Part shown: one piece after another, positions 1 to 64,000 of the stretch
How positions within the stretch are numbered: the stretch's first letter is position 1
Layout: every line of letters begins with the position of its first letter
Assembly: GCF_011405655.1 (NCBI RefSeq)
Contig: NZ_AP022829.1
Coordinates: 248,001-312,000 of the forward strand
Length of the DNA stretch: 64,000 nt
Source: Adlercreutzia hattorii
GTDB lineage: Bacteria; Actinomycetota; Coriobacteriia; Coriobacteriales; Eggerthellaceae
Direction of reading: 5' to 3'
Translations under genes and position numbers: made by a program
The notes under the pieces: generated by a model
Databases searched by the model: none
The model's input: only the letters and a program-made list of their open reading frames with translations
What the model was told of the DNA's origin: nothing

Positions 1-759
1 CTCGTCTTCTTCGTCGCGTTTCTCGCTCTTGCGCTCGCCGGATCGCTTTCCCCGACAGACGGGACAAGCACCGTGGGGGCCGCGTTCATGCCTCCGAGCG
101 CCGAGCATCCTTTGGGCACCGACGGGCTTGGCCGCGATGTTTTGGCGCGCCTCATGCATGGCGGCGCGCACCTTATCGCCGTTGCCGCTGTTTCCACCGC
201 CGTCGCCGCTGCCGTGGGCGTGGCTCTCGGGTTCGCCGTGAGCGCGAAGGGCAGGTTCGCCGATGTGTTATCGTACCTGCTCGATCTGCTGCTGGTCATT
301 CCTTCGATACTCGTGGTCATGGTTCTTGTGTTCGGGCTTGGTTCGGGAGTGGGGACGATGATCGTGGTGACCACGGCGGTGTCGGCACCCTACATAGCCC
401 GGTACACGCGCTCGCTCGTTCGTCCCGTGGCCGCATCGCCTTATGTGACGGCGGCGCGTCTTTCCGGCGATTCGGCGGCGAAGACGGCTGTGCGCGAGGT
501 GCTTCCGAACTTGGCGGTTCCCTTGGCAACCACGGTGGGCATGAGGTTCATCAACTCCGTCTATCTTGTTGCGACGGCCGCTTTTCTCGGGTTCGACCCC
601 CTCGGAACGGGCTCCGACTGGGGAACCATGATACAGACGGGCGTCACGGGCATCAGCCTGAACCCGTGGGCCGCGCTTGCTCCCACTATCGCGATTGCCT
701 GCATCACCATATCGGGCAATCTTCTGCTTGATCGAATAGGGAAAAGGAGCAACCTGTGA
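1..759 (+). CDS. ABC transporter permease, DppC/NikC type (5' end outside window)
   Basis: Integral-membrane permease of a peptide/nickel/opine-class ABC importer. The frame is open from base 1, so the start lies upstream; the downstream GTG at 73 is only an internal codon. Visible features are several hydrophobic helices and the conserved cytoplasmic EAA-like loop (AARLSGDSAAKTAVREVLPN), which docks on the ATPase, plus the early HPLGTDGLGRDVLARL signature typical of DppC-like subunits. The stop overlaps the start of the ATPase gene by GTGA, so the two are translationally coupled. A substrate-binding protein and a DppB partner are expected upstream, outside the window. The substrate cannot be read from sequence. 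Position beside a thiazoline-type NRPS locus makes metal or metallophore uptake possible, but that is inference. Confidence 0.88.
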   Translation, partial: LVFFVAFLALALAGSLSPTDGTSTVGAAFMPPSAEHPLGTDGLGRDVLARLMHGGAHLIAVAAVSTAVAAAVGVALGFAVSAKGRFADVLSYLLDLLLVIPSILVVMVLVFGLGSGVGTMIVVTTAVSAPYIARYTRSLVRPVAASPYVTAARLSGDSAAKTAVREVLPNLAVPLATTVGMRFINSVYLVATAAFLGFDPLGTGSDWGTMIQTGVTGISLNPWAALAPTIAIACITISGNLLLDRIGKRSNL

Positions 760-2237
760 CGAACGGATCGGACGCGATTGTCGAGATAGCGGGCCTTTCG
801 ATTGCAACTCTCGGGGGTAAACGCGTTATCGACGATCTGTCGATAGAGATTTTGGCCGGAGAAAACCGCGCTCTCGTCGGAGAATCGGGGTCGGGCAAAA
901 CCACGCTCGCCCTCGCGCTCATGGGACGCATCCGCAGCGGCCTCGTCCACGAGACCGGAACGATCTTCGTCGACGGGGCGGACGTGCTTTCTCTCAAAGG
1001 CTCATCGCTGAGGCGCTACCGGGCGGAAACGGTATCGTGGCTGTCGCAGGACCCCGCTCTCTCGCTCACGCCCCACATGACGGTGCGCGCGCTGCTGTCA
1101 GAATCCGTCCCGATGGACGACGAGGACGCGCTCGGCTTGCTTGGCAGGGTGGGCCTCTCGGGCGTCAAAGGGCTGCTCGACCGGAAGCCGCGCTCGCTTT
1201 CCGGAGGGCAGCGTCGACGTGTGGCCATCGCCAAGGCCATCGCGTCGAAACCTCGCGTGCTTATACTCGACGAGCCCACTGCCGGCCTCGACGGAGCCAC
1301 CGCCGATGAGGTCGTGGCCACCATCAAGGGAATCTGCGCCGAATCGGGAATGAGCGTCGTCGCCATCACCCACGACCTTGATGTGGCCGGCAAGTTCGCC
1401 GAATCCGTCACCGTCCTCAAAGAGGGCTGCGTTCTCGAAACGGTTTCGCATTCCGAGCTGATGAACAACCCTGGAACCGATTACGCCCGCAAACTCGTTG
1501 ACGCCCAGCGGCTTGAACGGCGTCCTGGCGATGAAATGGATTCATCCGCCGGTGCCCCTGTGTTTTCAGCATCAAGCTTCGATGTCGTGACGCCCGACGG
1601 CAAGGTTGCAACGAGGAATGCCGCGTTTTCGATCAATCATGGCCGGGGGCTTTCCCTTTTCGGGCCTTCGGGGTCGGGCAAGAGTACGATTGTCAGGGCC
1701 ATCACGGGAGAGCGCCCTGCGGAAAGAGGTTCTGTGGCGCTCGATTTGGGCGATGGGGGTATGCATGTTCTCGCGCCCTCGTTCAAGGATCGGTCGCAAA
1801 CCGAGCTTGCCGCCGTGCAGATGGTGCCACAGGATCCTGCGACAAGCCTCAATCCCGCGCTTTGCGTGGACACCCAGCTTTCTCGCGCCGTCAGGCGGGT
1901 GCATCCTCGCTGGTCGAGAAAAGAGGTGAAGGAGCGGGTTTCGGAGCTTTTGGCCTTGGTGCGTTTGCCCGATGAGATCAAACACCAGTATCCCCGCTCG
2001 CTTTCGGGTGGACAGGCCCAGCGCGTCGCCATCGCCCGGGCTCTCGCCCATGAGCCCAAGGTGCTTGTTTGCGACGAATCGACCTCCGCTCTCGACCCCA
2101 CCACCCAAAAGGACATCCTCGATACGTTGAACCAGCTGAAACGAGACGAGGGTTTGGCGCTTGTCGTTGTCACCCATGCGGAAAGAGTGGCGCGCTACAC
2201 CTGCGAGGAGGAAATCGCCGTGCCTTTCGAGGGTTAG
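756..2237 (+). CDS. Fused two-domain ABC ATPase (DppD-DppF type)
   Basis: A 493-residue protein carrying both nucleotide-binding domains of a peptide-class importer in one chain. Domain 1 has Walker A GESGSGKT (residues 42-49), signature LSGGQRRR and Walker B LILDEPT; domain 2 has Walker A GPSGSGKS, signature LSGGQAQR and Walker B VCDEST. The start is GTG at 756, with aaaggagc just upstream, overlapping the permease stop. Fused DppD-DppF proteins are common where the importer serves nickel, opines or small peptides. The gene converges with the thioesterase gene, whose stop is only 10 bases downstream, so it is the left border of the NRPS locus. It powers the permease at 1-759; substrate unknown. 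Confidence 0.9.
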   Translation: MTNGSDAIVEIAGLSIATLGGKRVIDDLSIEILAGENRALVGESGSGKTTLALALMGRIRSGLVHETGTIFVDGADVLSLKGSSLRRYRAETVSWLSQDPALSLTPHMTVRALLSESVPMDDEDALGLLGRVGLSGVKGLLDRKPRSLSGGQRRRVAIAKAIASKPRVLILDEPTAGLDGATADEVVATIKGICAESGMSVVAITHDLDVAGKFAESVTVLKEGCVLETVSHSELMNNPGTDYARKLVDAQRLERRPGDEMDSSAGAPVFSASSFDVVTPDGKVATRNAAFSINHGRGLSLFGPSGSGKSTIVRAITGERPAERGSVALDLGDGGMHVLAPSFKDRSQTELAAVQMVPQDPATSLNPALCVDTQLSRAVRRVHPRWSRKEVKERVSELLALVRLPDEIKHQYPRSLSGGQAQRVAIARALAHEPKVLVCDESTSALDPTTQKDILDTLNQLKRDEGLALVVVTHAERVARYTCEEEIAVPFEG

Positions 2238-2246
2238 TGTGGCGAT

Positions 2247-3008
2247 CTAGACGCTGGATTGTCTGTTGTTGTGCAGCGTTTCGACTAGAGCAGTGGCGAC
2301 TTGGGAAACATCGTCCATGAAGTAAAAATGCCCTCCTTGGAAATGCCTCATCTCGAAGAAGCCTGTCGTAACGTTTGCCCAATCCCTCATTTCATTCTCC
2401 AGAGCTTCCGGATCGTCCTTCCCTAAGAAAGCCGTAATGGGACAGTCGATGCCCATCTCATAATTTTCTGTAGGAACGTACTCTTCTATCAGCTTGTAGT
2501 CGTTCCGAATGATCGGCAAAAATATATCGCAGAGTTCGTCTATCTCGAGCACCTCGGGAGATATTCCGCCTACGCGAAGCAATTCTTCCCTAAATTCGGC
2601 ATCGTCATAGAGGTGGACGTGGGCCTCTCTGATGCTCGAAGGAGCTTCTCGGCTTGATACTATCAAATGCGAAGGGCCATGCAGTTTATCCAGCGCTGCG
2701 ATTCGAGCTGCTTCATGGGCAAGGGAGGCCCCCATGCTGTGTCCGAAATAGGCAAAAGGTCGATCTTCAAAATATGCGGACGCTGCTTTGGCGATTCCCT
2801 CTGCTACAAACGAGAAATCGTCTACGAGAGGCTCCGATATTCTATTTTCATGACCTGGATAGCAAATAGCGTAGACAGGAAGTTTCCTGCGAATCTCGCG
2901 TGCGACAGATCTGAATGCATTGGGTCCTCCGCCCGCATGGGGCACAAATACCAAAGCTGTTCCTCTCGCTTGCTCTTTCTGATTGAGATCGACTATCCAA
3001 TTGTTCAC
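2247..3008 (-). CDS. Type II (editing) thioesterase, YbtT/GrsT family
   Basis: A 253-residue alpha/beta hydrolase that in NRPS systems removes wrongly loaded groups from carrier-protein arms. The nucleophile elbow GHSMG is clear, the acid is likely in FLGKDDPE, and the histidine in QGGHFYF. The N-terminal FVPHAGGGPNAF oxyanion region is typical of the RifR/GrsT/YbtT group. I choose the GTG start at 3008 because a strong ribosome site (aggagga) precedes it; an ATG at 3047 lies upstream without one. It is the last gene of the minus-strand biosynthetic operon, 22 bases after the transporter gene. Yersiniabactin and pyochelin loci carry the same accessory enzyme, which supports the pathway assignment. 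Confidence 0.88.
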   Translation of the reverse strand: MNNWIVDLNQKEQARGTALVFVPHAGGGPNAFRSVAREIRRKLPVYAICYPGHENRISEPLVDDFSFVAEGIAKAASAYFEDRPFAYFGHSMGASLAHEAARIAALDKLHGPSHLIVSSREAPSSIREAHVHLYDDAEFREELLRVGGISPEVLEIDELCDIFLPIIRNDYKLIEEYVPTENYEMGIDCPITAFLGKDDPEALENEMRDWANVTTGFFEMRHFQGGHFYFMDDVSQVATALVETLHNNRQSSV

Positions 3009-3901
3009 GCTTGTCCTCCTAGGAGCGAGCCTACAAAACGTCTGCAAGAAAAAGCCAGCCAGTCACGAGTACCTGCTGAACAAGCGCAAGGCAAGTCATG
3101 GGAGCGCCAAGCTTCATTACGGTCTTTTCGCCGTACCCAGCAAGCTCCATGCCAGAGGCAATCGGTGCCTGATGCATCGAAAGAAAAAACTGGCTGGCAA
3201 TCATTTGGTATGCGATCAGAACAGCGCCCGCATCGCTTACGCCCAATCCCGCTACATCGCCGAATGATATCAGTATGGGAAAAATAACGACAGCGGTGGC
3301 CAACACTGATCCTATCAAAGTATGGATGGCCAATGATATTGCTGATATAAAAATGACGGTTGACAGAATATCGCTTGGTAAAGAAGCTGGGAGCGCCGTA
3401 TCGGCAATCCACTGGCTCATACCTGTGGCTTCGCCTACAGATCCGATCGACAACGCACAGGTGAGGAATACAAGAGTTCCCACGGGAACGTCTGCAAAAG
3501 CTTTTGCGTCAAGTACTCCGATTCGAGGTAGGAACATAAGCGATGTGAGAAGCATAGTTCCCCACGCTATACCTATTCCCATGAAAGGGTAAAGCAACCA
3601 GAATGCAATCATCAGAGAGAGCCACAAAGCCATCTTCTTTTCTTTAGGGCTCAATCTGCCAAGGTCTTCTAACGAAGCGCGGCTTTTTACCCCATCTACA
3701 AAGACCTTTCCAGACGGCTTAAACACTCTTATAAACAGAACTGTCACTAAAAATAAGTAGATGATGTTGGGAATGCCTATAGTGCTGAACCAGCCAACCC
3801 AGCTCAACCCTAATTCGGAATATTCAACAACGAGTGTATTGAGGGCTGGTTCCGAAGTCAAAAAGATAAGTGTCGTGGGAACTGCAAGCGCAAAACATGC
3901 A

Positions 3902-5414
3902 GGTAGTGTCCCGATTGTTGGTGTAGCGATTCGATCTGCGAGGGCGGCCGGAGGCCGTCCGAGGAGATCGAACCATCCCTAGAACGCTGCTATTCTACAC
4001 CATTGGATCACGCCGCCTTCCTGACGGCGCCCCCGTCGGCCATCACCACGGCGATGATGCGCGCGGCGTGCTCCGCCGCGGTGCCCTCGTACGCCGGCGG
4101 CCGTCCGGGCCTCCAGCGGCGCCTGTCCTCGAAGACCTCCGATATCGACTCCTCGGTGAACCAGCGCCGCGCCGCCCAGTCCTCGTCCATCTCGGACAGC
4201 ACCGCGCCCAGGAGCCGGATCAGCGACTTCCTGGATGGGAACACCTGGACGACGTTGGCGCGGCGCTTGATCTCCCGGTTCATCCTCTCCTGGACGTTGT
4301 TGGTGCGCAGCCTGCGGTGGTGCGCCGGCGGGAAGTCCAGGTAGGCCAGCGCGTCGGCCTCGGCCTCCTCCAAAAGCGCGCCGGCCGCGGCGCTGACCGC
4401 GCCGATCTCGTCGACCGCCAGGTGGTAGAGCTCGCGCACGAGCGCGGGGTCCGACTCCGCGAACACCGCCCGCATCACCGAGCCCAGGAGCGCCCGCTCG
4501 CGCCTGTTGCGGGCCAGCGCGCACACGTTGCGCTCCAGGTGCACGACGCAGCGCTGCCAGGCCGCGCCGGGGAACACCTCCTCGATGGCGCGCCTCAGGC
4601 CCGCGTGGGCGTCCGAGGTGACGCAGCGCACGCCGGCGACGCCCCGCTCGCGCAGCGAGAGCAGGAAGGCCCGCCACGAGGCGTAGTCCTCGGTGTCGGC
4701 GGAGTCCACGCCCAGGAGGACCCGGTGGCCGGTGTCGGCGGCCCCGATGGCGGTGACCACGGCGCAGCTGGAGACGTGGCCGCCGTCGCGGCACTTGAGG
4801 TAGGTGGCGTCTATCCAGAGATAGGGGAAGCGCGCGCCGCCGAGGGGTCGCCCCCGCAGGTCGGCCACGGCGGCGTCCAGGGACTCGCAGATGCGGGACA
4901 CCTGGCTGGCGCTCATGCGGTCGACCCCCAGCGCGCGGGCCACCTTCTCCACCTTGCGGGTGGACACCCCGCTGGTGACCATCTCGGCCACCGCGGCCAC
5001 CACGGCGCGGTCGACTCGGCTGTAGCGCTCGATGAGGTCCTCGGGGAAGTAGGTCCCCCGCCTGAGCTTCGGGATGCGCAGCGTGATGCGCCCGACGCTG
5101 GTGAGGAGCCGGCGCTCCCGGTAGCCGTTGCGCTGGTTGCCCTCGGCGCAGGCGTCCTCGGCCTGCGCGTCCATGATCTCGTTGACGATCGCCTCGGCGA
5201 GGGTCCTGACGAGCTCGTTGATGTTGACCATGCCGTCGTCGAATCTGGGAATCTCGGGCGCGTCGGCGCCGATTGCTGCTAAAGTGTCCATTGCGGTCAT
5301 CGCCTTTCTCGAATCGGTTTACTTCGCAACAAACGATTCTAGCGATGGCCGTTTCTCGTGCCGCGACTATTCGGCACGCGAAACGTCCGCTACACCAACG
5401 TTCGGGACGCGATC
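3902..5414 (-). mobile_element. IS256-family insertion sequence, copy 1 (1513 bp)
   Basis: Complete element. The ends are imperfect 27-bp inverted repeats sharing GTCCCGA and GTTGGTGTAGCG; they begin ggtagtgtcccga at 3902 and, on the minus strand, gatcgcgtcccga at 5414. An 8-bp direct duplication AACATGCA flanks it at 3894-3901 and 5415-5422, the expected target duplication size for IS256. Two further copies (34606-36118, 51030-52542) have the same length and the same translations in several frames, so they are essentially identical and recently active. A long subterminal hairpin lies at about 3930-3972. The insertion splits the DASS carrier gene. Confidence 0.95.
4008..5300 (-). CDS. IS256-family transposase
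   Basis: A 430-residue transposase of the mutator-like IS256 group. The DDE set is visible as D in LWIDATYLK, D in CVTSDAHAGL and E in VQERMNREIKRR, with the characteristic C/H pair in WQRCVVHLERN between the second D and the E. N-terminal and C-terminal halves are both complete. The start may be ATG 5300 (MTAM) or ATG 5291; the ribosome site gaaagg favours neither strongly. The protein is identical in the three copies in this window. It is the only gene of the element. Confidence 0.95.
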   Translation of the reverse strand: MTAMDTLAAIGADAPEIPRFDDGMVNINELVRTLAEAIVNEIMDAQAEDACAEGNQRNGYRERRLLTSVGRITLRIPKLRRGTYFPEDLIERYSRVDRAVVAAVAEMVTSGVSTRKVEKVARALGVDRMSASQVSRICESLDAAVADLRGRPLGGARFPYLWIDATYLKCRDGGHVSSCAVVTAIGAADTGHRVLLGVDSADTEDYASWRAFLLSLRERGVAGVRCVTSDAHAGLRRAIEEVFPGAAWQRCVVHLERNVCALARNRRERALLGSVMRAVFAESDPALVRELYHLAVDEIGAVSAAAGALLEEAEADALAYLDFPPAHHRRLRTNNVQERMNREIKRRANVVQVFPSRKSLIRLLGAVLSEMDEDWAARRWFTEESISEVFEDRRRWRPGRPPAYEGTAAEHAARIIAVVMADGGAVRKAA

Positions 5415-5963
5415 AACATGCAAAATTGATTACAGCGGCATCCGTCTCAGATACGCTATTTTCTTTGCACACTTCTTTTGCAACTGCCAATATGACGAAT
5501 GTTCTTGCAAAGGCGCTTGGAATGATCAGTGCGAACAACAGCTCTATGACGGCTATCGCTGCAATGAGCGATTGAAAACCTTTGACTTGACCGGATGCGC
5601 AAATACTCAGAGCTGCTCTTCTAGCAAGTCCAGACCTTTCAACTCCAGAAGCTATGAGAAACGCGCAAAGCACCAGCCATAGACTGCCTCCTTCGTTCGT
5701 CCAGCCAGAAAAAACTGTTAGCGGATCAGAGGAGTTCGTGATGAGCAGTAGCCCCATATACAGCATGCCCGTAATTGGGGCCGGCATCACTCCGCTTGCC
5801 CAAAACGATAAAGCACCGAGAGTGAGAGCAAGCTGAATACGTGCTGGGCTTTCCAACTCCGGCAATGGAAATATCAAAACAAGAAGCCCAGCGGTCAAAC
5901 CTACCGAAGCAACAATGCCTTTTAAATGAAGCTTTCCAAATGACGCTGTTCGCTCGACTACCA

Positions 5964-6947
5964 TTAACGACGTTGCCTCAATTCGCTTGGGGCACCTAAG
6001 GCCGAAGTAAACTCTTGCCAGGCTAGGCATGCGGAAATCTGGAATTGGGTTGTGGCAAGGGAGTTGCGCTCTCCAAGTCTCTCCGAGAGCATATTGGCAA
6101 TCCCCTTCGGCCACTGTTCAGCGAGGATAGAATTATATGTTTCTGCTCTCCTATGAAGAACGTTAATACTTGCGCTTTCGACGGTTGAGAGATTCGAGCT
6201 GTCGGCTGCTGCCTTTCCGACATGAAACCGTGGCGTCCAAAGAACATCTCCGTAAACGTCGCATAGGGACAGAATGCCTTTATCCGAGCAAACGTCCATC
6301 CGCATCAGGGCTATGGCATTATTGTCTGGGTCACTGGAATCCATTTCGTTTTGGAATCGAACGGAAAGGGGAATTCCTCCTACTTCTCCGACTAGGATGT
6401 CAAAAGGACCGGCATCTGCTATCTTATCCAATCTGAAAGGATGCAAGCTTCCGGCCACTTTCCCAACCACCTCTACAAAAGGGTATGCTACTTGTACGCA
6501 TGTAGTCACATCTATGCTTAGCAATTCGTGTTCCTTGCGAAGGGAAGCTGCGGCATCAATGAAGCGCTTAACCGAATCGAGATATGGATAGAAACCGTTA
6601 AGCATGAATTTGCAATCATGTTCTGCAGCGCATCTGGTCAGCTCAAGAACCTCGCTGCTATGCATGGGCTGCTCTTGGATTACGTGAATGCCCTTCTCGA
6701 GGAAGGAGCGAGATATTTCAACTCCATCTCCTCCAACCATGGCTGATCTTACCACGACACAAGCAAGATCTATGTTTGCCGGAACGGCATTAGCCCCTTG
6801 ATACAGAGGAACTCCGTATGATGCAGCCAAGGCGGCGCTTCTCTTGCTCCCCCTGCCTACAATACCAGCCAGCTCTACATCGTCGGCAATCTTAATGCCC
6901 TCGGCATATACGCTTCCGAACGTGCTCCCCACAACCACGGCTTTCAT
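5964..6947 (-). CDS. Thiazolinyl imide reductase (Irp3/YbtU/PchG family)
   Basis: A 327-residue Gfo/Idh/MocA-fold oxidoreductase. In yersiniabactin and pyochelin synthesis this family reduces one carrier-bound thiazoline to a thiazolidine using NADPH. The Rossmann start MKAVVVGSTFGSVYAEG, the GIVGRGSKRSAALA segment and the motif HVIQEQPMH (the counterpart of QEHPVH in Irp3-type enzymes) support the subfamily rather than a general sugar dehydrogenase. The start ATG overlaps the stop of the preceding gene (ATGA at 6944-6947), and its own stop overlaps the carrier start, so it sits in a tightly coupled operon. One reductase implies that at least one of the predicted rings is reduced. Confidence 0.87.
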   Translation of the reverse strand: MKAVVVGSTFGSVYAEGIKIADDVELAGIVGRGSKRSAALAASYGVPLYQGANAVPANIDLACVVVRSAMVGGDGVEISRSFLEKGIHVIQEQPMHSSEVLELTRCAAEHDCKFMLNGFYPYLDSVKRFIDAAASLRKEHELLSIDVTTCVQVAYPFVEVVGKVAGSLHPFRLDKIADAGPFDILVGEVGGIPLSVRFQNEMDSSDPDNNAIALMRMDVCSDKGILSLCDVYGDVLWTPRFHVGKAAADSSNLSTVESASINVLHRRAETYNSILAEQWPKGIANMLSERLGERNSLATTQFQISACLAWQEFTSALGAPSELRQRR

Positions 6948-7966
6948 AACTCGCCTTCCTCGACTTCAAACAAAGACTTTGACGGTGCAATTTCGATTCG
7001 AGCACTCTTAGACAAAGATAGAATTCCGTATATCGCCAGTTCTGGATCAAGCAGATCGGGCAAGTTGTATACGCCATTGGGGATGCTCCCAGCAAGGAAA
7101 CTCTCTATGGCATAGCATGCCACTGCTGCAGTTAGCTCATAGCTGTCGGCCGATTTAACAATGTAGGCCATTTCTCCAGAAGTTGCAGCCAACGTATAAA
7201 ATGCCTGTCTACCCATAGCATCGATGGATGCGGCTATGCTGATTTTCTTGCTTGCTTCTTCGAGGCTCTGGGTTTTCGACAACTGTGCGTCGACAAGAGC
7301 CTTGCAAAACAGATCACCTACAAATACGTTATACCATTCAAGTCTTGGAAGTGCCTCCTTCTCGGCTATGACTCTCGCCTCTTCTGACAAAAAGGCTCTG
7401 CAAAACGACCCTTCGGGAAAGCAAGAGGGGGCGGGGGTTGGATCGTGGTCAAGTTCGCGGACTGCGCCGCTACGCCACATGGAGCCATTGTTGCCATATC
7501 CCGACGTATCGGACATGCTCAAAACTAGATCCGCCGCAGCACCCAGAGAGATATCTTGGACTCCCCCGGCAAAGCCAACAATATCCTGTCCTTTGTTTGC
7601 GGAAATAGCCATCTTTAGTAGAAGACCCGAGAGCCCCGGCACCATTCCTGCAGAAAATACAACCGGTGTTTCCGCCGATTCGTCAGCTAGGGTTTTGCAC
7701 AGGTTTTCGCAGCCGGCAACGTCAAAGTATGCAACGCCTGAGCTTATGGCGGTTCTTGCTGCTGGTTCGCTCAGTAGATACGCGGGGCCAGCGCAGTTGA
7801 CCACAGCATCGCATCCATCGAGAAATCTTGACAAAGAACTAGGGTCTGTCATGTTGACGATGAATCCGGCCGAGCGAGAACCGAGGCGAAGCTCGTACCC
7901 CTTAGCTTTCAGCATGTCGGCAAGCAGTGATCCAACATGCCCGCTCGACCCAAGCACTCCGATCAT
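6944..7966 (-). CDS. Saccharopine dehydrogenase-like NAD(P)-dependent reductase
   Basis: A 340-residue protein with an N-terminal Rossmann motif GVLGSSGHVGSLLAD and the pattern VNCAGPAYLLSEPAARTAISSGVAYFDVAG that marks the saccharopine dehydrogenase-like/trans-acting reductase group. It overlaps its neighbours on both sides by 4 bp, so it is co-translated with NRPS B and the thiazolinyl imide reductase. Standard yersiniabactin and pyochelin loci have only one reductase, so this is an extra tailoring step. It could reduce a second ring, reduce an imine or aldehyde at release, or form an opine-type C-N bond; the sequence does not decide among these. No membrane segment or signal peptide is seen. 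Confidence 0.72.
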   Translation of the reverse strand: MIGVLGSSGHVGSLLADMLKAKGYELRLGSRSAGFIVNMTDPSSLSRFLDGCDAVVNCAGPAYLLSEPAARTAISSGVAYFDVAGCENLCKTLADESAETPVVFSAGMVPGLSGLLLKMAISANKGQDIVGFAGGVQDISLGAAADLVLSMSDTSGYGNNGSMWRSGAVRELDHDPTPAPSCFPEGSFCRAFLSEEARVIAEKEALPRLEWYNVFVGDLFCKALVDAQLSKTQSLEEASKKISIAASIDAMGRQAFYTLAATSGEMAYIVKSADSYELTAAVACYAIESFLAGSIPNGVYNLPDLLDPELAIYGILSLSKSARIEIAPSKSLFEVEEGEL

Positions 7967-10900
7967 CGAAGCCCCACTCTCTTTGCGACATCTTTTGCGT
8001 GTTCTCCGGATATGCAGGTAAAGTGATCTCCTTCTATATCTTGGGTGTCTATCCCCATGAGGGCGACGCTGTTCCAGAAAACCGTTTCATCACCACCGAT
8101 GTTCTTGAATAGCCCCATTCTTCCACTGTCTCGCAAAAAGTGGATAGGGCCAAGATAGGGTTTTGATTCGTATTCCATTACTGCAATCAAATTATGTTTG
8201 AACGTCCTGTAAATTTGGGTCAATCTTTCTACGACGTTGCTATCGGCGGTCACGGTTGAAAGTATCCTACGCATGCGCTCGTTCGAATCTAGGGAGGCAA
8301 TCTTCTTCAGTTTTTCGACAACAGGGCCTTCACCATCGAGAAGATCCAATACTCCGGGGTGTCGGATCTGGGCATCAGCGATTGCGTTGGCGAAGGCTTC
8401 GTCGTCTTTCGGATACCCGAGGTCTTCAGTTGGGGCATTAAGTACGCGAGCAAAAGCATACTCAATCATTACGTCTTCGGTGATTTTGAACGGGAACCCA
8501 TATGAGCTGATGACAAAGAGATCGGCAACGGTTTCTCCCTGCTCCATCAGGTTTCTTGCAATCTCTGTTGCGATCAAACCTCCCATGCAGTATCCCACTA
8601 TCCTAAAGCTGCATCCATTCCATTCCGAGAGGCGGTCGGCATACTCTCTTCCGAGGGTTTCTATAAGAGATCGGGTGTCATAATCCAAGGCTTTTTGCAT
8701 GTCGGGCATTTGCACACCGATGATGAGTTTGTCACCCGAAGCGCTAATAAGGTCGCGGTATGGGTCAAGAGTGCCTGTTCCGTCATGCACCAATACGTTA
8801 ACGACGCCATCTCCGTTTCCGTCTTTCAATACGACAACAGGCTCCATCTGCCCTTTGGGCGCGGCCTTTTCTGCTTCTTCTGTACTGGAGAGCGCGAGTG
8901 CGAGTGAGCTGACCGTTGGGCTTTCCATCATCTTTCTCAAAAGCCACTCCCATTCAAGCTCAGCCGCTTCGTCTACGTTCTTCTTTATCTGGGCTGCGAG
9001 TTTGGTGGCCAAAAGCGAATCGCCTCCAAGCTCAAAGAAGTCATCATCCCTCCTGACGCTATCTGCTCCGAGTACTTCAGAAAACTCTACAGCTAGGCGT
9101 GCTTCCAAATCGCTACGGTAGCTGTCTCTCTCATCTCCGATGCCCGCAGTTTTCGACTGCGTTCTTCCGAGCAGTGGTAGGCGTTTAAGCTCGGCTCTGT
9201 CAACCTTTCCGTTTCTCGAAAGGGGAAGGGTGTCGATTATCCCAATGGCTTCAGGAATCATGTATGAGGGAAGGGTTTCTTGTGCGGCTGATACCACATC
9301 ATCGACCGAAAGCGCGGCTATATCAGCCTTTGCTTGTGCGACTATCAGGTGCTGGCCAAAGAGATCCGGTTCTTCGTTCGTAGGAGAGCAGTCCGTCAAG
9401 CCAAAACCTGCTTTTGCGAGGATTCCGCTCCATTCGTCGAGGTTAAGGAATACCTTGCTGGTTCCTGCACGCAAATCCGAGTACTCCATCCCGAGGGCAT
9501 CTTGGAAATCCATGCTGACCATAAGGGGAAAGCTCTCGCGCGTGGCCTCAATAAAGGCCAAAATGCCTCCCGGAGAAAGAAGGGATTTGATTTGCCCCAG
9601 CCCTGCAAGGACATCGATGCAATTATGGAGTACGTTTGCGCCTACGATGAGATCAAATGAGTTGTCTGCAAGTCCCTGAGTTCTGGCATCCTTATTGACA
9701 TCGTAGATGGCGTAGCCAATCCAGTTTTTACCTTCGTAGCGATTTCGGGCTTCAGAGAGGAAGAATTCAGAGATGTCAGTAAAAAGATATGTGCTCCCCG
9801 TTCCCTCAAGCGCATCGATGAGCGAGTCGCTGCTGCCTCCCGTACCGGCCCCGACCTCAAGAACTCTCAACCCACCCTTGATGCGCGCAAATTCCGAAAC
9901 CATGCTAACTAGTGTGGAGTTGAGAGTTTTGGAGGCTAGGTTGTCCCTGTAGGTTGAAGCGGCTACATCAAAACCACCTTCGGGAAAAAGTATGGATAAA
10001 TGATCCACTTTCCCCGACACGAGGCCGGATAAGGAATCTATGCATGTGTGCAAAAACGACAAAAGCCCTTTGCTGTACTCGACTTTCAGTTCCAAGGATT
10101 CGAGCTGTTGCCATAAAGCTTCAATGTCGCCTCTCTTATAATCGTCCGAGAAGCAAAACGAGTCGCCCTTTGCATTGAGCGCTTTCATGTCGACGAGAGA
10201 CTTCGCCCATCTCTCTAGGAGCCTTCTGTTCCTCTCTTTGGCATTGAGTCCATGCATCATGTCATCCATTGAGAAGCAATCTTTGCTAACGGCATCTGCT
10301 ATCAAATTCATCATGGCCGACAAGCAGACCTCGTCAACTTTGCGGCAATACTCTGCAACTTCGTTGACAGCCATTTTGCTGAAGCGATCTCTCATACATT
10401 CTTTCATGGCGACCGTAGATCTCTTGAACAAGGATTCTGCCTTGTCGGGATTGACCTTTTCGGCGATGACTGCGGCGAGAAGATGCTTGTCGGTTTTATC
10501 GTTGTCGACAGCAAATGCGACAGCCTTGTCCACTCCCGGTGCCTTTTCTAAAGCGGCTTCCACTTCGCCTAGCTCGACGCGGTAACCCCGTACTTTAATC
10601 TGCTGATCTGCACGCCCGAGAAACTCGATGTCGCCGTTTTCCAGGTATTTGCCCATGTCGCCGGTTCGATAGCATTTCACTCCATCCCGCATTATAAAAC
10701 TCTCGGATGTTCGAACAGGGTCATTGAGGTAGCCCGAAGCAAGGCTCTTTCCGCTAATGATGATTTCACCCGGAACGAGAAGAGGCAGCGATTCAAGTTC
10801 GCGTCCTACGATATCAAACTCCTGGTTGGCAAGAGGCTTTCCGTAGGGAATGCTTGCCTTTTCCGAATCCGATGGATTGATTTCGTGGAAGATCGACCAG

Positions 10901-13356
10901 ATTCCTCCCTCGGTGGCACCGCCGAGGCTCACCATTTTCAAGTGAGGGATTTTATCTGCGATATCGTTGGGTAGAGAGACGGGTATCCAGTCGCCAGACA
11001 AGAGAGCGAGCCTCAAGGAAAGAGAGGGTACATCCGGAGCCGTATCAAGGTAGTAAGAAAGCATTTGCATCTGCTGGGGGACAGAATTCCATATCGTTAC
11101 CTTGCGTTTAACAACTACGTCGCACCAGCTCGACGGATCATTAAGTGATGAGGGTTCGGGGAAGATAAGCTCTCCTCCGACGGAAAGGATTCCAAATATA
11201 TCATATATAGCTAGGTCGAAGGTTAGCTCGGCCAATCCGATGATCTTGTCGCTCTGCCTAACGTTGAATCGAGAATTTATGTCGGCGATGGTGTTCCACG
11301 CGGCGGCGTGGCTCACCGCCACCCCCTTCGGCACCCCGGTGGAGCCAGACGTGTAGATCACGTAGGCTTCGTCAGATGGCAAAGTCCGATCCTCGAAGTT
11401 AGCGGAAATGTCATCGCTTAGGATAAGGTCGATATCCATAGCCTCTTCTTTGCCGGCCAAGTCAAGCCTTTCGAGGGTTTCAGCTTTGGCGAGAACCGCG
11501 CCCACTTCCGCATTGCCCATAACGGTGTCGACTCTTGATCGAGGATGGTCAGGGGATAGAGGAATAAAGGGAGCGCCGGCAAGGCTGCAGCCGATCACCG
11601 CAACTACTTGTGCAATGCTCTTCTCAAGAATGATCGCAGTCCGAACTCCTCGCTTTAACTTATGGGCCACTTTGAGGGAAAGCGCCCTCAGCTCCGCATA
11701 TGTCACAAACTCATCTCCCAATCGCACGGCGGGGAGCTCTGGATGAGAGAGGGCTGTCTTCATAAAGTCTGAGTGGAGGGTACTCGACACTATTTCTTTG
11801 CCGGTGTCGTTTGCTGCGATACGAACAAGTTTCTGCTTTTGAGGTAAATGGACTATTCGTGTCTCTTCCCATGTCGCTTTGCTCGAGGCAAGACTTCTAA
11901 GGGTCTGTTCGAAGGATGAAAAGGCATCTGAAACCAGACCGTCAGGGAAGACTCCAGCGCGCTCATCCCAATTGATTACAAGAGACCCATTCCACTCCAT
12001 CGCTTGGCAGTCAAGCCATACTTGGGGGGTTTGTGAAAGTCCGCCGATGACTCGAGAGCCACGAAAGAGGCTTGTTTCACTCAAGGACGATCCTCCGCGT
12101 AGGCCGATGCTGCTCGTGAAAACGAACGGCATGAGCGCCCCACCGCCCGCACGTCCACGTCGTCGCGCGATCTCTCTCAGCACGGAGACTCCGGAGAAGC
12201 TTCTATGTTCAAGATCCGACCATAGCTGTGATTGCGCTGCACGAGCGCGGGAGAAGAAGGGCGCGCGCTCGTCACGAATCAATCCCAATAGGCTTGACAT
12301 TGTGAAATCACCGACCGTACGCATGATTCCAGGAATGTCATCCCCCCTGTTCAACATTGTCATATTGATCGTGAAATCCGATGATTCCGCCCACAGCGCC
12401 AAAGTGTCCGAGAATGCAGCGACCAATGCAGCTGTGGGGGTAACCCCTTTCTCTGCGCTTGTGCGACGGAATTCTGCCCATTCGTTATCGGTAAGGCTCA
12501 TCTGGTGCCTAATGAATCTAACTCCCGTTCGCACGTCAGGATTCGGCCCCATGGGAAGCATAGGGGCGGGAGGCAATTCGTCAATGCGTGCCGACCAGTA
12601 TTCCTCATCTGCTTTTAGAGAAGGGCTGGAAACTCCTCGGGTTTTTGCATCCATGACAAAATCTCTGAAGGAAATCTCGTCGCTGCTATCTAGTTGCTCG
12701 CCGTCATATGCCCGAGCCAGATCATTGAGGATTATGGTAATGCTCAAAAAGTCACAAAGAGCCAAGTTGACTGATATGTGGAGGATTGACTTAATCCCAT
12801 CAGTACTCACTTTCAGTTCGTACGGATGGACCGAGGTTGCATAATCCTTGTGATCCATGGTTCTACGACATTCGGAAGCGACCTCTTCTAAGCTTCGCGA
12901 TTCGGCTTCGACGAATTCAATCAATCCCACATCATATTCTTCCAGCACCTGCTGATAACCGTCTTCAGAAATGACCGAGTGAAGTACGTCATGCCGAGCC
13001 ACCACTTTTCGCCATGCGTTGTTCAATCGCTCGAATTCAACGCCTCCCAAGCTAATCTCCATGTACCCTTGGCATCCCACTCCGCCGTAGGGATAAGCTT
13101 CGCTCTTGCCAAGCTGATAAGCTTGCTGTATGTCTGTAAGAGGATAAGGATCGTACCTTTTCTCGGGCTCGCGCTTTATCGGGCGAGGTTCGTTGAGGGC
13201 TGCGATTACAGCATCCCTGTTCTTCTTTATCAGGTTAGCCCTTTCTACCGTCATGGCTCCAGATGGCGCTCTGAATTTTAGCTTTCCGTCCTCGACCCAT
13301 AAACGTATTCCCGCATCTGCCATCTCTTCAAGAAGGCATCGGATCTCGTCCATCAT
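7963..13356 (-). CDS. NRPS B: TubC-like dock, Cy-A(Cys)-MT-PCP-TE
   Basis: A 1797-residue terminal NRPS. Reading order: TubC-like docking segment (about 1-60); heterocyclisation domain (70-490); adenylation core (520-950); methyltransferase inserted between adenylation motifs A8 and A10 (about 1080-1345, SAM motif VLEVGAGTGG at 1165); carrier domain with arm serine S1447 in LGGDSL; thioesterase (1510-1797). By-eye code residues (FDLAIYDIFG, IWNS, LLSGDW, SLGGATEGGIW) give D-L-Y-N-L-S-L-I-W, the cysteine code of HMWP2. Two oddities: the Cy motif DxxxxD reads NLALCD (N197), and the TE elbow reads GYCMGG, with Cys1590 in place of serine; H1778 is in place. The start overlaps the stop of NRPS A (ATGA). 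It should add and cyclise the last cysteine, methylate, and release the chain. Confidence 0.9.
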   Translation of the reverse strand: MMDEIRCLLEEMADAGIRLWVEDGKLKFRAPSGAMTVERANLIKKNRDAVIAALNEPRPIKREPEKRYDPYPLTDIQQAYQLGKSEAYPYGGVGCQGYMEISLGGVEFERLNNAWRKVVARHDVLHSVISEDGYQQVLEEYDVGLIEFVEAESRSLEEVASECRRTMDHKDYATSVHPYELKVSTDGIKSILHISVNLALCDFLSITIILNDLARAYDGEQLDSSDEISFRDFVMDAKTRGVSSPSLKADEEYWSARIDELPPAPMLPMGPNPDVRTGVRFIRHQMSLTDNEWAEFRRTSAEKGVTPTAALVAAFSDTLALWAESSDFTINMTMLNRGDDIPGIMRTVGDFTMSSLLGLIRDERAPFFSRARAAQSQLWSDLEHRSFSGVSVLREIARRRGRAGGGALMPFVFTSSIGLRGGSSLSETSLFRGSRVIGGLSQTPQVWLDCQAMEWNGSLVINWDERAGVFPDGLVSDAFSSFEQTLRSLASSKATWEETRIVHLPQKQKLVRIAANDTGKEIVSSTLHSDFMKTALSHPELPAVRLGDEFVTYAELRALSLKVAHKLKRGVRTAIILEKSIAQVVAVIGCSLAGAPFIPLSPDHPRSRVDTVMGNAEVGAVLAKAETLERLDLAGKEEAMDIDLILSDDISANFEDRTLPSDEAYVIYTSGSTGVPKGVAVSHAAAWNTIADINSRFNVRQSDKIIGLAELTFDLAIYDIFGILSVGGELIFPEPSSLNDPSSWCDVVVKRKVTIWNSVPQQMQMLSYYLDTAPDVPSLSLRLALLSGDWIPVSLPNDIADKIPHLKMVSLGGATEGGIWSIFHEINPSDSEKASIPYGKPLANQEFDIVGRELESLPLLVPGEIIISGKSLASGYLNDPVRTSESFIMRDGVKCYRTGDMGKYLENGDIEFLGRADQQIKVRGYRVELGEVEAALEKAPGVDKAVAFAVDNDKTDKHLLAAVIAEKVNPDKAESLFKRSTVAMKECMRDRFSKMAVNEVAEYCRKVDEVCLSAMMNLIADAVSKDCFSMDDMMHGLNAKERNRRLLERWAKSLVDMKALNAKGDSFCFSDDYKRGDIEALWQQLESLELKVEYSKGLLSFLHTCIDSLSGLVSGKVDHLSILFPEGGFDVAASTYRDNLASKTLNSTLVSMVSEFARIKGGLRVLEVGAGTGGSSDSLIDALEGTGSTYLFTDISEFFLSEARNRYEGKNWIGYAIYDVNKDARTQGLADNSFDLIVGANVLHNCIDVLAGLGQIKSLLSPGGILAFIEATRESFPLMVSMDFQDALGMEYSDLRAGTSKVFLNLDEWSGILAKAGFGLTDCSPTNEEPDLFGQHLIVAQAKADIAALSVDDVVSAAQETLPSYMIPEAIGIIDTLPLSRNGKVDRAELKRLPLLGRTQSKTAGIGDERDSYRSDLEARLAVEFSEVLGADSVRRDDDFFELGGDSLLATKLAAQIKKNVDEAAELEWEWLLRKMMESPTVSSLALALSSTEEAEKAAPKGQMEPVVVLKDGNGDGVVNVLVHDGTGTLDPYRDLISASGDKLIIGVQMPDMQKALDYDTRSLIETLGREYADRLSEWNGCSFRIVGYCMGGLIATEIARNLMEQGETVADLFVISSYGFPFKITEDVMIEYAFARVLNAPTEDLGYPKDDEAFANAIADAQIRHPGVLDLLDGEGPVVEKLKKIASLDSNERMRRILSTVTADSNVVERLTQIYRTFKHNLIAVMEYESKPYLGPIHFLRDSGRMGLFKNIGGDETVFWNSVALMGIDTQDIEGDHFTCISGEHAKDVAKRVGLR
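11282..11367. repeat. 86-bp conversion-like patch shared with NRPS A adenylation domains
   Basis: Inside the otherwise lower-GC NRPS B gene, this stretch matches 14596-14681 (and the equivalent parts of the two other NRPS A repeats) with a single mismatch at 11347. It encodes the A3 core region (YTSGSTGVPKGVAVSHAAAW). The flanking sequence on both sides diverges at once and is visibly AT-richer, so identity at synonymous positions is unlikely to come from protein constraint alone. A short gene-conversion tract from NRPS A is the simplest reading. Confidence 0.75.
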
Positions 13357-16300
13357 AGGGTTCCCTCCTCATATGTGTCCCCGCATGTCGTATCTATCTT
13401 TTGGCAGATTCCGGCTACAGTCGGATCGGATATAAATTCTTGAAGTCCAATTTTGAATCCAAGACGCTTTTCCAAAGCGCTCGTCATTCTCATGGCCATG
13501 AGGCTGTCGCCGCCCAGCTCGAAGAAGTTCGACTCCCTTCCGACGGGCCCCGCATCGAGCAGCTCCTCCCACACCGACGCCACGGCGCGCTCCGCTTCGG
13601 TGGCCGGTTCGGACAGGGAGGATGCGGACGGGGCCGCTTCGGGGGCCATGCCGGCCAAGGCCTTTCGATCGACCTTCCCGTTCGCGCTCAAGGGCCACTC
13701 GTCTAGGACCGTCACGTCATGGGGGACGAAGTAGGAGGGAAGGAGCCCGGCCACGCGGGACAGCACCCCGGCCGGATCCACGTCAGCCCCCTCGTCGGCG
13801 ACCACGAACGCATGCACCACCGAGCGCTCGCGCTCGCCGGCCACGACGGCCACGGCCCCCTTCACCCCGGGGCATCCGGCCACGGCGGCCTCGACCTCGC
13901 CCAGCTCCACCCTGTGGCCGCGTATCTTCACCTGCTGCTGGGAATCCTTGCGACCGAGGAACTCCAAGACGGCTCCGGGCCAGTAGCGGCCCATGTCCCC
14001 CGTCCGGTACCAGCGCCCCCCGTCCTCGACGAAGGAGGCGGCCGTCTTCCCCGGATCGCCCAGATACCCGTCGGCCAGGCTCCCCCCGCCGATCCACAGC
14101 TCGCCGGGCACCCAGTCGGGGCAGTCGAGGCCGTCCTCGCCCACGACGCGGAAGGACTGGTTGGAGAGGGGCCTGCCGTAGGGGATCGAGCTCCACGACG
14201 GATCGACCTCCCCGACCTCGAAGTAGTTCGACCATATGCCGGCCTCGGTCGCGCCGCCCATGGCCACGAGCAGCACCCCCTCGGGCAGCTTCGAGCGCAG
14301 ACCCAGCGGCACCCAGTCGCCGGAGACGAGGGCCAACCGCAGACCGGCCGCGGCCCCGGGGCCGTCGTCGAGCATCACGTCCAGCAGGGCGGGGGCCGAG
14401 TTCCACACCGTCACGCCCCGGGACGAGACGAGCTCGCGCCACGCCGATGCGTCGCGGCGCTCCTCCTCGTCGGGCAGCACGACGGCGGCTCCGAACGAGA
14501 GGGCCCCGAAGATGTCGAACACGGAGAGGTCGAAGTCAAGGGCCGACACGCCCAGGACCGCATCTCCCGGCCCCATGCCCCATCGGCGCACGACATCGGC
14601 GATGGTGTTCCACGCGGCGGCGTGGCTCACCGCCACCCCCTTCGGCACCCCGGTGGAGCCGGACGTGTAGATCACGTAGGCCAGCGCGCGCTCGGAGGGG
14701 CCGGCGGGCGCGGGGAGGGGGTCGGCCGCCTCGAGGCGGGCCAGCTCGGTGGAGTCGACGCACAGGGACGCGCCCGCCTGTTCGAGGATGAGCGCCGCGC
14801 GGGCCTCGGGCTGGGAGACGCCGACGGGGACGTACGCCGCCCCGGCGGCCAGCACGCCCAGCACGGCTGCCACCTGGCCGGGCCCCTTCGGGAGCCTGAC
14901 GGCCACGCGGTCGCCCTCGCCCACGCCGGCGGCGGCGAGCCCCCCGGCGATGCGCAGGGCGCGGCCGGCAAGCTCCCCGTAGGTCGCCTCGCCGTCGGCT
15001 CCCCACCGCAGCGCCGGGGCATCCGGCTCGGCCTGGGCGCGGGCGAAGAACCGTCCGTGGAGCGTCCCGCCGCCGAGGTCGGCCCCCTCCGAGTTCGCCT
15101 CGGCGCGCGCCGCGCGCTGCGAAGGGGGCAGCAGGTCGGGGAACGGCTCCGACCAGTCTGAGGCCGCCAAAGAGGAGACGGCCGAGCAGTACGCATCGAA
15201 CATATCGGCGATCATTCCGTCGGGGAACAGCTCGGACACGTAGTCCCACGAGAGCATGACGCCGCCGCCTCTCTCCATGGCTTGGTGGTCGAGCCACACC
15301 TGTGGAGTCTGGGACAGGCCGCCCAGATAATCCATGAAGCCGCCGTCGAGATCGAACCTACTCAGGCCGAGGGCGCTTGTGAACACCACGGGCAGAACCA
15401 CTCCGGAGGTCCCTGCGGAGCGCGCCAGCTCGCGCTGGACCCACACGGCCGAGACCGCCCTATGCTCCAATCCTCCGGCAAGCTCGTTCTGGACGCCCCT
15501 CATCTGGGCCTCGACGGACGCGTCGGCCGAGGGGCGGCATGCCACCGGGAGAAGGGTGGTGAAGTCGCCCACCACCTTGTCTATGTCGGGATGGACCTCG
15601 GGGCGGTCGAAGATGGTCAGGTTCAGCGTCACGCCGCCCCCTCCGCTCCAGGCTGACAGCACCCTCGCGTAGCAAGCAAGCAGGACTGCCGAGGGTGTGA
15701 TGCCGTGCAGCCGGGCCTTTTCCTTGACCGCCGACCATTCGGGCTCGGCAACCGTCCGCCACAGGCGCTCGAACCTCCCTTCCCCGACCGTCGAGGGGTC
15801 GGCGGCGAGGGGGAGCTGCGGCGCGGGCGGCAGCTCGGGCAAGCGCGAGCGCCAGTAGCCCTCCGCCTCTTCAACCTCGCGACCGTCTCTCCGGTGCCCG
15901 ACGACGAAATCCCTGAACGTCAGGCCGATGCCGGGGAGGTCGGCCCCGGGGTTCTCGTAGAGTTCGGCCAGTTCGGCGAGAACGGTGCTCATGCTCACGC
16001 CGTCTACCATAGTGTTGTCGAAGCCAATACCGACAACAGCACCGCTGCTATAAACTGCCGAGAGAGCTTCAAAGCCGGGAGATTTCGTTAGATCTATCGA
16101 TCTATGCGACATTGCTTGTTCGACTATTTTACGAGCATCTTTTGAATCCATTGCATTTTGGACAGCCAGAGGTAGATTCAGATCAGATGATCGATACACC
16201 TGCTGCTTCTCGCCATTCTTGACTAGAAGAGTGCGCAAGGCTCCGTGACGCTCGAGCAGAATCCTCCATGCTGATGCAAATCTGTCGTGACTGTATTCGC

Positions 16301-19300
16301 TAGTTTCAAACATGAAGAAGCAATAGGATCCTACCTTGCCCAAGTCGAGACCGCTGGTCCTTCCTATGGTGTATGCCCTCTGTACCTCGGTGAGGTCGAA
16401 CGGCTCAAATCTCAACTCTTCATTGATAGTGATTGCCTTGGAGTTATTAGGAGACGAAATGGAAAGCCCTTTGCAGAAGTCTGCAAGATTTCCTGAGGCG
16501 AAAAGCTCCTTTAGACTTGCTTTGATGCCAATTTTTGAAAGAGCGGAAATCATCCGCGTAGCACTTAGGCTGTCTCCTCCGTATTCAAAAAATCCATCGT
16601 AGCGGCCGACACGCCTTCCTCCAAGGAATTTTGACCATATAGACGAAACCTTTTTCTCGATTTCTCCATTTGGCTCAATATAATTGTCAGATGCATCACA
16701 GAAAGAGCAATACAATTCAGCCCAGTCTTTAACGCTTCCTTTATCCACTTTTCCGTTTCTGGATAGCGGCTGAGAAGGTAGGATTCCAAGATGCTCGGGA
16801 ACCATATATGCGGGAACTTCTTTTTCTAGAGTAGAGCGGAGAAGTGTGAGGTCGATAGGTGGAGAAGTTCGGCTGGACAGAGAGATGAACAGGCCATCGT
16901 CGATTTTTACCCAGTCGGCACGCAATCCTTTCTCCGAAAGAGAGTCGATCCATTTCTCGGGAGAAAGCAGACCGCTCGGTTCCCCATCGCCAAATGCGCA
17001 CTGGGCAATTGCAGCTGTTACCATTGCGGAAGGGGCAAACTCGGTGGGATCCACAATGAAAGCCCTGCCGTCTGCTGCTAGGGTTTCTCCAAGAGCACTT
17101 ATTGCCTCAGAAGGTTCTTCCATGGTGTGAATTGCGTTTATCGACACCACAACATCGAAACGTGCATGAATATCTTGATCGACAACTTTTGTAAGCTTTG
17201 CTGTTCTCACTTTTTCTGAAAAGTCGTCTAGCCTTGTTTTGGCCATATCTAGCATAGATTGAGAAGTGTCGAGCAGATGGTATTCCGAGATAGTATCTGC
17301 GACCTCGGGGAGCAACAGGGCTGATATGCGTCCACTTCGGCATCCGAAATCAGCGACTTTAAGTTTGCGGCCAAGCGTTTCAGCCATTGCCTTGATTGTG
17401 GCGATTGCGTCCTTGATGATTCTTTGGGACGAGTTGCGAGAGAGAAAGAGGGCTTCAGGAGAGAACCTGTCGCTTTCGTACAACGTGGAAGGGTCTGCGG
17501 CTTCTGTCAGTATCTTTTCATAGAAATCAGCGGCTTCTTCCAATGTGTTGTCTCGGCATACTGTTGAGCAATTTGAAGTGTTGCGAGAGAGCATTTCCAT
17601 AACCGCGTGATATCGTGAAGAAGATTCGTCACTCTGCTCGTTCGTAAAAAGCCTGTCATTCGACAAGCCTCGCTCTTTGATAAGAATATTAGAAAGCGCA
17701 GTGAGCCGCGTGTGTTCAGCTTCCCTGTTCTCGACTGGCGATCTCTCGCTAATTGAGGCGATGGGGGCTTCGCTGATGGCAGGGATTGCGACAGCAAAAA
17801 GATGCTCGCGCTCGCCGGCCACGACGGCCACGGCCCCCTTCACCCCGGGGCATCCGGCCACGGCGGCCTCGACCTCGCCCAGCTCCACCCTGTGGCCGCG
17901 TATCTTCACCTGCTGCTGGGAATCCTTGCGACCGAGGAACTCCAAGACGGCTCCGGGCCAGTAGCGGCCCATGTCCCCCGTCCGGTACCAGCGCCCCCCG
18001 TCCTCGACGAAGGAGGCGGCCGTCTTCCCCGGATCGCCCAGATACCCGTCGGCCAGGCTCCCCCCGCCGATCCACAGCTCGCCGGGCACCCAGTCGGGGC
18101 AGTCGAGGCCGTCCTCGCCCACGACGCGGAAGGACTGGTTGGAGAGGGGCCTGCCGTAGGGGATCGAGCTCCACGACGGATCGACCTCCCCGACCTCGAA
18201 GTAGTTCGACCATATGCCGGCCTCGGTCGCGCCGCCCATGGCCACGAGCAGCACCCCCTCGGGCAGCTTCGAGCGCAGACCCAGCGGCACCCAGTCGCCG
18301 GAGACGAGGGCCAACCGCAGACCGGCCGCGGCCCCGGGGCCGTCGTCGAGCATCACGTCCAGCAGGGCGGGGGCCGAGTTCCACACCGTCACGCCCCGGG
18401 ACGAGACGAGCTCGCGCCACGCCGATGCGTCGCGGCGCTCCTCCTCGTCGGGCAGCACGACGGCGGCTCCGAACGAGAGGGCCCCGAAGATGTCGAACAC
18501 GGAGAGGTCGAAGTCAAGGGCCGACACGCCCAGGACCGCATCTCCCGGCCCCATGCCCCATCGGCGCACGACATCGGCGATGGTGTTCCACGCGGCGGCG
18601 TGGCTCACCGCCACCCCCTTCGGCACCCCGGTGGAGCCGGACGTGTAGATCACGTAGGCCAGCGCGCGCTCGGAGGGGCCGGCGGGCGCGGGGAGGGGGT
18701 CGGCCGCCTCGAGGCGGGCCAGCTCGGTGGAGTCGACGCACAGGGACGCGCCCGCCTGTTCGAGGATGAGCGCCGCGCGGGCCTCGGGCTGGGAGACGCC
18801 GACGGGGACGTACGCCGCCCCGGCGGCCAGCACGCCCAGCACGGCTGCCACCTGGCCGGGCCCCTTCGGGAGCCTGACGGCCACGCGGTCGCCCTCGCCC
18901 ACGCCGGCGGCGGCGAGCCCCCCGGCGATGCGCAGGGCGCGGCCGGCAAGCTCCCCGTAGGTCGCCTCGCCGTCGGCTCCCCACCGCAGCGCCGGGGCAT
19001 CCGGCTCGGCCTGGGCGCGGGCGAAGAACCGTCCGTGGAGCGTCCCGCCGCCGAGGTCGGCCCCCTCCGAGTTCGCCTCGGCGCGCGCCGCGCGCTGCGA
19101 AGGGGGCAGCAGGTCGGGGAACGGCTCCGACCAGTCTGAGGCCGCCAAAGAGGAGACGGCCGAGCAGTACGCATCGAACATATCGGCGATCATTCCGTCG
19201 GGGAACAGCTCGGACACGTAGTCCCACGAGAGCATGACGCCGCCGCCTCTCTCCATGGCTTGGTGGTCGAGCCACACCTGTGGAGTCTGGGACAGGCCGC

Positions 19301-22300
19301 CCAGATAATCCATGAAGCCGCCGTCGAGATCGAACCTACTCAGGCCGAGGGCGCTTGTGAACACCACGGGCAGAACCACTCCGGAGGTCCCTGCGGAGCG
19401 CGCCAGCTCGCGCTGGACCCACACGGCCGAGACCGCCCTATGCTCCAATCCTCCGGCAAGCTCGTTCTGGACGCCCCTCATCTGGGCCTCGACGGACGCA
19501 TCGGCCGAGGGGCGGCATGCCACCGGGAGAAGGGTGGTGAAGTCGCCCACCACCTTGTCTATGTCGGGATGGACCTCGGGGCGGTCGAAGATGGTCAGGT
19601 TCAGCGTCACGCCGCCCCCTCCGCTCCAGGCTGACAGCACCCTCGCGTAGCAAGCAAGCAGGACTGCCGAGGGTGTGATGCCGTGCAGCCGGGCCTTTTC
19701 CTTGACCGCCGACCATTCGGGCTCGGCAACCGTCCGCCACAGGCGCTCGAACCTCCCTTCCCCGACCGTCGAGGGGTCGGCGGCGAGGGGGAGCTGCGGC
19801 GCGGGCGGCAGCTCGGGCAAGCGCGAGCGCCAGTAGCCCTCCGCCTCTTCAACCTCGCGACCGTCTCTCCGGTGCCCGACGACGAAATCCCTGAACGTCA
19901 GGCCGATGCCGGGGAGGTCGGCCCCGGGGTTCTCGTAGAGTTCGGCCAGTTCGGCGAGAACGGTCATAACGCTAAGTGCGTCAAGCACCGTATAGTCGAA
20001 GCAGAATACAAGTCGAGTTTGCTTTCCTGATTCTTCATGCCAAGAAATTGAGACCACGCGATGAAGAGGGGGTTTTGCCAATGCGAATACAGTACGTTTA
20101 ATCTCTTCGAGTTGCTGCTTTGCTTCAGAGCTATTTGCGCATTCAGCTCGCTCTATGTGTCCGATTTTGGAAGACGGTGCAATGGATTGAGTTCCGTCTT
20201 CTTCGACCGATGCTCTCATCATTCCGTGTCTCTTCTGCACTTTGCCCCATGCAGCATCAAGCCGATCAAGATCGATTTCGTCTACTGCGAATATCTGGCA
20301 GTAGGTTGTGCCAACGGTGGCTTGGCTGGATGAGTCTCCGCGGCTCACCAGATAAGCGTGTTGTATTTCCGTCAAAGGAAAACTCTCGTATTCTTTTGAC
20401 GGATCTACCTCAATGAGAGCTTCCTGCTTTGGGGGAGCTTCTCTTTTCCTGAGCGTCTTGCAAAACTCACTTAGATTTTCCGTATCAAAAAGAAGCTGAA
20501 GGCGAGCATCCTCGTATCCGAGTGCCCGCACTCTGCCGATGACTCGTGATGCCATGAGGCTGTCGCCGCCCAGCTCGAAGAAGTTCGACTCCCTTCCGAC
20601 GGGCCCCGCATCGAGCAGCTCCTCCCACACCGACGCCACGGCGCGCTCCGCTTCGGTGGCCGGTTCGGACAGGGAGGATGCGGACGGGGCCGCTTCGGGG
20701 GCCATGCCGGCCAAGGCCTTTCGATCGACCTTCCCGTTCGCGCTCAAGGGCCACTCGTCTAGGACCGTCACGTCATGGGGGACGAAGTAGGAGGGAAGGA
20801 GCCCGGCCACGCGGGACAGCACCCCGGCCGGATCCACGTCAGCCCCCTCGTCGGCGACCACGAACGCATGCACCACCGAGCGCTCGCGCTCGCCGGCCAC
20901 GACGGCCACGGCCCCCTTCACCCCGGGGCATCCGGCCACGGCGGCCTCGACCTCGCCCAGCTCCACCCTGTGGCCGCGTATCTTCACCTGCTGCTGGGAA
21001 TCCTTGCGACCGAGGAACTCCAAGACGGCTCCGGGCCAGTAGCGGCCCATGTCCCCCGTCCGGTACCAGCGCCCCCCGTCCTCGACGAAGGAGGCGGCCG
21101 TCTTCCCCGGATCGCCCAGATACCCGTCGGCCAGGCTCCCCCCGCCGATCCACAGCTCGCCGGGCACCCAGTCGGGGCAGTCGAGGCCGTCCTCGCCCAC
21201 GACGCGGAAGGACTGGTTGGAGAGGGGCCTGCCGTAGGGGATCGAGCTCCACGACGGATCGACCTCCCCGACCTCGAAGTAGTTCGACCATATGCCGGCC
21301 TCGGTCGCGCCGCCCATGGCCACGAGCAGCACCCCCTCGGGCAGCTTCGAGCGCAGACCCAGCGGCACCCAGTCGCCGGAGACGAGGGCCAACCGCAGAC
21401 CGGCCGCGGCCCCGGGGCCGTCGTCGAGCATCACGTCCAGCAGGGCGGGGGCCGAGTTCCACACCGTCACGCCCCGGGACGAGACGAGCTCGCGCCACGC
21501 CGATGCGTCGCGGCGCTCCTCCTCGTCGGGCAGCACGACGGCGGCTCCGAACGAGAGGGCCCCGAAGATGTCGAACACGGAGAGGTCGAAGTCAAGGGCC
21601 GACACGCCCAGGACCGCATCTCCCGGCCCCATGCCCCATCGGCGCACGACATCGGCGATGGTGTTCCACGCGGCGGCGTGGCTCACCGCCACCCCCTTCG
21701 GCACCCCGGTGGAGCCGGACGTGTAGATCACGTAGGCCAGCGCGCGCTCGGAGGGGCCGGCGGGCGCGGGGAGGGGGTCGGCCGCCTCGAGGCGGGCCAG
21801 CTCGGTGGAGTCGACGCACAGGGACGCGCCCGCCTGTTCGAGGATGAGCGCCGCGCGGGCCTCGGGCTGGGAGACGCCGACGGGGACGTACGCCGCCCCG
21901 GCGGCCAGCACGCCCAGCACGGCTGCCACCTGGCCGGGCCCCTTCGGGAGCCTGACGGCCACGCGGTCGCCCTCGCCCACGCCGGCGGCGGCGAGCCCCC
22001 CGGCGATGCGCAGGGCGCGGCCGGCAAGCTCCCCGTAGGTCGCCTCGCCGTCGGCTCCCCACCGCAGCGCCGGGGCATCCGGCTCGGCCTGGGCGCGGGC
22101 GAAGAACCGTCCGTGGAGCGTCCCGCCGCCGAGGTCGGCCCCCTCCGAGTTCGCCTCGGCGCGCGCCGCGCGCTGCGAAGGGGGCAGCAGGTCGGGGAAC
22201 GGCTCCGACCAGTCGTTTTCGCAGTAGAAGCGCACTGCTGTGCAATATGCCTCAAACATCTGTTTGGCTATTTTGTCATCAAGCAATTCGGAAACGTAAT

Positions 22301-23753
22301 CCCACGCCAAAAGCAACCCGTTTTTATGATCGTATATCTGATGATCCAGCAATACCTGTGGTGTTTCTGCTAGCATCTTCGACAAGGGACCGAAAACATC
22401 TTCCACTTTGTTGGAGATAAATTGGGTGCCGATATTGCTAGCGAATACAACAGGGGCTTTCTTGGGATCGTTTGGGCAACGGTGAGAAAGCTCTCTCAAA
22501 ACCTCTACAGCTCCAAATGAAGAGTGCGCAACATCCTGCTGAAAGCGTCCTTGCATTTGAGAAGCTAGTTCAAGAAGGGAAATTGCGTTTGCGCAATCAG
22601 CCTCAAGAAGGATAAGAGAGGTGAAGTCGGATACGATCTTGTCAACGTCTGGGTGAATTGGTTTTCTGTTGAACAGCGGAAGGTTGAGAAGAAATTTCTT
22701 GTCTTCGCTCCATCGAGAAAGAGCCTTGGCATAAACAGCGGCGATGCCCATAGATTGGGTAACCCCGATTTGCCGTCCTTTCTCGGTGAAGTTCTTCCAA
22801 GACTTAGAATCAATTAAGTACTCCATACGAGTGAATTGAGATCTTTTGACACTCTCCATAGGGGCTTTCAGTGGCAAAGAGGGGCCGCCTGGCATGTTGT
22901 CTATTCGATTCAGCCAGTATTCTCTATCCTCGTTTCGTGCGTCTTCTCCGATTCCGGTTCTTCTCGCATACTCCATGAAGTCTATCTCGATGGGGGCGAG
23001 ATCCGTTCCGTCGTAGAGATGCGCTAGATCCTCTAAGAGAACTTGGATGCTAAGCACATCAGCTGCAAGAAGATCGACGTTGATATGCATGATAGTGCGT
23101 TTCGGTGATACGACAGTAAGGCGTACATCTATGAGATCGTCTTGCTCGATGTCGAAACGTAGGTGACTTAATTCTTGGCGAATACCTTCAATCCTCGAGT
23201 CGGGATTGCCTGCTCCTTCCACTCTGTAGGTGGTTAGTCCCTTCCAAGTTACTTTGTCTTCGATGCGGGCTGTTCCGTCATCAGAGAACCGGGCGCGCAG
23301 CATGGGATGCCTTAGAATAAGAAGTTCCACTGCGCGTTCGAGTTTGGCCGCATCGAGAGATCCGCATTCGAATTCCATATAAGCGTGACAAGCGGTTCCC
23401 CCTAGCTCCTGTCCGTCTCGCCTTCCAACCATATAGGCATGTTGGACGGACGTGATCGGAAAGGGGTCGCCTTTGCTGTAATTTGCGGAACCGAGGAGAG
23501 GGCTGCCATTAGACGAGCTTCTCGCAGACCTCTCTCTTGCAAAATTTACCCAAGAAGCCATACAGGGATTCGAAACCAATTCTGAAAAGGTAACATTGCA
23601 GCCATTCTTTGTTAGCAACCCAGCTATTCTCATAATGTCAAGAGATCCTAGCCCCAAACTGATAAGATTATCCGAAGGGCTTAGTTCTTCTTTTGACAGT
23701 CCGAGCATTTCCCCAACAAGCTTTCCAACTAGCTCCACGCATACTTCAGACAT
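13353..23753 (-). CDS. NRPS A: ArCP-(Cy-A-PCP)-(Cy-A-MT/E-PCP)-(Cy-A-PCP)
   Basis: A 3466-residue loading and elongation NRPS. From the chosen start: aryl carrier domain (S37 in LGLGSLDIMR); Cy1 (D227/D232); A1 (545-1015); PCP1 (S1065); Cy2 (D1253/D1258); A2 (from 1571) with a methyltransferase-fold insert (about 2060-2300, motif VADFGCRSGR); PCP2 (S2395); Cy3 (D2579/D2584); A3; PCP3 (S3417). All Cy domains here keep DxxxxD. The A domains share the code residues D-L-F-N-L-S-M-I-W, cysteine-like. The insert may be a methyltransferase or, as in PchE/HMWP2, an epimerase-like relic. ATG 23753 is preferred because gaaaggg precedes it and it matches the ArCP start; upstream in-frame codons lack a ribosome site. 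It loads the aryl acid from the divergent ligase and adds three cysteines. Confidence 0.9.
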   Translation of the reverse strand: MSEVCVELVGKLVGEMLGLSKEELSPSDNLISLGLGSLDIMRIAGLLTKNGCNVTFSELVSNPCMASWVNFARERSARSSSNGSPLLGSANYSKGDPFPITSVQHAYMVGRRDGQELGGTACHAYMEFECGSLDAAKLERAVELLILRHPMLRARFSDDGTARIEDKVTWKGLTTYRVEGAGNPDSRIEGIRQELSHLRFDIEQDDLIDVRLTVVSPKRTIMHINVDLLAADVLSIQVLLEDLAHLYDGTDLAPIEIDFMEYARRTGIGEDARNEDREYWLNRIDNMPGGPSLPLKAPMESVKRSQFTRMEYLIDSKSWKNFTEKGRQIGVTQSMGIAAVYAKALSRWSEDKKFLLNLPLFNRKPIHPDVDKIVSDFTSLILLEADCANAISLLELASQMQGRFQQDVAHSSFGAVEVLRELSHRCPNDPKKAPVVFASNIGTQFISNKVEDVFGPLSKMLAETPQVLLDHQIYDHKNGLLLAWDYVSELLDDKIAKQMFEAYCTAVRFYCENDWSEPFPDLLPPSQRAARAEANSEGADLGGGTLHGRFFARAQAEPDAPALRWGADGEATYGELAGRALRIAGGLAAAGVGEGDRVAVRLPKGPGQVAAVLGVLAAGAAYVPVGVSQPEARAALILEQAGASLCVDSTELARLEAADPLPAPAGPSERALAYVIYTSGSTGVPKGVAVSHAAAWNTIADVVRRWGMGPGDAVLGVSALDFDLSVFDIFGALSFGAAVVLPDEEERRDASAWRELVSSRGVTVWNSAPALLDVMLDDGPGAAAGLRLALVSGDWVPLGLRSKLPEGVLLVAMGGATEAGIWSNYFEVGEVDPSWSSIPYGRPLSNQSFRVVGEDGLDCPDWVPGELWIGGGSLADGYLGDPGKTAASFVEDGGRWYRTGDMGRYWPGAVLEFLGRKDSQQQVKIRGHRVELGEVEAAVAGCPGVKGAVAVVAGERERSVVHAFVVADEGADVDPAGVLSRVAGLLPSYFVPHDVTVLDEWPLSANGKVDRKALAGMAPEAAPSASSLSEPATEAERAVASVWEELLDAGPVGRESNFFELGGDSLMASRVIGRVRALGYEDARLQLLFDTENLSEFCKTLRKREAPPKQEALIEVDPSKEYESFPLTEIQHAYLVSRGDSSSQATVGTTYCQIFAVDEIDLDRLDAAWGKVQKRHGMMRASVEEDGTQSIAPSSKIGHIERAECANSSEAKQQLEEIKRTVFALAKPPLHRVVSISWHEESGKQTRLVFCFDYTVLDALSVMTVLAELAELYENPGADLPGIGLTFRDFVVGHRRDGREVEEAEGYWRSRLPELPPAPQLPLAADPSTVGEGRFERLWRTVAEPEWSAVKEKARLHGITPSAVLLACYARVLSAWSGGGGVTLNLTIFDRPEVHPDIDKVVGDFTTLLPVACRPSADASVEAQMRGVQNELAGGLEHRAVSAVWVQRELARSAGTSGVVLPVVFTSALGLSRFDLDGGFMDYLGGLSQTPQVWLDHQAMERGGGVMLSWDYVSELFPDGMIADMFDAYCSAVSSLAASDWSEPFPDLLPPSQRAARAEANSEGADLGGGTLHGRFFARAQAEPDAPALRWGADGEATYGELAGRALRIAGGLAAAGVGEGDRVAVRLPKGPGQVAAVLGVLAAGAAYVPVGVSQPEARAALILEQAGASLCVDSTELARLEAADPLPAPAGPSERALAYVIYTSGSTGVPKGVAVSHAAAWNTIADVVRRWGMGPGDAVLGVSALDFDLSVFDIFGALSFGAAVVLPDEEERRDASAWRELVSSRGVTVWNSAPALLDVMLDDGPGAAAGLRLALVSGDWVPLGLRSKLPEGVLLVAMGGATEAGIWSNYFEVGEVDPSWSSIPYGRPLSNQSFRVVGEDGLDCPDWVPGELWIGGGSLADGYLGDPGKTAASFVEDGGRWYRTGDMGRYWPGAVLEFLGRKDSQQQVKIRGHRVELGEVEAAVAGCPGVKGAVAVVAGEREHLFAVAIPAISEAPIASISERSPVENREAEHTRLTALSNILIKERGLSNDRLFTNEQSDESSSRYHAVMEMLSRNTSNCSTVCRDNTLEEAADFYEKILTEAADPSTLYESDRFSPEALFLSRNSSQRIIKDAIATIKAMAETLGRKLKVADFGCRSGRISALLLPEVADTISEYHLLDTSQSMLDMAKTRLDDFSEKVRTAKLTKVVDQDIHARFDVVVSINAIHTMEEPSEAISALGETLAADGRAFIVDPTEFAPSAMVTAAIAQCAFGDGEPSGLLSPEKWIDSLSEKGLRADWVKIDDGLFISLSSRTSPPIDLTLLRSTLEKEVPAYMVPEHLGILPSQPLSRNGKVDKGSVKDWAELYCSFCDASDNYIEPNGEIEKKVSSIWSKFLGGRRVGRYDGFFEYGGDSLSATRMISALSKIGIKASLKELFASGNLADFCKGLSISSPNNSKAITINEELRFEPFDLTEVQRAYTIGRTSGLDLGKVGSYCFFMFETSEYSHDRFASAWRILLERHGALRTLLVKNGEKQQVYRSSDLNLPLAVQNAMDSKDARKIVEQAMSHRSIDLTKSPGFEALSAVYSSGAVVGIGFDNTMVDGVSMSTVLAELAELYENPGADLPGIGLTFRDFVVGHRRDGREVEEAEGYWRSRLPELPPAPQLPLAADPSTVGEGRFERLWRTVAEPEWSAVKEKARLHGITPSAVLLACYARVLSAWSGGGGVTLNLTIFDRPEVHPDIDKVVGDFTTLLPVACRPSADASVEAQMRGVQNELAGGLEHRAVSAVWVQRELARSAGTSGVVLPVVFTSALGLSRFDLDGGFMDYLGGLSQTPQVWLDHQAMERGGGVMLSWDYVSELFPDGMIADMFDAYCSAVSSLAASDWSEPFPDLLPPSQRAARAEANSEGADLGGGTLHGRFFARAQAEPDAPALRWGADGEATYGELAGRALRIAGGLAAAGVGEGDRVAVRLPKGPGQVAAVLGVLAAGAAYVPVGVSQPEARAALILEQAGASLCVDSTELARLEAADPLPAPAGPSERALAYVIYTSGSTGVPKGVAVSHAAAWNTIADVVRRWGMGPGDAVLGVSALDFDLSVFDIFGALSFGAAVVLPDEEERRDASAWRELVSSRGVTVWNSAPALLDVMLDDGPGAAAGLRLALVSGDWVPLGLRSKLPEGVLLVAMGGATEAGIWSNYFEVGEVDPSWSSIPYGRPLSNQSFRVVGEDGLDCPDWVPGELWIGGGSLADGYLGDPGKTAASFVEDGGRWYRTGDMGRYWPGAVLEFLGRKDSQQQVKIRGHRVELGEVEAAVAGCPGVKGAVAVVAGERERSVVHAFVVADEGADVDPAGVLSRVAGLLPSYFVPHDVTVLDEWPLSANGKVDRKALAGMAPEAAPSASSLSEPATEAERAVASVWEELLDAGPVGRESNFFELGGDSLMAMRMTSALEKRLGFKIGLQEFISDPTVAGICQKIDTTCGDTYEEGTL
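13495..15986. repeat. NRPS module repeat, copy a (module 3)
   Basis: Very GC-rich segment covering the end of Cy3 through A3 to the start of PCP3. Positions 13826-15986 match copy b (17804-19964) over 2161 bp with one silent difference (15522 versus 19500, GAC/GAT Asp). Positions 13495-15158 match copy c (20551-22214) over 1664 bp with no difference seen. The core 13826-15158 is therefore shared by all three copies. Boundaries fall just after the Cy DxxxxD motif and inside the carrier domain at GGDSLMA. Confidence 0.95.
17804..19964. repeat. NRPS module repeat, copy b (module 2)
   Basis: Matches copy a at 13826-15986 over 2161 bp with a single silent base change. It spans the C-terminal part of Cy2 from TVLAELAELYENP onward and the A2 core, and stops at the codons for VVAGERE, exactly where the inserted methyltransferase-like domain begins. 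Sequence on both sides is much lower in GC, so the borders are abrupt and visible without alignment software. Confidence 0.95.
20551..22214. repeat. NRPS module repeat, copy c (module 1)
   Basis: Matches copy a at 13495-15158 over 1664 bp with no difference seen, including translations in several frames. It spans the Cy1/A1 linker (DWSEPFPDLLPPSQ), all of A1 and the first part of PCP1 to GGDSLMA. Unlike copies a and b it does not include the C-terminal part of the Cy domain, so Cy1 is native while Cy2 and Cy3 share their C-lobes. Confidence 0.95.
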
Positions 23754-23898
23754 GCCAACCGCCCTTTCAAGCAATAAGTCTTTGAATATAAGGCATACTA
23801 ACATAATGCTAGCTATAGTATACTTATAGCGAAAGGGTTGTTGTTTGCAAATATTGCGCAAATATCTTCTAAGGCTTCGGATGGCAGAAGGGGGTTTT
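23754..23898. promoter_or_regulatory. Divergent promoter/operator region of the NRPS operon and AMP ligase
   Basis: 145 bp between the two divergent biosynthetic starts. On the minus strand a possible promoter is TTGCAA, 16 bases, TATAAG. An inverted repeat CTATA-N7-TATAG surrounds the palindrome GTATAC near 23813-23829. Two related elements, TTGCAAATATT (23845-23855) and TTGCGCAAATATC (23854-23866), lie toward the ligase; a similar TTGCGGAAATATT occurs at 26191-26203 before the transporter genes. These are candidate operators for the TetR or DtxR-like regulators of the locus. No experimental support. Confidence 0.45.
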
Positions 23899-25440
23899 AT
23901 GAGAAGGGCAACCGACGTTGGTTTCACTCTTGTTGAACGTATTGCGCAATGGGAGCGTGAATATGGGGCAAATATTGCGGTTCGCGACAGAGAAACCACG
24001 TATACTTACACTGAGCTATTTGATGCGGCAAGGCGATTCGCCTCTTGCCTTGCTTCGGAGGGGATAGAAGCTGGGGACAGGATCGTCCTTCAGCTTCCGA
24101 ACAAAGCTGAATCTCTTATAATCTTGTTCGGGTCAGTAATGAGAGGATGCATCCCCGTACTTGCTTTGCCGACTCATCGCAAAGCGGAAATCTCTCATTT
24201 CTGCTCAAAGTCAAATGCATCCTGCCTAATTGTTCCGTGTTCTTCCCCGGCTTATGATTACGAGTCCTTAGCAAAAGCCATCAAAAAGGACAATCCAAGG
24301 CTAAAATGTTTTGTCATCGGATCTTCCGATCAATATCGATCAGTTTCGGATATGCGCGGAGAGCTCTGGCAAGCCACAGCACCCCACTCCTCATCAATTT
24401 TGTTCCTGCTTCCGTCGGGTGGTACAACAGGACTCCCTAAACTTATTCCTCGCTCAAATTTCAGCTATGTGTACAATTTCGTGGAAGCGGCTTCCCGATC
24501 GCTTTTTTCCGAAAAAACAAAATACCTAGCAGCTTTGTCGATATGCCATAATTTGCCGCTCGCATGCCCCGGCGCACTTGGTGCGCTAGAAAAAGGAGGC
24601 ACCGTCATTTTGGCGGAAAGCGTGAGTCCCGATGAAGTGTTTCCATTGATCTCTTCTGCAAAAGTGACGACAATAACAGCAGTTCCATCGGCGGTAAACC
24701 TCTGGATGGACGCACTCGACTGGTATCCTGTTGATCTTTCAAGCCTTGAGTCCATCCATGTAGGAGGTGCGCGATTTACCGCAAAAGATGCCAAGAGGCT
24801 TTCTGCCGCTTTCTCTTGCGCTGTCCAGCAATCATACGGCATGACTGAAGGAATATTGACGCTGACAAGCCCTGAAGCGCCAGAGGAAATCGCCTTTACC
24901 ACCCAAGGCTTCCCCCTTTCCGAAAACGATCGCCCTCTTATCATCGGACAAGATGGGCAACCTTGCGCAGACGGCGAAGAAGGGGAATTGATATGGAAAG
25001 GACCGTATCTGATGAGTGGATATTACGAAGATGAATATTCTACTCTGCGCTCTTTTGATTCGGAAGGATTTTATCATACGGGGGATTTAGCGGTGAGGGA
25101 TCCCTGCGGCAACTTCAAAATCACGGGACGTCTGAAAAACACAATAAACCGTGGCGGTGAGACTTTCTCGGCGGAAGACGTAGAGGCAAGTCTTAGAGAA
25201 ATGCCCGGCATCGTAGACGTAGCCGTCTGCGGGATACCGGATCAAGCCCTTGGCGAAAAGACGTGTGCGTTTATCGTTTGCAGCGGCGATGCGCCCAACT
25301 TGGAATCCATAAGGGAGTTTTTAAACAACATAGGAATCGCCCCATTCAAGCATCCAGACAGAGTAGAGATTCGTGAGTTGTTGCCCCTGACCCCCATAGG
25401 AAAAATTGATTTAAATGCTCTTAAGACCTCGATACGCTAG
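23899..25440 (+). CDS. Aryl-acid (probably salicylate) AMP ligase, YbtE/PchD/DhbE family
   Basis: A 513-residue stand-alone adenylating enzyme that activates a hydroxybenzoate with ATP and loads it on the aryl carrier domain of NRPS A. ANL motifs are clear: LLPSGGTTGLPKLIP, QQSYGMTEG, GFYHTGDLA and GRLKNTINRGGE, with the C-terminal lysine in PIGKIDLNAL. The aryl-binding segment reads CHNLPLACPG. The cysteine aligned by eye with Ser240 of DhbE is what salicylate-activating enzymes carry, so salicylate is favoured over 2,3-dihydroxybenzoate. The start ATG 23899 has agaaggggg just upstream. The gene is divergent from the NRPS operon and converges, without a gap, on the TetR gene. No salicylate synthase accompanies it. 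Confidence 0.88.
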   Translation: MRRATDVGFTLVERIAQWEREYGANIAVRDRETTYTYTELFDAARRFASCLASEGIEAGDRIVLQLPNKAESLIILFGSVMRGCIPVLALPTHRKAEISHFCSKSNASCLIVPCSSPAYDYESLAKAIKKDNPRLKCFVIGSSDQYRSVSDMRGELWQATAPHSSSILFLLPSGGTTGLPKLIPRSNFSYVYNFVEAASRSLFSEKTKYLAALSICHNLPLACPGALGALEKGGTVILAESVSPDEVFPLISSAKVTTITAVPSAVNLWMDALDWYPVDLSSLESIHVGGARFTAKDAKRLSAAFSCAVQQSYGMTEGILTLTSPEAPEEIAFTTQGFPLSENDRPLIIGQDGQPCADGEEGELIWKGPYLMSGYYEDEYSTLRSFDSEGFYHTGDLAVRDPCGNFKITGRLKNTINRGGETFSAEDVEASLREMPGIVDVAVCGIPDQALGEKTCAFIVCSGDAPNLESIREFLNNIGIAPFKHPDRVEIRELLPLTPIGKIDLNALKTSIR

Positions 25441-26118
25441 TCAGCCCTTTAAAAAAATCTCTTCCAATCCGCCGAGAAGAGCATCGAGAAGGACTGAGAA
25501 CTGATGATCAAAAAAACTTCTCCTCAGGCTTTCTTCTTCGGTCAGGAGTTTGACCGTTTTTGCCAAAGCGGCAATACCGGGATCGGACGCAGAAAGCGCA
25601 CTCGCATACGAACCCCCCACCTCTTTGCGCACATCGTCCATTTTGTCCCTGTCATCCTCGGTAGCAACGAACGCGCAAGTTTGGCAAAGCAAAACGGAAT
25701 AAACAAGAGTGGACCAATCGCCAAACCCAGCATCTCTCAGCACTTGAATGCCGCAATTGATAATGCGGTCGGATTCCCCAAGGCCAGGACCTACGGCAGC
25801 GAGTCTACGAGCGACTCCGGGGTACTTTCTCAGGGTGGAACGCATCCCCTCAAGAAGAAGCTTGAACCATCGTTTCCAATTCTCGCGAGGCTCAGGAAGG
25901 TCGATTTCGGCATTAACGTGCTCGATAACAAGATGTACCACATCTTCTCTTCGACCAACGTGGTAATTAATGACACCTGGGTACGCGTTAATTTCTTTAG
26001 CCAGTTGACGAATAGACCAACCATCTATGCCAAATTCTTTGGTGAGCTTCAAGGCGGCATCGCAGATAGAAGTCACGTCAATTGCTGGCAAGCCGGCTGT
26101 CTGGCGCGTCGACCCCAT
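25441..26118 (-). CDS. TetR-family transcriptional regulator
   Basis: A 225-residue protein. The N-terminal helix-turn-helix is seen in ICDAALKLTKEFGIDGWSIRQLAKEINAYPGVINYHVGRREDVVHLV, typical of TetR; the C-terminal ligand domain resembles the TetR_C group, with no recognisable ligand. Start ATG 26118 follows gaaaggtg; the upstream ATG at 26169 lacks a ribosome site. It is divergent from the two ABC transporter genes and tail to tail with the AMP ligase (stops adjacent at 25440/25441). Its position between the ligase and the transporters suggests it controls one or both, perhaps sensing the product or a precursor. Yersiniabactin uses an AraC activator (YbtA) instead. Confidence 0.85.
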   Translation of the reverse strand: MGSTRQTAGLPAIDVTSICDAALKLTKEFGIDGWSIRQLAKEINAYPGVINYHVGRREDVVHLVIEHVNAEIDLPEPRENWKRWFKLLLEGMRSTLRKYPGVARRLAAVGPGLGESDRIINCGIQVLRDAGFGDWSTLVYSVLLCQTCAFVATEDDRDKMDDVRKEVGGSYASALSASDPGIAALAKTVKLLTEEESLRRSFFDHQFSVLLDALLGGLEEIFLKG

Positions 26119-26254
26119 ATTCAGCACCTTTCTATTTGCTGGTTGCGACAGAATACCATTTTTTTGCACCCCCAGCGTAACGCGGTCAGTTTGCGGAAAT
26201 ATTCAAGTCGCTGCAAGTGCAAAACAACGTCCTGGTAATAGAGCAGGAGGAGAA
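26119..26254. promoter_or_regulatory. Intergenic control region between tetR-type gene and ABC genes
   Basis: 136 bp between divergent starts. It contains TTGCGGAAATATT at 26191-26203, resembling TTGCGCAAATATC at 23854-23866 in the other divergent control region of the locus, and a strong ribosome site (aggaggag) before ATG 26255. A shared operator is plausible but the match is short. Confidence 0.35.
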
Positions 26255-28105
26255 ATGACGGAACAAAGCCCAGAGAACAAAAAGTCGAAACGCAAAGCAC
26301 CCCATCCGCTGTTCAGGTTGCTTGACTTCGCAGGGCCTTACAAAATCCTCACCGTGGTGGGCTGCGCCTTGTCTGGTCTGCATTCGTTGCTTGCTGTGAT
26401 GCCCCTTGTGTGCGTCTGGTTTATCATGTCGCAGTTTGTCGCAGTGGCTCCTCAATGGAGCGAAGCGAGTGGCGCGGCCTTTTACGCATGGCTGGCAGTC
26501 GGATTCGCGGTGGCCGGAGTGGTGGTGTACTTCGCGGCGTTGATGTGCACTCATATCGCGGCATTCCGAACCGGCAACAACATGAGGAAGGCCGCGACCC
26601 ACCATCTCTCCAAGGTTCCCCTTGGCTACTACGACGAGCATTCGACCGGCGAACTAAGGAGGGTGATCGACGGCTGCGCCGGCCAGACCGAGTCCGTGCT
26701 TGCCCATAAGTTCCCTGATTTCGTGGGAGCCCTCATCACCCCCGTTGTGTTTGTCGTCGTGATGTTCATCTTCGACTGGGCCATGGGTTTGGCGTGCCTG
26801 GTTCCCATCGCGGTGTCCTTCGCGTGCATTTGGAGGATGATGGGAGGGGGAGGCAGCGATGAGAACTCAAGCTATCTGACTTTCGTGTCGAACTACCAGC
26901 AGGCATTGAACCGAATGAACGCCGCTGCGACCGAATATGTTCGAGGCATGCCCGTCGTCAAAGTGTTCCAGCAAACGGTCGATTCGTTCAACGCATTCAA
27001 GGAGGCCATCCTGCAGTACCGGGATATGGCCCATGGCTATTCGAAGTTGTGCGAAAAACCGCAGGTCGTGCAGATCGTGGCGATCAACTCGACCTTTGCT
27101 GTGCTGGTTCCCGCCAGCATCCTGCTTGCGGGGGCAGCAGGGGACTTCGCGTCGTTCTTCACGGACTTCCTCTTCTACGTGGTGTTCAGCGCGGTGACGA
27201 CATCGATGATGACCAAGATACTGTACGCCTCTGAAGCTGCGGCGATGGCCCAAGATGCCGTGATGCGAATCGAGGGGATCCTATCCACGCCGGAGATGCC
27301 TTGCTGTTCTGCGAAAGGCGGGAGGGCGAGCGGGACGTGCGATATCGTTTTTGAAGGGGTGTCTTTCACGTATCCGGGCGCTGACGCACCTGCCGTCAAG
27401 AACGTGAGCTTTGCGATTCCCGAAGGAGAAACGATGGCGCTCGTCGGGCCGTCGGGAGGAGGCAAGAGCACCATTGCAAGCCTTGTTCCGAGGTTCTGGG
27501 ACGTCGATGAAGGACGGGTGCTTGTCGGCGGTGTTGATGTGCGGGATGTTCCCCGTTCGGAACTGATGGATTCCGTTTCCTTCGTCTTCCAAAACACACG
27601 GCTTTTCAAGCGCAGCCTCATTGACAACATCAGATTCGCGCGCCCGTCGGCTACGCGCGCGGAGGTGGAGGCGGCCGCGCACGCGGCGCAATGCGACGAC
27701 ATCATCGCGAAGCTGCCCGAGGGCTTGGACACGGTGGTCGGCGCGAAGGGCGTCTACCTGTCGGGCGGCGAATGCCAGCGTATCGCGCTTGCCCGGGCCA
27801 TTCTGAAAGATGCGCCTATCGTGGTCTTGGACGAGGCCACAGCGTTCGCCGATCCGGAAAACGAAGCCCTTATCCAACGTGCGCTCGCGCGTCTTACGCA
27901 CGGCAAGACCGTTCTCATGATTGCACACCGGCTATCGACCGTGGTGGGCGCGGACAGGATCTGCGTCGTGGAGAACGGGGCCATCTCGGAATCGGGATCC
28001 CACGGGGATCTTGTCGAAAGCAAGGGAGTGTATCGCCGGATGTGGGAGGACTATCAGAAATCAGTCTCTTGGAGAATCGGAGGGGGTGCCAACGATGCTG
28101 CGTGA
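26255..28105 (+). CDS. Siderophore-type half ABC transporter 1 (YbtP/IrtA-like)
   Basis: A 616-residue membrane-spanning domain fused to an ATPase. About six hydrophobic helices occupy residues 25-320. The ATPase has Walker A GPSGGGKST, signature LSGGECQR and Walker B IVVLDEATAFADPEN; the ATAFAD form is characteristic of the YbtP/IrtA group, which have exporter fold but import ferric siderophores. The upstream in-frame extension is not used: ATG 26255 has a strong ribosome site aggaggag. Its last 11 bases overlap the start of the next gene, its likely heterodimer partner. Together they would form the membrane transporter for the metal-loaded product, or an exporter. Confidence 0.88.
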   Translation: MTEQSPENKKSKRKAPHPLFRLLDFAGPYKILTVVGCALSGLHSLLAVMPLVCVWFIMSQFVAVAPQWSEASGAAFYAWLAVGFAVAGVVVYFAALMCTHIAAFRTGNNMRKAATHHLSKVPLGYYDEHSTGELRRVIDGCAGQTESVLAHKFPDFVGALITPVVFVVVMFIFDWAMGLACLVPIAVSFACIWRMMGGGGSDENSSYLTFVSNYQQALNRMNAAATEYVRGMPVVKVFQQTVDSFNAFKEAILQYRDMAHGYSKLCEKPQVVQIVAINSTFAVLVPASILLAGAAGDFASFFTDFLFYVVFSAVTTSMMTKILYASEAAAMAQDAVMRIEGILSTPEMPCCSAKGGRASGTCDIVFEGVSFTYPGADAPAVKNVSFAIPEGETMALVGPSGGGKSTIASLVPRFWDVDEGRVLVGGVDVRDVPRSELMDSVSFVFQNTRLFKRSLIDNIRFARPSATRAEVEAAAHAAQCDDIIAKLPEGLDTVVGAKGVYLSGGECQRIALARAILKDAPIVVLDEATAFADPENEALIQRALARLTHGKTVLMIAHRLSTVVGADRICVVENGAISESGSHGDLVESKGVYRRMWEDYQKSVSWRIGGGANDAA

Positions 28106-29831
28106 GAAGTTCGCTTTGACCGAGCGGGGTGCTTTCGAGTTCAAGAGAGGCGCGTTCTTCTGCGCTCTCGCCAACCTCGTCATGATGGCACCCATTGGCG
28201 TGCTGTGCATGGCGACCAACGACTACCTGGATCATCTGCTCGACCCCTCGAAGCCCCTCCCTGCTCTTGGTGGCTATCTTGCAGCCATCGTCGTCATACT
28301 CCTGCTCATGCTGCTGACCCAATGGCTCGAATACCATTTCACCTACAATGTCGTGTACGGCGAGAGTGCCAGAAAGCGGATCGAGCTTGCCGAGGTGCTG
28401 CGCAGATTGCCCCTTTCCTTTTTCGGAAGGCGCGACCTCTCGGACCTCACCACCACCATCATGAAGGACTGCGCCGATCAGGAGCGCATGTTCTCCCATA
28501 TCATGCCCCTTTTGTTCGGAACCGGCGCGTCGACCATATTGATCTCGATCATGCTTCTGCTCTTCAACTGGAAGATGGCCATCGCCGCCCTCTGGGTTCT
28601 TCCCATCGCCTTGCTCATCATCGCCTTCTCTCGGAAGAGCCAAGATGCGAAGGGGCAGTTTCTCATCGACCGCCAGCTTGACGTTGCGGACGGCTTGCAG
28701 GAGTACCTCGAATGCGCCCAAGAGATCACGGCGGCGAACCAATCGGAAACGTATCTCGAGCAACTGGATCAGAAGATCGATCGCGCGGAGAAGGCCCAGA
28801 TCGTCTCGGAGCTTTCGAGTGCCGTTCCCGTGTCGGCCGCGCAAGCGTTCCTCAAGCTCGGAATAGCTTCGACCGTCCTCGTCGGAGCCCTGCTTTTGGC
28901 ATCGGGGGAACTAGAGTTCATGGTGTACTTCTGCTTCCTTCTCGTGGTGACGAGATTCTACGATCCGATCAACACCGTGCTTGAAGTTGTGACGGAGCTT
29001 CTCAATCTCAAGCTCGGAATCAAGCGCATGCACTCCATCGAGCACGAGCGGCCTCAAACCGGGTCGATGGAATTCGAGCCGGCGAATCACGACATTTCTT
29101 TCGACAACGTGACTTTTTCGTACGAAGGAGGCGAGAAGGTTCTCTCGAACGTCTCATTTGTTGCGAAGGAGGGCGAGGTGACCGCCTTGGTCGGTCCGAG
29201 CGGGGGCGGCAAGTCCACCGCGGCCAAGCTGGCTGCCCGTTTCTGGGATGCCGACGATGGCGTTGTGAGCATCGGAGGCGTGGACGTTTCGACCGTCGAC
29301 CCCGAGGCCCTTCTCGTCGATTTCGCCCAAGTGTTCCAGGATGTGGTTCTGTTCGACGACACGATCATGCAGAACATCCGACTCGGTAGGCCAGATGCCA
29401 CGGATGAGGAGGTGTTTGCGGCGGCTCGGGCGGCGAACTGCGATGATTTTGTCTCCCGCATGCCGAAGGGCTATGAAACGAGGATAGGCGAGAACGGCGC
29501 GCTTTTGTCCGGAGGCGAGCGCCAGCGCATATCGATTGCCCGGGCGATCCTCAAAAACGCCCCCATTGTTCTTCTGGATGAGGCGACCGCTTCACTTGAC
29601 GTTGAAAATGAGACGAAGGTGCAGGAGGCGCTATCGTGTCTCCTTGAACGCAAAACCGTGCTGGTCATCGCGCACCGGATGAGAACCGTGATGAGCGCCG
29701 ACAAAATCGTGGTGCTGGATGGAGGCCGCGTTGCCGAGCAAGGAAAGCCGTCGGAGCTCATGGAGCGCGAAGACAGCCTGTTCAAGAAAATGGTGGAGCT
29801 TCAGTCGTCGACGGGTCGGATTTTGAATTAA
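28095..29831 (+). CDS. Siderophore-type half ABC transporter 2 (YbtQ/IrtB-like)
   Basis: A 578-residue partner half-transporter. Transmembrane region about 25-300, then an ATPase with Walker A GPSGGGKST, signature LSGGERQR and Walker B IVLLDEATASLDVEN. ATG 28095 lies inside the end of the previous gene (11-bp overlap) and is preceded by ggagggggtg, implying coupled synthesis and a heterodimer. The DtxR-like regulator starts 14 bases after its stop. In Yersinia the equivalent pair imports ferric yersiniabactin; Gram-positive loci use similar pairs without an outer-membrane receptor, which fits the lack of a TonB receptor here. Direction of transport is not proven. Confidence 0.88.
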   Translation: MLREKFALTERGAFEFKRGAFFCALANLVMMAPIGVLCMATNDYLDHLLDPSKPLPALGGYLAAIVVILLLMLLTQWLEYHFTYNVVYGESARKRIELAEVLRRLPLSFFGRRDLSDLTTTIMKDCADQERMFSHIMPLLFGTGASTILISIMLLLFNWKMAIAALWVLPIALLIIAFSRKSQDAKGQFLIDRQLDVADGLQEYLECAQEITAANQSETYLEQLDQKIDRAEKAQIVSELSSAVPVSAAQAFLKLGIASTVLVGALLLASGELEFMVYFCFLLVVTRFYDPINTVLEVVTELLNLKLGIKRMHSIEHERPQTGSMEFEPANHDISFDNVTFSYEGGEKVLSNVSFVAKEGEVTALVGPSGGGKSTAAKLAARFWDADDGVVSIGGVDVSTVDPEALLVDFAQVFQDVVLFDDTIMQNIRLGRPDATDEEVFAAARAANCDDFVSRMPKGYETRIGENGALLSGGERQRISIARAILKNAPIVLLDEATASLDVENETKVQEALSCLLERKTVLVIAHRMRTVMSADKIVVLDGGRVAEQGKPSELMEREDSLFKKMVELQSSTGRILN

Positions 29832-29845
29832 GTGAGGTGGAACTG

Positions 29846-30226
29846 ATGACTTTGAGTGAGTCAAGGGAAGACTATCTAGAAAACCTGCTTATTCTCGAAA
29901 CTCGTTCTGGTGGTTTTGTAAGGCAAGTGGATATGGCCAGTAGAATGGGTTTTTCCAAGGCGAGCATATCAAAAGCTATGTCCTCCTTGAGCGCGGAAGG
30001 ATATGTTGAATTTAGGCCTCGAGGTTTGGTTCGCCTTTCAAATGGGGGACGCAAAATCGCTGAAAGAGTTTACGACCGCCATTGCTTCTTCTTCAAGGTT
30101 CTTACCAACCTTGGCATTCCGACTGAAATTGCACAAAGGGATGCCTGTCGCATGGAGCACGCAATGAGCGAAGAGTCATATCAGGCTTTAAAAAAGGAGC
30201 TGTCGAGCAAGATGGACGTCCAATAA
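29846..30226 (+). CDS. DtxR/MntR-like metal-dependent regulator, short form
   Basis: A 126-residue protein. It begins SESREDYLENLLILE, the usual opening of DtxR-family repressors, followed by a winged helix (MGFSKASISKAMSSLSAEGYVEF). The dimer/metal region keeps DACRMEHAMSEE, equivalent to the Cys102-Glu105-His106 cluster of DtxR, and the histidine of RHCFFFKVL equivalent to His79; the position of DtxR Glu83 appears to be Phe. The C-terminal SH3-like domain is absent. Start ATG 29846 follows gaggtgg; GTG 29837 is an alternative. It is in line with the transporter genes and is the obvious candidate for iron or manganese control of the locus. Confidence 0.78.
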   Translation: MTLSESREDYLENLLILETRSGGFVRQVDMASRMGFSKASISKAMSSLSAEGYVEFRPRGLVRLSNGGRKIAERVYDRHCFFFKVLTNLGIPTEIAQRDACRMEHAMSEESYQALKKELSSKMDVQ

Positions 30227-30284
30227 GGGTCATCAACCTAAATAAGCTGGATAATGGGCAATCTAAAGTATAGAGAGAATTGAA

Positions 30285-31577
30285 ATGACGATAGAGCAAA
30301 GGCCAAGCTTATCGATCGCTTTGCCAAAATCCTACCTGTTCACGTCCGAATCCGTCACCGAGGGGCATCCCGACAAGATGTGCGACCAGATATCGGACGC
30401 CATCTTGGACGCCATCATCTCCAAGGAGATAGAGCTCGAGCGCGAGGGCTACATCGCCCCCAGCGGGCAGCCCGCCGACGTGTCGCGGATGCGCTGCGCG
30501 TGCGAGACGCTTGCGACCACGGGGCTCGTGGCCGTGGCGGGCGAGATCCGCACGCAGGCGTACGTGGACGTGCCGGCCATCGTGCGCGAGGTGGTGTGCG
30601 GCATCGGCTACGACCGCGCCAAGTACGGCTTCGACGGCACCACCTGCGGCGTGGTGAACGCCATCCACGAGCAGAGCCCCGACATCGCGCAGGGCGTGGA
30701 CGAGAGCTGGGAGGCGGCCCACGGCGGGGCCGCGGACGACCCCTACGAGCGCATCGGCGCGGGCGACCAGGGCATGATGTTCGGCTACGCCTGCGACGAG
30801 ACGAGCACCCTCATGCCCATGCCCATCTACCTGGCCCAGCGCATGAGCGAGCGCCTCGCCGCCGTGCGCAAGGACGGCACGCTCGACTACCTGCGCCCCG
30901 ACGGCAAGACCCAGGTGAGCGTGCGCTACGAGGACGGCGCGCCGAAGTGGGTGGAGAAGGTGGTCGTGTCCACGCAGCACGCCGAGGAGGCGCCCTACGA
31001 GCGGCTGCGCGCCGACGTGGTGGAGCAGGTGGTGCGCCCGGTGCTGGCCGGCGAGGGCGTGGCGCTCTCGCCCGACGCGGAGATCCACGTGAACCCCACG
31101 GGCCGCTTCGTCATCGGCGGGCCGATGGGCGACTGCGGCCTCACGGGCCGCAAGGTCATCGTGGACACCTACGGCGGCATGGGACGGCACGGCGGCGGGG
31201 CCTTCTCCGGCAAGGACTGCACGAAGGTGGACCGCTCGGCGGCCTACGCGGCGCGCTGGGTGGCGAAGAACGTGGTTGCCGCGGGCCTGGCCGCGCGCTG
31301 CGAGGTGCAGGTGGCCTACGCCATCGGCGTGGCGCGCCCCGTGTCGCTCATGGTGGAGACGTTCGGCACCGAGAAGGCGGCGGTGGGGGCCATCGAGCGC
31401 GCGGTGGCCGAGGTGTTCGACCTGCGCCCCGGCGCCATCATCGACGCGCTGGATTTGCGCCGCCCCATCTACCGCAAGACGGCCGCCTACGGCCACTTCG
31501 GCCGCGAGCTGCCCGAGTTCACCTGGGAGCGCACCGACCGCGCCGAGGATCTGCGAAAGACCTGCAGGCTAGCATAA
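30285..31577 (+). CDS. metK: S-adenosylmethionine synthetase
   Basis: A 430-residue enzyme that makes SAM from methionine and ATP. Signatures are [35 protein letters not shown] and [19 protein letters not shown], with the loop and ATP-binding residues intact. Size is normal to slightly long. The first 20 codons are AT-richer than the rest, which turns sharply GC-rich, so the 5' end may have a different history. It follows the DtxR-like gene by 58 bp, too short for a classical SAM riboswitch, and is followed by cysK and ahcY. In this setting it would feed the one or two NRPS methyltransferase domains. A second chromosomal copy may exist; that cannot be seen here. Confidence 0.95.
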
Positions 31578-31606
31578 GGGGCTAGCACCCCCTTGGAAGG
31601 AGTTCC

Positions 31607-32536
31607 ATGATTTACGATAATGTGCTGCAAGCCATGGGGCATACACCTCTCGTTCGTCTCAATCGGTTATCTGAAGCGAATGCCGCACAGATACTCGTTA
31701 AGTTTGAGGGCGTTAATGTAGGAGGCTCCATTAAAACGCGCACGGCATTACAGATGATTGAATCCGCCGAACGCCGCGGCGAAATTGGGCCAGATAGTAT
31801 TATCGTTGAACCTACAAGCGGCAATCAAGGTATAGGGCTCGCGCTTGTGTGTGCTGTGCGCGGTTATCGTGCGCGCATCATTATGCCAGACAGCGTGTCG
31901 GAAGAGCGTCGTAAGCTTGTTCGCCACTATGGTGCTGAGGTAATTGTCGTACATGATGCTGGCGATATTGGAGAGTGCATATCCAAATGCATCGCTCTGG
32001 CTAAGCGTATGGCTAGCGAGGATCCTCGTGTTTACGTGCCACAGCAGTTCGAGAACAGGGATAATTTACTAGCGCATCGCTATCATACAGCACTTGAGAT
32101 CTTAGAGGACGTGAAGGGGCCCATACATGGATTCTGCTCGGGCATTGGTACAGGTGGTACTATTTCCGGTATAGGGCAGGCACTCAAACGTCTTTTTCCT
32201 GATGTATGCATTTGGGCCGTTGAGCCGGAGAGCGCAGCGATTCTTTCGGGAGGAAGCGTCGGAACGCATTTGCAGATGGGTATCGGCGATGGGCTTATTC
32301 CCGATATCCTTGATCAGGGCATCTATGACGATATCTGCGTGGTTTCCGATGAGGAAGCTATCAACGAGGCTCGCGCGCTTGCTCGTGAGGAGGGTTTGCT
32401 TTGCGGCGTATCGGGCGGTACAAATGTGGTTGCCGCACGTCAGCTTGCTCGGCAACTTGGTTCGGGCAAGACAGTGGTTACTTTACTGCCCGATACGGGC
32501 GAACGATATTTTTCCACTGAATTGTTTGAGGATTAA
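31607..32536 (+). CDS. cysK: Cysteine synthase (O-acetylserine sulfhydrylase)
   Basis: A 309-residue PLP enzyme. The PLP lysine lies in GGSIKTRTA, the phosphate-binding loop in GTGGTISGIG, and PTSGNQGIG corresponds to the substrate loop normally read TSGNTG; the Thr to Gln change is unusual and may affect specificity. The C-terminal TLLPDTGERY is canonical. Start ATG 31607 follows ggaagg. Codon use is much less GC-rich than metK and ahcY on either side, so it joined this set from elsewhere. Four cysteine-specific adenylation domains in the NRPSs make a dedicated cysteine source a sensible role. Related enzymes making cystathionine or other beta-substituted alanines cannot be excluded. Confidence 0.85.
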   Translation: MIYDNVLQAMGHTPLVRLNRLSEANAAQILVKFEGVNVGGSIKTRTALQMIESAERRGEIGPDSIIVEPTSGNQGIGLALVCAVRGYRARIIMPDSVSEERRKLVRHYGAEVIVVHDAGDIGECISKCIALAKRMASEDPRVYVPQQFENRDNLLAHRYHTALEILEDVKGPIHGFCSGIGTGGTISGIGQALKRLFPDVCIWAVEPESAAILSGGSVGTHLQMGIGDGLIPDILDQGIYDDICVVSDEEAINEARALAREEGLLCGVSGGTNVVAARQLARQLGSGKTVVTLLPDTGERYFSTELFED

Positions 32537-32587
32537 TCGACGCCAAACCAGACATAGGATCAGTCGATAACATAAGAAAGAAGCGCC

Positions 32588-33844
32588 ATGACCGAGAGCT
32601 ACGACATCAAAGACATCGACCTTGCCGACGCAGGGCTTGCCCGCATCGAGTGGGCGGCGCGCGACATGCCCGTGCTGGCGTCCATCCGCGAGCGCTTCGC
32701 GAAGGAGCGCCCGCTTGAGGGCGTGCGCATCGGCGCGTGCATGCACGTGACCACCGAGACGGCGAACCTCATGCGCGCGCTGGCGGCCTCGGGCGCCGAG
32801 GTGGCGCTGTGCGCCAGCAACCCGCTTTCCACCCAAGACGACACCGCCGCCTCGCTCGTGCGCGACTTCGGCATCAAGGTGTTCGCCGTCACCGGCGAGG
32901 ACATGGACACCTACCGCCGCCACATCGACGCGGTCATCGCCACGAACCCGCAGATCATCATGGACGACGGCGCCGACCTGGACACCGCGCTGCACACCAC
33001 CCACATTGACAAGCTGGAAGGCGTCATCGGCGGCACCGAGGAAACCACCACGGGCGTGGTGCGCCTTGTGTCCATGGCGAAGGAGGGCACGCTGGGCTAC
33101 CCCGTGTTCAACGTCAACGACGCGAACACGAAGCACTGCTTCGACAACCACTACGGCACGGGCCAGTCCACGCTCGACGGCATCGTGCGCGCCACGAACC
33201 GCCTTTTGTGCGGGCGCACCATCGTGATCTCGGGCTACGGCTACTGCGGCAGCGGGCTCGCCCTGCGCGCCAAGGGCATGGGCATGCGCGTGATCGTGTG
33301 CGAGGTGGACCCGCTGAAGGCGCTGGAGGCGCACATGGAGGGCTACGAGGTCATGCCCGCCGCCGAGGCGGCGCGCTTCGCCGACGTGTGGGTGACGGTC
33401 ACCGGCAACTGCAAGGTGGTGGACGCGCCCGCGTTCGAGAACATGAAGGACGGCGCCATCGTGTGCAACTCCGGGCACTTCGACAGCGAGATCAACCTGG
33501 AGTGGCTGCGCGAGCACGCCGTGAAGGTGGAGGAGATCAAGCCGCTCGTGGAGGAGTACACGCTTGCCGACGGGCGCACGGTCATCGTCCTGGCGCAGGG
33601 GCGCCTCGTGAACCTGAGCTGCGCCGAGGGGCACCCGGCGTCCGTCATGGACATGAGCTTCGCGAACCAGGCGCTCGCGGCCGAGTACCTCTTCCAGCAT
33701 GCGGGCGAGCTGGAGAACAAGGTGTACGACGTGCCCGCCGCCATCGACGACGGCGTGGCGCGCGTGAAGCTGGAGACTCTGGGCGTGAAGATAGACACCC
33801 TCACCGAGGAGCAGATCGCCTACATGAACAGCTGGAACTTTTAA
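32588..33844 (+). CDS. ahcY: S-adenosylhomocysteine hydrolase
   Basis: A 418-residue NAD-dependent enzyme splitting S-adenosylhomocysteine to adenosine and homocysteine. Recognisable segments are TTETANLMRAL, SNPLSTQDDTAA, GGTEETTTGVVRL, the NAD motif VISGYGYCGSGLALRAKGMG, and the C-terminal end. Length is close to the short bacterial/archaeal form. It follows cysK by 51 bp and shares the high GC of metK. Together metK and ahcY make and clear the methyl-donor cycle, removing the inhibitory by-product of the NRPS methyltransferases. The phosphopantetheinyl transferase follows 41 bp downstream in the same direction. Confidence 0.94.
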   Translation: MTESYDIKDIDLADAGLARIEWAARDMPVLASIRERFAKERPLEGVRIGACMHVTTETANLMRALAASGAEVALCASNPLSTQDDTAASLVRDFGIKVFAVTGEDMDTYRRHIDAVIATNPQIIMDDGADLDTALHTTHIDKLEGVIGGTEETTTGVVRLVSMAKEGTLGYPVFNVNDANTKHCFDNHYGTGQSTLDGIVRATNRLLCGRTIVISGYGYCGSGLALRAKGMGMRVIVCEVDPLKALEAHMEGYEVMPAAEAARFADVWVTVTGNCKVVDAPAFENMKDGAIVCNSGHFDSEINLEWLREHAVKVEEIKPLVEEYTLADGRTVIVLAQGRLVNLSCAEGHPASVMDMSFANQALAAEYLFQHAGELENKVYDVPAAIDDGVARVKLETLGVKIDTLTEEQIAYMNSWNF

Positions 33845-33885
33845 AGTGTATACAAGGGTGTATAGTTCATACTAGGGGTGGTGCT

Positions 33886-34605
33886 GTGATTGGCTTTCCT
33901 AAATTCAATTCCGGTTTTTTAGCCTCCTTACTACCAGAGGAAGTGTTTTCTTCAGAATACCTGGGGTCTTTTTACGGTTTTCCTCTTATTGGGAAAGAAA
34001 AGGAAATATCACGAAGTTTTTCTTCTAAACGCCTGAAAGAGTTTTCCGTTGGGCGCAAATGTGCTCGCAACGCTCTCTCGCATCTGGGCTTCAATGACCC
34101 TCCTATCCTCATCGGTACCAACCGAGAACCGATTTGGCCCAAAAACATATGCGGGAGCATTACGCATTGCAGAGGATATGCCGCTGCCGCAGTCACCTCA
34201 GATTACCGATTTCGAACTATCGGGATTGACGCCGAGCCGAATAACCCCATTGAATCAGAGATATACAGTTTGATAATGAGCAAGAAGGAGATAAAACAGA
34301 TGGGTGAGCTTACCTGCAGTCAGCCAAATATATCTTGGGATAGGCTGACTTTCAGCGCGAAAGAATCTGTCTACAAGGCATGGTTTCCAACGTATGGGAA
34401 GTGGCTCGATTTCACTGATTGCGAGGTCATGTTTTATCTGGATTCACATCGTCCCAACAACCAACCCAAAGAACTGGTTGTTGGGCGCTACCATGCCCAA
34501 CTGCTTAAATCAAAAAGATCATATTCCTGCAACGGACAATGGGCATTTGTGCCATTTTTCAATCTCCTCATAACGACAACAGCAGGCTCTTTGACGGAAT
34601 CTTGA
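33886..34605 (+). CDS. 4'-phosphopantetheinyl transferase, Sfp/EntD type
   Basis: A 239-residue enzyme that moves the phosphopantetheine arm from CoA onto carrier-domain serines. Family motifs are visible in order: SVGRKCARNAL, GSITHCRGYAAAAV, IGIDAEP (Mg-binding acid) and FSAKESVYKAWFP. Start GTG 33886 follows aggggtgg. The gene is low in GC, unlike ahcY before it. It would activate the five carrier domains of NRPS A and B. Its stop TGA (34603-34605) is part of the 8-bp target duplication of IS256 copy 2, which inserted right at the stop and left the protein complete. It marks the right edge of the biosynthetic locus. Confidence 0.9.
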   Translation: MIGFPKFNSGFLASLLPEEVFSSEYLGSFYGFPLIGKEKEISRSFSSKRLKEFSVGRKCARNALSHLGFNDPPILIGTNREPIWPKNICGSITHCRGYAAAAVTSDYRFRTIGIDAEPNNPIESEIYSLIMSKKEIKQMGELTCSQPNISWDRLTFSAKESVYKAWFPTYGKWLDFTDCEVMFYLDSHRPNNQPKELVVGRYHAQLLKSKRSYSCNGQWAFVPFFNLLITTTAGSLTES

Positions 34606-36118
34606 GATCGCGTCCCGAACGTTGGTGTAGCGGACGTTTCGCGTGCCGAATAGTCGCGGCACGAGAAACGGCCATCGCTAGAATCGTTTGTTGCGAAGTA
34701 AACCGATTCGAGAAAGGCGATGACCGCAATGGACACTTTAGCAGCAATCGGCGCCGACGCGCCCGAGATTCCCAGATTCGACGACGGCATGGTCAACATC
34801 AACGAGCTCGTCAGGACCCTCGCCGAGGCGATCGTCAACGAGATCATGGACGCGCAGGCCGAGGACGCCTGCGCCGAGGGCAACCAGCGCAACGGCTACC
34901 GGGAGCGCCGGCTCCTCACCAGCGTCGGGCGCATCACGCTGCGCATCCCGAAGCTCAGGCGGGGGACCTACTTCCCCGAGGACCTCATCGAGCGCTACAG
35001 CCGAGTCGACCGCGCCGTGGTGGCCGCGGTGGCCGAGATGGTCACCAGCGGGGTGTCCACCCGCAAGGTGGAGAAGGTGGCCCGCGCGCTGGGGGTCGAC
35101 CGCATGAGCGCCAGCCAGGTGTCCCGCATCTGCGAGTCCCTGGACGCCGCCGTGGCCGACCTGCGGGGGCGACCCCTCGGCGGCGCGCGCTTCCCCTATC
35201 TCTGGATAGACGCCACCTACCTCAAGTGCCGCGACGGCGGCCACGTCTCCAGCTGCGCCGTGGTCACCGCCATCGGGGCCGCCGACACCGGCCACCGGGT
35301 CCTCCTGGGCGTGGACTCCGCCGACACCGAGGACTACGCCTCGTGGCGGGCCTTCCTGCTCTCGCTGCGCGAGCGGGGCGTCGCCGGCGTGCGCTGCGTC
35401 ACCTCGGACGCCCACGCGGGCCTGAGGCGCGCCATCGAGGAGGTGTTCCCCGGCGCGGCCTGGCAGCGCTGCGTCGTGCACCTGGAGCGCAACGTGTGCG
35501 CGCTGGCCCGCAACAGGCGCGAGCGGGCGCTCCTGGGCTCGGTGATGCGGGCGGTGTTCGCGGAGTCGGACCCCGCGCTCGTGCGCGAGCTCTACCACCT
35601 GGCGGTCGACGAGATCGGCGCGGTCAGCGCCGCGGCCGGCGCGCTTTTGGAGGAGGCCGAGGCCGACGCGCTGGCCTACCTGGACTTCCCGCCGGCGCAC
35701 CACCGCAGGCTGCGCACCAACAACGTCCAGGAGAGGATGAACCGGGAGATCAAGCGCCGCGCCAACGTCGTCCAGGTGTTCCCATCCAGGAAGTCGCTGA
35801 TCCGGCTCCTGGGCGCGGTGCTGTCCGAGATGGACGAGGACTGGGCGGCGCGGCGCTGGTTCACCGAGGAGTCGATATCGGAGGTCTTCGAGGACAGGCG
35901 CCGCTGGAGGCCCGGACGGCCGCCGGCGTACGAGGGCACCGCGGCGGAGCACGCCGCGCGCATCATCGCCGTGGTGATGGCCGACGGGGGCGCCGTCAGG
36001 AAGGCGGCGTGATCCAATGGTGTAGAATAGCAGCGTTCTAGGGATGGTTCGATCTCCTCGGACGGCCTCCGGCCGCCCTCGCAGATCGAATCGCTACACC
36101 AACAATCGGGACACTACC
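34606..36118 (+). mobile_element. IS256-family insertion sequence, copy 2 (1513 bp)
   Basis: Same element as 3902-5414, opposite orientation. The 8-bp target duplication AATCTTGA lies at 34598-34605 and 36119-36126, so this is a simple insertion. Imperfect 27-bp inverted repeats occupy 34606-34632 and 36092-36118. A subterminal hairpin of about 20-nt arms with a TCC loop lies at 36048-36090, a likely barrier to outside transcription. Copies 1 and 2 face away from each other and bracket most of the NRPS locus. Confidence 0.95.
34720..36012 (+). CDS. IS256-family transposase (copy 2)
   Basis: 430-residue product, identical in sequence to the copy 1 transposase, with intact DDE residues (WIDATYLK, TSDAHAGL, QERMNREI). 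Nothing suggests inactivation, so this copy could supply transposase for the others. Confidence 0.95.
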   Translation: MTAMDTLAAIGADAPEIPRFDDGMVNINELVRTLAEAIVNEIMDAQAEDACAEGNQRNGYRERRLLTSVGRITLRIPKLRRGTYFPEDLIERYSRVDRAVVAAVAEMVTSGVSTRKVEKVARALGVDRMSASQVSRICESLDAAVADLRGRPLGGARFPYLWIDATYLKCRDGGHVSSCAVVTAIGAADTGHRVLLGVDSADTEDYASWRAFLLSLRERGVAGVRCVTSDAHAGLRRAIEEVFPGAAWQRCVVHLERNVCALARNRRERALLGSVMRAVFAESDPALVRELYHLAVDEIGAVSAAAGALLEEAEADALAYLDFPPAHHRRLRTNNVQERMNREIKRRANVVQVFPSRKSLIRLLGAVLSEMDEDWAARRWFTEESISEVFEDRRRWRPGRPPAYEGTAAEHAARIIAVVMADGGAVRKAA

Positions 36119-36126
36119 AATCTTGA

Positions 36127-36673
36127 TTCGATACGTCACTCCGTATTATAACTGTCGACATTCGCAGTTTAGCGCAAGTCGCAGATTTCACCCTCAGATT
36201 AAAGTCGCGCTTTGTACTTCGTTCATCAGGACTATCGCTTGGCTCTTTGCATCATAATGCAATTCATTTCTTTCTTGTTAAAGCTTGTCGAAAAGGATAT
36301 CGAGTTAAACTCCCGCTCGATATTCCGTTCCAGCTTCATGCCAAAGACCGAAAAGTAGCAGAATCGCTCCAACAACCTTTAAGACAAAATATTGGATATT
36401 TATGCATTGTGCTGCAGCATGACGCCCAAGGGGTTGTTGTGGCGTAAGCAAAATCTCCCGCAACAACCCTAAACACTTGCGAACCGATAGACCGAGCGAG
36501 AATCTTCCGTCAGTTTAGCGGTGACGATGCATTACCCATCCGTCTCGTAGAGCACCCCAAGATCGACAGTCTGCGGAGCACCATTGTCGAACCAGACAGA
36601 ATTTTGACTTTTCAAGTCGGGACGCTATGTGGTCAAACATGACATCATGCTCCGTCAGAGAGGAGGTGGCTGT
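36127..36673. other. AT-rich stretch with no supported gene
   Basis: About 550 bases to the right of IS256 copy 2, clearly lower in GC than what follows. Only one short open frame (36247-36447) is seen, without a ribosome site or family features. The bases just after the element join directly to the end of the phosphopantetheinyl transferase gene once the IS is removed, so this was the original downstream flank of the NRPS locus. No RNA gene recognised. Confidence 0.6.
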
Positions 36674-36823
36674 ATGCAAGACGTAAGGAATGCGCTCGGC
36701 AAGCTCGTCTGTCGGGCAGATAGAAAGCTGCGTCGCGTAGAAATAGTACGCAAGGGCCAGCTTACCGTGCTTACGTTCGAGAGCAATGGGACTATGCGCA
36801 TAACGAATTTGCCCAAAACGTAG
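36674..36823 (+). CDS. Small basic protein, unknown function
   Basis: 49-residue open frame starting MQDVRNALGKLVCRADRKLRR, with a strong ribosome site (agaggagg) 8 bases upstream. It is rich in Arg/Lys, has no membrane segment, and its end (TFESNGTMRITNLPKT) looks like a small beta structure. It lies ahead of a terminator-like hairpin and the sigma-like gene, in the position where integrative elements of Firmicutes and Actinobacteria often carry small conserved proteins. I do not recognise a function. Confidence 0.5.
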   Translation: MQDVRNALGKLVCRADRKLRRVEIVRKGQLTVLTFESNGTMRITNLPKT

Positions 36824-36864
36824 CACATCCTTGAGGATGTAAATAAATACCCGCCGATCCGCCA

Positions 36865-36901
36865 GACGGACAGGAGCCAAACGTCCTGCCCGTCCTTTTT
36901 T
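36865..36901 (+). terminator. Rho-independent terminator/attenuator
   Basis: Stem GACGGACAGGA (36865-36875) pairs with TCCTGCCCGTC (36884-36894) with one mismatch, followed by CTTTTTT. It lies between the small basic protein and the sigma-like gene, about 50 bases before the latter. Confidence 0.8.
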
Positions 36902-36949
36902 GCGCTTTCGGCCGGTTGCTCCTGCGGGTCTGAACCGAAGGAGCAATAT

Positions 36950-37402
36950 ATGGCCCGATTTTACGAAAGCAGGAACATTGACGACTCCCAAGCCCAATAT
37001 CGCATTGTGGTGAGGACGCCTGACGGCAAACGAACCGAGATAAATCTGCCCAGGCAAGTATTCGAGGGCATAGAGGAACTTCAGCGTGAGTTCTGGCGAA
37101 CGGAGCGCCGCGAGACAAGACACTCACTACACTTGGCGTCGATGGACGAAGCCTCTCTTGCCCCCAACAATCCCGAAAAAGACCCAGAGTTAATCTTTAT
37201 GGAGAAGCTGGAATCCGAAGCGCTGTTTCAAGCGTTCCAGCAGATACCCGCCGCACAACGCAGGCGTTTTCTGATGAGGCACTTGCTTGGTATGCCCACG
37301 GCGAAGATAGCCGAAGTAGAGAGGTGCTCCGATCGCGCAGTGAGACGCAGCATCAGTCTTGCGCGAGAGAACCTGAAAGAGATTCTCTCTTCCGGTTTCT
37401 AG
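36950..37402 (+). CDS. Sigma-70 region 4-like DNA-binding protein of an integrative element
   Basis: 150-residue protein. The C-terminal part (ALFQAFQQIPAAQRRRFLMRHLLGMPTAKIAEVERCSDRAVRRSISLAREN) is a sigma region 4 helix-turn-helix; the N-terminal part has no sigma region 2. Such short sigma-like proteins are common in Tn916-type and related integrative elements, where they sit upstream of excisionase and integrase. A ribosome site (gaaggag) precedes ATG 36950. It may regulate the excision genes that follow. It is on the same strand as the PemK-like, excisionase and integrase genes. Confidence 0.75.
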   Translation: MARFYESRNIDDSQAQYRIVVRTPDGKRTEINLPRQVFEGIEELQREFWRTERRETRHSLHLASMDEASLAPNNPEKDPELIFMEKLESEALFQAFQQIPAAQRRRFLMRHLLGMPTAKIAEVERCSDRAVRRSISLARENLKEILSSGF

Positions 37403-37644
37403 TGTTTTTCTCCGTGCGGGGTTCCGTTTCGCCCACCTAGCTGTCCGTCTCTATGAGGGAGGAAATCCCTCGATGGAACCTTGACAGCCCCATACCCGCC
37501 CGCCCTTGCAAGGTCAAGAGCGCGCCACGCCATGAGGGGCCTCGTGGGCGAGCGGGAGCCGCGGAAGCGGCGTTTCAGGCGGCCGCGGGTCGGACGACCC
37601 CGACTCTCGGCCGCAGTTACATATTGAAACGAAGGAGGTGCCTC

Positions 37645-38157
37645 ATGGACGACCATCCGCGCAGGGGCGATGTGTTTTTCGCTTTCCTCGACCCCGTTCT
37701 GGGATGCGAGCAGGGAGGCACGCGTCCCGTCCTCGTCGTGCAAAACGATGCGGGCAACAGGCGCAGCAAAACTATCATCGTCGCCGCCATAACCGGCAAG
37801 CCCAAGGCGAACCTCCCCGTGCACGTACCCGTGCCCGCGTCGGCCGGGCTCAGGGAGGGCTCGGTCGCCCTCCTGGAGCAGCTGCGCACCATCGACAAGC
37901 TGCGCCTGCGCGGGAGGGCGGGGCACATCGGCGCCGAGCAGATGAGGCTTGTGGACGCTGCACTCGCCGTGAGCCTGGGGCTCAAAGGGCCGGGAGACGA
38001 CTTCATGCTGCTCACGCTGTGCAGGAAGTGCCATCAGACGTTCTGCGACTCGGACGACTACCTGGTGTGGCGCGCGGACTTCGAGCAGGAGCAACGCGAG
38101 CCCTGCACCATCTGCAATACCCGCACGGGCTACGACTACAAGGTCGTGAGGAGATGA
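37645..38157 (+). CDS. PemK/MazF-like protein with C-terminal zinc ribbon
   Basis: 170-residue protein. The N-terminal 110 residues match the PemK/MazF mRNA interferase fold: RRGDVFFAFLDPVLGCEQGG, TRPVLVVQND, ITGKPKANLPVHVPV and LLEQLRTIDKLRL. The C-terminal 50 residues carry two cysteine pairs (CRKC...CTIC), a probable zinc ribbon. Start ATG 37645 has aaggagg upstream; the upstream in-frame extension is not supported. No MazE-like antitoxin gene is next to it. The stop overlaps the following start (ATGA). In integrative elements such fusions usually lie next to the excision module; whether this one is toxic or only regulatory is unknown. Confidence 0.75.
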   Translation: MDDHPRRGDVFFAFLDPVLGCEQGGTRPVLVVQNDAGNRRSKTIIVAAITGKPKANLPVHVPVPASAGLREGSVALLEQLRTIDKLRLRGRAGHIGAEQMRLVDAALAVSLGLKGPGDDFMLLTLCRKCHQTFCDSDDYLVWRADFEQEQREPCTICNTRTGYDYKVVRR

Positions 38158-38540
38158 CCGCGCGGCCTTTCGTCCCTTGTCAAGCATGCGATGCGGAAAA
38201 TCGCATCGTTTCGCGCTCTGCCGAAATGGCTCATTATGAGCGTCGCGCGGAGGCGGCGTTTGACGACGAGGCGCTTTGCGGGGCCGACCCTGGCGGGCTG
38301 TTCCTGCCCGCGCTCGAACCGTACCCCTACATGATGACCCCCTGCCAGATAGCCGAGTTCACGGGCCTCACGTCGCAGGGCGTGAGGAAGCTGTTGGCGG
38401 CGGGCGAGATGCGCGGGGTCAAGTTCGGGTCGAAGTGGCTGGTTCCCAAGCTCTGCCTCCTACGCTATCTGAACAGGCGCGAAGATGGAGGAGAGAATGA
38501 CGAAGACGCTCAAATGCGACAAGCCCGTGGATCTCGATGA
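38154..38540 (+). CDS. Excisionase-like helix-turn-helix protein
   Basis: 128-residue protein. The middle part MTPCQIAEFTGLTSQGVRKLLAAGEMRGVKFGSKWLVPK is a MerR/Xis-like winged helix as found in excisionases that bend attachment-site DNA. ATG 38154 overlaps the PemK-like stop (ATGA), and its 3' end overlaps the integrase start by 44 bases, so it is coupled with both. Position immediately before a tyrosine integrase supports a recombination directionality role. Confidence 0.75.
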   Translation: MTARPFVPCQACDAENRIVSRSAEMAHYERRAEAAFDDEALCGADPGGLFLPALEPYPYMMTPCQIAEFTGLTSQGVRKLLAAGEMRGVKFGSKWLVPKLCLLRYLNRREDGGENDEDAQMRQARGSR

Positions 38541-39867
38541 GGCGAGGAAGGCGAAGGGGCTTCCCCGCAGGAAGCGCGACGACCCGAAAGCGACCGCCTA
38601 CGAACTGCGCATCAGGGTGCCCGCCGAGTTCCAGGGGGTCATGGGGCGCAAGAAGCTGTCGCGGACGGTGTTCGCCCGCAACAAGCGCGAAGAACTCAGG
38701 GCGCGCATCGCCGAGTTCGAGGAAGATGCCAACAGAATGCTTGAAGATAGGACGACGGGGGTGGGCATTGGGGCGCAAGACGTTTCACCGCTGAGTCCCG
38801 CAACGCCTTTCGGAGAGTACGTTGAGCGTTACATTGCGCTCCGCAGCAATGGGGCCATAGGAAGGCAAACCCTAGCCAACGAGCGGCGATACGCCGAGTA
38901 CCTGCGTGAGGTAATAGGGCTTATCCCCCTTCGCGATTTGACGGCGATGGACGTGGAGCGATGCCTGCTTCAGGTGCCCGAGATTTCGCGGCGGTGGGCA
39001 AACGAGCGCGTGGAGGAATGGAAAAGGAAACGCGAGCAGGCGGTGCGCGAGGGGAATCGACGGAAGAAGAAGCCGCTCGGCTCCCCGCGCGTTGCCGGGC
39101 CCGATATGCAGCACAAAATCCTCAAATTCTGCCGCGAGATCCTCAACGACGCGCTGGATAGGGAGCTCGTGCAGAAGAACGTGGCGAAGGCGCGCTTCCT
39201 CTCCAAGAACTTCAAGAAGAGCCGCCCGCTCATCGACCCTCTCATGGAGGAGGATGCGGCGCGGTTCCTCCACGAAGTGAAGGCGCTTCCCCTGTCGCCT
39301 TTCAAGGTGGCGTGCCTCGCCCTTTTCTCCAGCGGGATGCGCCCCGAGGAAGCACTCGCTTTGAAGATGGGCGGCGTCAACGTCGGCGGCGTCCCTTCGG
39401 CGAGAATCACCGGGTCGCTCGAACACGGGACGGCGGAAATCGTTGAGTATACGAAGTCCGATTCGTCGTACCGCACGGTTCCTATCGACGATTACACCTC
39501 CCGCGAGATAGGCAGATGGATAGAGGAGAAGAGCAGACGCCTGCGCGCCATGGGCATCAGGCCCGGCCCAAGCACGCCTCTCGTGGGAGAACTTGACAAG
39601 CCCCTCACCTACAACGTGCTCAAGAAGCAGTGGCAAAGGTTCGTGGAGAAGGTGGGGTTCGAGGGCGTGCGCCCCTACGCGCTGCGGCATACGTTCGCCA
39701 CCATCAACCTCGCTCGCGGCGAGAACATCAAGACCATCTCCGTCATCCTCGGACACGCGTCGCCGTCCTATACGCTCGACCTCTATGTGGGCTACATCCC
39801 CTCGACAAGCAGGGAGCTATCCAACAGGTACGTCTCACGGCTCGAATCGCTGCCGCAGGCCGCATAG
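38497..39867 (+). CDS. int: Tyrosine recombinase (integrase)
   Basis: 456-residue phage/ICE-type integrase. Catalytic set by eye: R in SSGMRPEEAL, H-x-x-R in ALRHTFAT, H in LGHASPSYT and the tyrosine in LDLYVGYIP. N-terminal arm-binding and core-binding domains precede them. Start ATG 38497 has ggaggag upstream; ATG 38485 is an alternative. It ends 80 bases before tRNA-Gly, pointing to that gene as the attachment site. It is the last gene of the sigma-like/PemK/Xis/Int module. Confidence 0.92.
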   Translation: MTKTLKCDKPVDLDEARKAKGLPRRKRDDPKATAYELRIRVPAEFQGVMGRKKLSRTVFARNKREELRARIAEFEEDANRMLEDRTTGVGIGAQDVSPLSPATPFGEYVERYIALRSNGAIGRQTLANERRYAEYLREVIGLIPLRDLTAMDVERCLLQVPEISRRWANERVEEWKRKREQAVREGNRRKKKPLGSPRVAGPDMQHKILKFCREILNDALDRELVQKNVAKARFLSKNFKKSRPLIDPLMEEDAARFLHEVKALPLSPFKVACLALFSSGMRPEEALALKMGGVNVGGVPSARITGSLEHGTAEIVEYTKSDSSYRTVPIDDYTSREIGRWIEEKSRRLRAMGIRPGPSTPLVGELDKPLTYNVLKKQWQRFVEKVGFEGVRPYALRHTFATINLARGENIKTISVILGHASPSYTLDLYVGYIPSTSRELSNRYVSRLESLPQAA

Positions 39868-39947
39868 TTTTGGAACTTTTGTATTCCGCTGCGTTTTGCT
39901 TGGGATGCGTTATAATTCAAGCGCTGCGTTTAGTCAGCGAATGAATT

Positions 39948-40021
39948 GCGGGCGTCGCCAAGTGGTAAGGCCCAGGCTTCCCAAGCCTGTACCGCGGGTT
40001 CGAGTCCCGTCGCCCGCTCCA
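39948..40021 (+). tRNA. tRNA-Gly (anticodon CCC), CCA encoded
   Basis: Cloverleaf: acceptor GCGGGCG pairs with CGCCCGC, D-arm GCC/GGC, anticodon stem CAGGC/GCCTG with loop TTCCCAA (anticodon CCC), T-arm GCGGG TTCGAGT CCCGT, discriminator T and encoded CCA at 40019-40021. A TATAAT box lies at 39911-39916. It is a probable integration site for the neighbouring tyrosine recombinase. Confidence 0.95.
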
Positions 40022-40029
40022 GCAATCAA

Positions 40030-40068
40030 CGAAGGGCATCGGCGTTTGTCGGTGCCCTTCGATTTTTC
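40030..40068 (+). terminator. Terminator of tRNA-Gly
   Basis: Stem CGAAGGGCA pairs with TGCCCTTCG around a short GC-containing loop, followed by ATTTTTC, nine bases after the tRNA CCA end. Confidence 0.85.
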
Positions 40069-40408
40069 TCTTGCAGATGTCCAGTTTTGAAAACAGTTGA
40101 AATTTGACGAACTTTTTGACGAACTTCTCGCCATGCGCTAAACTCTAAAAGCGATTTTGCAGGTGACGAGCGGTTTTCTCGGAAATGGAGCTCGGGATGG
40201 AAATAGCTTCCCAAGCTGTTAGCGAGGTAAGCACCCGCGAAACACGCGAAATGCGTGGTCGAGAAACGCCCAGCTCAGAACCGTGATTTCTGAAATTTGG
40301 GAAACCCTTCTCCCTTCTTGGTTTTTCGAGAAACCCCGATATTTCCAGTGCGCTTCCAGTATTTTCGCGAAACGCACGTCCATCGCACATTGCGCGAGGG
40401 CCGTCTGA
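40069..40408. other. Gene-free stretch after tRNA-Gly with a 12-bp tandem repeat
   Basis: About 340 bases up to the IS21-type element. TTTGACGAACTT is repeated in tandem at 40103-40114 and 40115-40126. No supported coding frame. It could contain an attachment-site arm or the left end of the element that carries parA, but no second copy of the tRNA 3' end was found in the window. Confidence 0.5.
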
Positions 40409-40513
40409 CCTCCTGTTAGCGCTACCGCAAAATCAGCCGAACGCGCCACTCTATCCCGCCGGCGGCGCCCCCGGTTCCCGGCCGGGGGCGCTACCGCACT
40501 TTGGCCGCCCGCG

Positions 40514-40729
40514 CTACCTCGGGCCGCCGCCCAGGGCGCGCTCGACCGCGGGGTAGTCGAAGTCCGCGGCCCAGATCTCAACCTCCAGCGCCGGGGAGCC
40601 CTCGGCGTCCCCGGGCGCGACCGCCCAGCTCGTGACCTCCCATCCGCCGAGCTGCGGGAACCTGACCGTCACCGCGACGTCCTCTGCGCCGAACGCGGCC
40701 AGCCACCCCGCGGCGTCCGCGGCCCTCAC
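40514..40729 (-). CDS. Third small ORF of IS21-type element 1
   Basis: 71-residue open frame starting GTG 40729 and overlapping the istB stop by GTGA, with a ribosome site gaggggg inside istB. The product (RAADAAGWLAAFGAEDVAVTV... to ERALGGGPR) is acidic with tryptophans and no known domain. IS21 elements normally have only istA and istB, so this is either a passenger gene or an accessory transposition protein. Codon bias matches the rest of the element. Confidence 0.6.
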   Translation of the reverse strand: MRAADAAGWLAAFGAEDVAVTVRFPQLGGWEVTSWAVAPGDAEGSPALEVEIWAADFDYPAVERALGGGPR

Positions 40730-41523
40730 GACTGCCCCCTCTCGGGCAGCCCGTCGCCGTCGGCCGCCTCGGCCAGCAGGTCCTTCATGCGGTAGGACCG
40801 CCCCGTTATCTTGAGCATCGTGCAGTGGTGACACACCCGGTCGGCGATGGCCGCGGCGGTCACCGCGTCCCCGAACACGTCGGCCCAAAGGCCCACGGCC
40901 ACGTTGGTGGTGATGACCGTGGAGCGGTGCTCGTAGCGGGCCGAGACGAGCTGGAACAGCAGGTCGGCCCCCTCCTCGTCCACGTCCAGGTAGCCGAGCT
41001 CGTCGATGATGAGCAGCGTCGCGTGGGCGTAGTACTTCAGCCTCTTCGCCAGGATGCCGCGCGAGGAGGCGTCCTTCAGGTCGCGCACCAGCGCCGCGCA
41101 GTCGGTGAAGCGCACCTCCTTGCGGGCGCGCACCGCCTCCACCCCCAGCGCCACCGCGATGTGGGTCTTGCCCACGCCCGGGCTGCCGACCAGAACCACG
41201 TTCTCGGCCGCGTCCAGGAACCTGAGCGTGGCCAGGTCGTCCACGACGGCCCTGGGTATGGAGGGCTGGAAGGAGAAGTCGAAGTCGGCCAGCGTCTTGA
41301 CGAACGGGAAGCCGGCGGCGCGCACCTTGCGGTCGGTCCCGCGACGGCGCTTGGCCTCGGCCTCCTCGGAGGTCATGGCGAGCATCGCCGAGGCGAAGTC
41401 GGCCTCGCCGGCGGCCACCGCCGACATCCAGTGGGGCAGCCCCGCCGCCATGGCGTCCAGCCCCAGCTCCGAGAGGTTCTCGCGTATGCGGGCGTAGGCG
41501 CCGCCCTCGTCCCGGGCGCTCAC
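40726..41523 (-). CDS. istB: IS21-type transposition helper ATPase
   Basis: 265-residue AAA+ protein. Walker A is GSPGVGKT, Walker B LLIIDELGYL, sensor region STVITTNVAVGLW, and the end NRSYRMKD-like tail is present. GTG 41523 overlaps the istA stop (GTGA). It assists IstA in target selection. Complete and probably functional. Confidence 0.93.
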   Translation of the reverse strand: MSARDEGGAYARIRENLSELGLDAMAAGLPHWMSAVAAGEADFASAMLAMTSEEAEAKRRRGTDRKVRAAGFPFVKTLADFDFSFQPSIPRAVVDDLATLRFLDAAENVVLVGSPGVGKTHIAVALGVEAVRARKEVRFTDCAALVRDLKDASSRGILAKRLKYYAHATLLIIDELGYLDVDEEGADLLFQLVSARYEHRSTVITTNVAVGLWADVFGDAVTAAAIADRVCHHCTMLKITGRSYRMKDLLAEAADGDGLPERGQS

Positions 41524-42749
41524 AGCGACCCCTCCCCGAGCCTGCCGAGCAGCTCCAGGTTGGCGCGGGCCGCCGCCTCGATGTCGGCGTCGGCGTAGCG
41601 CGCCTTCGCGGCCAGGGCCTCGGCGTAGTGCGCCGGGTCGTAGACGACGGGCCCTCCCGGGGCCGACAGGTCGTGGACCGCGACGGTCTCGCCGGCCATC
41701 TCCACCCTCACCTGGCCCGACGGCATCGCGAGCACCTTGACGCGCCTGCCTATGCAGCGCCGGGGCACCGAGAACTCGCGGCCCCGGCAGCGGACGAGCA
41801 TCGTGGGGGGCGCCGCCTGGACGGAGACGTCGGCCACCATCGACTCCAAAAGCCCCATGTTGCCCACCTTGCGCAGCTCCTCCTTCTCGCGCATGAACAG
41901 CACCGCCGGCGGCACCCCGGTCGACGCGCTGGGCTCGGTGTTGCACCGCGCCTCGATGCGCGCGATGGCGGCCACGAGCCCCTCCTCGCCGCGGAAGTCG
42001 CCCTCGTAGACGGCCAGCCTCGACAGGAACCGGTTCGACGACTCCACCTTGCCCTTGGTCTGCGGGCTCCTCGGCCGCGCCAGCTCCAGCTCGAAGCCCG
42101 CCGCGGCGGCGAACCTGGCGAAGCGCGCCGAGACGCGCCGCCCCGAGGCGGAGGACGAGACGATGGAGGACATGTTGTCGGTGACCAGCGTGCGCGCCGT
42201 GCCTCCGTTGGCGGCCATCACCGCCAGCAGGCACGCCATGACGTCGTCCTCGGTGCGCGTCCTGGAGTAGACGAACCGGTGGAGCCGGGAGTAGCCCAGC
42301 GTGGCCGAGAACACGTTGAACTCGAACACCTCGCCCTCGGCGTCGGCCATGCGCAGCGACTCCTTCCAGTCGAACTGCATCTGCTCGCCGGGCGCCGTCT
42401 CGAAGCGGGGGTGGGGCTCGGGGCCCTCCGGAGGGCGCCCGCACTCGATGCCGTTGCGGCGCATCCACTTGGTGAGCGTGTTGTAGGCCGGCGGCTCCTC
42501 GCCGGCGTAGCAGCGGTCGATCAGGTACTCGTAGATGCCGCGCTTGGTCGCGCCGGGCAGCTGCGCCTTGGCCTCTATGACCTCCCTGTGGCGGTCCAGC
42601 CCGCTCGGGCGGCACCTGCGCGCGTCCTCCACCTGGCCGCCGGCCTTCCAGTACTTGGCCACCGTGTGCCGGTTCATGCCGTAGCGCCGGGCGATGTCGG
42701 TGAAGTTGGGCGTGGTGCCCGCCTGCCTGTACATGTCGAACTCTCCCAT
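41520..42749 (-). CDS. istA: IS21-type transposase
   Basis: 409-residue transposase. N-terminal helix-turn-helix (TDIARRYGMNRHTVAKYWK) and DDE residues in MQFDWKES, TLVTDNMSS and TKGKVESSNRF. Start ATG 42749 follows aaagga; ATG 42764 is an alternative. It reads into istB by a 4-bp overlap. Complete. Confidence 0.93.
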   Translation of the reverse strand: MGEFDMYRQAGTTPNFTDIARRYGMNRHTVAKYWKAGGQVEDARRCRPSGLDRHREVIEAKAQLPGATKRGIYEYLIDRCYAGEEPPAYNTLTKWMRRNGIECGRPPEGPEPHPRFETAPGEQMQFDWKESLRMADAEGEVFEFNVFSATLGYSRLHRFVYSRTRTEDDVMACLLAVMAANGGTARTLVTDNMSSIVSSSASGRRVSARFARFAAAAGFELELARPRSPQTKGKVESSNRFLSRLAVYEGDFRGEEGLVAAIARIEARCNTEPSASTGVPPAVLFMREKEELRKVGNMGLLESMVADVSVQAAPPTMLVRCRGREFSVPRRCIGRRVKVLAMPSGQVRVEMAGETVAVHDLSAPGGPVVYDPAHYAEALAAKARYADADIEAAARANLELLGRLGEGSL

Positions 42750-42959
42750 GATGTTCCTTTCCAATCGGGGCTCCTTCCGTCCGGAGACGTCGGGAGCCTA
42801 CACCTTGCGGCGCCGGGGGCGCCGCCGGCCAAAGTCCGGTAGCGCGATCGGCGCCTGTGCGGTGGCGCGATTGGCGGGAAGCGGGGGCCCAATCGGCGAT
42901 TATTACGGTAGCGCTAACACCTCCCGATGCGGGCAACCGCAGAAGGAGGCGCATGAGCC

Positions 42960-43744
42960 ATGCCATGCAGAACCATCGCAGTAGCGAACCAGAAGGGCGG
43001 CACGGGAAAAACCGCCACCACCTTGAGCTTGGGGATAGCCCTCGCGCATCGCGGGAAGAGGGTGCTCCTCGTGGACGCCGACCCGCAGGGCGACCTCACC
43101 AAGTCGCTCGGCTGGAAGGACCCCGACTCGCTTGAGGCGACGATCGCGAACCACCTGAGCGCGGTCATCGAGGGCGAGGGAGCAGACCCCCGCGAGGGCA
43201 TCCTCTCCCACAAGGAGGGCATCGACCTGATGCCTGCGAATATCGAGCTGGCGGGCATGGAAATGCCCGTCCTCATGGCGATGTCACGCGAGCAGCTTCT
43301 GAACGTGTGGGTCTCGTCCCTCAAGGGAGACTACGACTTCATCCTCTTCGACTGCGCGCCCACGCTCGGCATCATCCCCGTGAACGCCTTCGTCGCATCC
43401 GACAGCGTGCTCATACCGGTGTCGGTGGAGTACCTTCCCGCTTCCGCCATGGTCGGCCTGCTCAACACCATCGGGCGCGTGAGGCGGCAGATCAATCCCG
43501 CCCTGGCCGTCGAGGGCATACTGCTCACGCTGTTCGACAGCCGCAACAACCTCGCCCATGAGGTCGAGCAGACCATCCGCGATCAGTGCGGCAGCGCCTA
43601 CCGTGTGTTCGACACGGTGATCCCCAGGCGGTATCGGCCGCCGAGGCGCCTTCCGTGGGCGCGAGCATCTTCGCCTACGACGGGCGCGGCAAAGTGGCGA
43701 GCGCCTTCGAGCGCCTTGCCGAGGAGGTGGTCTGCCGTGGGTAG
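42960..43744 (+). pseudogene. parA: ParA-type partition ATPase with a single-base frameshift
   Basis: Walker-type ATPase of plasmid or ICE partition: deviant Walker A KGGTGKTAT, DADPQGDLTKSL, and FDCAPTLGI. Reading is normal to FDTVIPR, then the frame is lost near 43628/43629; one extra base there would give VIPR-x-VSAAEAPSVGASIFAYDGRGKVASAFERLAEEVV and a stop at 43742-43744, the usual end for the family. As written, the frame instead runs straight into parB, giving a 573-codon artificial fusion. This may be a real lesion or a sequencing/assembly error. A strong ribosome site (aaggagg) precedes the ATG. Confidence 0.8.
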
Positions 43745-44681
43745 GAAGAAGGTTCCCATAACGCTGCCCGGCGTGGACGACCTGTTCACCTCGCAGGGCG
43801 AGCGCGACGGCTCCGCGATTGGCGGCGTATCGGACATCCCGCTGGCGGCCATCGACCCGTTCCCCCGTCATCCCTTCCAGGTGAGAGACGACGAGGAGAT
43901 GGAGCGGCTCGCGGAGAGCGTCGCCGAGAACGGCGTGCTCGCGCCGCTCACGGTGCGGGCTGCGGGGCCGGAACGCTACGAGCTCGTGAGCGGCCACAGG
44001 CGGAAGCGCGCGGCGAAATTGGCAGGGCTTGAGAGCGTGCCCTGCATCGTGCGCGCCATGACCGACGAGGAAGCCACTATCGCCATGGTGGACTCGAATC
44101 TCCAAAGGGAGACCATCCTGCCGAGCGAGCGGGCGTTCGCGTATTCGATGCGGCTTGAGGCGATGAAGCATCAGGGGCGGCGCACCGACCTGACTTCTGT
44201 GCAAGTTGCGCAGAAGTCAGGCGGCAGGTGGTCGCGTGACATTCTGGCCGAGGAGCTTGACGTCAGCAAGGACAAGGTTCAGCGCTTCATACGCTTGACG
44301 TTCCTCTCCTCGGAGCTTTTGGCCCTCGTTGACGAGGGGCGTATGAAGATGCTTCCCGCCGTCGAGGTCAGCTATCTTACAGCCGAGGAGCAGGATCATC
44401 TGCTCGACGCCATCCGCGCGCAGGAGGCGACGCCCTCCCACGCCCAGGCGCTGAAGATGAAGCGCTACTCCAAGGAGGGCACGCTCACCGCCGCCCTCGT
44501 GCGCTCCATCATGGAGGAGGAGAAGCCCAACCAGGTCGTGCAGTTCAAGATCCCGAAGAGGAGCATCGCCCGCTTCTTCAAGCCGAGCGCGACCAAGGAC
44601 GAGATAGAGGGCCGCATCGTGCGCGCCCTTGAACTGCTTGAGCAGGCCGAGCGACGCCGCAGCGAACTGGGCGGTGTCTGA
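43737..44681 (+). CDS. parB: ParB-type centromere-binding/CTPase protein
   Basis: 314-residue protein. The N-terminal ParB/Srx domain shows HPFQVRDDEEMERLAESV, LVSGHRRKRAAKLAG and MVDSNLQRE; the central helix-turn-helix is in ILAEELDVSKDKVQRFIRL. Start GTG 43737 overlaps the restored parA stop. Its stop overlaps the next ATG (TGATG). With parA it would segregate a plasmid or maintain an integrative element; a parS site was not identified by eye. Because of the parA frameshift, parB is now in frame with the parA start. Confidence 0.88.
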   Translation: MGRKKVPITLPGVDDLFTSQGERDGSAIGGVSDIPLAAIDPFPRHPFQVRDDEEMERLAESVAENGVLAPLTVRAAGPERYELVSGHRRKRAAKLAGLESVPCIVRAMTDEEATIAMVDSNLQRETILPSERAFAYSMRLEAMKHQGRRTDLTSVQVAQKSGGRWSRDILAEELDVSKDKVQRFIRLTFLSSELLALVDEGRMKMLPAVEVSYLTAEEQDHLLDAIRAQEATPSHAQALKMKRYSKEGTLTAALVRSIMEEEKPNQVVQFKIPKRSIARFFKPSATKDEIEGRIVRALELLEQAERRRSELGGV

Positions 44682-45919
44682 TGGGCAACGTGATTCACAG
44701 GGGCAAGGGCTCCTTCACCTTCGTGGAGAACACCATATTCTTCGACCACGGCCTCTCTGCGAAGGCCAAGGGAATCTACTGCCAGATTCGCTCCCTTGAG
44801 AACAATCCCGAGTGGGTGTTCACCGTCAAGGGGTTCGCATCCCTCGTGAGGGACGGCGCGGATGCCGTGTCGGCCGGGATAAAGGAGCTGGAGTCTTCGG
44901 GCTACATTATCCGCGCCCGCAAGCGCAGCGAGAACGGCCGCTTCCTCAAGGCGGAGGAGGCCACCTGGGTCACGCTCGACGACCCGGCCATGCACGCGCA
45001 GGTGGCGGCGGAGCTCAAGGCGGACGGCTACGCGATCCTCTCGGAGTTCACGCGCGAGCCGCCCGCCAACGTGGAGTTCGAGACATCCGCTGCTCAACTT
45101 GCTACGACGAGCGATATGCCCAAAAAAGACCAGGTCGGCACCAGAACGGGAAAATCCGTATCTGGGAAAGCCACATCTGGAGAACCGGCACCTATAAATT
45201 ACTCATCTGATAAAACCCTTGAACCTGATAAAGAACCCCTCTCTTGTCTCCCCGACGAAGGAGCCCAAGAAGCGAAGCGACAGAAGGAAAGTTTCAGGGA
45301 ATATCGGAAGGGAGAGTTCCCGGAAGCCTTCGAGCGGCTGTGCGCCATGTCCATCAAGCCCGTAGCCTCCTTGAGGTTCAAGCGGGACTGCCTCACCGCA
45401 TGGAAGCGGCGCGTGGCGCAGGGCTTCACGCCCGAGCAGATCATCGACGCCTATGCTGCCTACGCCAAGAGCTTTTGGATGCGCAACGGCGGCGACACCA
45501 CGCTCGCCAAGAACCTCGCCCGCTGGCTCGAAGGGGAAGGCGGCCTCGCGGCGTACTCCGACGAGCCCATCCCGCCGGATCTCCTCGATCCGTGCGGCGA
45601 ACCGCTCGACATGCCGGGCCTCGCCCAGACGGACCCGGAGTTCGCGAAGATGTGGCGCAAGGTCGAGACGCGCCGCAGCGTCATCCGCTCCCAGATGGCC
45701 GTGGGCGGCGAGCGACCGCCAGAGGAGCGAGTAGTCGCCGCCTGCGCGGAGGACAAGCACTATCAGCGCTATCTCGCCGCCTGCGAAGAGCGCCATGCGC
45801 GTTATCTCAAGATATTCGACCTCTTCAAGGCACCAGAGATGCAACTGCCGCTTGAGGATGCGCACCAGCAGATCATCGCCGACGGTCTCAACCCGTATGG
45901 AAGGAGGGTTATAGCATGA
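44681..45919 (+). CDS. Replication-initiation-like helix-turn-helix protein
   Basis: 412-residue protein. N-terminal winged-helix region (ENTIFFDHGLSAKAKGIYCQIRS ... VKGFASLVRDGADAVSAGIKELESSGYIIR) resembles phage replisome organisers and plasmid replication proteins; the middle (residues about 140-215) is low-complexity and Lys/Glu-rich; the C-terminal half (FKRDCLTAWKRRVAQGFTPEQIIDAYAAYAKSFWMRNG) is helical and DnaD-like in feel. It is coupled to parB (TGATG), so partition and replication genes form one operon. I cannot assign a named Rep family. Confidence 0.6.
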   Translation: MGNVIHRGKGSFTFVENTIFFDHGLSAKAKGIYCQIRSLENNPEWVFTVKGFASLVRDGADAVSAGIKELESSGYIIRARKRSENGRFLKAEEATWVTLDDPAMHAQVAAELKADGYAILSEFTREPPANVEFETSAAQLATTSDMPKKDQVGTRTGKSVSGKATSGEPAPINYSSDKTLEPDKEPLSCLPDEGAQEAKRQKESFREYRKGEFPEAFERLCAMSIKPVASLRFKRDCLTAWKRRVAQGFTPEQIIDAYAAYAKSFWMRNGGDTTLAKNLARWLEGEGGLAAYSDEPIPPDLLDPCGEPLDMPGLAQTDPEFAKMWRKVETRRSVIRSQMAVGGERPPEERVVAACAEDKHYQRYLAACEERHARYLKIFDLFKAPEMQLPLEDAHQQIIADGLNPYGRRVIA

Positions 45920-45975
45920 GAACGACGGCGAAGTTCATCCGATGGCTGTTCCGTGCGGTGTTCAGATTCATGTGA
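45916..45975 (+). CDS. Possible 19-residue peptide
   Basis: MRTTAKFIRWLFRAVFRFM, starting in the stop of the replication gene (ATGA) and preceded at 7 bases by a near-ideal ribosome site aaggaggg. It is strongly basic and amphipathic. A terminator follows at once. The ribosome site argues that it is translated; function unknown. Confidence 0.45.
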   Translation: MRTTAKFIRWLFRAVFRFM

Positions 45976-45977
45976 TG

Positions 45978-46000
45978 GGCGCTTGCCGCAAGGCGCTTTT
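45978..46000 (+). terminator. Terminator after the par/rep operon
   Basis: GCG-CTTG pairs with CAAG-(bulge)-CGC around a CCG loop, followed by TTTT, just after the 19-codon frame. Confidence 0.6.
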
Positions 46001-46041
46001 GCTTAGCCTATGCACGTTCTCCGAACGGGTGTTGCGCAGTT

Positions 46042-46047
46042 TATAAT
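46042..46047 (+). promoter_or_regulatory. -10 box of the structured leader
   Basis: TATAAT at 46042-46047, consensus. The expected start of transcription is at about 46053-46055, at the first base of the outer inverted repeat of the leader. No good -35 box is seen. Confidence 0.55.
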
Positions 46048-46052
46048 AGGTA

Positions 46053-46142
46053 TGTCACCCTAAATTGAATATGTACGTCAACTACCGGACCGAGGGGCAT
46101 CTGCCGTTTGGGTAATTGACGTACAGTTCCCACAGGGTGACA
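46053..46142 (+). ncRNA. Nested-hairpin leader or small RNA
   Basis: Two nested inverted repeats: outer TGTCACCCT (46053-46061) with AGGGTGACA (46134-46142), and inner 15-nt arms at 46072-46086 and 46111-46125 with one mismatch (core TGTACGTCAA/TTGACGTACA). The inner loop is 24 nt. The structure begins at the predicted transcription start and ends 77 bases before the ATG of the 69-codon ORF at 46220. It could be a regulatory leader, an antisense/copy-control RNA, or a DNA-level site such as a replication or transfer origin. Confidence 0.55.
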
Positions 46143-46219
46143 ACTGAGGTGGATGCCTCTCATCTGACATCCCTAGGGGCTACCATCATCCAATCCTTCG
46201 TCATGGAAAGGTGGCCCCT

Positions 46220-46429
46220 ATGGCAGCGAATGAAGAGTACGCTCCCTCCAAAGAGCCCGTCAATGTTGTGGTCCATTCGTCGGAGAAGCTGGAAGGCGCT
46301 GCATCCCTTTTGAAGACGCTTGAAGATAAGGCCGACAGTGAGCAGATAACCGCAGCCGAGCTGGCTGCCGTCCGCTGCATAGTGGAAACCTGCGCGAGCG
46401 ATCTCGATGCGGTCCTGGAACAGGCCTAG
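46220..46429 (+). CDS. Small acidic hypothetical protein
   Basis: 69-residue frame, MAANEEYAPSKEPVNVVV..., rich in Glu/Ala with two predicted helices (GAASLLKTLEDKADSEQ; AAELAAVRCIVETCASDLDAVLEQ). A ribosome site (gaaaggtgg) precedes ATG 46220. It is downstream of the structured leader and is the only gene between it and the next insertion element. No family recognised. The next 175 bases (46430-46604) show nothing. Confidence 0.55.
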   Translation: MAANEEYAPSKEPVNVVVHSSEKLEGAASLLKTLEDKADSEQITAAELAAVRCIVETCASDLDAVLEQA

Positions 46430-46719
46430 TTGACTCCGGCCTACTTCGATTCTTTTCCTAATCTACATTGGCCTAACGGGCTCTCGGATTCGCAATCTAT
46501 TCGCAACAGGTTGATAAACGTTAATCGCCTGCTTAGTCTCGAAAGTGACCAGTAGAGCATACGGGACTCGAAGTTTTCCAAGTGCGTACGGTACGCCTGA
46601 GCGGTGACTGTTCCACGCTACGCCGATGATGTATGTCCACAGCGCCGATGCCTGTTCCATGCAGCGCCGATAATCGGGAGGGGCCGTTTCGACCCCTCCC
46701 GCTCTTCGTCGGTTTGCTC

Positions 46720-47463
46720 CTATTCCATTCCTCTCATCCGCTTGCGCATAGATTCCTCGCCTGCAATGTGGATGGTGTAGGACTTGCACACCACGCGGTC
46801 GATGACGGCGTCGGCAATGGCCCCGTTGCCCAGGTTCGCGTGCCATGCCGACGGCGGGAACTGCGAGCACAGGATGAGCGATCCGGTCCTGTCCCTCGCC
46901 TCGATTACCTCCATAATCTCCCTGGCCTCATTTGGCTTGACCTGCTCCAGCAGCCAATCGTCGATGATCAGCAGATCGCACTTGATGTACTTCTTGCGCT
47001 GCTTGAGCCATTCCTCGTCTTTGAAGACGGTGAGCTCGTCCAGCAGCTCCGGCAGCCTGGTGTAGCGCACGGTGTAGAACGCGTTGCAGGCAGCCACTCC
47101 AAGGGCGTTGGATATCCAGGTCTTGCCGGCTCCGCTCGCCCCTGTGACGATGATGTTGCGCCTGCTCGCGATCCACGAGCAGTTGGACAGCTCGACCATC
47201 TGGGCGCGGTCGAGTTTTCGGTCGTCATCGTAGCGGACATCGGCGATATTCGCATCCTGCTCGGGAAAGCCCGCCTGCCTCAGGTGCCGAAGGCGCTTGT
47301 TGGTCCTGCGCGAGTCCCATTCGGCGTCGACGATCATGGCGAGGCGCTCGTCGAAGCTCAATCCTGATGCCGCGGGAAGCTCTTCTTGGTCGCGATAGGC
47401 CCGGGCCATCACCGACAGCCTCATGTCGTGCAGCTTGTCCATAGTCGATTGGCTCGCCATCAT
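46720..47463 (-). CDS. istB: IS21-type transposition helper ATPase (element 2)
   Basis: 247-residue AAA+ protein with Walker A GASGAGKT, Walker B CDLLIIDDWL and the end region SYTIHIAGEESMRKRM. Start ATG 47463 overlaps the istA stop (ATGA). Sequence differs clearly from the element 1 and element 3 homologues, so three separate IS21 types are present. Complete. Confidence 0.9.
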   Translation of the reverse strand: MMASQSTMDKLHDMRLSVMARAYRDQEELPAASGLSFDERLAMIVDAEWDSRRTNKRLRHLRQAGFPEQDANIADVRYDDDRKLDRAQMVELSNCSWIASRRNIIVTGASGAGKTWISNALGVAACNAFYTVRYTRLPELLDELTVFKDEEWLKQRKKYIKCDLLIIDDWLLEQVKPNEAREIMEVIEARDRTGSLILCSQFPPSAWHANLGNGAIADAVIDRVVCKSYTIHIAGEESMRKRMRGME

Positions 47464-48777
47464 CGTCCGCCTTTCTCGCCGTTGTCGGCGCCTGCGCTCT
47501 CGATCTTTCGGTAGTAGTCCTGGCCCCTCAGATAGGCGCCTGCCGCCTCGTCGGTGCGCCCGACTTCCCGGGCAAGTGCCGCTATTACGCCCTTTATAGT
47601 CTTGTAGCTGGGCCTCTGCGTCCTGAGAAGGGCCTTTTGGCACGCTTCCTCCAAAAGCTCCCCTCCATAGGTCTTCTCCAGGGCGAGCACGGCGCGGCAC
47701 GAGCGGTACGACTGCTGCTCGATCCTGCGCGACGACAGGATGGCCCCGATCGCCCGCGCGGTGGCCTCCCCGATGCTCTCGGCCCACGACCTGAACCGCG
47801 CGCCGTCCCATTCGGCGTAGTCCCTGTGGGCATCCGGCATGTGGTCGGGGTTGGTGCGGTACTCGCCCTTGCGGTGAGCGCGCTCGTGCATGGCGATCCG
47901 CGTGCCGTCCGCCATCACCGACACGGTCCTCGCCGTCGCGACCACGGCGACCGTGCGCTTCACGAATTCGAACGGAACCGAGTACCAGCAGCCGTCGAAG
48001 CACACGTGGTAGTTAAAATTGACGGTGACCTCCTTGCGGGCCGTCATCTCGTAGGGAGTCGCCGGCAGCGGGATGAGCAGCGGTTTTTCCTGGGCGAGGA
48101 ATACGCTCTCCCTGCTGCCCTCGCGCCTTTGGAAGGGGCGCGAGTTGATGGCGGCGACCTGGTCCGCAAGGGCCGAGTTGAACTCGCCGAGGGACATGAA
48201 CCGCCTTCCCCTCAGCGCGAGCATGGCCTGGCGCTCGATGAGGCCGACTCCCATCTCCACGCTCGCCTTGTCCCTGGGCCTTCTGACCCTGGCGGGCACG
48301 ACGGCGCACCCGTAGTGCTCGCTCATGCGGCGGTACTGCTCGTTGACGATGAGCGCCTCTTTGGTGTTCTTGGACACCGCGGTCTTGCAGTTGTCCGGCA
48401 CGAGAACGGGGGTCGCGCCGCCGAAGAAGGAGAACATATGGGCATGGGCGTCGATCCAGGCCTGCTCGTCGGTTCTGTAGAATCCCTCGGCGAACAGGTA
48501 GTTGGAGTAGGGCAGGCATCCCGCGAACACGTAGACCCTCAGAAGTTCGCCCGTATCGGGATCGACCACTTCCGCCGTGTCCCCGACCCAGTCCACCTGG
48601 ATGGTCTCGGCCGGCCTGTGGTCGATGCGCATGCGGATGTCGTGGGCCTGCGCCCACTTCCTGTACTCCCTGCAGAAGGCCGAGTACATGTAGGGCTCCT
48701 CGCCCCGCGACACGGCGGAATCGCAGTACTCGTTCCACAGAAGCGACAGCGTCATGCCGCGCCGTCCAAGCTCCCGG
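47460..48777 (-). pseudogene. istA: IS21-type transposase fragment (element 2)
   Basis: C-terminal five-sixths of an IstA, with DDE residues in IQVDWVGD, VLVPDNCKT and KASVEMGVG. The frame now opens at RELGRRGMTLSLLWNEY, a position about 80 residues into normal family members; the N-terminal helix-turn-helix is missing because element 3 begins at 48778. The first codons of the same gene (MVKYREI) are at 52565-52543. An ATG at 48755 could give a 431-residue remnant lacking DNA-binding function. Confidence 0.88.
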
Positions 48778-51029
48778 TGTTAGCGTCGGGCGAGAATAGC
48801 CACCTAAAGTCAAACTAGTTCAGCCAAATTCCAGTCAAGCAAAAACAGCCATTGCGACGCTGCTGGCCCTACACTGGTGTACGCCAATACGCCAGAAGAC
48901 AAGGAGGACCATGAATGACAACGAGCGCAATGGCCTGCAGGAGATTATAGACAAGGCCATATCGGATATCGCCCGGACGGAGGGCGATTCCTTCGAACTC
49001 GACAAGATGAACCTGGCCGAATTCTCGCGAAGAACGGGGCTCTCGAGATCGAGGGCCCGCACATTGAAAGCGAGAGGTTTCGTCGTCGCGCCCCACGGGC
49101 GCTGCGGGATGCGCGCTGCCACGACGGTGATCAGCGGCTTCGAGGGCATTGTGAACGCCCTGCTCTCGGAGGGCGTCACCAACTCCGAGGTCGTTTTCGA
49201 GCGCATCAGGGGCCAGGGCTACGAGGGCGGCAGGACCACCGTGAAGAACTATATCGCCGCGCATGCCGACCTGGTTCCCTCGAAGAGGAGGCTCGCGGGC
49301 GCCGACCCGCAGGCGAGCCGCGGCAGGAGATTCTCCACATCGCCCGGCGAGTCCTACCAGATGGACTGGGGATTCGTCGATGTCGAGGACTGGACCGGAG
49401 GCATGTTCAGAATCGCGTGCTTCGCGATGGTGTGCCACCACTGCGGCACGTGCTACGTGGAGTTCTTCCCCAATGCGCGCCAGGAGAGCCTGTTCATCGG
49501 CATGATCCACGCGTTCGCGGTGATGGGGGTGCCAGAGTGCGTGCTGACCGACAACATGAAGTCGGTGGTGCTGCGGCGCGACATCGACGGCAGGCCCGTA
49601 TGGCAGGCCGACTACGCCGCGTTCATGTCGTGCGTCGGGTTCAAGACGAAGCTGTGCAAGCCCAGGCACCCGTTCACGAAGGGCAAGGTCGAGCGACTGA
49701 TCAGGTTCGTGAAGGGCAACTTCCTGGCAGGGAGGAGGTTCTGCAACGCCACCGACCTGAACGCCCAGGCTCTCGAATGGTGCGCAGCGCAATCCGGGCG
49801 CTACCGCAGGGCGGTCGACTGTGTTCCGGCCGACGAGCACTCCGCAGCCTGCGCGCCCGCCGCGTCCGTGCTCGCGATGACCCACGAGCTGGCGCTCTAC
49901 CTGTGCCCCCGCCGACGCATCAGCTTCGACGGGTTCGTCAGCTACGAGGGCAGGCGCTTCGGCGTGCCGTACTGGTATCCGGGGAGGGAGTGCCGCGTCA
50001 ACCGCGACGGGGAATGGCTGCACATCTACTCCGACGACCTCTCTCGCGAACTGGCGGCTCATCCCGTGACATGGGGCCGCAGGGACAGCTGCTGCGACGA
50101 CCAGTACGCCGACGTCCAGCCGGTCGAGCTGCCGACGGCCCCCGTGACGACCGTCATCGCCCGGCTGGAGCCTCCCAAGGGAAAGCCCGGGTTCGACAAG
50201 TTCGACTTCGAGGGGAGGCTGTAGCCATGGGCGACACGGAAGATGCCGCGGCCGTCTACGATCGCGTGAGCGCCCGGGCGGCGTCGCTCGGAGTGGCGAT
50301 AGCCCCGGAGGAGCTGGCCGAGCTGGCCGTGCGCCACAGCATGGGAGGCGGCGAGCTCGCGGCGCTCGACGCCGTGTTCTCCTATCTGGCGGACAAGCGT
50401 CACGACCAGGTGATCGAGACGCTGCTCAAGCTCAGCAGGCTGCCGCAGAAGGCCCCCAAAACCTTCGCCGGCTTCGACTTCGACCGCATACGCGGCCGGG
50501 ACGCGGGGGCGCTGCGCAAGCTGCCGGCGCTCGCGAACCTGCATGCGCGCAAGAACCTGGCGTTCATAGGGCCGGGCGGCATCGGAAAGACCCACCTGGC
50601 CCAGGCCTATGGCCGGGAGTGCTGCCTGAACGGCTACAAGACGTACTACCTGAAGGCCACGGAGCTGAGGGACAAACTGAGGAGGGCCGCCGATTCCGGC
50701 AGCGTCTCGCGAGCCGTCGCCGCGCTGGTGAAGCCGTCCTGCCTCATAGTCGACGAGGTGGGGCGGTGCACGTTCGACAAGGCGTGCACGGATCTCTTCT
50801 TCGATGTCGTCGACCGGCGCTACGAGAAGGACTGCGCCAATACGATGATATTGACCAGCAACACGCCCACGAACAACTGGGACGAGTTCTTCACCGGCGA
50901 CGACACCCTGCTCTGCACTCTCGACCGCCTGTTCGACCGTGCATCTGTGTTCGTGATGAAGGGCGCCAGCTTCCGCGGCGCTGAACTTGAGATCTTCTCA
51001 GTCGAGACAACGCCGCTGGCAGTTAGGGC
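48778..51029 (+). mobile_element. IS21-family element 3, right end lost
   Basis: Begins TGTTAGCGTCGGGCGAG at 48778, similar to the TGTTAGCG ends of element 1, and lies inside istA of element 2. It carries istA and istB on the plus strand. Its right end is gone: sequence is replaced by IS256 copy 3 at 51030, near the end of istB. The missing target duplication on IS256 copy 3 fits an adjacent deletion that removed this end. Confidence 0.82.
48911..50224 (+). CDS. istA: IS21-type transposase (element 3)
   Basis: 437-residue transposase with N-terminal helix-turn-helix (NLAEFSRRTGLSRSRARTLKARGF), DDE residues in YQMDWGFVD, CVLTDNMKS and KGKVERLIRF, and the C-terminal beta domain. An ideal ribosome site (aaggagg) precedes ATG 48911. 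Complete. istB follows after 2 bases. Confidence 0.92.
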   Translation: MNDNERNGLQEIIDKAISDIARTEGDSFELDKMNLAEFSRRTGLSRSRARTLKARGFVVAPHGRCGMRAATTVISGFEGIVNALLSEGVTNSEVVFERIRGQGYEGGRTTVKNYIAAHADLVPSKRRLAGADPQASRGRRFSTSPGESYQMDWGFVDVEDWTGGMFRIACFAMVCHHCGTCYVEFFPNARQESLFIGMIHAFAVMGVPECVLTDNMKSVVLRRDIDGRPVWQADYAAFMSCVGFKTKLCKPRHPFTKGKVERLIRFVKGNFLAGRRFCNATDLNAQALEWCAAQSGRYRRAVDCVPADEHSAACAPAASVLAMTHELALYLCPRRRISFDGFVSYEGRRFGVPYWYPGRECRVNRDGEWLHIYSDDLSRELAAHPVTWGRRDSCCDDQYADVQPVELPTAPVTTVIARLEPPKGKPGFDKFDFEGRL

Positions 51030-51054
51030 GATCGCGTCCCGAACGTTGGTGTAG
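50227..51054 (+). pseudogene. istB: IS21-type helper ATPase (element 3), 3' end replaced by IS256
   Basis: AAA+ protein with Walker A GPGGIGKTH and Walker B CLIVDEVGR. Native sequence runs to about ETTPLAV; from 51030 the codons (RAIASRTLV, stop at 51054) come from the end of IS256 copy 3. Only a few C-terminal residues seem to be lost, so the protein could retain some function. Confidence 0.8.
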
Positions 51055-52542
51055 CGGACGTTTCGCGTGCCGAATAGTCGCGGCACGAGAAACGGCCATC
51101 GCTAGAATCGTTTGTTGCGAAGTAAACCGATTCGAGAAAGGCGATGACCGCAATGGACACTTTAGCAGCAATCGGCGCCGACGCGCCCGAGATTCCCAGA
51201 TTCGACGACGGCATGGTCAACATCAACGAGCTCGTCAGGACCCTCGCCGAGGCGATCGTCAACGAGATCATGGACGCGCAGGCCGAGGACGCCTGCGCCG
51301 AGGGCAACCAGCGCAACGGCTACCGGGAGCGCCGGCTCCTCACCAGCGTCGGGCGCATCACGCTGCGCATCCCGAAGCTCAGGCGGGGGACCTACTTCCC
51401 CGAGGACCTCATCGAGCGCTACAGCCGAGTCGACCGCGCCGTGGTGGCCGCGGTGGCCGAGATGGTCACCAGCGGGGTGTCCACCCGCAAGGTGGAGAAG
51501 GTGGCCCGCGCGCTGGGGGTCGACCGCATGAGCGCCAGCCAGGTGTCCCGCATCTGCGAGTCCCTGGACGCCGCCGTGGCCGACCTGCGGGGGCGACCCC
51601 TCGGCGGCGCGCGCTTCCCCTATCTCTGGATAGACGCCACCTACCTCAAGTGCCGCGACGGCGGCCACGTCTCCAGCTGCGCCGTGGTCACCGCCATCGG
51701 GGCCGCCGACACCGGCCACCGGGTCCTCCTGGGCGTGGACTCCGCCGACACCGAGGACTACGCCTCGTGGCGGGCCTTCCTGCTCTCGCTGCGCGAGCGG
51801 GGCGTCGCCGGCGTGCGCTGCGTCACCTCGGACGCCCACGCGGGCCTGAGGCGCGCCATCGAGGAGGTGTTCCCCGGCGCGGCCTGGCAGCGCTGCGTCG
51901 TGCACCTGGAGCGCAACGTGTGCGCGCTGGCCCGCAACAGGCGCGAGCGGGCGCTCCTGGGCTCGGTGATGCGGGCGGTGTTCGCGGAGTCGGACCCCGC
52001 GCTCGTGCGCGAGCTCTACCACCTGGCGGTCGACGAGATCGGCGCGGTCAGCGCCGCGGCCGGCGCGCTTTTGGAGGAGGCCGAGGCCGACGCGCTGGCC
52101 TACCTGGACTTCCCGCCGGCGCACCACCGCAGGCTGCGCACCAACAACGTCCAGGAGAGGATGAACCGGGAGATCAAGCGCCGCGCCAACGTCGTCCAGG
52201 TGTTCCCATCCAGGAAGTCGCTGATCCGGCTCCTGGGCGCGGTGCTGTCCGAGATGGACGAGGACTGGGCGGCGCGGCGCTGGTTCACCGAGGAGTCGAT
52301 ATCGGAGGTCTTCGAGGACAGGCGCCGCTGGAGGCCCGGACGGCCGCCGGCGTACGAGGGCACCGCGGCGGAGCACGCCGCGCGCATCATCGCCGTGGTG
52401 ATGGCCGACGGGGGCGCCGTCAGGAAGGCGGCGTGATCCAATGGTGTAGAATAGCAGCGTTCTAGGGATGGTTCGATCTCCTCGGACGGCCTCCGGCCGC
52501 CCTCGCAGATCGAATCGCTACACCAACAATCGGGACACTACC
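51030..52542 (+). mobile_element. IS256-family insertion sequence, copy 3 (1513 bp), no target duplication
   Basis: Same ends and length as copies 1 and 2. Left flank GTTAGGGC (51022-51029) and right flank AGGATTTC (52543-52550) do not match, unlike the perfect 8-bp duplications of the other two copies. The left flank is istB of element 3 and the right flank is the istA start of element 2, so the element now bridges a deletion. Confidence 0.93.
51144..52436 (+). CDS. IS256-family transposase (copy 3)
   Basis: 430-residue product identical to those of copies 1 and 2, with intact catalytic residues. In the same orientation as copy 2, so the intervening 15 kb (36119-51029) could be lost by recombination between the two. 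Confidence 0.95.
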   Translation: MTAMDTLAAIGADAPEIPRFDDGMVNINELVRTLAEAIVNEIMDAQAEDACAEGNQRNGYRERRLLTSVGRITLRIPKLRRGTYFPEDLIERYSRVDRAVVAAVAEMVTSGVSTRKVEKVARALGVDRMSASQVSRICESLDAAVADLRGRPLGGARFPYLWIDATYLKCRDGGHVSSCAVVTAIGAADTGHRVLLGVDSADTEDYASWRAFLLSLRERGVAGVRCVTSDAHAGLRRAIEEVFPGAAWQRCVVHLERNVCALARNRRERALLGSVMRAVFAESDPALVRELYHLAVDEIGAVSAAAGALLEEAEADALAYLDFPPAHHRRLRTNNVQERMNREIKRRANVVQVFPSRKSLIRLLGAVLSEMDEDWAARRWFTEESISEVFEDRRRWRPGRPPAYEGTAAEHAARIIAVVMADGGAVRKAA

Positions 52543-52724
52543 AGGATTTCTCTGTACTTGACCATTCTTCTTTCCTTTCCCTAGATGGCCATAGGCGCCC
52601 TTTTGGCACCCAGGTGAATTCTAGGAAAGGAAGTGGAGGAGGAAAGAGCCTTAGGCTATCGGCAACGCGTGGAATGAGTATCGGCGACGCGCGGAATCAT
52701 CATCGGACAAGCGCGCAGGAGGCA
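52543..52724 (-). mobile_element. istA: Right-end remnant of IS21-type element 2 with istA start
   Basis: Minus strand from 52724: TGCCTCCTGCGCGC... with CCGATGATG exactly 18 bases from the end, as at the other terminus (46605), and further related repeats. A ribosome site (gaaaggaaag) precedes ATG 52565, and the codons MVKYREI follow before IS256 copy 3 cuts the gene at 52543. MVKYREIL is the usual start of IS21-type IstA. This links the remnant to the truncated istA at 47460-48777. Confidence 0.82.
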
Positions 52725-55169
52725 TCCAAGCGATTTAAGCCCAGCAGTGCTGGCGCAGCTTACAAGTATTTCGATTTCATCGGTCTCTTCATCCCAGGAC
52801 AATGCTCCTCTGCCAACGAATGATTGATGTTGAAGAGTCCCTCGGCGTATAGCCTGCCAATCAGTATATTCACGATTGGGTACGAGCCTATCCTTTGTTA
52901 GCCCGACACGGTCAAACCATAATTGAGCATGTCGATATTCTTGCCGATTGAAAGCAACCGGCGCGAAGTAAGCCAGCGTTACAACAAGGCGGCGATCTAT
53001 CACTTCAGATGAGAAGTTTAGAGGCAGCGGAATACGGAATTTCTGCCCCTCGTCTTTGCCGATGTCTCCGAACCCAAAAGTTGTAACTCGATTCAGAGCA
53101 CATTCTCTTGCACGCTGAAAATCTGGATAGCCGTAGCCCACCCATTGTGTGCAATCCTTATGCTTGGCAGAAAATTGCTTTTCCGCTATTTTGCCAATAT
53201 TGTCGTAAACGCACCCATGCACAGTCATAGCTTTAAGAAGAAGTGCCGCATAATCTTTTGGAACGCCAGGATAACCAGCATTCGAGAAAACATCCTCAAG
53301 CGCATCATAATTTGCTTCACACTCGTGAGAGATGGCGGCTGCTGAGCAGCTTGTTCCGGCCTCGGTGATATATCCTTTAGCTACCACCCCAGCAGATGGA
53401 GCAGCTGTAAGGACACCTGGTCCTCGATGCCCAGAACGAGCAAAATTAATGCTGTTCTCGTCTCTAGCGGAGACGAGAAACTTTCCCCCAGGATAGAGGA
53501 TCTCGGGCTTTATTGACCGAGTAATACCACTGCCAAAAGAGGTAATGGGGCTAACGTCACCCTCTTCTACAGGCTGGATGGCCAACGAGCTTTCAACAAC
53601 ATGGGAATGGTCGTCGTATAGCGCTCCTACAGAAATTGAGTTAAGACTCTCAGCTGGTGAAAGTAGCTTCAAATTCCGTCTTTCTCTAACAAGCGAATCA
53701 CTAATTCGCCTCGCTCTATCCGGAATGCTCATTTCTTTTAATTCACTTAAACCTCCTTCTATAGGAATTAGGTCTAAGTGTTGATTACCGACGCTTATTA
53801 CGAAAAGAACCCGATACTTATAACTTAGCCAATCTAGCAGCTTTGCCAGAGGGCTCGGTCTGCCCAGGAACTGCCGCGCCTCATCCCCGACAGAAAGATT
53901 GATGACCCGAACACTCGGAGCCACTGGAAAGCCCTCATCGCCGTCGAAGATGCGCTTGACGGCTCTATGAACCAAATCGACAATAAGAGTATCTTCGGGA
54001 AAGGTTTCCTTTCTGCCAAATGCCTTGTCGGGCCGCATTATCGGACGAACATAGATGGGCCGCGACGCCGAAGACACTGTTGGTGCGGCAAGATCTCCAT
54101 GTGCGACAATCGAAGCCATTGCTGTCCCATGGAGACGGAGGCTAGCTGGATAGTTTTCACCGAAGTCGTCTGGGTCGTCGACTATCAGTCTATTGCGCAA
54201 GGCAACGTGATTTTCTAATGGAAGGCCATCCAGGATGCCAAGAATAGGAACGCCCGACACCGGCTCCTGACTTAACCTGTCTGCAACATCTTCCTCGAAT
54301 AAATCGCTGACAGAGTCTATTGTTACCTGTCCGCCCGGACGATAGTACATTACTTCATCGCAACGAGCCAGCAACATGTTATTTCGTTCGGCTCCCAGAA
54401 GCTCTTCGATCTGTTGTGTAGGCAAAGTTGCCATCATTCCATGGTATTGAATCTCATCTATGACGCATTCGCTCAGAACACTCCCGCCCAGCTCGTTGAT
54501 AGTATCTCGCACATTTTTGGAGGCCAACTGACGTTTATCTGCGCTGCTTCGATAGAATAGTTCGATCTCGAAGGGCGAGGGAGACATACCTTTGACTTCG
54601 ACGGTCTCGCGCCAATGATCCAGGATGCCAGTATCCAGAAAGCGGTCTTCGGGCCCCCAAGCATGAACATCTCTCAACAAGCAGAACAGATCCCGGAGAG
54701 ACGTTAGCCCCCGTGGAAAAGCATACTCGTTGTCCATCTGGTACTTCTCCCAGATTCCTATCAGTTGATCAAAGGCCTTCCTATCGCTCATGACGCAATA
54801 CACGCGGCCAGAAAACGAAGAACCGGTATCTTCTTCAGGGAAGAAGTATTCATCAGGAAGCATCTCGTCATCTTCGATGTCGAAAAGCCAATCCAGTCCA
54901 TCTATACGGGTTACTGCACCAAAAAAAGAAGACAAGGATCCTGCCACTTCAAAAACGAGAGCAAGTTCTGGCTCCATTCCATCAGGATTTGCTTGCACTC
55001 TAATTTTCTTGCTATCGAACGCATTTGCGAGACGAGTGAGCTTCGGAGATAGTCGCTTCCCTTGAACCTCAACAGACGGTCGATGCATGGGTGAACCGAA
55101 TCCGGGTCTGCCTCCTTTATCTTGCTCGCTTGGCTCGGGAAGCATCAGGAGAGGATATTCTACGGCCAT
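52656..55169 (-). CDS. ietS: Subtilisin-like serine protease, IetS-like
   Basis: 837-residue S8-family protein. Catalytic residues by eye: Asp314 (PILGILDG), His347 (LHGTAMAS) and Ser607 (EAGTSCSAAA), with the oxyanion Asn462 in VGNQH. No signal peptide, so it acts inside the cell. ATG 55169 overlaps the stop of the AAA gene (TAATG). AAA ATPase/subtilase pairs of this form are known as ietAS on Ti plasmids (incompatibility and stability) and have been listed among defence systems. The last 22 residues (from CLLRACPMM) are encoded by the end of the inserted IS21-type element, so the native C-terminus has been replaced; catalytic parts are untouched. Confidence 0.8.
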   Translation of the reverse strand: MAVEYPLLMLPEPSEQDKGGRPGFGSPMHRPSVEVQGKRLSPKLTRLANAFDSKKIRVQANPDGMEPELALVFEVAGSLSSFFGAVTRIDGLDWLFDIEDDEMLPDEYFFPEEDTGSSFSGRVYCVMSDRKAFDQLIGIWEKYQMDNEYAFPRGLTSLRDLFCLLRDVHAWGPEDRFLDTGILDHWRETVEVKGMSPSPFEIELFYRSSADKRQLASKNVRDTINELGGSVLSECVIDEIQYHGMMATLPTQQIEELLGAERNNMLLARCDEVMYYRPGGQVTIDSVSDLFEEDVADRLSQEPVSGVPILGILDGLPLENHVALRNRLIVDDPDDFGENYPASLRLHGTAMASIVAHGDLAAPTVSSASRPIYVRPIMRPDKAFGRKETFPEDTLIVDLVHRAVKRIFDGDEGFPVAPSVRVINLSVGDEARQFLGRPSPLAKLLDWLSYKYRVLFVISVGNQHLDLIPIEGGLSELKEMSIPDRARRISDSLVRERRNLKLLSPAESLNSISVGALYDDHSHVVESSLAIQPVEEGDVSPITSFGSGITRSIKPEILYPGGKFLVSARDENSINFARSGHRGPGVLTAAPSAGVVAKGYITEAGTSCSAAAISHECEANYDALEDVFSNAGYPGVPKDYAALLLKAMTVHGCVYDNIGKIAEKQFSAKHKDCTQWVGYGYPDFQRARECALNRVTTFGFGDIGKDEGQKFRIPLPLNFSSEVIDRRLVVTLAYFAPVAFNRQEYRHAQLWFDRVGLTKDRLVPNREYTDWQAIRRGTLQHQSFVGRGALSWDEETDEIEILVSCASTAGLKSLGCLLRACPMMIPRVADTHSTRCR

Positions 55170-56176
55170 TACCCATCACTCCGCTCTCTCGCTTCTCCTT
55201 GTTGACGCTGTTTTGCCCAAAGTCTCAATACTTCATTGGTTATTCTCTTCGTATTGTCAGCTGGCATAGACAGCACGTATCTTCTGTAAATCTCCGTTGC
55301 AATTTCTTCTGCTTCGGCAAAACTACACCCATATATCTTTTTTGCAATAGTTTCCGGTTCTATGCCGAAATCAAGATCATTTTTCCTTTCGTACAAAGAA
55401 AGCCACGCAGACAAGGCGGCCCGGGTTGGAGGAGGGAGCTCTACGCGTATTTGAAATCTACGCCATGCTGCCTTGTCAAGTAAGATGTCGTGATTTGTTG
55501 CCGCGATAACTATTACGTAGCTTGGAAGCGAGTCGATCTGCAGAAGAAGAGAGCTGACAACTCGCTTTATCTCACCAGTTTCGTGCGTATCTCCCCGTTC
55601 TTTACCCAATGTTTCAAACTCATCGAAAAAGAGAACGCACGGCCGAGTCCTTGCGTAGTCAAACAGCTGAGAAAGCCTGCTTGCCGTCTCTCCTAAGTAC
55701 GAGCCAATGAGCTGTTCGTATCGTACGGTATAGAATGGAACCATCAGAGACTCCGCTATAGCTTCTGCAAGGGTCGTCTTTCCGTTTCCGGGCGCACCCA
55801 CTAATAGCATTTTGTGTCTAGGCTCTAAGCCGTACGAACGAAGCAAATCCGATCTAAGCTGCTCTTCGATTAACCCCTCGCAGAGTTCTTGTACGTAATT
55901 TGGAAGGATGAGCTCACTCATCCTTCGTAGAGGCGCTTTTTCAAGAAACAAGGATGGCGCGCCCACTGTCCCTTGCCTGACAATATTTGCATCCTGCTTT
56001 GGTCTCTGCCTGGTATGTCGCGCCGTCAGGAGTATTTTCTCAATTCGTTCTGCGAGTACGGTATGCTGCTTTTCGCGCTCTTCTGCGCAGACCGCTTCAG
56101 CAGATTGCATGAAGCGCTTATCATCATGAGCGAGTCCGAATTTGATCAAATCGCACATCAAATCTGCCCGAGCCAT
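55169..56176 (-). CDS. ietA: AAA ATPase partner of the subtilase, IetA-like
   Basis: 335-residue protein. Walker A GAPGNGKT (127-134), Walker B VLFFDEFETLG (D185/E186), sensor 1 IVIAATNHD and an arginine-rich sensor region AAWRRFQIRVELPPPTR. N-terminal helical part of about 90 residues. ATG 56176 follows agggaagtg; the ATG at 56230 upstream overlaps the regulator. In the Agrobacterium system the ATPase is the antidote or controller of the protease. It lies 17 bases after the XRE regulator and overlaps the protease start, so the three form an operon. Confidence 0.8.
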   Translation of the reverse strand: MARADLMCDLIKFGLAHDDKRFMQSAEAVCAEEREKQHTVLAERIEKILLTARHTRQRPKQDANIVRQGTVGAPSLFLEKAPLRRMSELILPNYVQELCEGLIEEQLRSDLLRSYGLEPRHKMLLVGAPGNGKTTLAEAIAESLMVPFYTVRYEQLIGSYLGETASRLSQLFDYARTRPCVLFFDEFETLGKERGDTHETGEIKRVVSSLLLQIDSLPSYVIVIAATNHDILLDKAAWRRFQIRVELPPPTRAALSAWLSLYERKNDLDFGIEPETIAKKIYGCSFAEAEEIATEIYRRYVLSMPADNTKRITNEVLRLWAKQRQQGEARERSDG

Positions 56177-56193
56177 CTTCACTTCCCTTTTTC

Positions 56194-56388
56194 TTATTCC
56201 GCAGGAAAACTGATGAAGCTGCTTTCGCAAAATTCCTCAAACGCCCTTTGCGCAAGAGAGCTGGGATTCACCTGATTGTTTTCCCATCGATTTACCGTTG
56301 CGAAACTCACACCGAGTACTTTCGCAAATTGCGTCTGGGTTAAACCTAATTGCTTACGCGCGTATCTCACCTTTTCACCGAATCCCAT
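56194..56388 (-). CDS. XRE-family regulator of the AAA/subtilase operon
   Basis: 64-residue helix-turn-helix protein (MGFGEKVRYARKQLGLTQ, QFAKVLGVSFATVNRWENN) with a short acidic tail. I prefer ATG 56388, where the domain starts and aggag lies 11 bases upstream; ATG 56457 would add 23 residues. As first gene of the operon it probably represses it. The upstream region 56389-56560 is AT-rich. Confidence 0.75.
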   Translation of the reverse strand: MGFGEKVRYARKQLGLTQTQFAKVLGVSFATVNRWENNQVNPSSLAQRAFEEFCESSFISFPAE

Positions 56389-56592
56389 ATTAGCCAATAC
56401 TCCTATATCAGATGTTATATTTTTAACCAAGACTTGCCCAGTATACGGTAATTTCATTGTAAGCGGATACAGACTAATTCACTAAAGAAAACTTACGAGG
56501 GTTTTTCTGCGTATATTTCTTCACAGGAAAGCCTTTCGTAATTGCTTCGAGCCTGAGACATTGAGCAACCCTCTCGTCTTTGCTTCGCAGAG

Positions 56593-56632
56593 ACTGCTCT
56601 TAACTGCTCTTAACTGCTCTTAACTGCTCTTA
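56593..56632. repeat. Four tandem copies of a 10-bp unit
   Basis: ACTGCTCTTA repeated four times without change, ending in the stop codon of the AlbA_2-type gene (TTA on the plus strand at 56630-56632). On the coding strand each unit contains TTAAGAGCAG, so the TAA stop recurs in shifting frames after the gene. Copy number could vary by slippage. Confidence 0.9.
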
Positions 56633-58156
56633 ACCAAGCAATTTTTCGGATAGTTCATAATACTGAGAGGGGTCGGTTTTGTTTCTTCCTCGCCAGGCCA
56701 AAACCTCCATATCAGCCAGATGCTTCAAAGTGCGATTGGCAGTGAGCTTTGATATTCCGGCATTTTCAGACAACATCGCCGTGGTAACACGGCCTTGCTC
56801 GATTGCCAGCCGGAAAGCAATACGCTCGTTATCGCTCAATTGGGTATCCGAAACCGGCAATAAAGTCGACACGTCGCCATGTGTCAAGGAGTTCGAGCTC
56901 GTGCTCTGCGCGTACTCGAAGCAGTCAGGGCCTTCATCTGTTTGCAGAGGAAGAAGAATGCTCGACCGCTCGGGGTTCACTTGCTCGCTGAGCACGGGGG
57001 TTCCATAGCCTGAAGATGTCCACTTCTTCACCATGTCGGGAATACCCCCTCCGGCGCGCTCTCCGATGTTGATGAGGGTGAACATCTTCATCATCGTCTC
57101 GTTGCGCGGGTCGGAATTGCCGCCGATATAGGCATCCTTGATGCCTACACGGAAGCCGCCGGGGTTGGAGAAGTGAAGGCCATCTTCCTTCCACAGGAAG
57201 ACGACGCCGCGGCGCTCATTGTAGTCCGCGTTCGTGAGACAGTTCGCAATGGCCTCGCGCAAAGCATCGTGAGCCTCGGTCTCGTCAACGCGCAGGCTGT
57301 TCTCATCGAGCTTGAAGGGCACGTTGATGGCCTGCTTCATGTTGTTGAATACGCGCCGGTAGAAGTCGAACACGTTGCCCGACCAGCTGTCGTCCTGCGA
57401 CGTGATGCGTCCTTGCCACCTCTCGTCGGTGCCGAGTTCCTGGCGATAGTCCAGGAAGTAATGAGGGAACTCCGCCATGATGCGCCACTCTTCTCCGAAC
57501 ATGAGCAAGCCCGCACTCGTCGGGTGAACCTCCCCGTCGCTGCCGACTTTCGCCGCTCCGATTCTGCAGAGGAACTCCTCGTCGGGCAAGTCGGCCCATG
57601 CGTGGGCGCCGTGATGCAGCTCGTAGCTCCTGCGGTATGAGCCGATCGTCTCCGCGAATAGGTCGGCTACGGTCAGGTTCTCGTGTACGCGGGTGTCCAC
57701 CGATTCGTCCGAGGCATCGCGGTACATCGCCTGCATCTCATTCAACGCGCAGCGGTAGTCGCCCTTGTGGTCGCGCCGGTACGTGCCCGTGACGGGGTTG
57801 CCGTTCACGTATACCGGTCTCAGGCGCCGGTCAGCGCGGGGAACTTCTATGACGATCAGCTCTTTGCCCTCAATGCTCTCGATGCTGACGTCCCTGTCGG
57901 ACATTACGCAATAGGACAGCTTATCGGCGCTGTGGGCTGCGTTCCAAAAGTCGTCGAGCATCTTGTCAGCATCGCCCAGCCCCTCCACTTCCAAGGTGCC
58001 GTCCTTGCGCTCCTTAGCCCCGAGCACGATGACGCCGCCCTCCGTATTGGCGAAAGCGGAGATCGTCTCCCAGATGCTCCTCGGCAAGCCTCCTTGGGCC
58101 GCTTTGGCTTCGAGGCGGTTGTTCTCCTTGTAGGTTTCGAGCTTGGTTAGATCCAT
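56630..58156 (-). CDS. AlbA_2/Schlafen-type nucleic-acid-binding and GHKL-like regulator
   Basis: 508-residue protein. N-terminal AlbA_2 domain (ENNRLEAKAAQGGLPRSIWETISAFANTEGGVIVLGAKE), a central region with an ATPase-like segment (ALREAIANCLTNADYNERRGVVFLW ... GIKDAYIGGNSDPRN ... INIGERAGGGIPDM) and a C-terminal winged helix (RVTTAMLSENAGISKLTANRTLKHLADMEVLAWRG). Such proteins are widespread regulators, often next to mobile or defence loci. The start has an aaggtcgc-type weak ribosome site. It is divergent from the LuxR-type gene with 145 bp between. Function in this setting unknown. Confidence 0.78.
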   Translation of the reverse strand: MDLTKLETYKENNRLEAKAAQGGLPRSIWETISAFANTEGGVIVLGAKERKDGTLEVEGLGDADKMLDDFWNAAHSADKLSYCVMSDRDVSIESIEGKELIVIEVPRADRRLRPVYVNGNPVTGTYRRDHKGDYRCALNEMQAMYRDASDESVDTRVHENLTVADLFAETIGSYRRSYELHHGAHAWADLPDEEFLCRIGAAKVGSDGEVHPTSAGLLMFGEEWRIMAEFPHYFLDYRQELGTDERWQGRITSQDDSWSGNVFDFYRRVFNNMKQAINVPFKLDENSLRVDETEAHDALREAIANCLTNADYNERRGVVFLWKEDGLHFSNPGGFRVGIKDAYIGGNSDPRNETMMKMFTLINIGERAGGGIPDMVKKWTSSGYGTPVLSEQVNPERSSILLPLQTDEGPDCFEYAQSTSSNSLTHGDVSTLLPVSDTQLSDNERIAFRLAIEQGRVTTAMLSENAGISKLTANRTLKHLADMEVLAWRGRNKTDPSQYYELSEKLLG

Positions 58157-58301
58157 GTAGCGACCTTTCTAGTTTCTCTTATTTTACAGCCCAAGCCGCT
58201 GTCCCGACATCATGCATTCCCGTTTGCGCGGCATCGCCGCATCGTATGCTACACTGGCAGTCGATTCCACGTAGATGCGTAATAGGGGGAGGATTCTGTT
58301 C

Positions 58302-59819
58302 ATGACGTTAGCGAGCACGCGCGCTGCACATATCGGTTCGGACGGCGAATCGACGAAGGGCCGCCCTCTCGACGGAAAAAGCATCGCGTGCGCGTTTGTC
58401 GGCCTTATGTGTCTCTGGCCGTTCGTGTCCTTCTCCTCCCGGGTCTCGCTATGGACGTCAGCTGCCGTCGGCGAGACAAACGCCCTGGTCGGAGGCCATG
58501 CCGTCGCACTTTACTCGACGATGCTGGCGATTTGCTTCGTGGTCCTGGGCCTGCTGAGCCTGCGGCCGAACGACAGCGTTGCGAACGTGTGGATCCCGTC
58601 CGTCGCCTTCGGCCTGATCGGAAGCGTCGGCGTGGCTCTCCTTTCCTCGGCGCCGGAAAACCCCGTTGTCTTGGTTGTTGGGTTAGGTGGCATTGCGGTT
58701 TTCGTATCGACGTCGGTTTTGGCGTGGGGGTCGTGGACGACAGGCGCTCGGCTGGTCGCGCGGATCGGCATCCTGCTTTCGGCCGCCGCTGTGTCGTGCA
58801 TCGTTTCGCTGGCATGCCACCTTCTGGACATCGACTTTCAGGGTGTTTATGCGGTTTCGCCCCTGATCAGTTTTCTACTGTTCGGTCTGTTGGCAAAAAG
58901 GCAAGCGCGACCGTGCGAAATTCCCGCGCCCCCCGACGATTCCTCTAACGAAACGCCTCCGTTCAACCAGCGCTTCCGGAACGAGCTCGCTGCTTTTTGG
59001 GATCTCCCTCTGCCCATCATCGTCTTCGCATCCTGCCTGCTGGCCCTAACTTCGGTCATCGTCGCCGTACTAGTCGGCCATCAGCCAGACAGCCTTTCCG
59101 TCGGCGCGCATCTGTTCATCGCCGCGGCGACCGTGACGGGAGCCTTGCTTATCATGGGCTTCACTCGTTTGCGGCTGAAAACGCTGGACGACCTGTATGT
59201 CCTGTTTGGCCTGTTCGTGGTCTTCTACGGAGCGGTGCTGGCCCTCATGTTTTTAATGCCGGTCTTTGGAGGGGCATCCCTGTCGTTGCGGCTGTGCCTT
59301 GTCATGTTCCTTTGGGTGGTGTTCGCGGTCAGCTGCGCAGGGGCTCCCTTTTTTCCGCCGCTCGGCTTTTCGCTTTTCGGGCTGTTCGCCATTGCACCCA
59401 TGGGGATGCGCCTGTTTGATTACGAAAGCGCCCTTGAGGCCCTCCACAGAAACTCGCTTTTCGGTCCGGTCGCCGCCGGTTTCGTGTTTCTGATGCTGTG
59501 CGGCATCGCATTCGCGATCGTTCGCGCGCACATGCACGATCGTTCGGCGATTGAAAAGACTGGCGACGCACCGAGCCTCGGCGACAGCGCCCCCGACGCG
59601 ATCCCCGGTGAATTTGCCAGGCGCATGGAGAACGCCGTCCTTACCGAGCGCGAGCGCGAAGTGGCGTTGCTGGCTGTGAAGGGCTACACCGCGAAGAGGA
59701 TCGCCGAGGAGTTAGTGGTGTCCGAATACACTGCCAAAAACCACCTGTCGAGCATTTACCGGAAGATGGGCGTCGTCTCGAAACAAGAGCTCATCAAGCT
59801 TTGGGAAGTCAGCCGGTAG
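58302..59819 (+). CDS. Membrane-anchored LuxR-family regulator
   Basis: 505-residue protein with about twelve hydrophobic segments (residues 25-400) and a C-terminal LuxR/FixJ helix-turn-helix (LTEREREVALLAVKGYTAKRIAEELVVSEYTAKNHLSSIYRKMGV). This architecture is heavily expanded in Eggerthellaceae, typically one regulator beside each respiratory-type reductase gene. Start ATG 58302 follows gggggagg; the ATG at 58275 lacks a site. It very likely senses a substrate and controls the flavoprotein and ferredoxin genes that follow 206 bp downstream on the same strand. Confidence 0.88.
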   Translation: MTLASTRAAHIGSDGESTKGRPLDGKSIACAFVGLMCLWPFVSFSSRVSLWTSAAVGETNALVGGHAVALYSTMLAICFVVLGLLSLRPNDSVANVWIPSVAFGLIGSVGVALLSSAPENPVVLVVGLGGIAVFVSTSVLAWGSWTTGARLVARIGILLSAAAVSCIVSLACHLLDIDFQGVYAVSPLISFLLFGLLAKRQARPCEIPAPPDDSSNETPPFNQRFRNELAAFWDLPLPIIVFASCLLALTSVIVAVLVGHQPDSLSVGAHLFIAAATVTGALLIMGFTRLRLKTLDDLYVLFGLFVVFYGAVLALMFLMPVFGGASLSLRLCLVMFLWVVFAVSCAGAPFFPPLGFSLFGLFAIAPMGMRLFDYESALEALHRNSLFGPVAAGFVFLMLCGIAFAIVRAHMHDRSAIEKTGDAPSLGDSAPDAIPGEFARRMENAVLTEREREVALLAVKGYTAKRIAEELVVSEYTAKNHLSSIYRKMGVVSKQELIKLWEVSR

Positions 59820-60025
59820 CAAAGATTTCGCGCCAAGCGGAAGAGCGGTCGGCTATGCGGTTTTCGCCCATTTTTGAAAATCCCAGTTCAATCAGATAGT
59901 TCGTTTAGAATCAAACCGCATGTTGGCGCGTTTTGAATCATGACATGGCCCCCGAAACCCGCGATGATCGGGTCGTCTCACCAAGGAGGCGGGACGCAAA
60001 ACGTAAAATACGAAAGGGGTACACC

Positions 60026-62044
60026 ATGGGAAATGACCAGGGCTTCATGCCCTCTAGCGTGCAGGAAGGAATCTCGCGCCGTAATTTCTTGACGGCTGGC
60101 GGTATTCTGGGCGCATCGACGATCGTCAGTTCTATGGTCGGCTGCGCTCCCAAAGAGCCATTAAGCGACACTGCGACAGCAGAATCCGACGCACCGTACT
60201 ATGACGACGCTCCTTCCCCGAATGCCGAGGACACGACGTCCAGCCTTGGCGAGAAGGCATTCGTCGAGAAGAAGTACTTCCCCGAGCAGCCCGCTCCGGA
60301 AACGACCGAGTACACGTGCGATGTGCTGGTCGTTGGATGCGGCTGGGCGGGCCTTCACGCTGCCGTGACCGCTGCCGATGCTGGCGCGTCGGTCGTGGTG
60401 GTCGACAAGGGACGCCCCGGCTATTCCGGCCTGTCCCCCTTCTCGCAGGGCGCGACCTACCACATCGAGGGCTATGACGACCGCGAAGCTTCCGTTACCG
60501 CCATGACCATGGCCGGCGAATACGTGGCGAACCTCGACTGGTTCAACCTGTGGCTCGACGAATCCGAATCCGTTGTCGAGCAGAACAAGGAATTCGGATT
60601 CATGGAAACCTACCCGTCGGCGACGGAGTCGGGCTATTGGGACAAATGGGATCCGAAGGGCTACCGCCGCGAGTTCGAAGATAAGATGCGTCAGCCCAAA
60701 TGGATGGGGGTTCTGGAAGACCGCGGCATCACAGTGGTGGAGCACACGATGCTGGTAGACCTCGTGACGACCGACGGAAAGGTGACGGGGGGTGTCGGCT
60801 TCCACACGAAGAGCGCGACGCCGATCACATTCAGCGCGAAGGCCGTGTGCCTGTGCACTGGCACTGGTTCGATGAAGTCGACCGGCTATCCTACCTCGGG
60901 CGACACTTTCGACGGCGAATACATGTGCACGAACCTGGGTCTGACGTTCGTGGGCAAGGAATTCGACGACTTCCATCAGACCGCATCGTACGCCCCCGGC
61001 AGCTACTATTACGACAATACCTGGGAGTATTCCGAGAACATGAACGGCGCCAGCGTCGGCGCTACCATGGAAGGCATGAACGAGTACGTCGTCAAAAAGC
61101 TGAACAGCAAAATCAAGTATCGCAACATGTCCGTACTTCAGGGCCTGTCGCCTGTGGATGGATCCCAGTGGCAGAGCACCTTCACAGCCGCTTCAGTTAC
61201 GGGCCACGACGGCGATTCCTCCGACCCGGGTGATCGTGGATCCTTTACACGAAGCAAGGAGCGCGTCCGTGACATCTTCGGTGCTGCACCCGGCATGAAT
61301 AGCCAGATGAGCTGTGGCGTGTTCTGCGGCTGGGACGATACCGACGGCTTTACGGGGGTTCCCGGCTTGTACGTAGCTGGCAACGGCATCTACGGCTGCA
61401 TGGTCAACGGTGCGGTGTTTGCGGTGCAGACCAACCATCCCGGCTGCTGCGTCATGGGCAACCATGCTGGTGCCGCGGCTGCTGATTATGCTGCATCGAC
61501 CGAGATGGAGAGCCTTGACCAGGCGCAGGTAGATGCCATCGTCGAGGAGATTTTCGCTCCCAGCACGCGCGCCAAGGGCGTCGATCCCAACTGGGTCATC
61601 GAACGTCTGCGCGATATCCTTGTCGCTCCTGGCGTCCATGTGGTTAAGAACGAAAAGGCCCTGCAGGCAGCCTTGATGCAGATCGAGATCCTTCGCGACG
61701 ACTTCGTGCCTATGATGATGGGCTATACCGGCCACGACCTGCGCCTTTGCCTTGAGGCAAAGCACAAGTGCCGCTCGGCCGAGATGAAGGTGAAGGCCAA
61801 TCTGTTCCGTACTGAGAGCCGCGGGCTGCACTATCGCTCCGACTACGCCTTCCGCAACGACGAGGAATGGCTGTGCCACGTTGGCGTTTCGCTAGACGAG
61901 AACGGCGAGGTGGTATGCCGCAAGATCGATATCCCCGACTCCTGGAAGGGCGATACCTCCAAAAAGCACGAGGAGCGCTATCTGGTGCTGTTCCCTGGCG
62001 AGGCCGAGGCCCTGGGCATCGAAGTTGAAGAATCCGGGCGCTAA
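60026..62044 (+). CDS. Tat-exported FAD-dependent reductase (FrdA/Cgr-like flavoprotein)
   Basis: 672-residue protein. Tat motif SRRNFL (RR at 18-19) with a following hydrophobic stretch and a lipobox-like MVGC (Cys40), so it is probably exported folded and perhaps lipid-anchored. FAD-binding GCGWAGLHAAVTAADAG at about 104-120, then a large fumarate-reductase/APS-reductase-like body and a C-terminal Arg-rich helical domain. Start ATG 60026 follows gaaagggg. Gut Eggerthellaceae use many such enzymes to reduce diet-, host- or drug-derived compounds with periplasm-side electron flow. The substrate is not evident. Its partner is the ferredoxin immediately downstream, which is unlike the cytochrome partner of Cgr2. 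Confidence 0.85.
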   Translation: MGNDQGFMPSSVQEGISRRNFLTAGGILGASTIVSSMVGCAPKEPLSDTATAESDAPYYDDAPSPNAEDTTSSLGEKAFVEKKYFPEQPAPETTEYTCDVLVVGCGWAGLHAAVTAADAGASVVVVDKGRPGYSGLSPFSQGATYHIEGYDDREASVTAMTMAGEYVANLDWFNLWLDESESVVEQNKEFGFMETYPSATESGYWDKWDPKGYRREFEDKMRQPKWMGVLEDRGITVVEHTMLVDLVTTDGKVTGGVGFHTKSATPITFSAKAVCLCTGTGSMKSTGYPTSGDTFDGEYMCTNLGLTFVGKEFDDFHQTASYAPGSYYYDNTWEYSENMNGASVGATMEGMNEYVVKKLNSKIKYRNMSVLQGLSPVDGSQWQSTFTAASVTGHDGDSSDPGDRGSFTRSKERVRDIFGAAPGMNSQMSCGVFCGWDDTDGFTGVPGLYVAGNGIYGCMVNGAVFAVQTNHPGCCVMGNHAGAAAADYAASTEMESLDQAQVDAIVEEIFAPSTRAKGVDPNWVIERLRDILVAPGVHVVKNEKALQAALMQIEILRDDFVPMMMGYTGHDLRLCLEAKHKCRSAEMKVKANLFRTESRGLHYRSDYAFRNDEEWLCHVGVSLDENGEVVCRKIDIPDSWKGDTSKKHEERYLVLFPGEAEALGIEVEESGR

Positions 62045-62071
62045 GCCTGCGACCCGTAGAGAGGAAAGACC

Positions 62072-62353
62072 ATGACTGTTGCAAGGAAGAGCGTCGAGGA
62101 ATGCATTGGTTGCGGGAACTGCGCGAACATCTGCCCCATGGATGTGTTCTATTTCGATTACGATGCGAATAAGTCCGTATGCCTTTATCCCGAGAACTGC
62201 CAGAGCTGCGGCCAATGCTACCTGGCTTGTCTCGGAGACGTGATCATCATGCTGGACACAGCCTACGAGTTCGCGCCAACGCCGATGAGGGGTTTGCGCA
62301 CGTTCTCCCAGTTCATGCCTGAAGAGGAAGAGGAGGACGGTAAAAAGGGTTAG
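62072..62353 (+). CDS. Two-cluster ferredoxin-like electron carrier
   Basis: 93-residue protein with two 4Fe-4S motifs: Cys11, 14, 17, 21 and Cys43, 46, 49, 53, each ending in the normal C(P/L) turn. The layout and acidic C-terminal tail (EEEEEDGKKG) resemble the beta subunit of APS-reductase-type enzymes. It starts 27 bases after the flavoprotein stop, with gaggaaag upstream, so it is the likely electron donor subunit. It has no Tat or Sec signal of its own and would have to travel with the flavoprotein or act inside. Confidence 0.88.
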   Translation: MTVARKSVEECIGCGNCANICPMDVFYFDYDANKSVCLYPENCQSCGQCYLACLGDVIIMLDTAYEFAPTPMRGLRTFSQFMPEEEEEDGKKG

Positions 62354-62411
62354 TCGTCCGCCGCCGACATGGCGGAATCAAAGGCTGCGCTCTCTCCGGC
62401 ACGCAGCCGCC

Positions 62412-62447
62412 ACGGGCGCGGAGCCGACGGGTTCCGCGCCCGTTTTG
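62412..62447 (+). terminator. Terminator after the flavoprotein/ferredoxin operon
   Basis: ACGGGCGCGGA (62412-62422) pairs perfectly with TCCGCGCCCGT (62433-62443), then TTTT. About 60 bases after the ferredoxin stop. Confidence 0.92.
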
Positions 62448-62536
62448 CATCGGGGAAGGACATCCCACTTTGGGGAAGCGGGCCACTCAAACCCAGCCGT
62501 TGACGACTCGGACAGCCGCCCGGCCCCGCGCATCTC

Positions 62537-63202
62537 CTAGCCCGCCCGCAGGATCGCCTGGGCCTCCTCGCACTGGGTCGCGAGGAGGTCGTACAGCTCC
62601 TCGATCTTCGGATTCAGACGCGCCGACTCCCGCGCGTACGTCTTGCGGTAGAGGAAGTAGGCGCCGACGCAGCCCGCGATGCCGACGATGCCGACGACCA
62701 CGCCGATCGCCATGAGGCCGTCCCAGACCATGCTGCAGCACATCCCCGCGCCCAGGACGAGCGCGGCGGCGATGCCGAGCACGGAGGCGCGCACGGTCGC
62801 GGCGCGGGTCTTCTCGCTTCCCAGGCGGGAGATGGACGCGAGGGCGTCGTCCATGACGCGCTGGATCTTCGCGAGCTGCGCCTTCCCGCGCACCTTGCGG
62901 CTGCGGCGGAAGGAGAACGTCGTCTGGTTCCCGACAGCGCCCACCTGCTGGCCCGTCAGCTCGTACCCAAGGCTCCCGTAGCAGTCGATCGCAACCTGCG
63001 AGAGATCGCTCTCGACGGTCGTGCGCGCATACTCGTAGGACTGATAGCCGCCACCCGCCCAGGCGCTCTCTGCCTCTGCCGCGCCGCCGGGGCAACCGGC
63101 CGGGATCGCCGCGCGCTCGGCCGCGCCCTCGATGGGCTTCCCGCACTTCTCGCAGAAGGCGGCGTCTTCTTCTAGCCTGTTTCCGCAGTGCCTGCAATAC
63201 AT
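62537..63202 (-). CDS. Zinc-ribbon membrane protein
   Basis: 221-residue protein beginning with a zinc ribbon (Cys3, Cys6, Cys17, Cys20), then a beta-rich middle (ARTTVESDLSQVAIDCYGSLGYEL ... TTFSFRR), two hydrophobic segments at about 135-185, and an acidic helical tail. Start ATG 63202 is preceded by aaggagaa. Proteins of this kind are common in Coriobacteria and Firmicutes and have no fixed function; a role in envelope stress or membrane organisation is only a guess. It is divergent from the response regulator gene. Confidence 0.8.
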   Translation of the reverse strand: MYCRHCGNRLEEDAAFCEKCGKPIEGAAERAAIPAGCPGGAAEAESAWAGGGYQSYEYARTTVESDLSQVAIDCYGSLGYELTGQQVGAVGNQTTFSFRRSRKVRGKAQLAKIQRVMDDALASISRLGSEKTRAATVRASVLGIAAALVLGAGMCCSMVWDGLMAIGVVVGIVGIAGCVGAYFLYRKTYARESARLNPKIEELYDLLATQCEEAQAILRAG

Positions 63203-63279
63203 CTGGTTCTCCTTCCAACGCGATGCCCTAAAATGAGATCAGGGATCCTTCCGAACGTCCCCATCGTGGACCTTCGAGA

Positions 63280-63339
63280 TAAACGATCCGTAAACTCCCG
63301 ATAAACTCGGCGATTTACGTCTCGTTTATCTTCCGTTTA
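63280..63339. promoter_or_regulatory. Helically phased TAAAC repeat array
   Basis: TAAAC at 63280, 63291 and 63302 (11-bp period), then the inverted form GTTTA at 63324 and 63335 (again 11 bp apart), with a related TTTAC at 63314. It lies 50-110 bases before the response regulator start. This is the layout expected for cooperative binding of OmpR-family dimers, so autoregulation by the next gene is likely. Confidence 0.6.
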
Positions 63340-63389
63340 CCTTCGTGTGGTTTCATGGCCCGCAGACGAGCAAACCAGAGAGGAGCGTC

Positions 63390-64000
63390 GTGGCACGAAT
63401 ACTGGTGGTCGAAGACGACCGCAACGCGAACAGACTCTTGTGCGCCGTGCTGCGCAAGGACGGCCACGAGGCGCTCTCGGCCGCGGACGGGCGGGAGGCA
63501 CTCGGCATCCTCGACGGGCAGCACGTCGACCTCATAGTGAGCGACCTCATGATGCCGAACCTGAACGGCATGGAGCTGGTCCGTCGGCTGCGCGAGGCCG
63601 GCTGGGACGTCCCCGTGCTGATCCTCACCGCCCGGGAGGAGGCCGAGGTGCTCCACGCGGGCTTTCTGGCGGGAGCAGACGACTACCTGACCAAGCCCGC
63701 CGACCTGAAGGAGCTCGTCTTGCGCGTGCGCGCCCTCCTGCGCCGTGCGGGCGCGACCGGCCCGGACAGGCTCGTCGTGGGAGCGACCGTGCTCGACCCG
63801 GCCCAAATGACCGTTGAGCGGGGAGGGACCAAGACGGTTCTGCCCCCGAAGGAGTTCCAGCTCCTGTTCAAGCTGCTCTCGAACCCCGGGCGCGCCTACA
63901 CGAGGATGCAGCTCCTCGACGAGATATGGGGATGGGACACCGAGAGCGCGGAGGCGACCGTGAACGTGCACGTAAACAGGCTTCGATCGCGGTTCGCGGA
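63390..64000 (+). CDS. OmpR-family response regulator (3' end outside window)
   Basis: 203 residues visible. Receiver domain with acidic pocket (VVEDD), phosphoacceptor Asp52 (LIVSDLMMPN), T80 and Lys102 (LTKPAD); then the winged-helix DNA-binding domain (VLPPKEFQLLFKLLSNPGRAYTRMQLLDEIWG ... TVNVHVNRLR), cut at base 64000 close to its end. GTG start at 63390 with aggagcg upstream. A sensor kinase gene probably follows outside the window. The phased repeat just upstream is a probable binding site. Confidence 0.93.
   Translation, partial: MARILVVEDDRNANRLLCAVLRKDGHEALSAADGREALGILDGQHVDLIVSDLMMPNLNGMELVRRLREAGWDVPVLILTAREEAEVLHAGFLAGADDYLTKPADLKELVLRVRALLRRAGATGPDRLVVGATVLDPAQMTVERGGTKTVLPPKEFQLLFKLLSNPGRAYTRMQLLDEIWGWDTESAEATVNVHVNRLRSRFA

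Follow-up and report, generated by a model that had tools for sequence, protein, structure and literature searches.

We analysed a window of 64,000 nucleotides (G000:C1:248001-312000) from a 2.91-Mb single-contig genome of the same family as Gordonibacter. It carries two NRPS genes, NRPS A and NRPS B, whose features and surroundings are collected in Table 1. Pfam matched three Condensation, three AMP-binding and four PP-binding stretches and one methyltransferase domain in NRPS B, and one each of Condensation, AMP-binding, PP-binding, Thioesterase and methyltransferase, plus a TubC docking domain, in NRPS A. Together the two genes encode one aryl carrier (ArCP), four Cy, four Cys-type A and four PCP domains and one thioesterase (TE). 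The same count had been given by a first-pass annotation of this DNA; Pfam found every domain type in it and the core motifs confirmed it. That annotation had also described the line as lacking a PKS, and a Pfam scan of 31 window ORFs, drawn from 134 mechanically listed ORFs of at least 120 aa, detected no KS/AT domain. For NRPS B, an ATG start at 23753 was a better fit than the mechanical GTG at 23999.

Table 1. Features of the NRPS locus, its neighbours and its repeated cassettes, in window positions
Feature	Positions	Strand	Basis or remark
Thiazolinyl imine reductase	5964..6947	-	TIGR01761, 269.1 bits, cut-off 188.8
Saccharopine-dehydrogenase-type NADP-binding protein (SrbE/EqbM-like)	6944..7966	-	PF03435, 26.5 bits, cut-off 25.1
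NRPS A: TubC docking-Cy4-A4(MT4)-PCP4-TE	7963..13356	-	Pfam, motifs; TE active-site Cys, GYCMGG
Thioesterase, Cys replacing Ser	7966..8826	-	Pfam, alignment
MT4, embedded in A4	9307..10356	-	Pfam; canonical motif I
86-nt A4 tract, common with cassettes, one mismatch	11282..11367	-	GC3 0.96
NRPS B: ArCP-Cy1-A1-PCP1-Cy2-A2(MT2)-PCP2-Cy3-A3-PCP3	13353..23753	-	Pfam, motifs
Cassette m3 (C-half of Cy3, A3, start of PCP3)	13495..15986	-	GC3 0.90
MT2, embedded in A2	16860..17699	-	Pfam; non-canonical motif I (GCRSG)
Cassette m2 (C-half of Cy2 and A2 up to MT insertion)	17804..19964	-	GC3 0.90
Cassette m1 (A1 and start of PCP1)	20551..22214	-	GC3 0.93
Cy1	22200..23483	-	Domain mapping, motif alignment
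ArCP	23505..23753	-	Ser in GLGSLDI, by eye
19-bp imperfect palindrome GCTATAGTATACTTATAGC	23812..23830	.	Between divergent ligase and NRPS genes, by eye
Aryl-AMP ligase	23845..25440	+	Salicylate-type discriminators Cys239, Leu330 by eye; likely ATG near 23898
TetR-like regulator	25441..26169	-	Below curated cut-offs of models
ABC transporter subunit, fused membrane and ATPase domains	26027..28105	+	Pfam
Second ABC subunit, same fused kind	27921..29831	+	Pfam
DtxR-type iron-dependent repressor	29837..30226	+	Pfam
S-adenosylmethionine synthetase	30285..31577	+	Pfam
Cysteine synthase	31607..32536	+	Profile matches
Adenosylhomocysteinase	32588..33844	+	Profile matches
Frame with C-terminal 4'-phosphopantetheinyl transferase	33208..34605	+	Pfam
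Tyrosine integrase of element	38485..39867	+	Pfam
Complete tRNA-Gly(CCC) on element	39948..40021	+	Shared DNA ends at 40217

Core motifs and predicted product

A motif check showed that the phosphopantetheine serine was intact in all four PCPs, and the A3, A5, A7 and A10 cores were found in every A domain, with the A10 core of A2 and A4 positioned after the embedded MT. The DxxxxDxxS motif was present in Cy1 to Cy3; in Cy4 it reads NxxxxDxxS (HISVNLALCDFLS), Asn replacing the first Asp. The aligned A-domain codes were DLFNVSMIW for A1-A3 and DLYNLSLIW for A4. All four are cysteine-type, as had been annotated; the Cys codes in the table drawn on from PMC3672683 read DLY/F-N-M/L-S-M/L-I/V. Val at position 299 of A1-A3 occurs in none of the eight characterised Cys references of that table; it is also found in A2/A3 of a line in G470, another member of the Actinomycetota. 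Four Cys-coded A domains in one line were not met in any other line fetched for comparison.

Motif I of MT4 is canonical (LEVGAGTGG). In MT2 it reads GCRSG, and GCRTG in the diverged line of Curtanaerobium respiraculi (G046), while G638 (Actinomycetota) has a canonical motif at the same place. Because of this departure from the G638 motif, MT2 may be an epimerase-like relic rather than a methyltransferase; it may be inactive or an epimerase. PchE contains an epimerase-like relic of a methyltransferase domain, and as an epimerase of that kind MT2 gave a weak PchE match only (18.9 bits, E 0.0088, rank 9 of 34). When nine TE rows were aligned, the active-site residue was Cys in five (the window, its G062 copy, G046, a second line in G062, and G638) and Ser in four (G470, G050, G551 and G610).

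Next to the NRPS genes, the 6944..7966 protein scored higher with PF01370 than with PF03435 (31.2 versus 26.5 bits), the latter lying just above its cut-off. In the aryl-AMP ligase, Cys239 and Leu330 (by eye) fit salicylate, being the residues that separate salicylate from DHB enzymes in the part of PMC3672683 used here, and the remaining code positions deviate from the salicylate rows of that source. The palindrome between the divergent genes has a single copy in the window and is a possible operator; a search of the promoter regions for inverted repeats gave none at the set thresholds. Judged by its genes, the neighbourhood is that of a metallophore.

We then considered where the aryl acid could come from. 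The genome has one PF00425 match, an isochorismate synthase, and one PF01817 chorismate-mutase-type protein whose gene adjoins an apparent DAHP synthase gene (by eye). Since PF00425 and PF01817 searches of this genome found no dedicated salicylate synthase, salicylate is probably supplied from outside. The aryl acid may be acquired externally, as with equibactin, which needed salicylate added in defined medium according to the text consulted of PMC3672683; promiscuous local formation of salicylate is a possible alternative.

In the pathway that we propose, a salicylate-type aryl acid would be loaded on the ArCP and taken through four rounds of cysteine condensation and cyclisation, with ring reduction by the thiazolinyl imine reductase and methylation by MT4. 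The product would be an aryl-capped chain of up to four Cys-derived thiazoline/thiazolidine rings, of which one or more would be reduced and one or more methylated. It would be released through the active-site-Cys TE, with or without an extra residue, and would most likely act as an iron or zinc carrier under the DtxR-type repressor. The first-pass annotation had also arrived at an aryl-capped chain of up to four rings with one ring reduction and at least one methylation. The ArCP and the four Cys-coded Cy modules bear out the chain. Four rings would be its upper limit, as a Cys prediction for an A domain of sorangibactin gave way to Ser; the reductase gene (269.1 bits with TIGR01761) accounts for the reduction, and the canonical motif of MT4 makes the methylation plausible by sequence. 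A different explanation would be an ordinary pyochelin/yersiniabactin-type line in which redundant modules are skipped and the product is no longer than known ones. Trans-loading and non-collinearity are described for equibactin and mupirochelin in the portions of PMC3672683 and PMC10080011 considered, and the Cy4 and MT2 motifs are altered; however, every one of the four modules retains its PCP and A core motifs, and we regard module skipping as doubtful.

Repeated A cassettes and their base composition

The A domains of modules 1 to 3 lie in cassettes of nearly identical DNA. Cassettes m1 and m3 are identical over 1,664 bp (20551-22214 versus 13495-15158), and m2 and m3 match over 2,161 bp with one mismatch (17804-19964 versus 13826-15986). 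Besides the A4 tract, a search of the same genome for further copies returned only a weak match of 41 bases (40 of 190 candidates scored). Among solved structures, PchE was the best match of the A1 cassette. The near-identity of the A1-A3 DNA had been overlooked in the first-pass annotation, as had the non-canonical SAM motif of MT2. We propose that one A domain in three places would load Cys in modules 1-3, its copies being held identical by homologous recombination in the form of gene conversion. The swapping of A domains by gene conversion has a known precedent (PMC3640908), and concerted evolution homogenising assembly lines is mentioned in PMC9205934, in the passages of both papers that were used.

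The cassettes also stand out in composition. The gene around them is about 50% GC, and their GC3 is about 0.9. In 30-codon windows over both genes, GC3 was at least 0.77 in all 70 windows inside the repeats and at most 0.70 in all 100 outside, four windows mixing repeat and non-repeat having been set aside. Non-repeated A domains resemble their surroundings in GC3 (A4, 0.58; second G062 line, 0.50-0.54). The rise over the repeats fits GC-biased gene conversion, a process described for repeated palindromes of primate X chromosomes in the excerpt cited from PMC8981503. Our literature search found no work linking gene conversion, A domains and GC.

Alternatively, a GC-rich donor may have supplied the cassette in a single import, with copying inside the gene afterwards, so that its composition would be the donor's; we give this a little under an even chance. 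A GC3 of about 0.9 resembles high-GC actinobacteria, and G610, which at 57% comes nearest outside the element, is itself GC-rich. Moreover, the module-2/3 copies of G470 are 80.8% alike without raised GC (GC3 of A2/A3 0.77, versus 0.81-0.85 in most neighbours), showing that a GC rise over repeats is not universal. Against import, the best donor among 396 phylum genomes reached 57% (best four candidates scored per genome), no plasmid match exceeded 60%, and, the element itself excepted, no DNA match above 77% (over 128 bases) was found in 396 class genomes, with two candidates scored per genome and short conserved-motif matches of 100 bases or fewer set apart. A recent close donor was set aside after these class, phylum and plasmid searches.

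Other lines also argue against import. G050 has a separate GC-rich A pair, 98.4% identical over 1,452 bp, in a line that differs from the window's and is split over three reading frames. GC in this repeat is 0.71-0.86, versus roughly 0.5-0.68 around it at 300-base resolution, and GC3 comes to 0.95 for the 32 windows within the repeat and to 0.72 for the 87 windows beyond it, of which 33 exceed 0.75, counted over two of the three frames. The third, unlike A domain of G050 is slightly raised (GC3 0.79 versus 0.73 in the neighbouring Cy). In Curtanaerobium, the repeated A ends have 71-74% GC versus 57-59%. Finally, Curtanaerobium Cy3 is at least as similar to the half of Cy3 inside the cassette (50.4% identity) as to the half outside (47.5%), a similarity that mildly favours change in place; the in-cassette half is nearly as close to G470 (48.4%).

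The cassette may also have altered the specificity of the line. First-module A codes in eight other lines were of a non-Cys kind in five (G470, the second G062 line, G561, G541 and G610) and Cys-type in three (G638, G648 and G113). In an A-domain tree of 31 rows, the five non-Cys first-module domains formed one supported clade with window A1 outside it, and the cassette was left unplaced. Because five of these eight first-module A domains are non-Cys and A1 falls outside their clade, module 1 of the window may have been turned into a Cys module by receiving the cassette.

The mobile element and module number

The cluster lies on an element whose shared DNA runs from C1:215945 to C1:288217, 72 kb in the window genome and 62 kb in G062. 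It is present in three genera, and the sister copies, in G062 and Gordonibacter sp. An230 (G089), are more than 99% identical to the window element. At its left end, 28 bases match the 5' part of tRNA-Gly, and its right end has the complete tRNA-Gly(CCC); the tRNA interrupted in G062 and G089 continues with its 3' half after the element (by eye). The element encodes a T4SS coupling protein, a TraG-like P-loop ATPase, a CHAP protein, a DUF3801 protein and an SBP_bac_5/ABC importer, which may serve the metallophore. As no relaxase was recognised in the 18 listed ORFs (at least 200 aa) of the left part, all of which were considered, the conjugative nature of the element is probable, not proven. 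The genes would have moved between genera of the family by this mobile, probably conjugative element. A plasmid DNA search with the cluster gave one record at 1% coverage, and a viral contig search gave one pattern match and no relatives.

Searching 138 family genomes with NRPS A (three candidates scored per genome) gave some match in 130, mostly to A domains of other proteins as judged by the stretch matched. Identity was about 100% in three genomes, the window's own, G062 and G089, and full-length diverged forms were present in G046 (40%) and as the second line of G062 (38%). Compared with the window, the G062 element lacks a single block of 7,056 bp between m1 and m3, a multiple of three and in frame, and otherwise matches save for point differences and two IS insertions in the window. 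The short NRPS B (1,114 aa) of G062 is ArCP-Cy-A-PCP with its C-terminal end unchanged, and with Cy-A-MT-PCP-TE from NRPS A it makes a line of two Cy-A modules. The flanks in G089, spread over two contigs, match as well, and the 1.8 kb of module-2/3 DNA tested was absent from both genomes. Since the cassettes are direct repeats in phase, whole modules would be removable in frame with the ends intact. Recombination of m1 with m3 in the G062 and An230 copies would most likely have produced the two-module, pyochelin-like line, and it seems that recombination among repeats within the line makes its module number variable.

The point differences were then compared. Over 5415-15158, G062 and G089 differ from the window at 15 and 16 positions and from each other at one; because the two short alleles differ by this one base, the short form is probably the result of one deletion that later spread. 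Differences from the window numbered 3 over 20551-34605 (G062) and 1 over 22138-34605 (G089), one base of the single cassette being included in both G062 tallies. Divergence in the left part (-32055 to 3901) is about 0.7% (264 and 262 bases), and there is almost none on the right. Outside the cassette (5415-13494), 13 of 14 window-G062 differences are A/T in the window and G/C in the sister; they were not used as a mutation clock because the density of differences varies along the element. The evidence for the short form consists of two sister copies only, which are nearly one allele.

In An230 the contigs stop at the boundary of the cassette, where they overlap by 77 nt, a break unexpected for a pure short allele, so the culture may have held both the long and the short form. 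Repeats of 1.7 kb can collapse, and together with this contig break that could make the module difference an assembly artefact in the sister genomes. We consider this very unlikely, given that 1.8 kb of unique module-2/3 DNA is absent from both sisters, that G062 is a single contig and that two genera agree.

The direction of the change can be judged from more distant lines. The contigs of Curtanaerobium read ArCP-Cy1-[A], [A]-MT2-PCP2-Cy3-[A] and [A]-PCP3 with Cy4-A4-MT4-PCP-TE in the next gene, and where they break off, at either end of the A domain, they share an overlap of 127 identical bases; the contigs are unjoined in the assembly, the A interior lying outside the assembly pieces seen. 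The PCP1-Cy2 piece was not found in these contigs. Most simply, the Curtanaerobium line would have three modules, with two A copies alike at both ends. Its MT2-PCP2-Cy3 has 41% identity to the window, and its presence in so diverged a line indicates that this stretch would be older than the short form. With the four-Cy line in G638, this makes more than two modules the likely older state, and we infer loss rather than gain of modules in the sisters. The opposite reading, an older two-module form from which the window line grew by two modules that received copies of the A cassette, would accord with a Cy2 N-half at most 33% identical to other Cy domains among the rows listed and an MT2-MT4 match of only 26%. 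Modules 2 and 3 of G638 are without A domains, which makes A insertion into A-less modules possible. But Curtanaerobium, about 40% diverged, has MT2-PCP2-Cy3-A-PCP3 in a cluster with an NRPS A homologue, and the Cy3 N-half is closest to Curtanaerobium Cy3 (47.5%, with the next at 33.3% among 14 rows listed), so such an expansion appears improbable.

Taken together, we think it likely that the locus is a four-module salicyl-thiazoline metallophore line that is mobile and loses modules via its own repeats. A more far-reaching version is possible but tentative: GC-biased conversion would homogenise Cys A cassettes and raise their GC in at least two lines, possibly three, and convert module 1 to Cys, and modules would be shed and regained. 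If this were true, one element would give two-, three- or four-ring siderophores across hosts, perhaps within one culture.

Module gain and loss in assembly lines have mostly been reconstructed from old, blurred traces. Module loss is familiar from the microcystin and nodularin lines. Here, two forms of one gene occur in near-identical elements across three genera, with the presumed causal repeats still in place. A natural module deletion thereby becomes directly testable, and the interior of Cys A-PCP units is suggested as a place for in-frame fusion. The cassettes offer a test of an upward GC push by bacterial gene conversion, and a little-studied gut family gains a transferable candidate metallophore island.

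Comparison with known assembly lines

By gene content and domain order, the window line appears to be kin of the PKS-free salicylate/thiazoline metallophore lines (pyochelin, coelibactin/sorangibactin and equibactin). The first-pass annotation had likened its product to the tantazole/mirabazole backbones. Tantazole, mirabazole and thiangazole have consecutive thiazolines in common with the window product, if the prediction holds, and were likened by product only. The Cys TE, the PF03435 partner, the reductase and the salicylate-type ligase point instead to coelibactin/sorangibactin and equibactin, and a tantazole-type product was not favoured because these accessory genes match siderophore lines. 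We found no literature on such a line in this bacterial family.

Pyochelin PchE/PchF have two Cys modules, the layout of the two-module sister copies, and the window has two extra Cys modules, a TE with Cys and an additional PF03435 protein. Yersiniabactin is salicyl-capped with thiazoline rings, as predicted for the window product, and likewise has an ABC pair and a mobile island. Its line, as far as the sources consulted describe it, uses one Cys A domain and a PKS module, whereas the window has four Cys A domains and no PKS.

Sorangibactin and coelibactin, in the sections drawn on, share with the window a salicyl ligase (putative in the window), an ArCP-(Cy-A-PCP)n order with a last Cy module bearing MT and TE, the Cys TE, a PF03435 partner (SrbE) and a thiazolinyl imine reductase (SrbI). 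In those of PMC10127202, sorangibactin requires the Cys TE, SrbE (deleted jointly with SrbF/G) and the Irp3-like reductase; its terminus is a homocysteine thiolactone. The adenosylhomocysteinase (AhcY) and SAM synthetase genes of the window may hint at such an end. Unlike the window, with four Cys-coded modules and two embedded MT-like domains, SrbC and SrbD have seven and five domains and, by our count, three elongating modules; the first A domain received a Ser assignment in spite of its Cys prediction. Sorangibactin also has a salicylate synthase, a P450, trans-acting MTs and a VOC protein, as described there, none of which was found in the 31 scanned window ORFs.

Equibactin, in the material available on it, is also a PKS-free Cy line, on an integrative conjugative element (a probable one in the window), with a DtxR-like repressor, a PPTase, the saccharopine-dehydrogenase-like EqbM, a reductase and a salicyl ligase (putative in the window), and with the salicylate synthase absent. 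It has three Cy domains and a single A domain believed to supply each of its three PCPs, as opposed to four A domains in the window; in its TE the Ser is replaced by Ala, and a type II TE is present, while the window TE has Cys. Mupirochelin is, in the portion consulted of PMC10080011, a coelibactin-like PKS-free line with a reductase and an MT domain like the window's and a product proposed to be longer than its module count, but its first A domain is predicted for Thr and its Cys module is thought to be iterative.

The closest layouts were found within the Actinomycetota. G470 has ArCP-Cy-A-PCP-Cy-A-PCP-Cy-A-PCP and Cy-A-MT-PCP-TE with PF03435-type and reductase genes, like the window, but its module 1 carries DLYSLGLIH, which is not Cys-coded, and its TE has Ser. 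G638 keeps the window's order of Cy and MT domains, without A2 and A3. What is new in the window, among the lines compared, would be the four Cys-coded A domains, in a layout that it shares with G470 and G638.

Extent and cargo of the mobile element

The 72-kb segment inserted at a tRNA-Gly(CCC) gene is probably an integrative conjugative element, and three genera carry it in nearly identical form. Past its right end, from position 40218 on, the window holds other mobile genes. A second complete tRNA-Gly(CCC) comes after them at about 77200 in the window's numbering, as if another element lay in tandem at the same site. Two of the three identical insertion sequences break the element in the window's copy only; the one copy scanned belongs to the Mutator family. 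The ABC importer that adjoins the NRPS cluster on the element is possibly a metallophore importer. Two methylase genes were also found aboard the element.

Coordinates of the element, its cargo and related lines (L-numbers, DNA segments; L059, L060 and L061 are from the window's own genome)
Feature	Location	Remarks
Element at tRNA-Gly(CCC)	G000:C1:215945-288217	72 kb; reaches window 40217
Second complete tRNA-Gly(CCC)	L061:13106-13180	about 77200 in the window's numbering; downstream of right end
Identical insertion sequences (n=3)	window 3902-5414, 34606-36119, 51030-52543
N6-methylase/helicase fusion and C5 methylase	L059:13649-19693 and L060:699-2351	element-borne; fusion large (2014 aa)
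Peptide/nickel-type ABC importer	L060:17373 to window 2237	SBP_bac_5, permeases, ATPases
Subtilase and AAA ATPase pair	window 52656-56230	strong match to IetS/IetA defence system
Second thiazoline line, G062	L023:10057-19916 and L024:3-5384	five Cy, three A; same chromosome as short-form copy
A-domain pair, G050	L030:11238-12689 and 15634-17084	98.4% identical; GC-rich across repeat
Four-Cy line, G638	L095:4733-19494	MT order as in the window

Sister copies and the repeated cassette

When the window was compared with the sister copy in G062 over 5415-13494, 13 of the 14 differences outside the repeated GC-rich A-domain cassette were found to be A or T in the window and G or C in the sister. 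The single difference within the cassette runs in the opposite direction: each of the three window copies has C there, and the two sisters have T. In the other sister genome, Gordonibacter sp. An230, contigs C1 and C73 stop at the edge of the cassette and overlap by 77 nt (L065:1-77, L025:1-77). This break occurs despite the absence of the tested module-2/3 DNA, and perhaps reflects a mixed culture.

Chorismate enzymes and related thiazoline lines

The sole match to PF00425 (chorismate-binding) in the window's genome (on L007) is the isochorismate synthase; because of this, the genome seems to lack anthranilate and aminodeoxychorismate synthases of that family. Related lines were found in other genomes. 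The second line of G062 has DLYSLGLIH, a non-Cys code, in its first A domain and an apparent frameshift in its fourth Cy domain. The G050 line that holds the repeated A pair is split across three frames and is distinct from the window's line. In the four-Cy line of G638 no A domain was recognised in modules 2 and 3, which suggests that these modules are loaded in trans.
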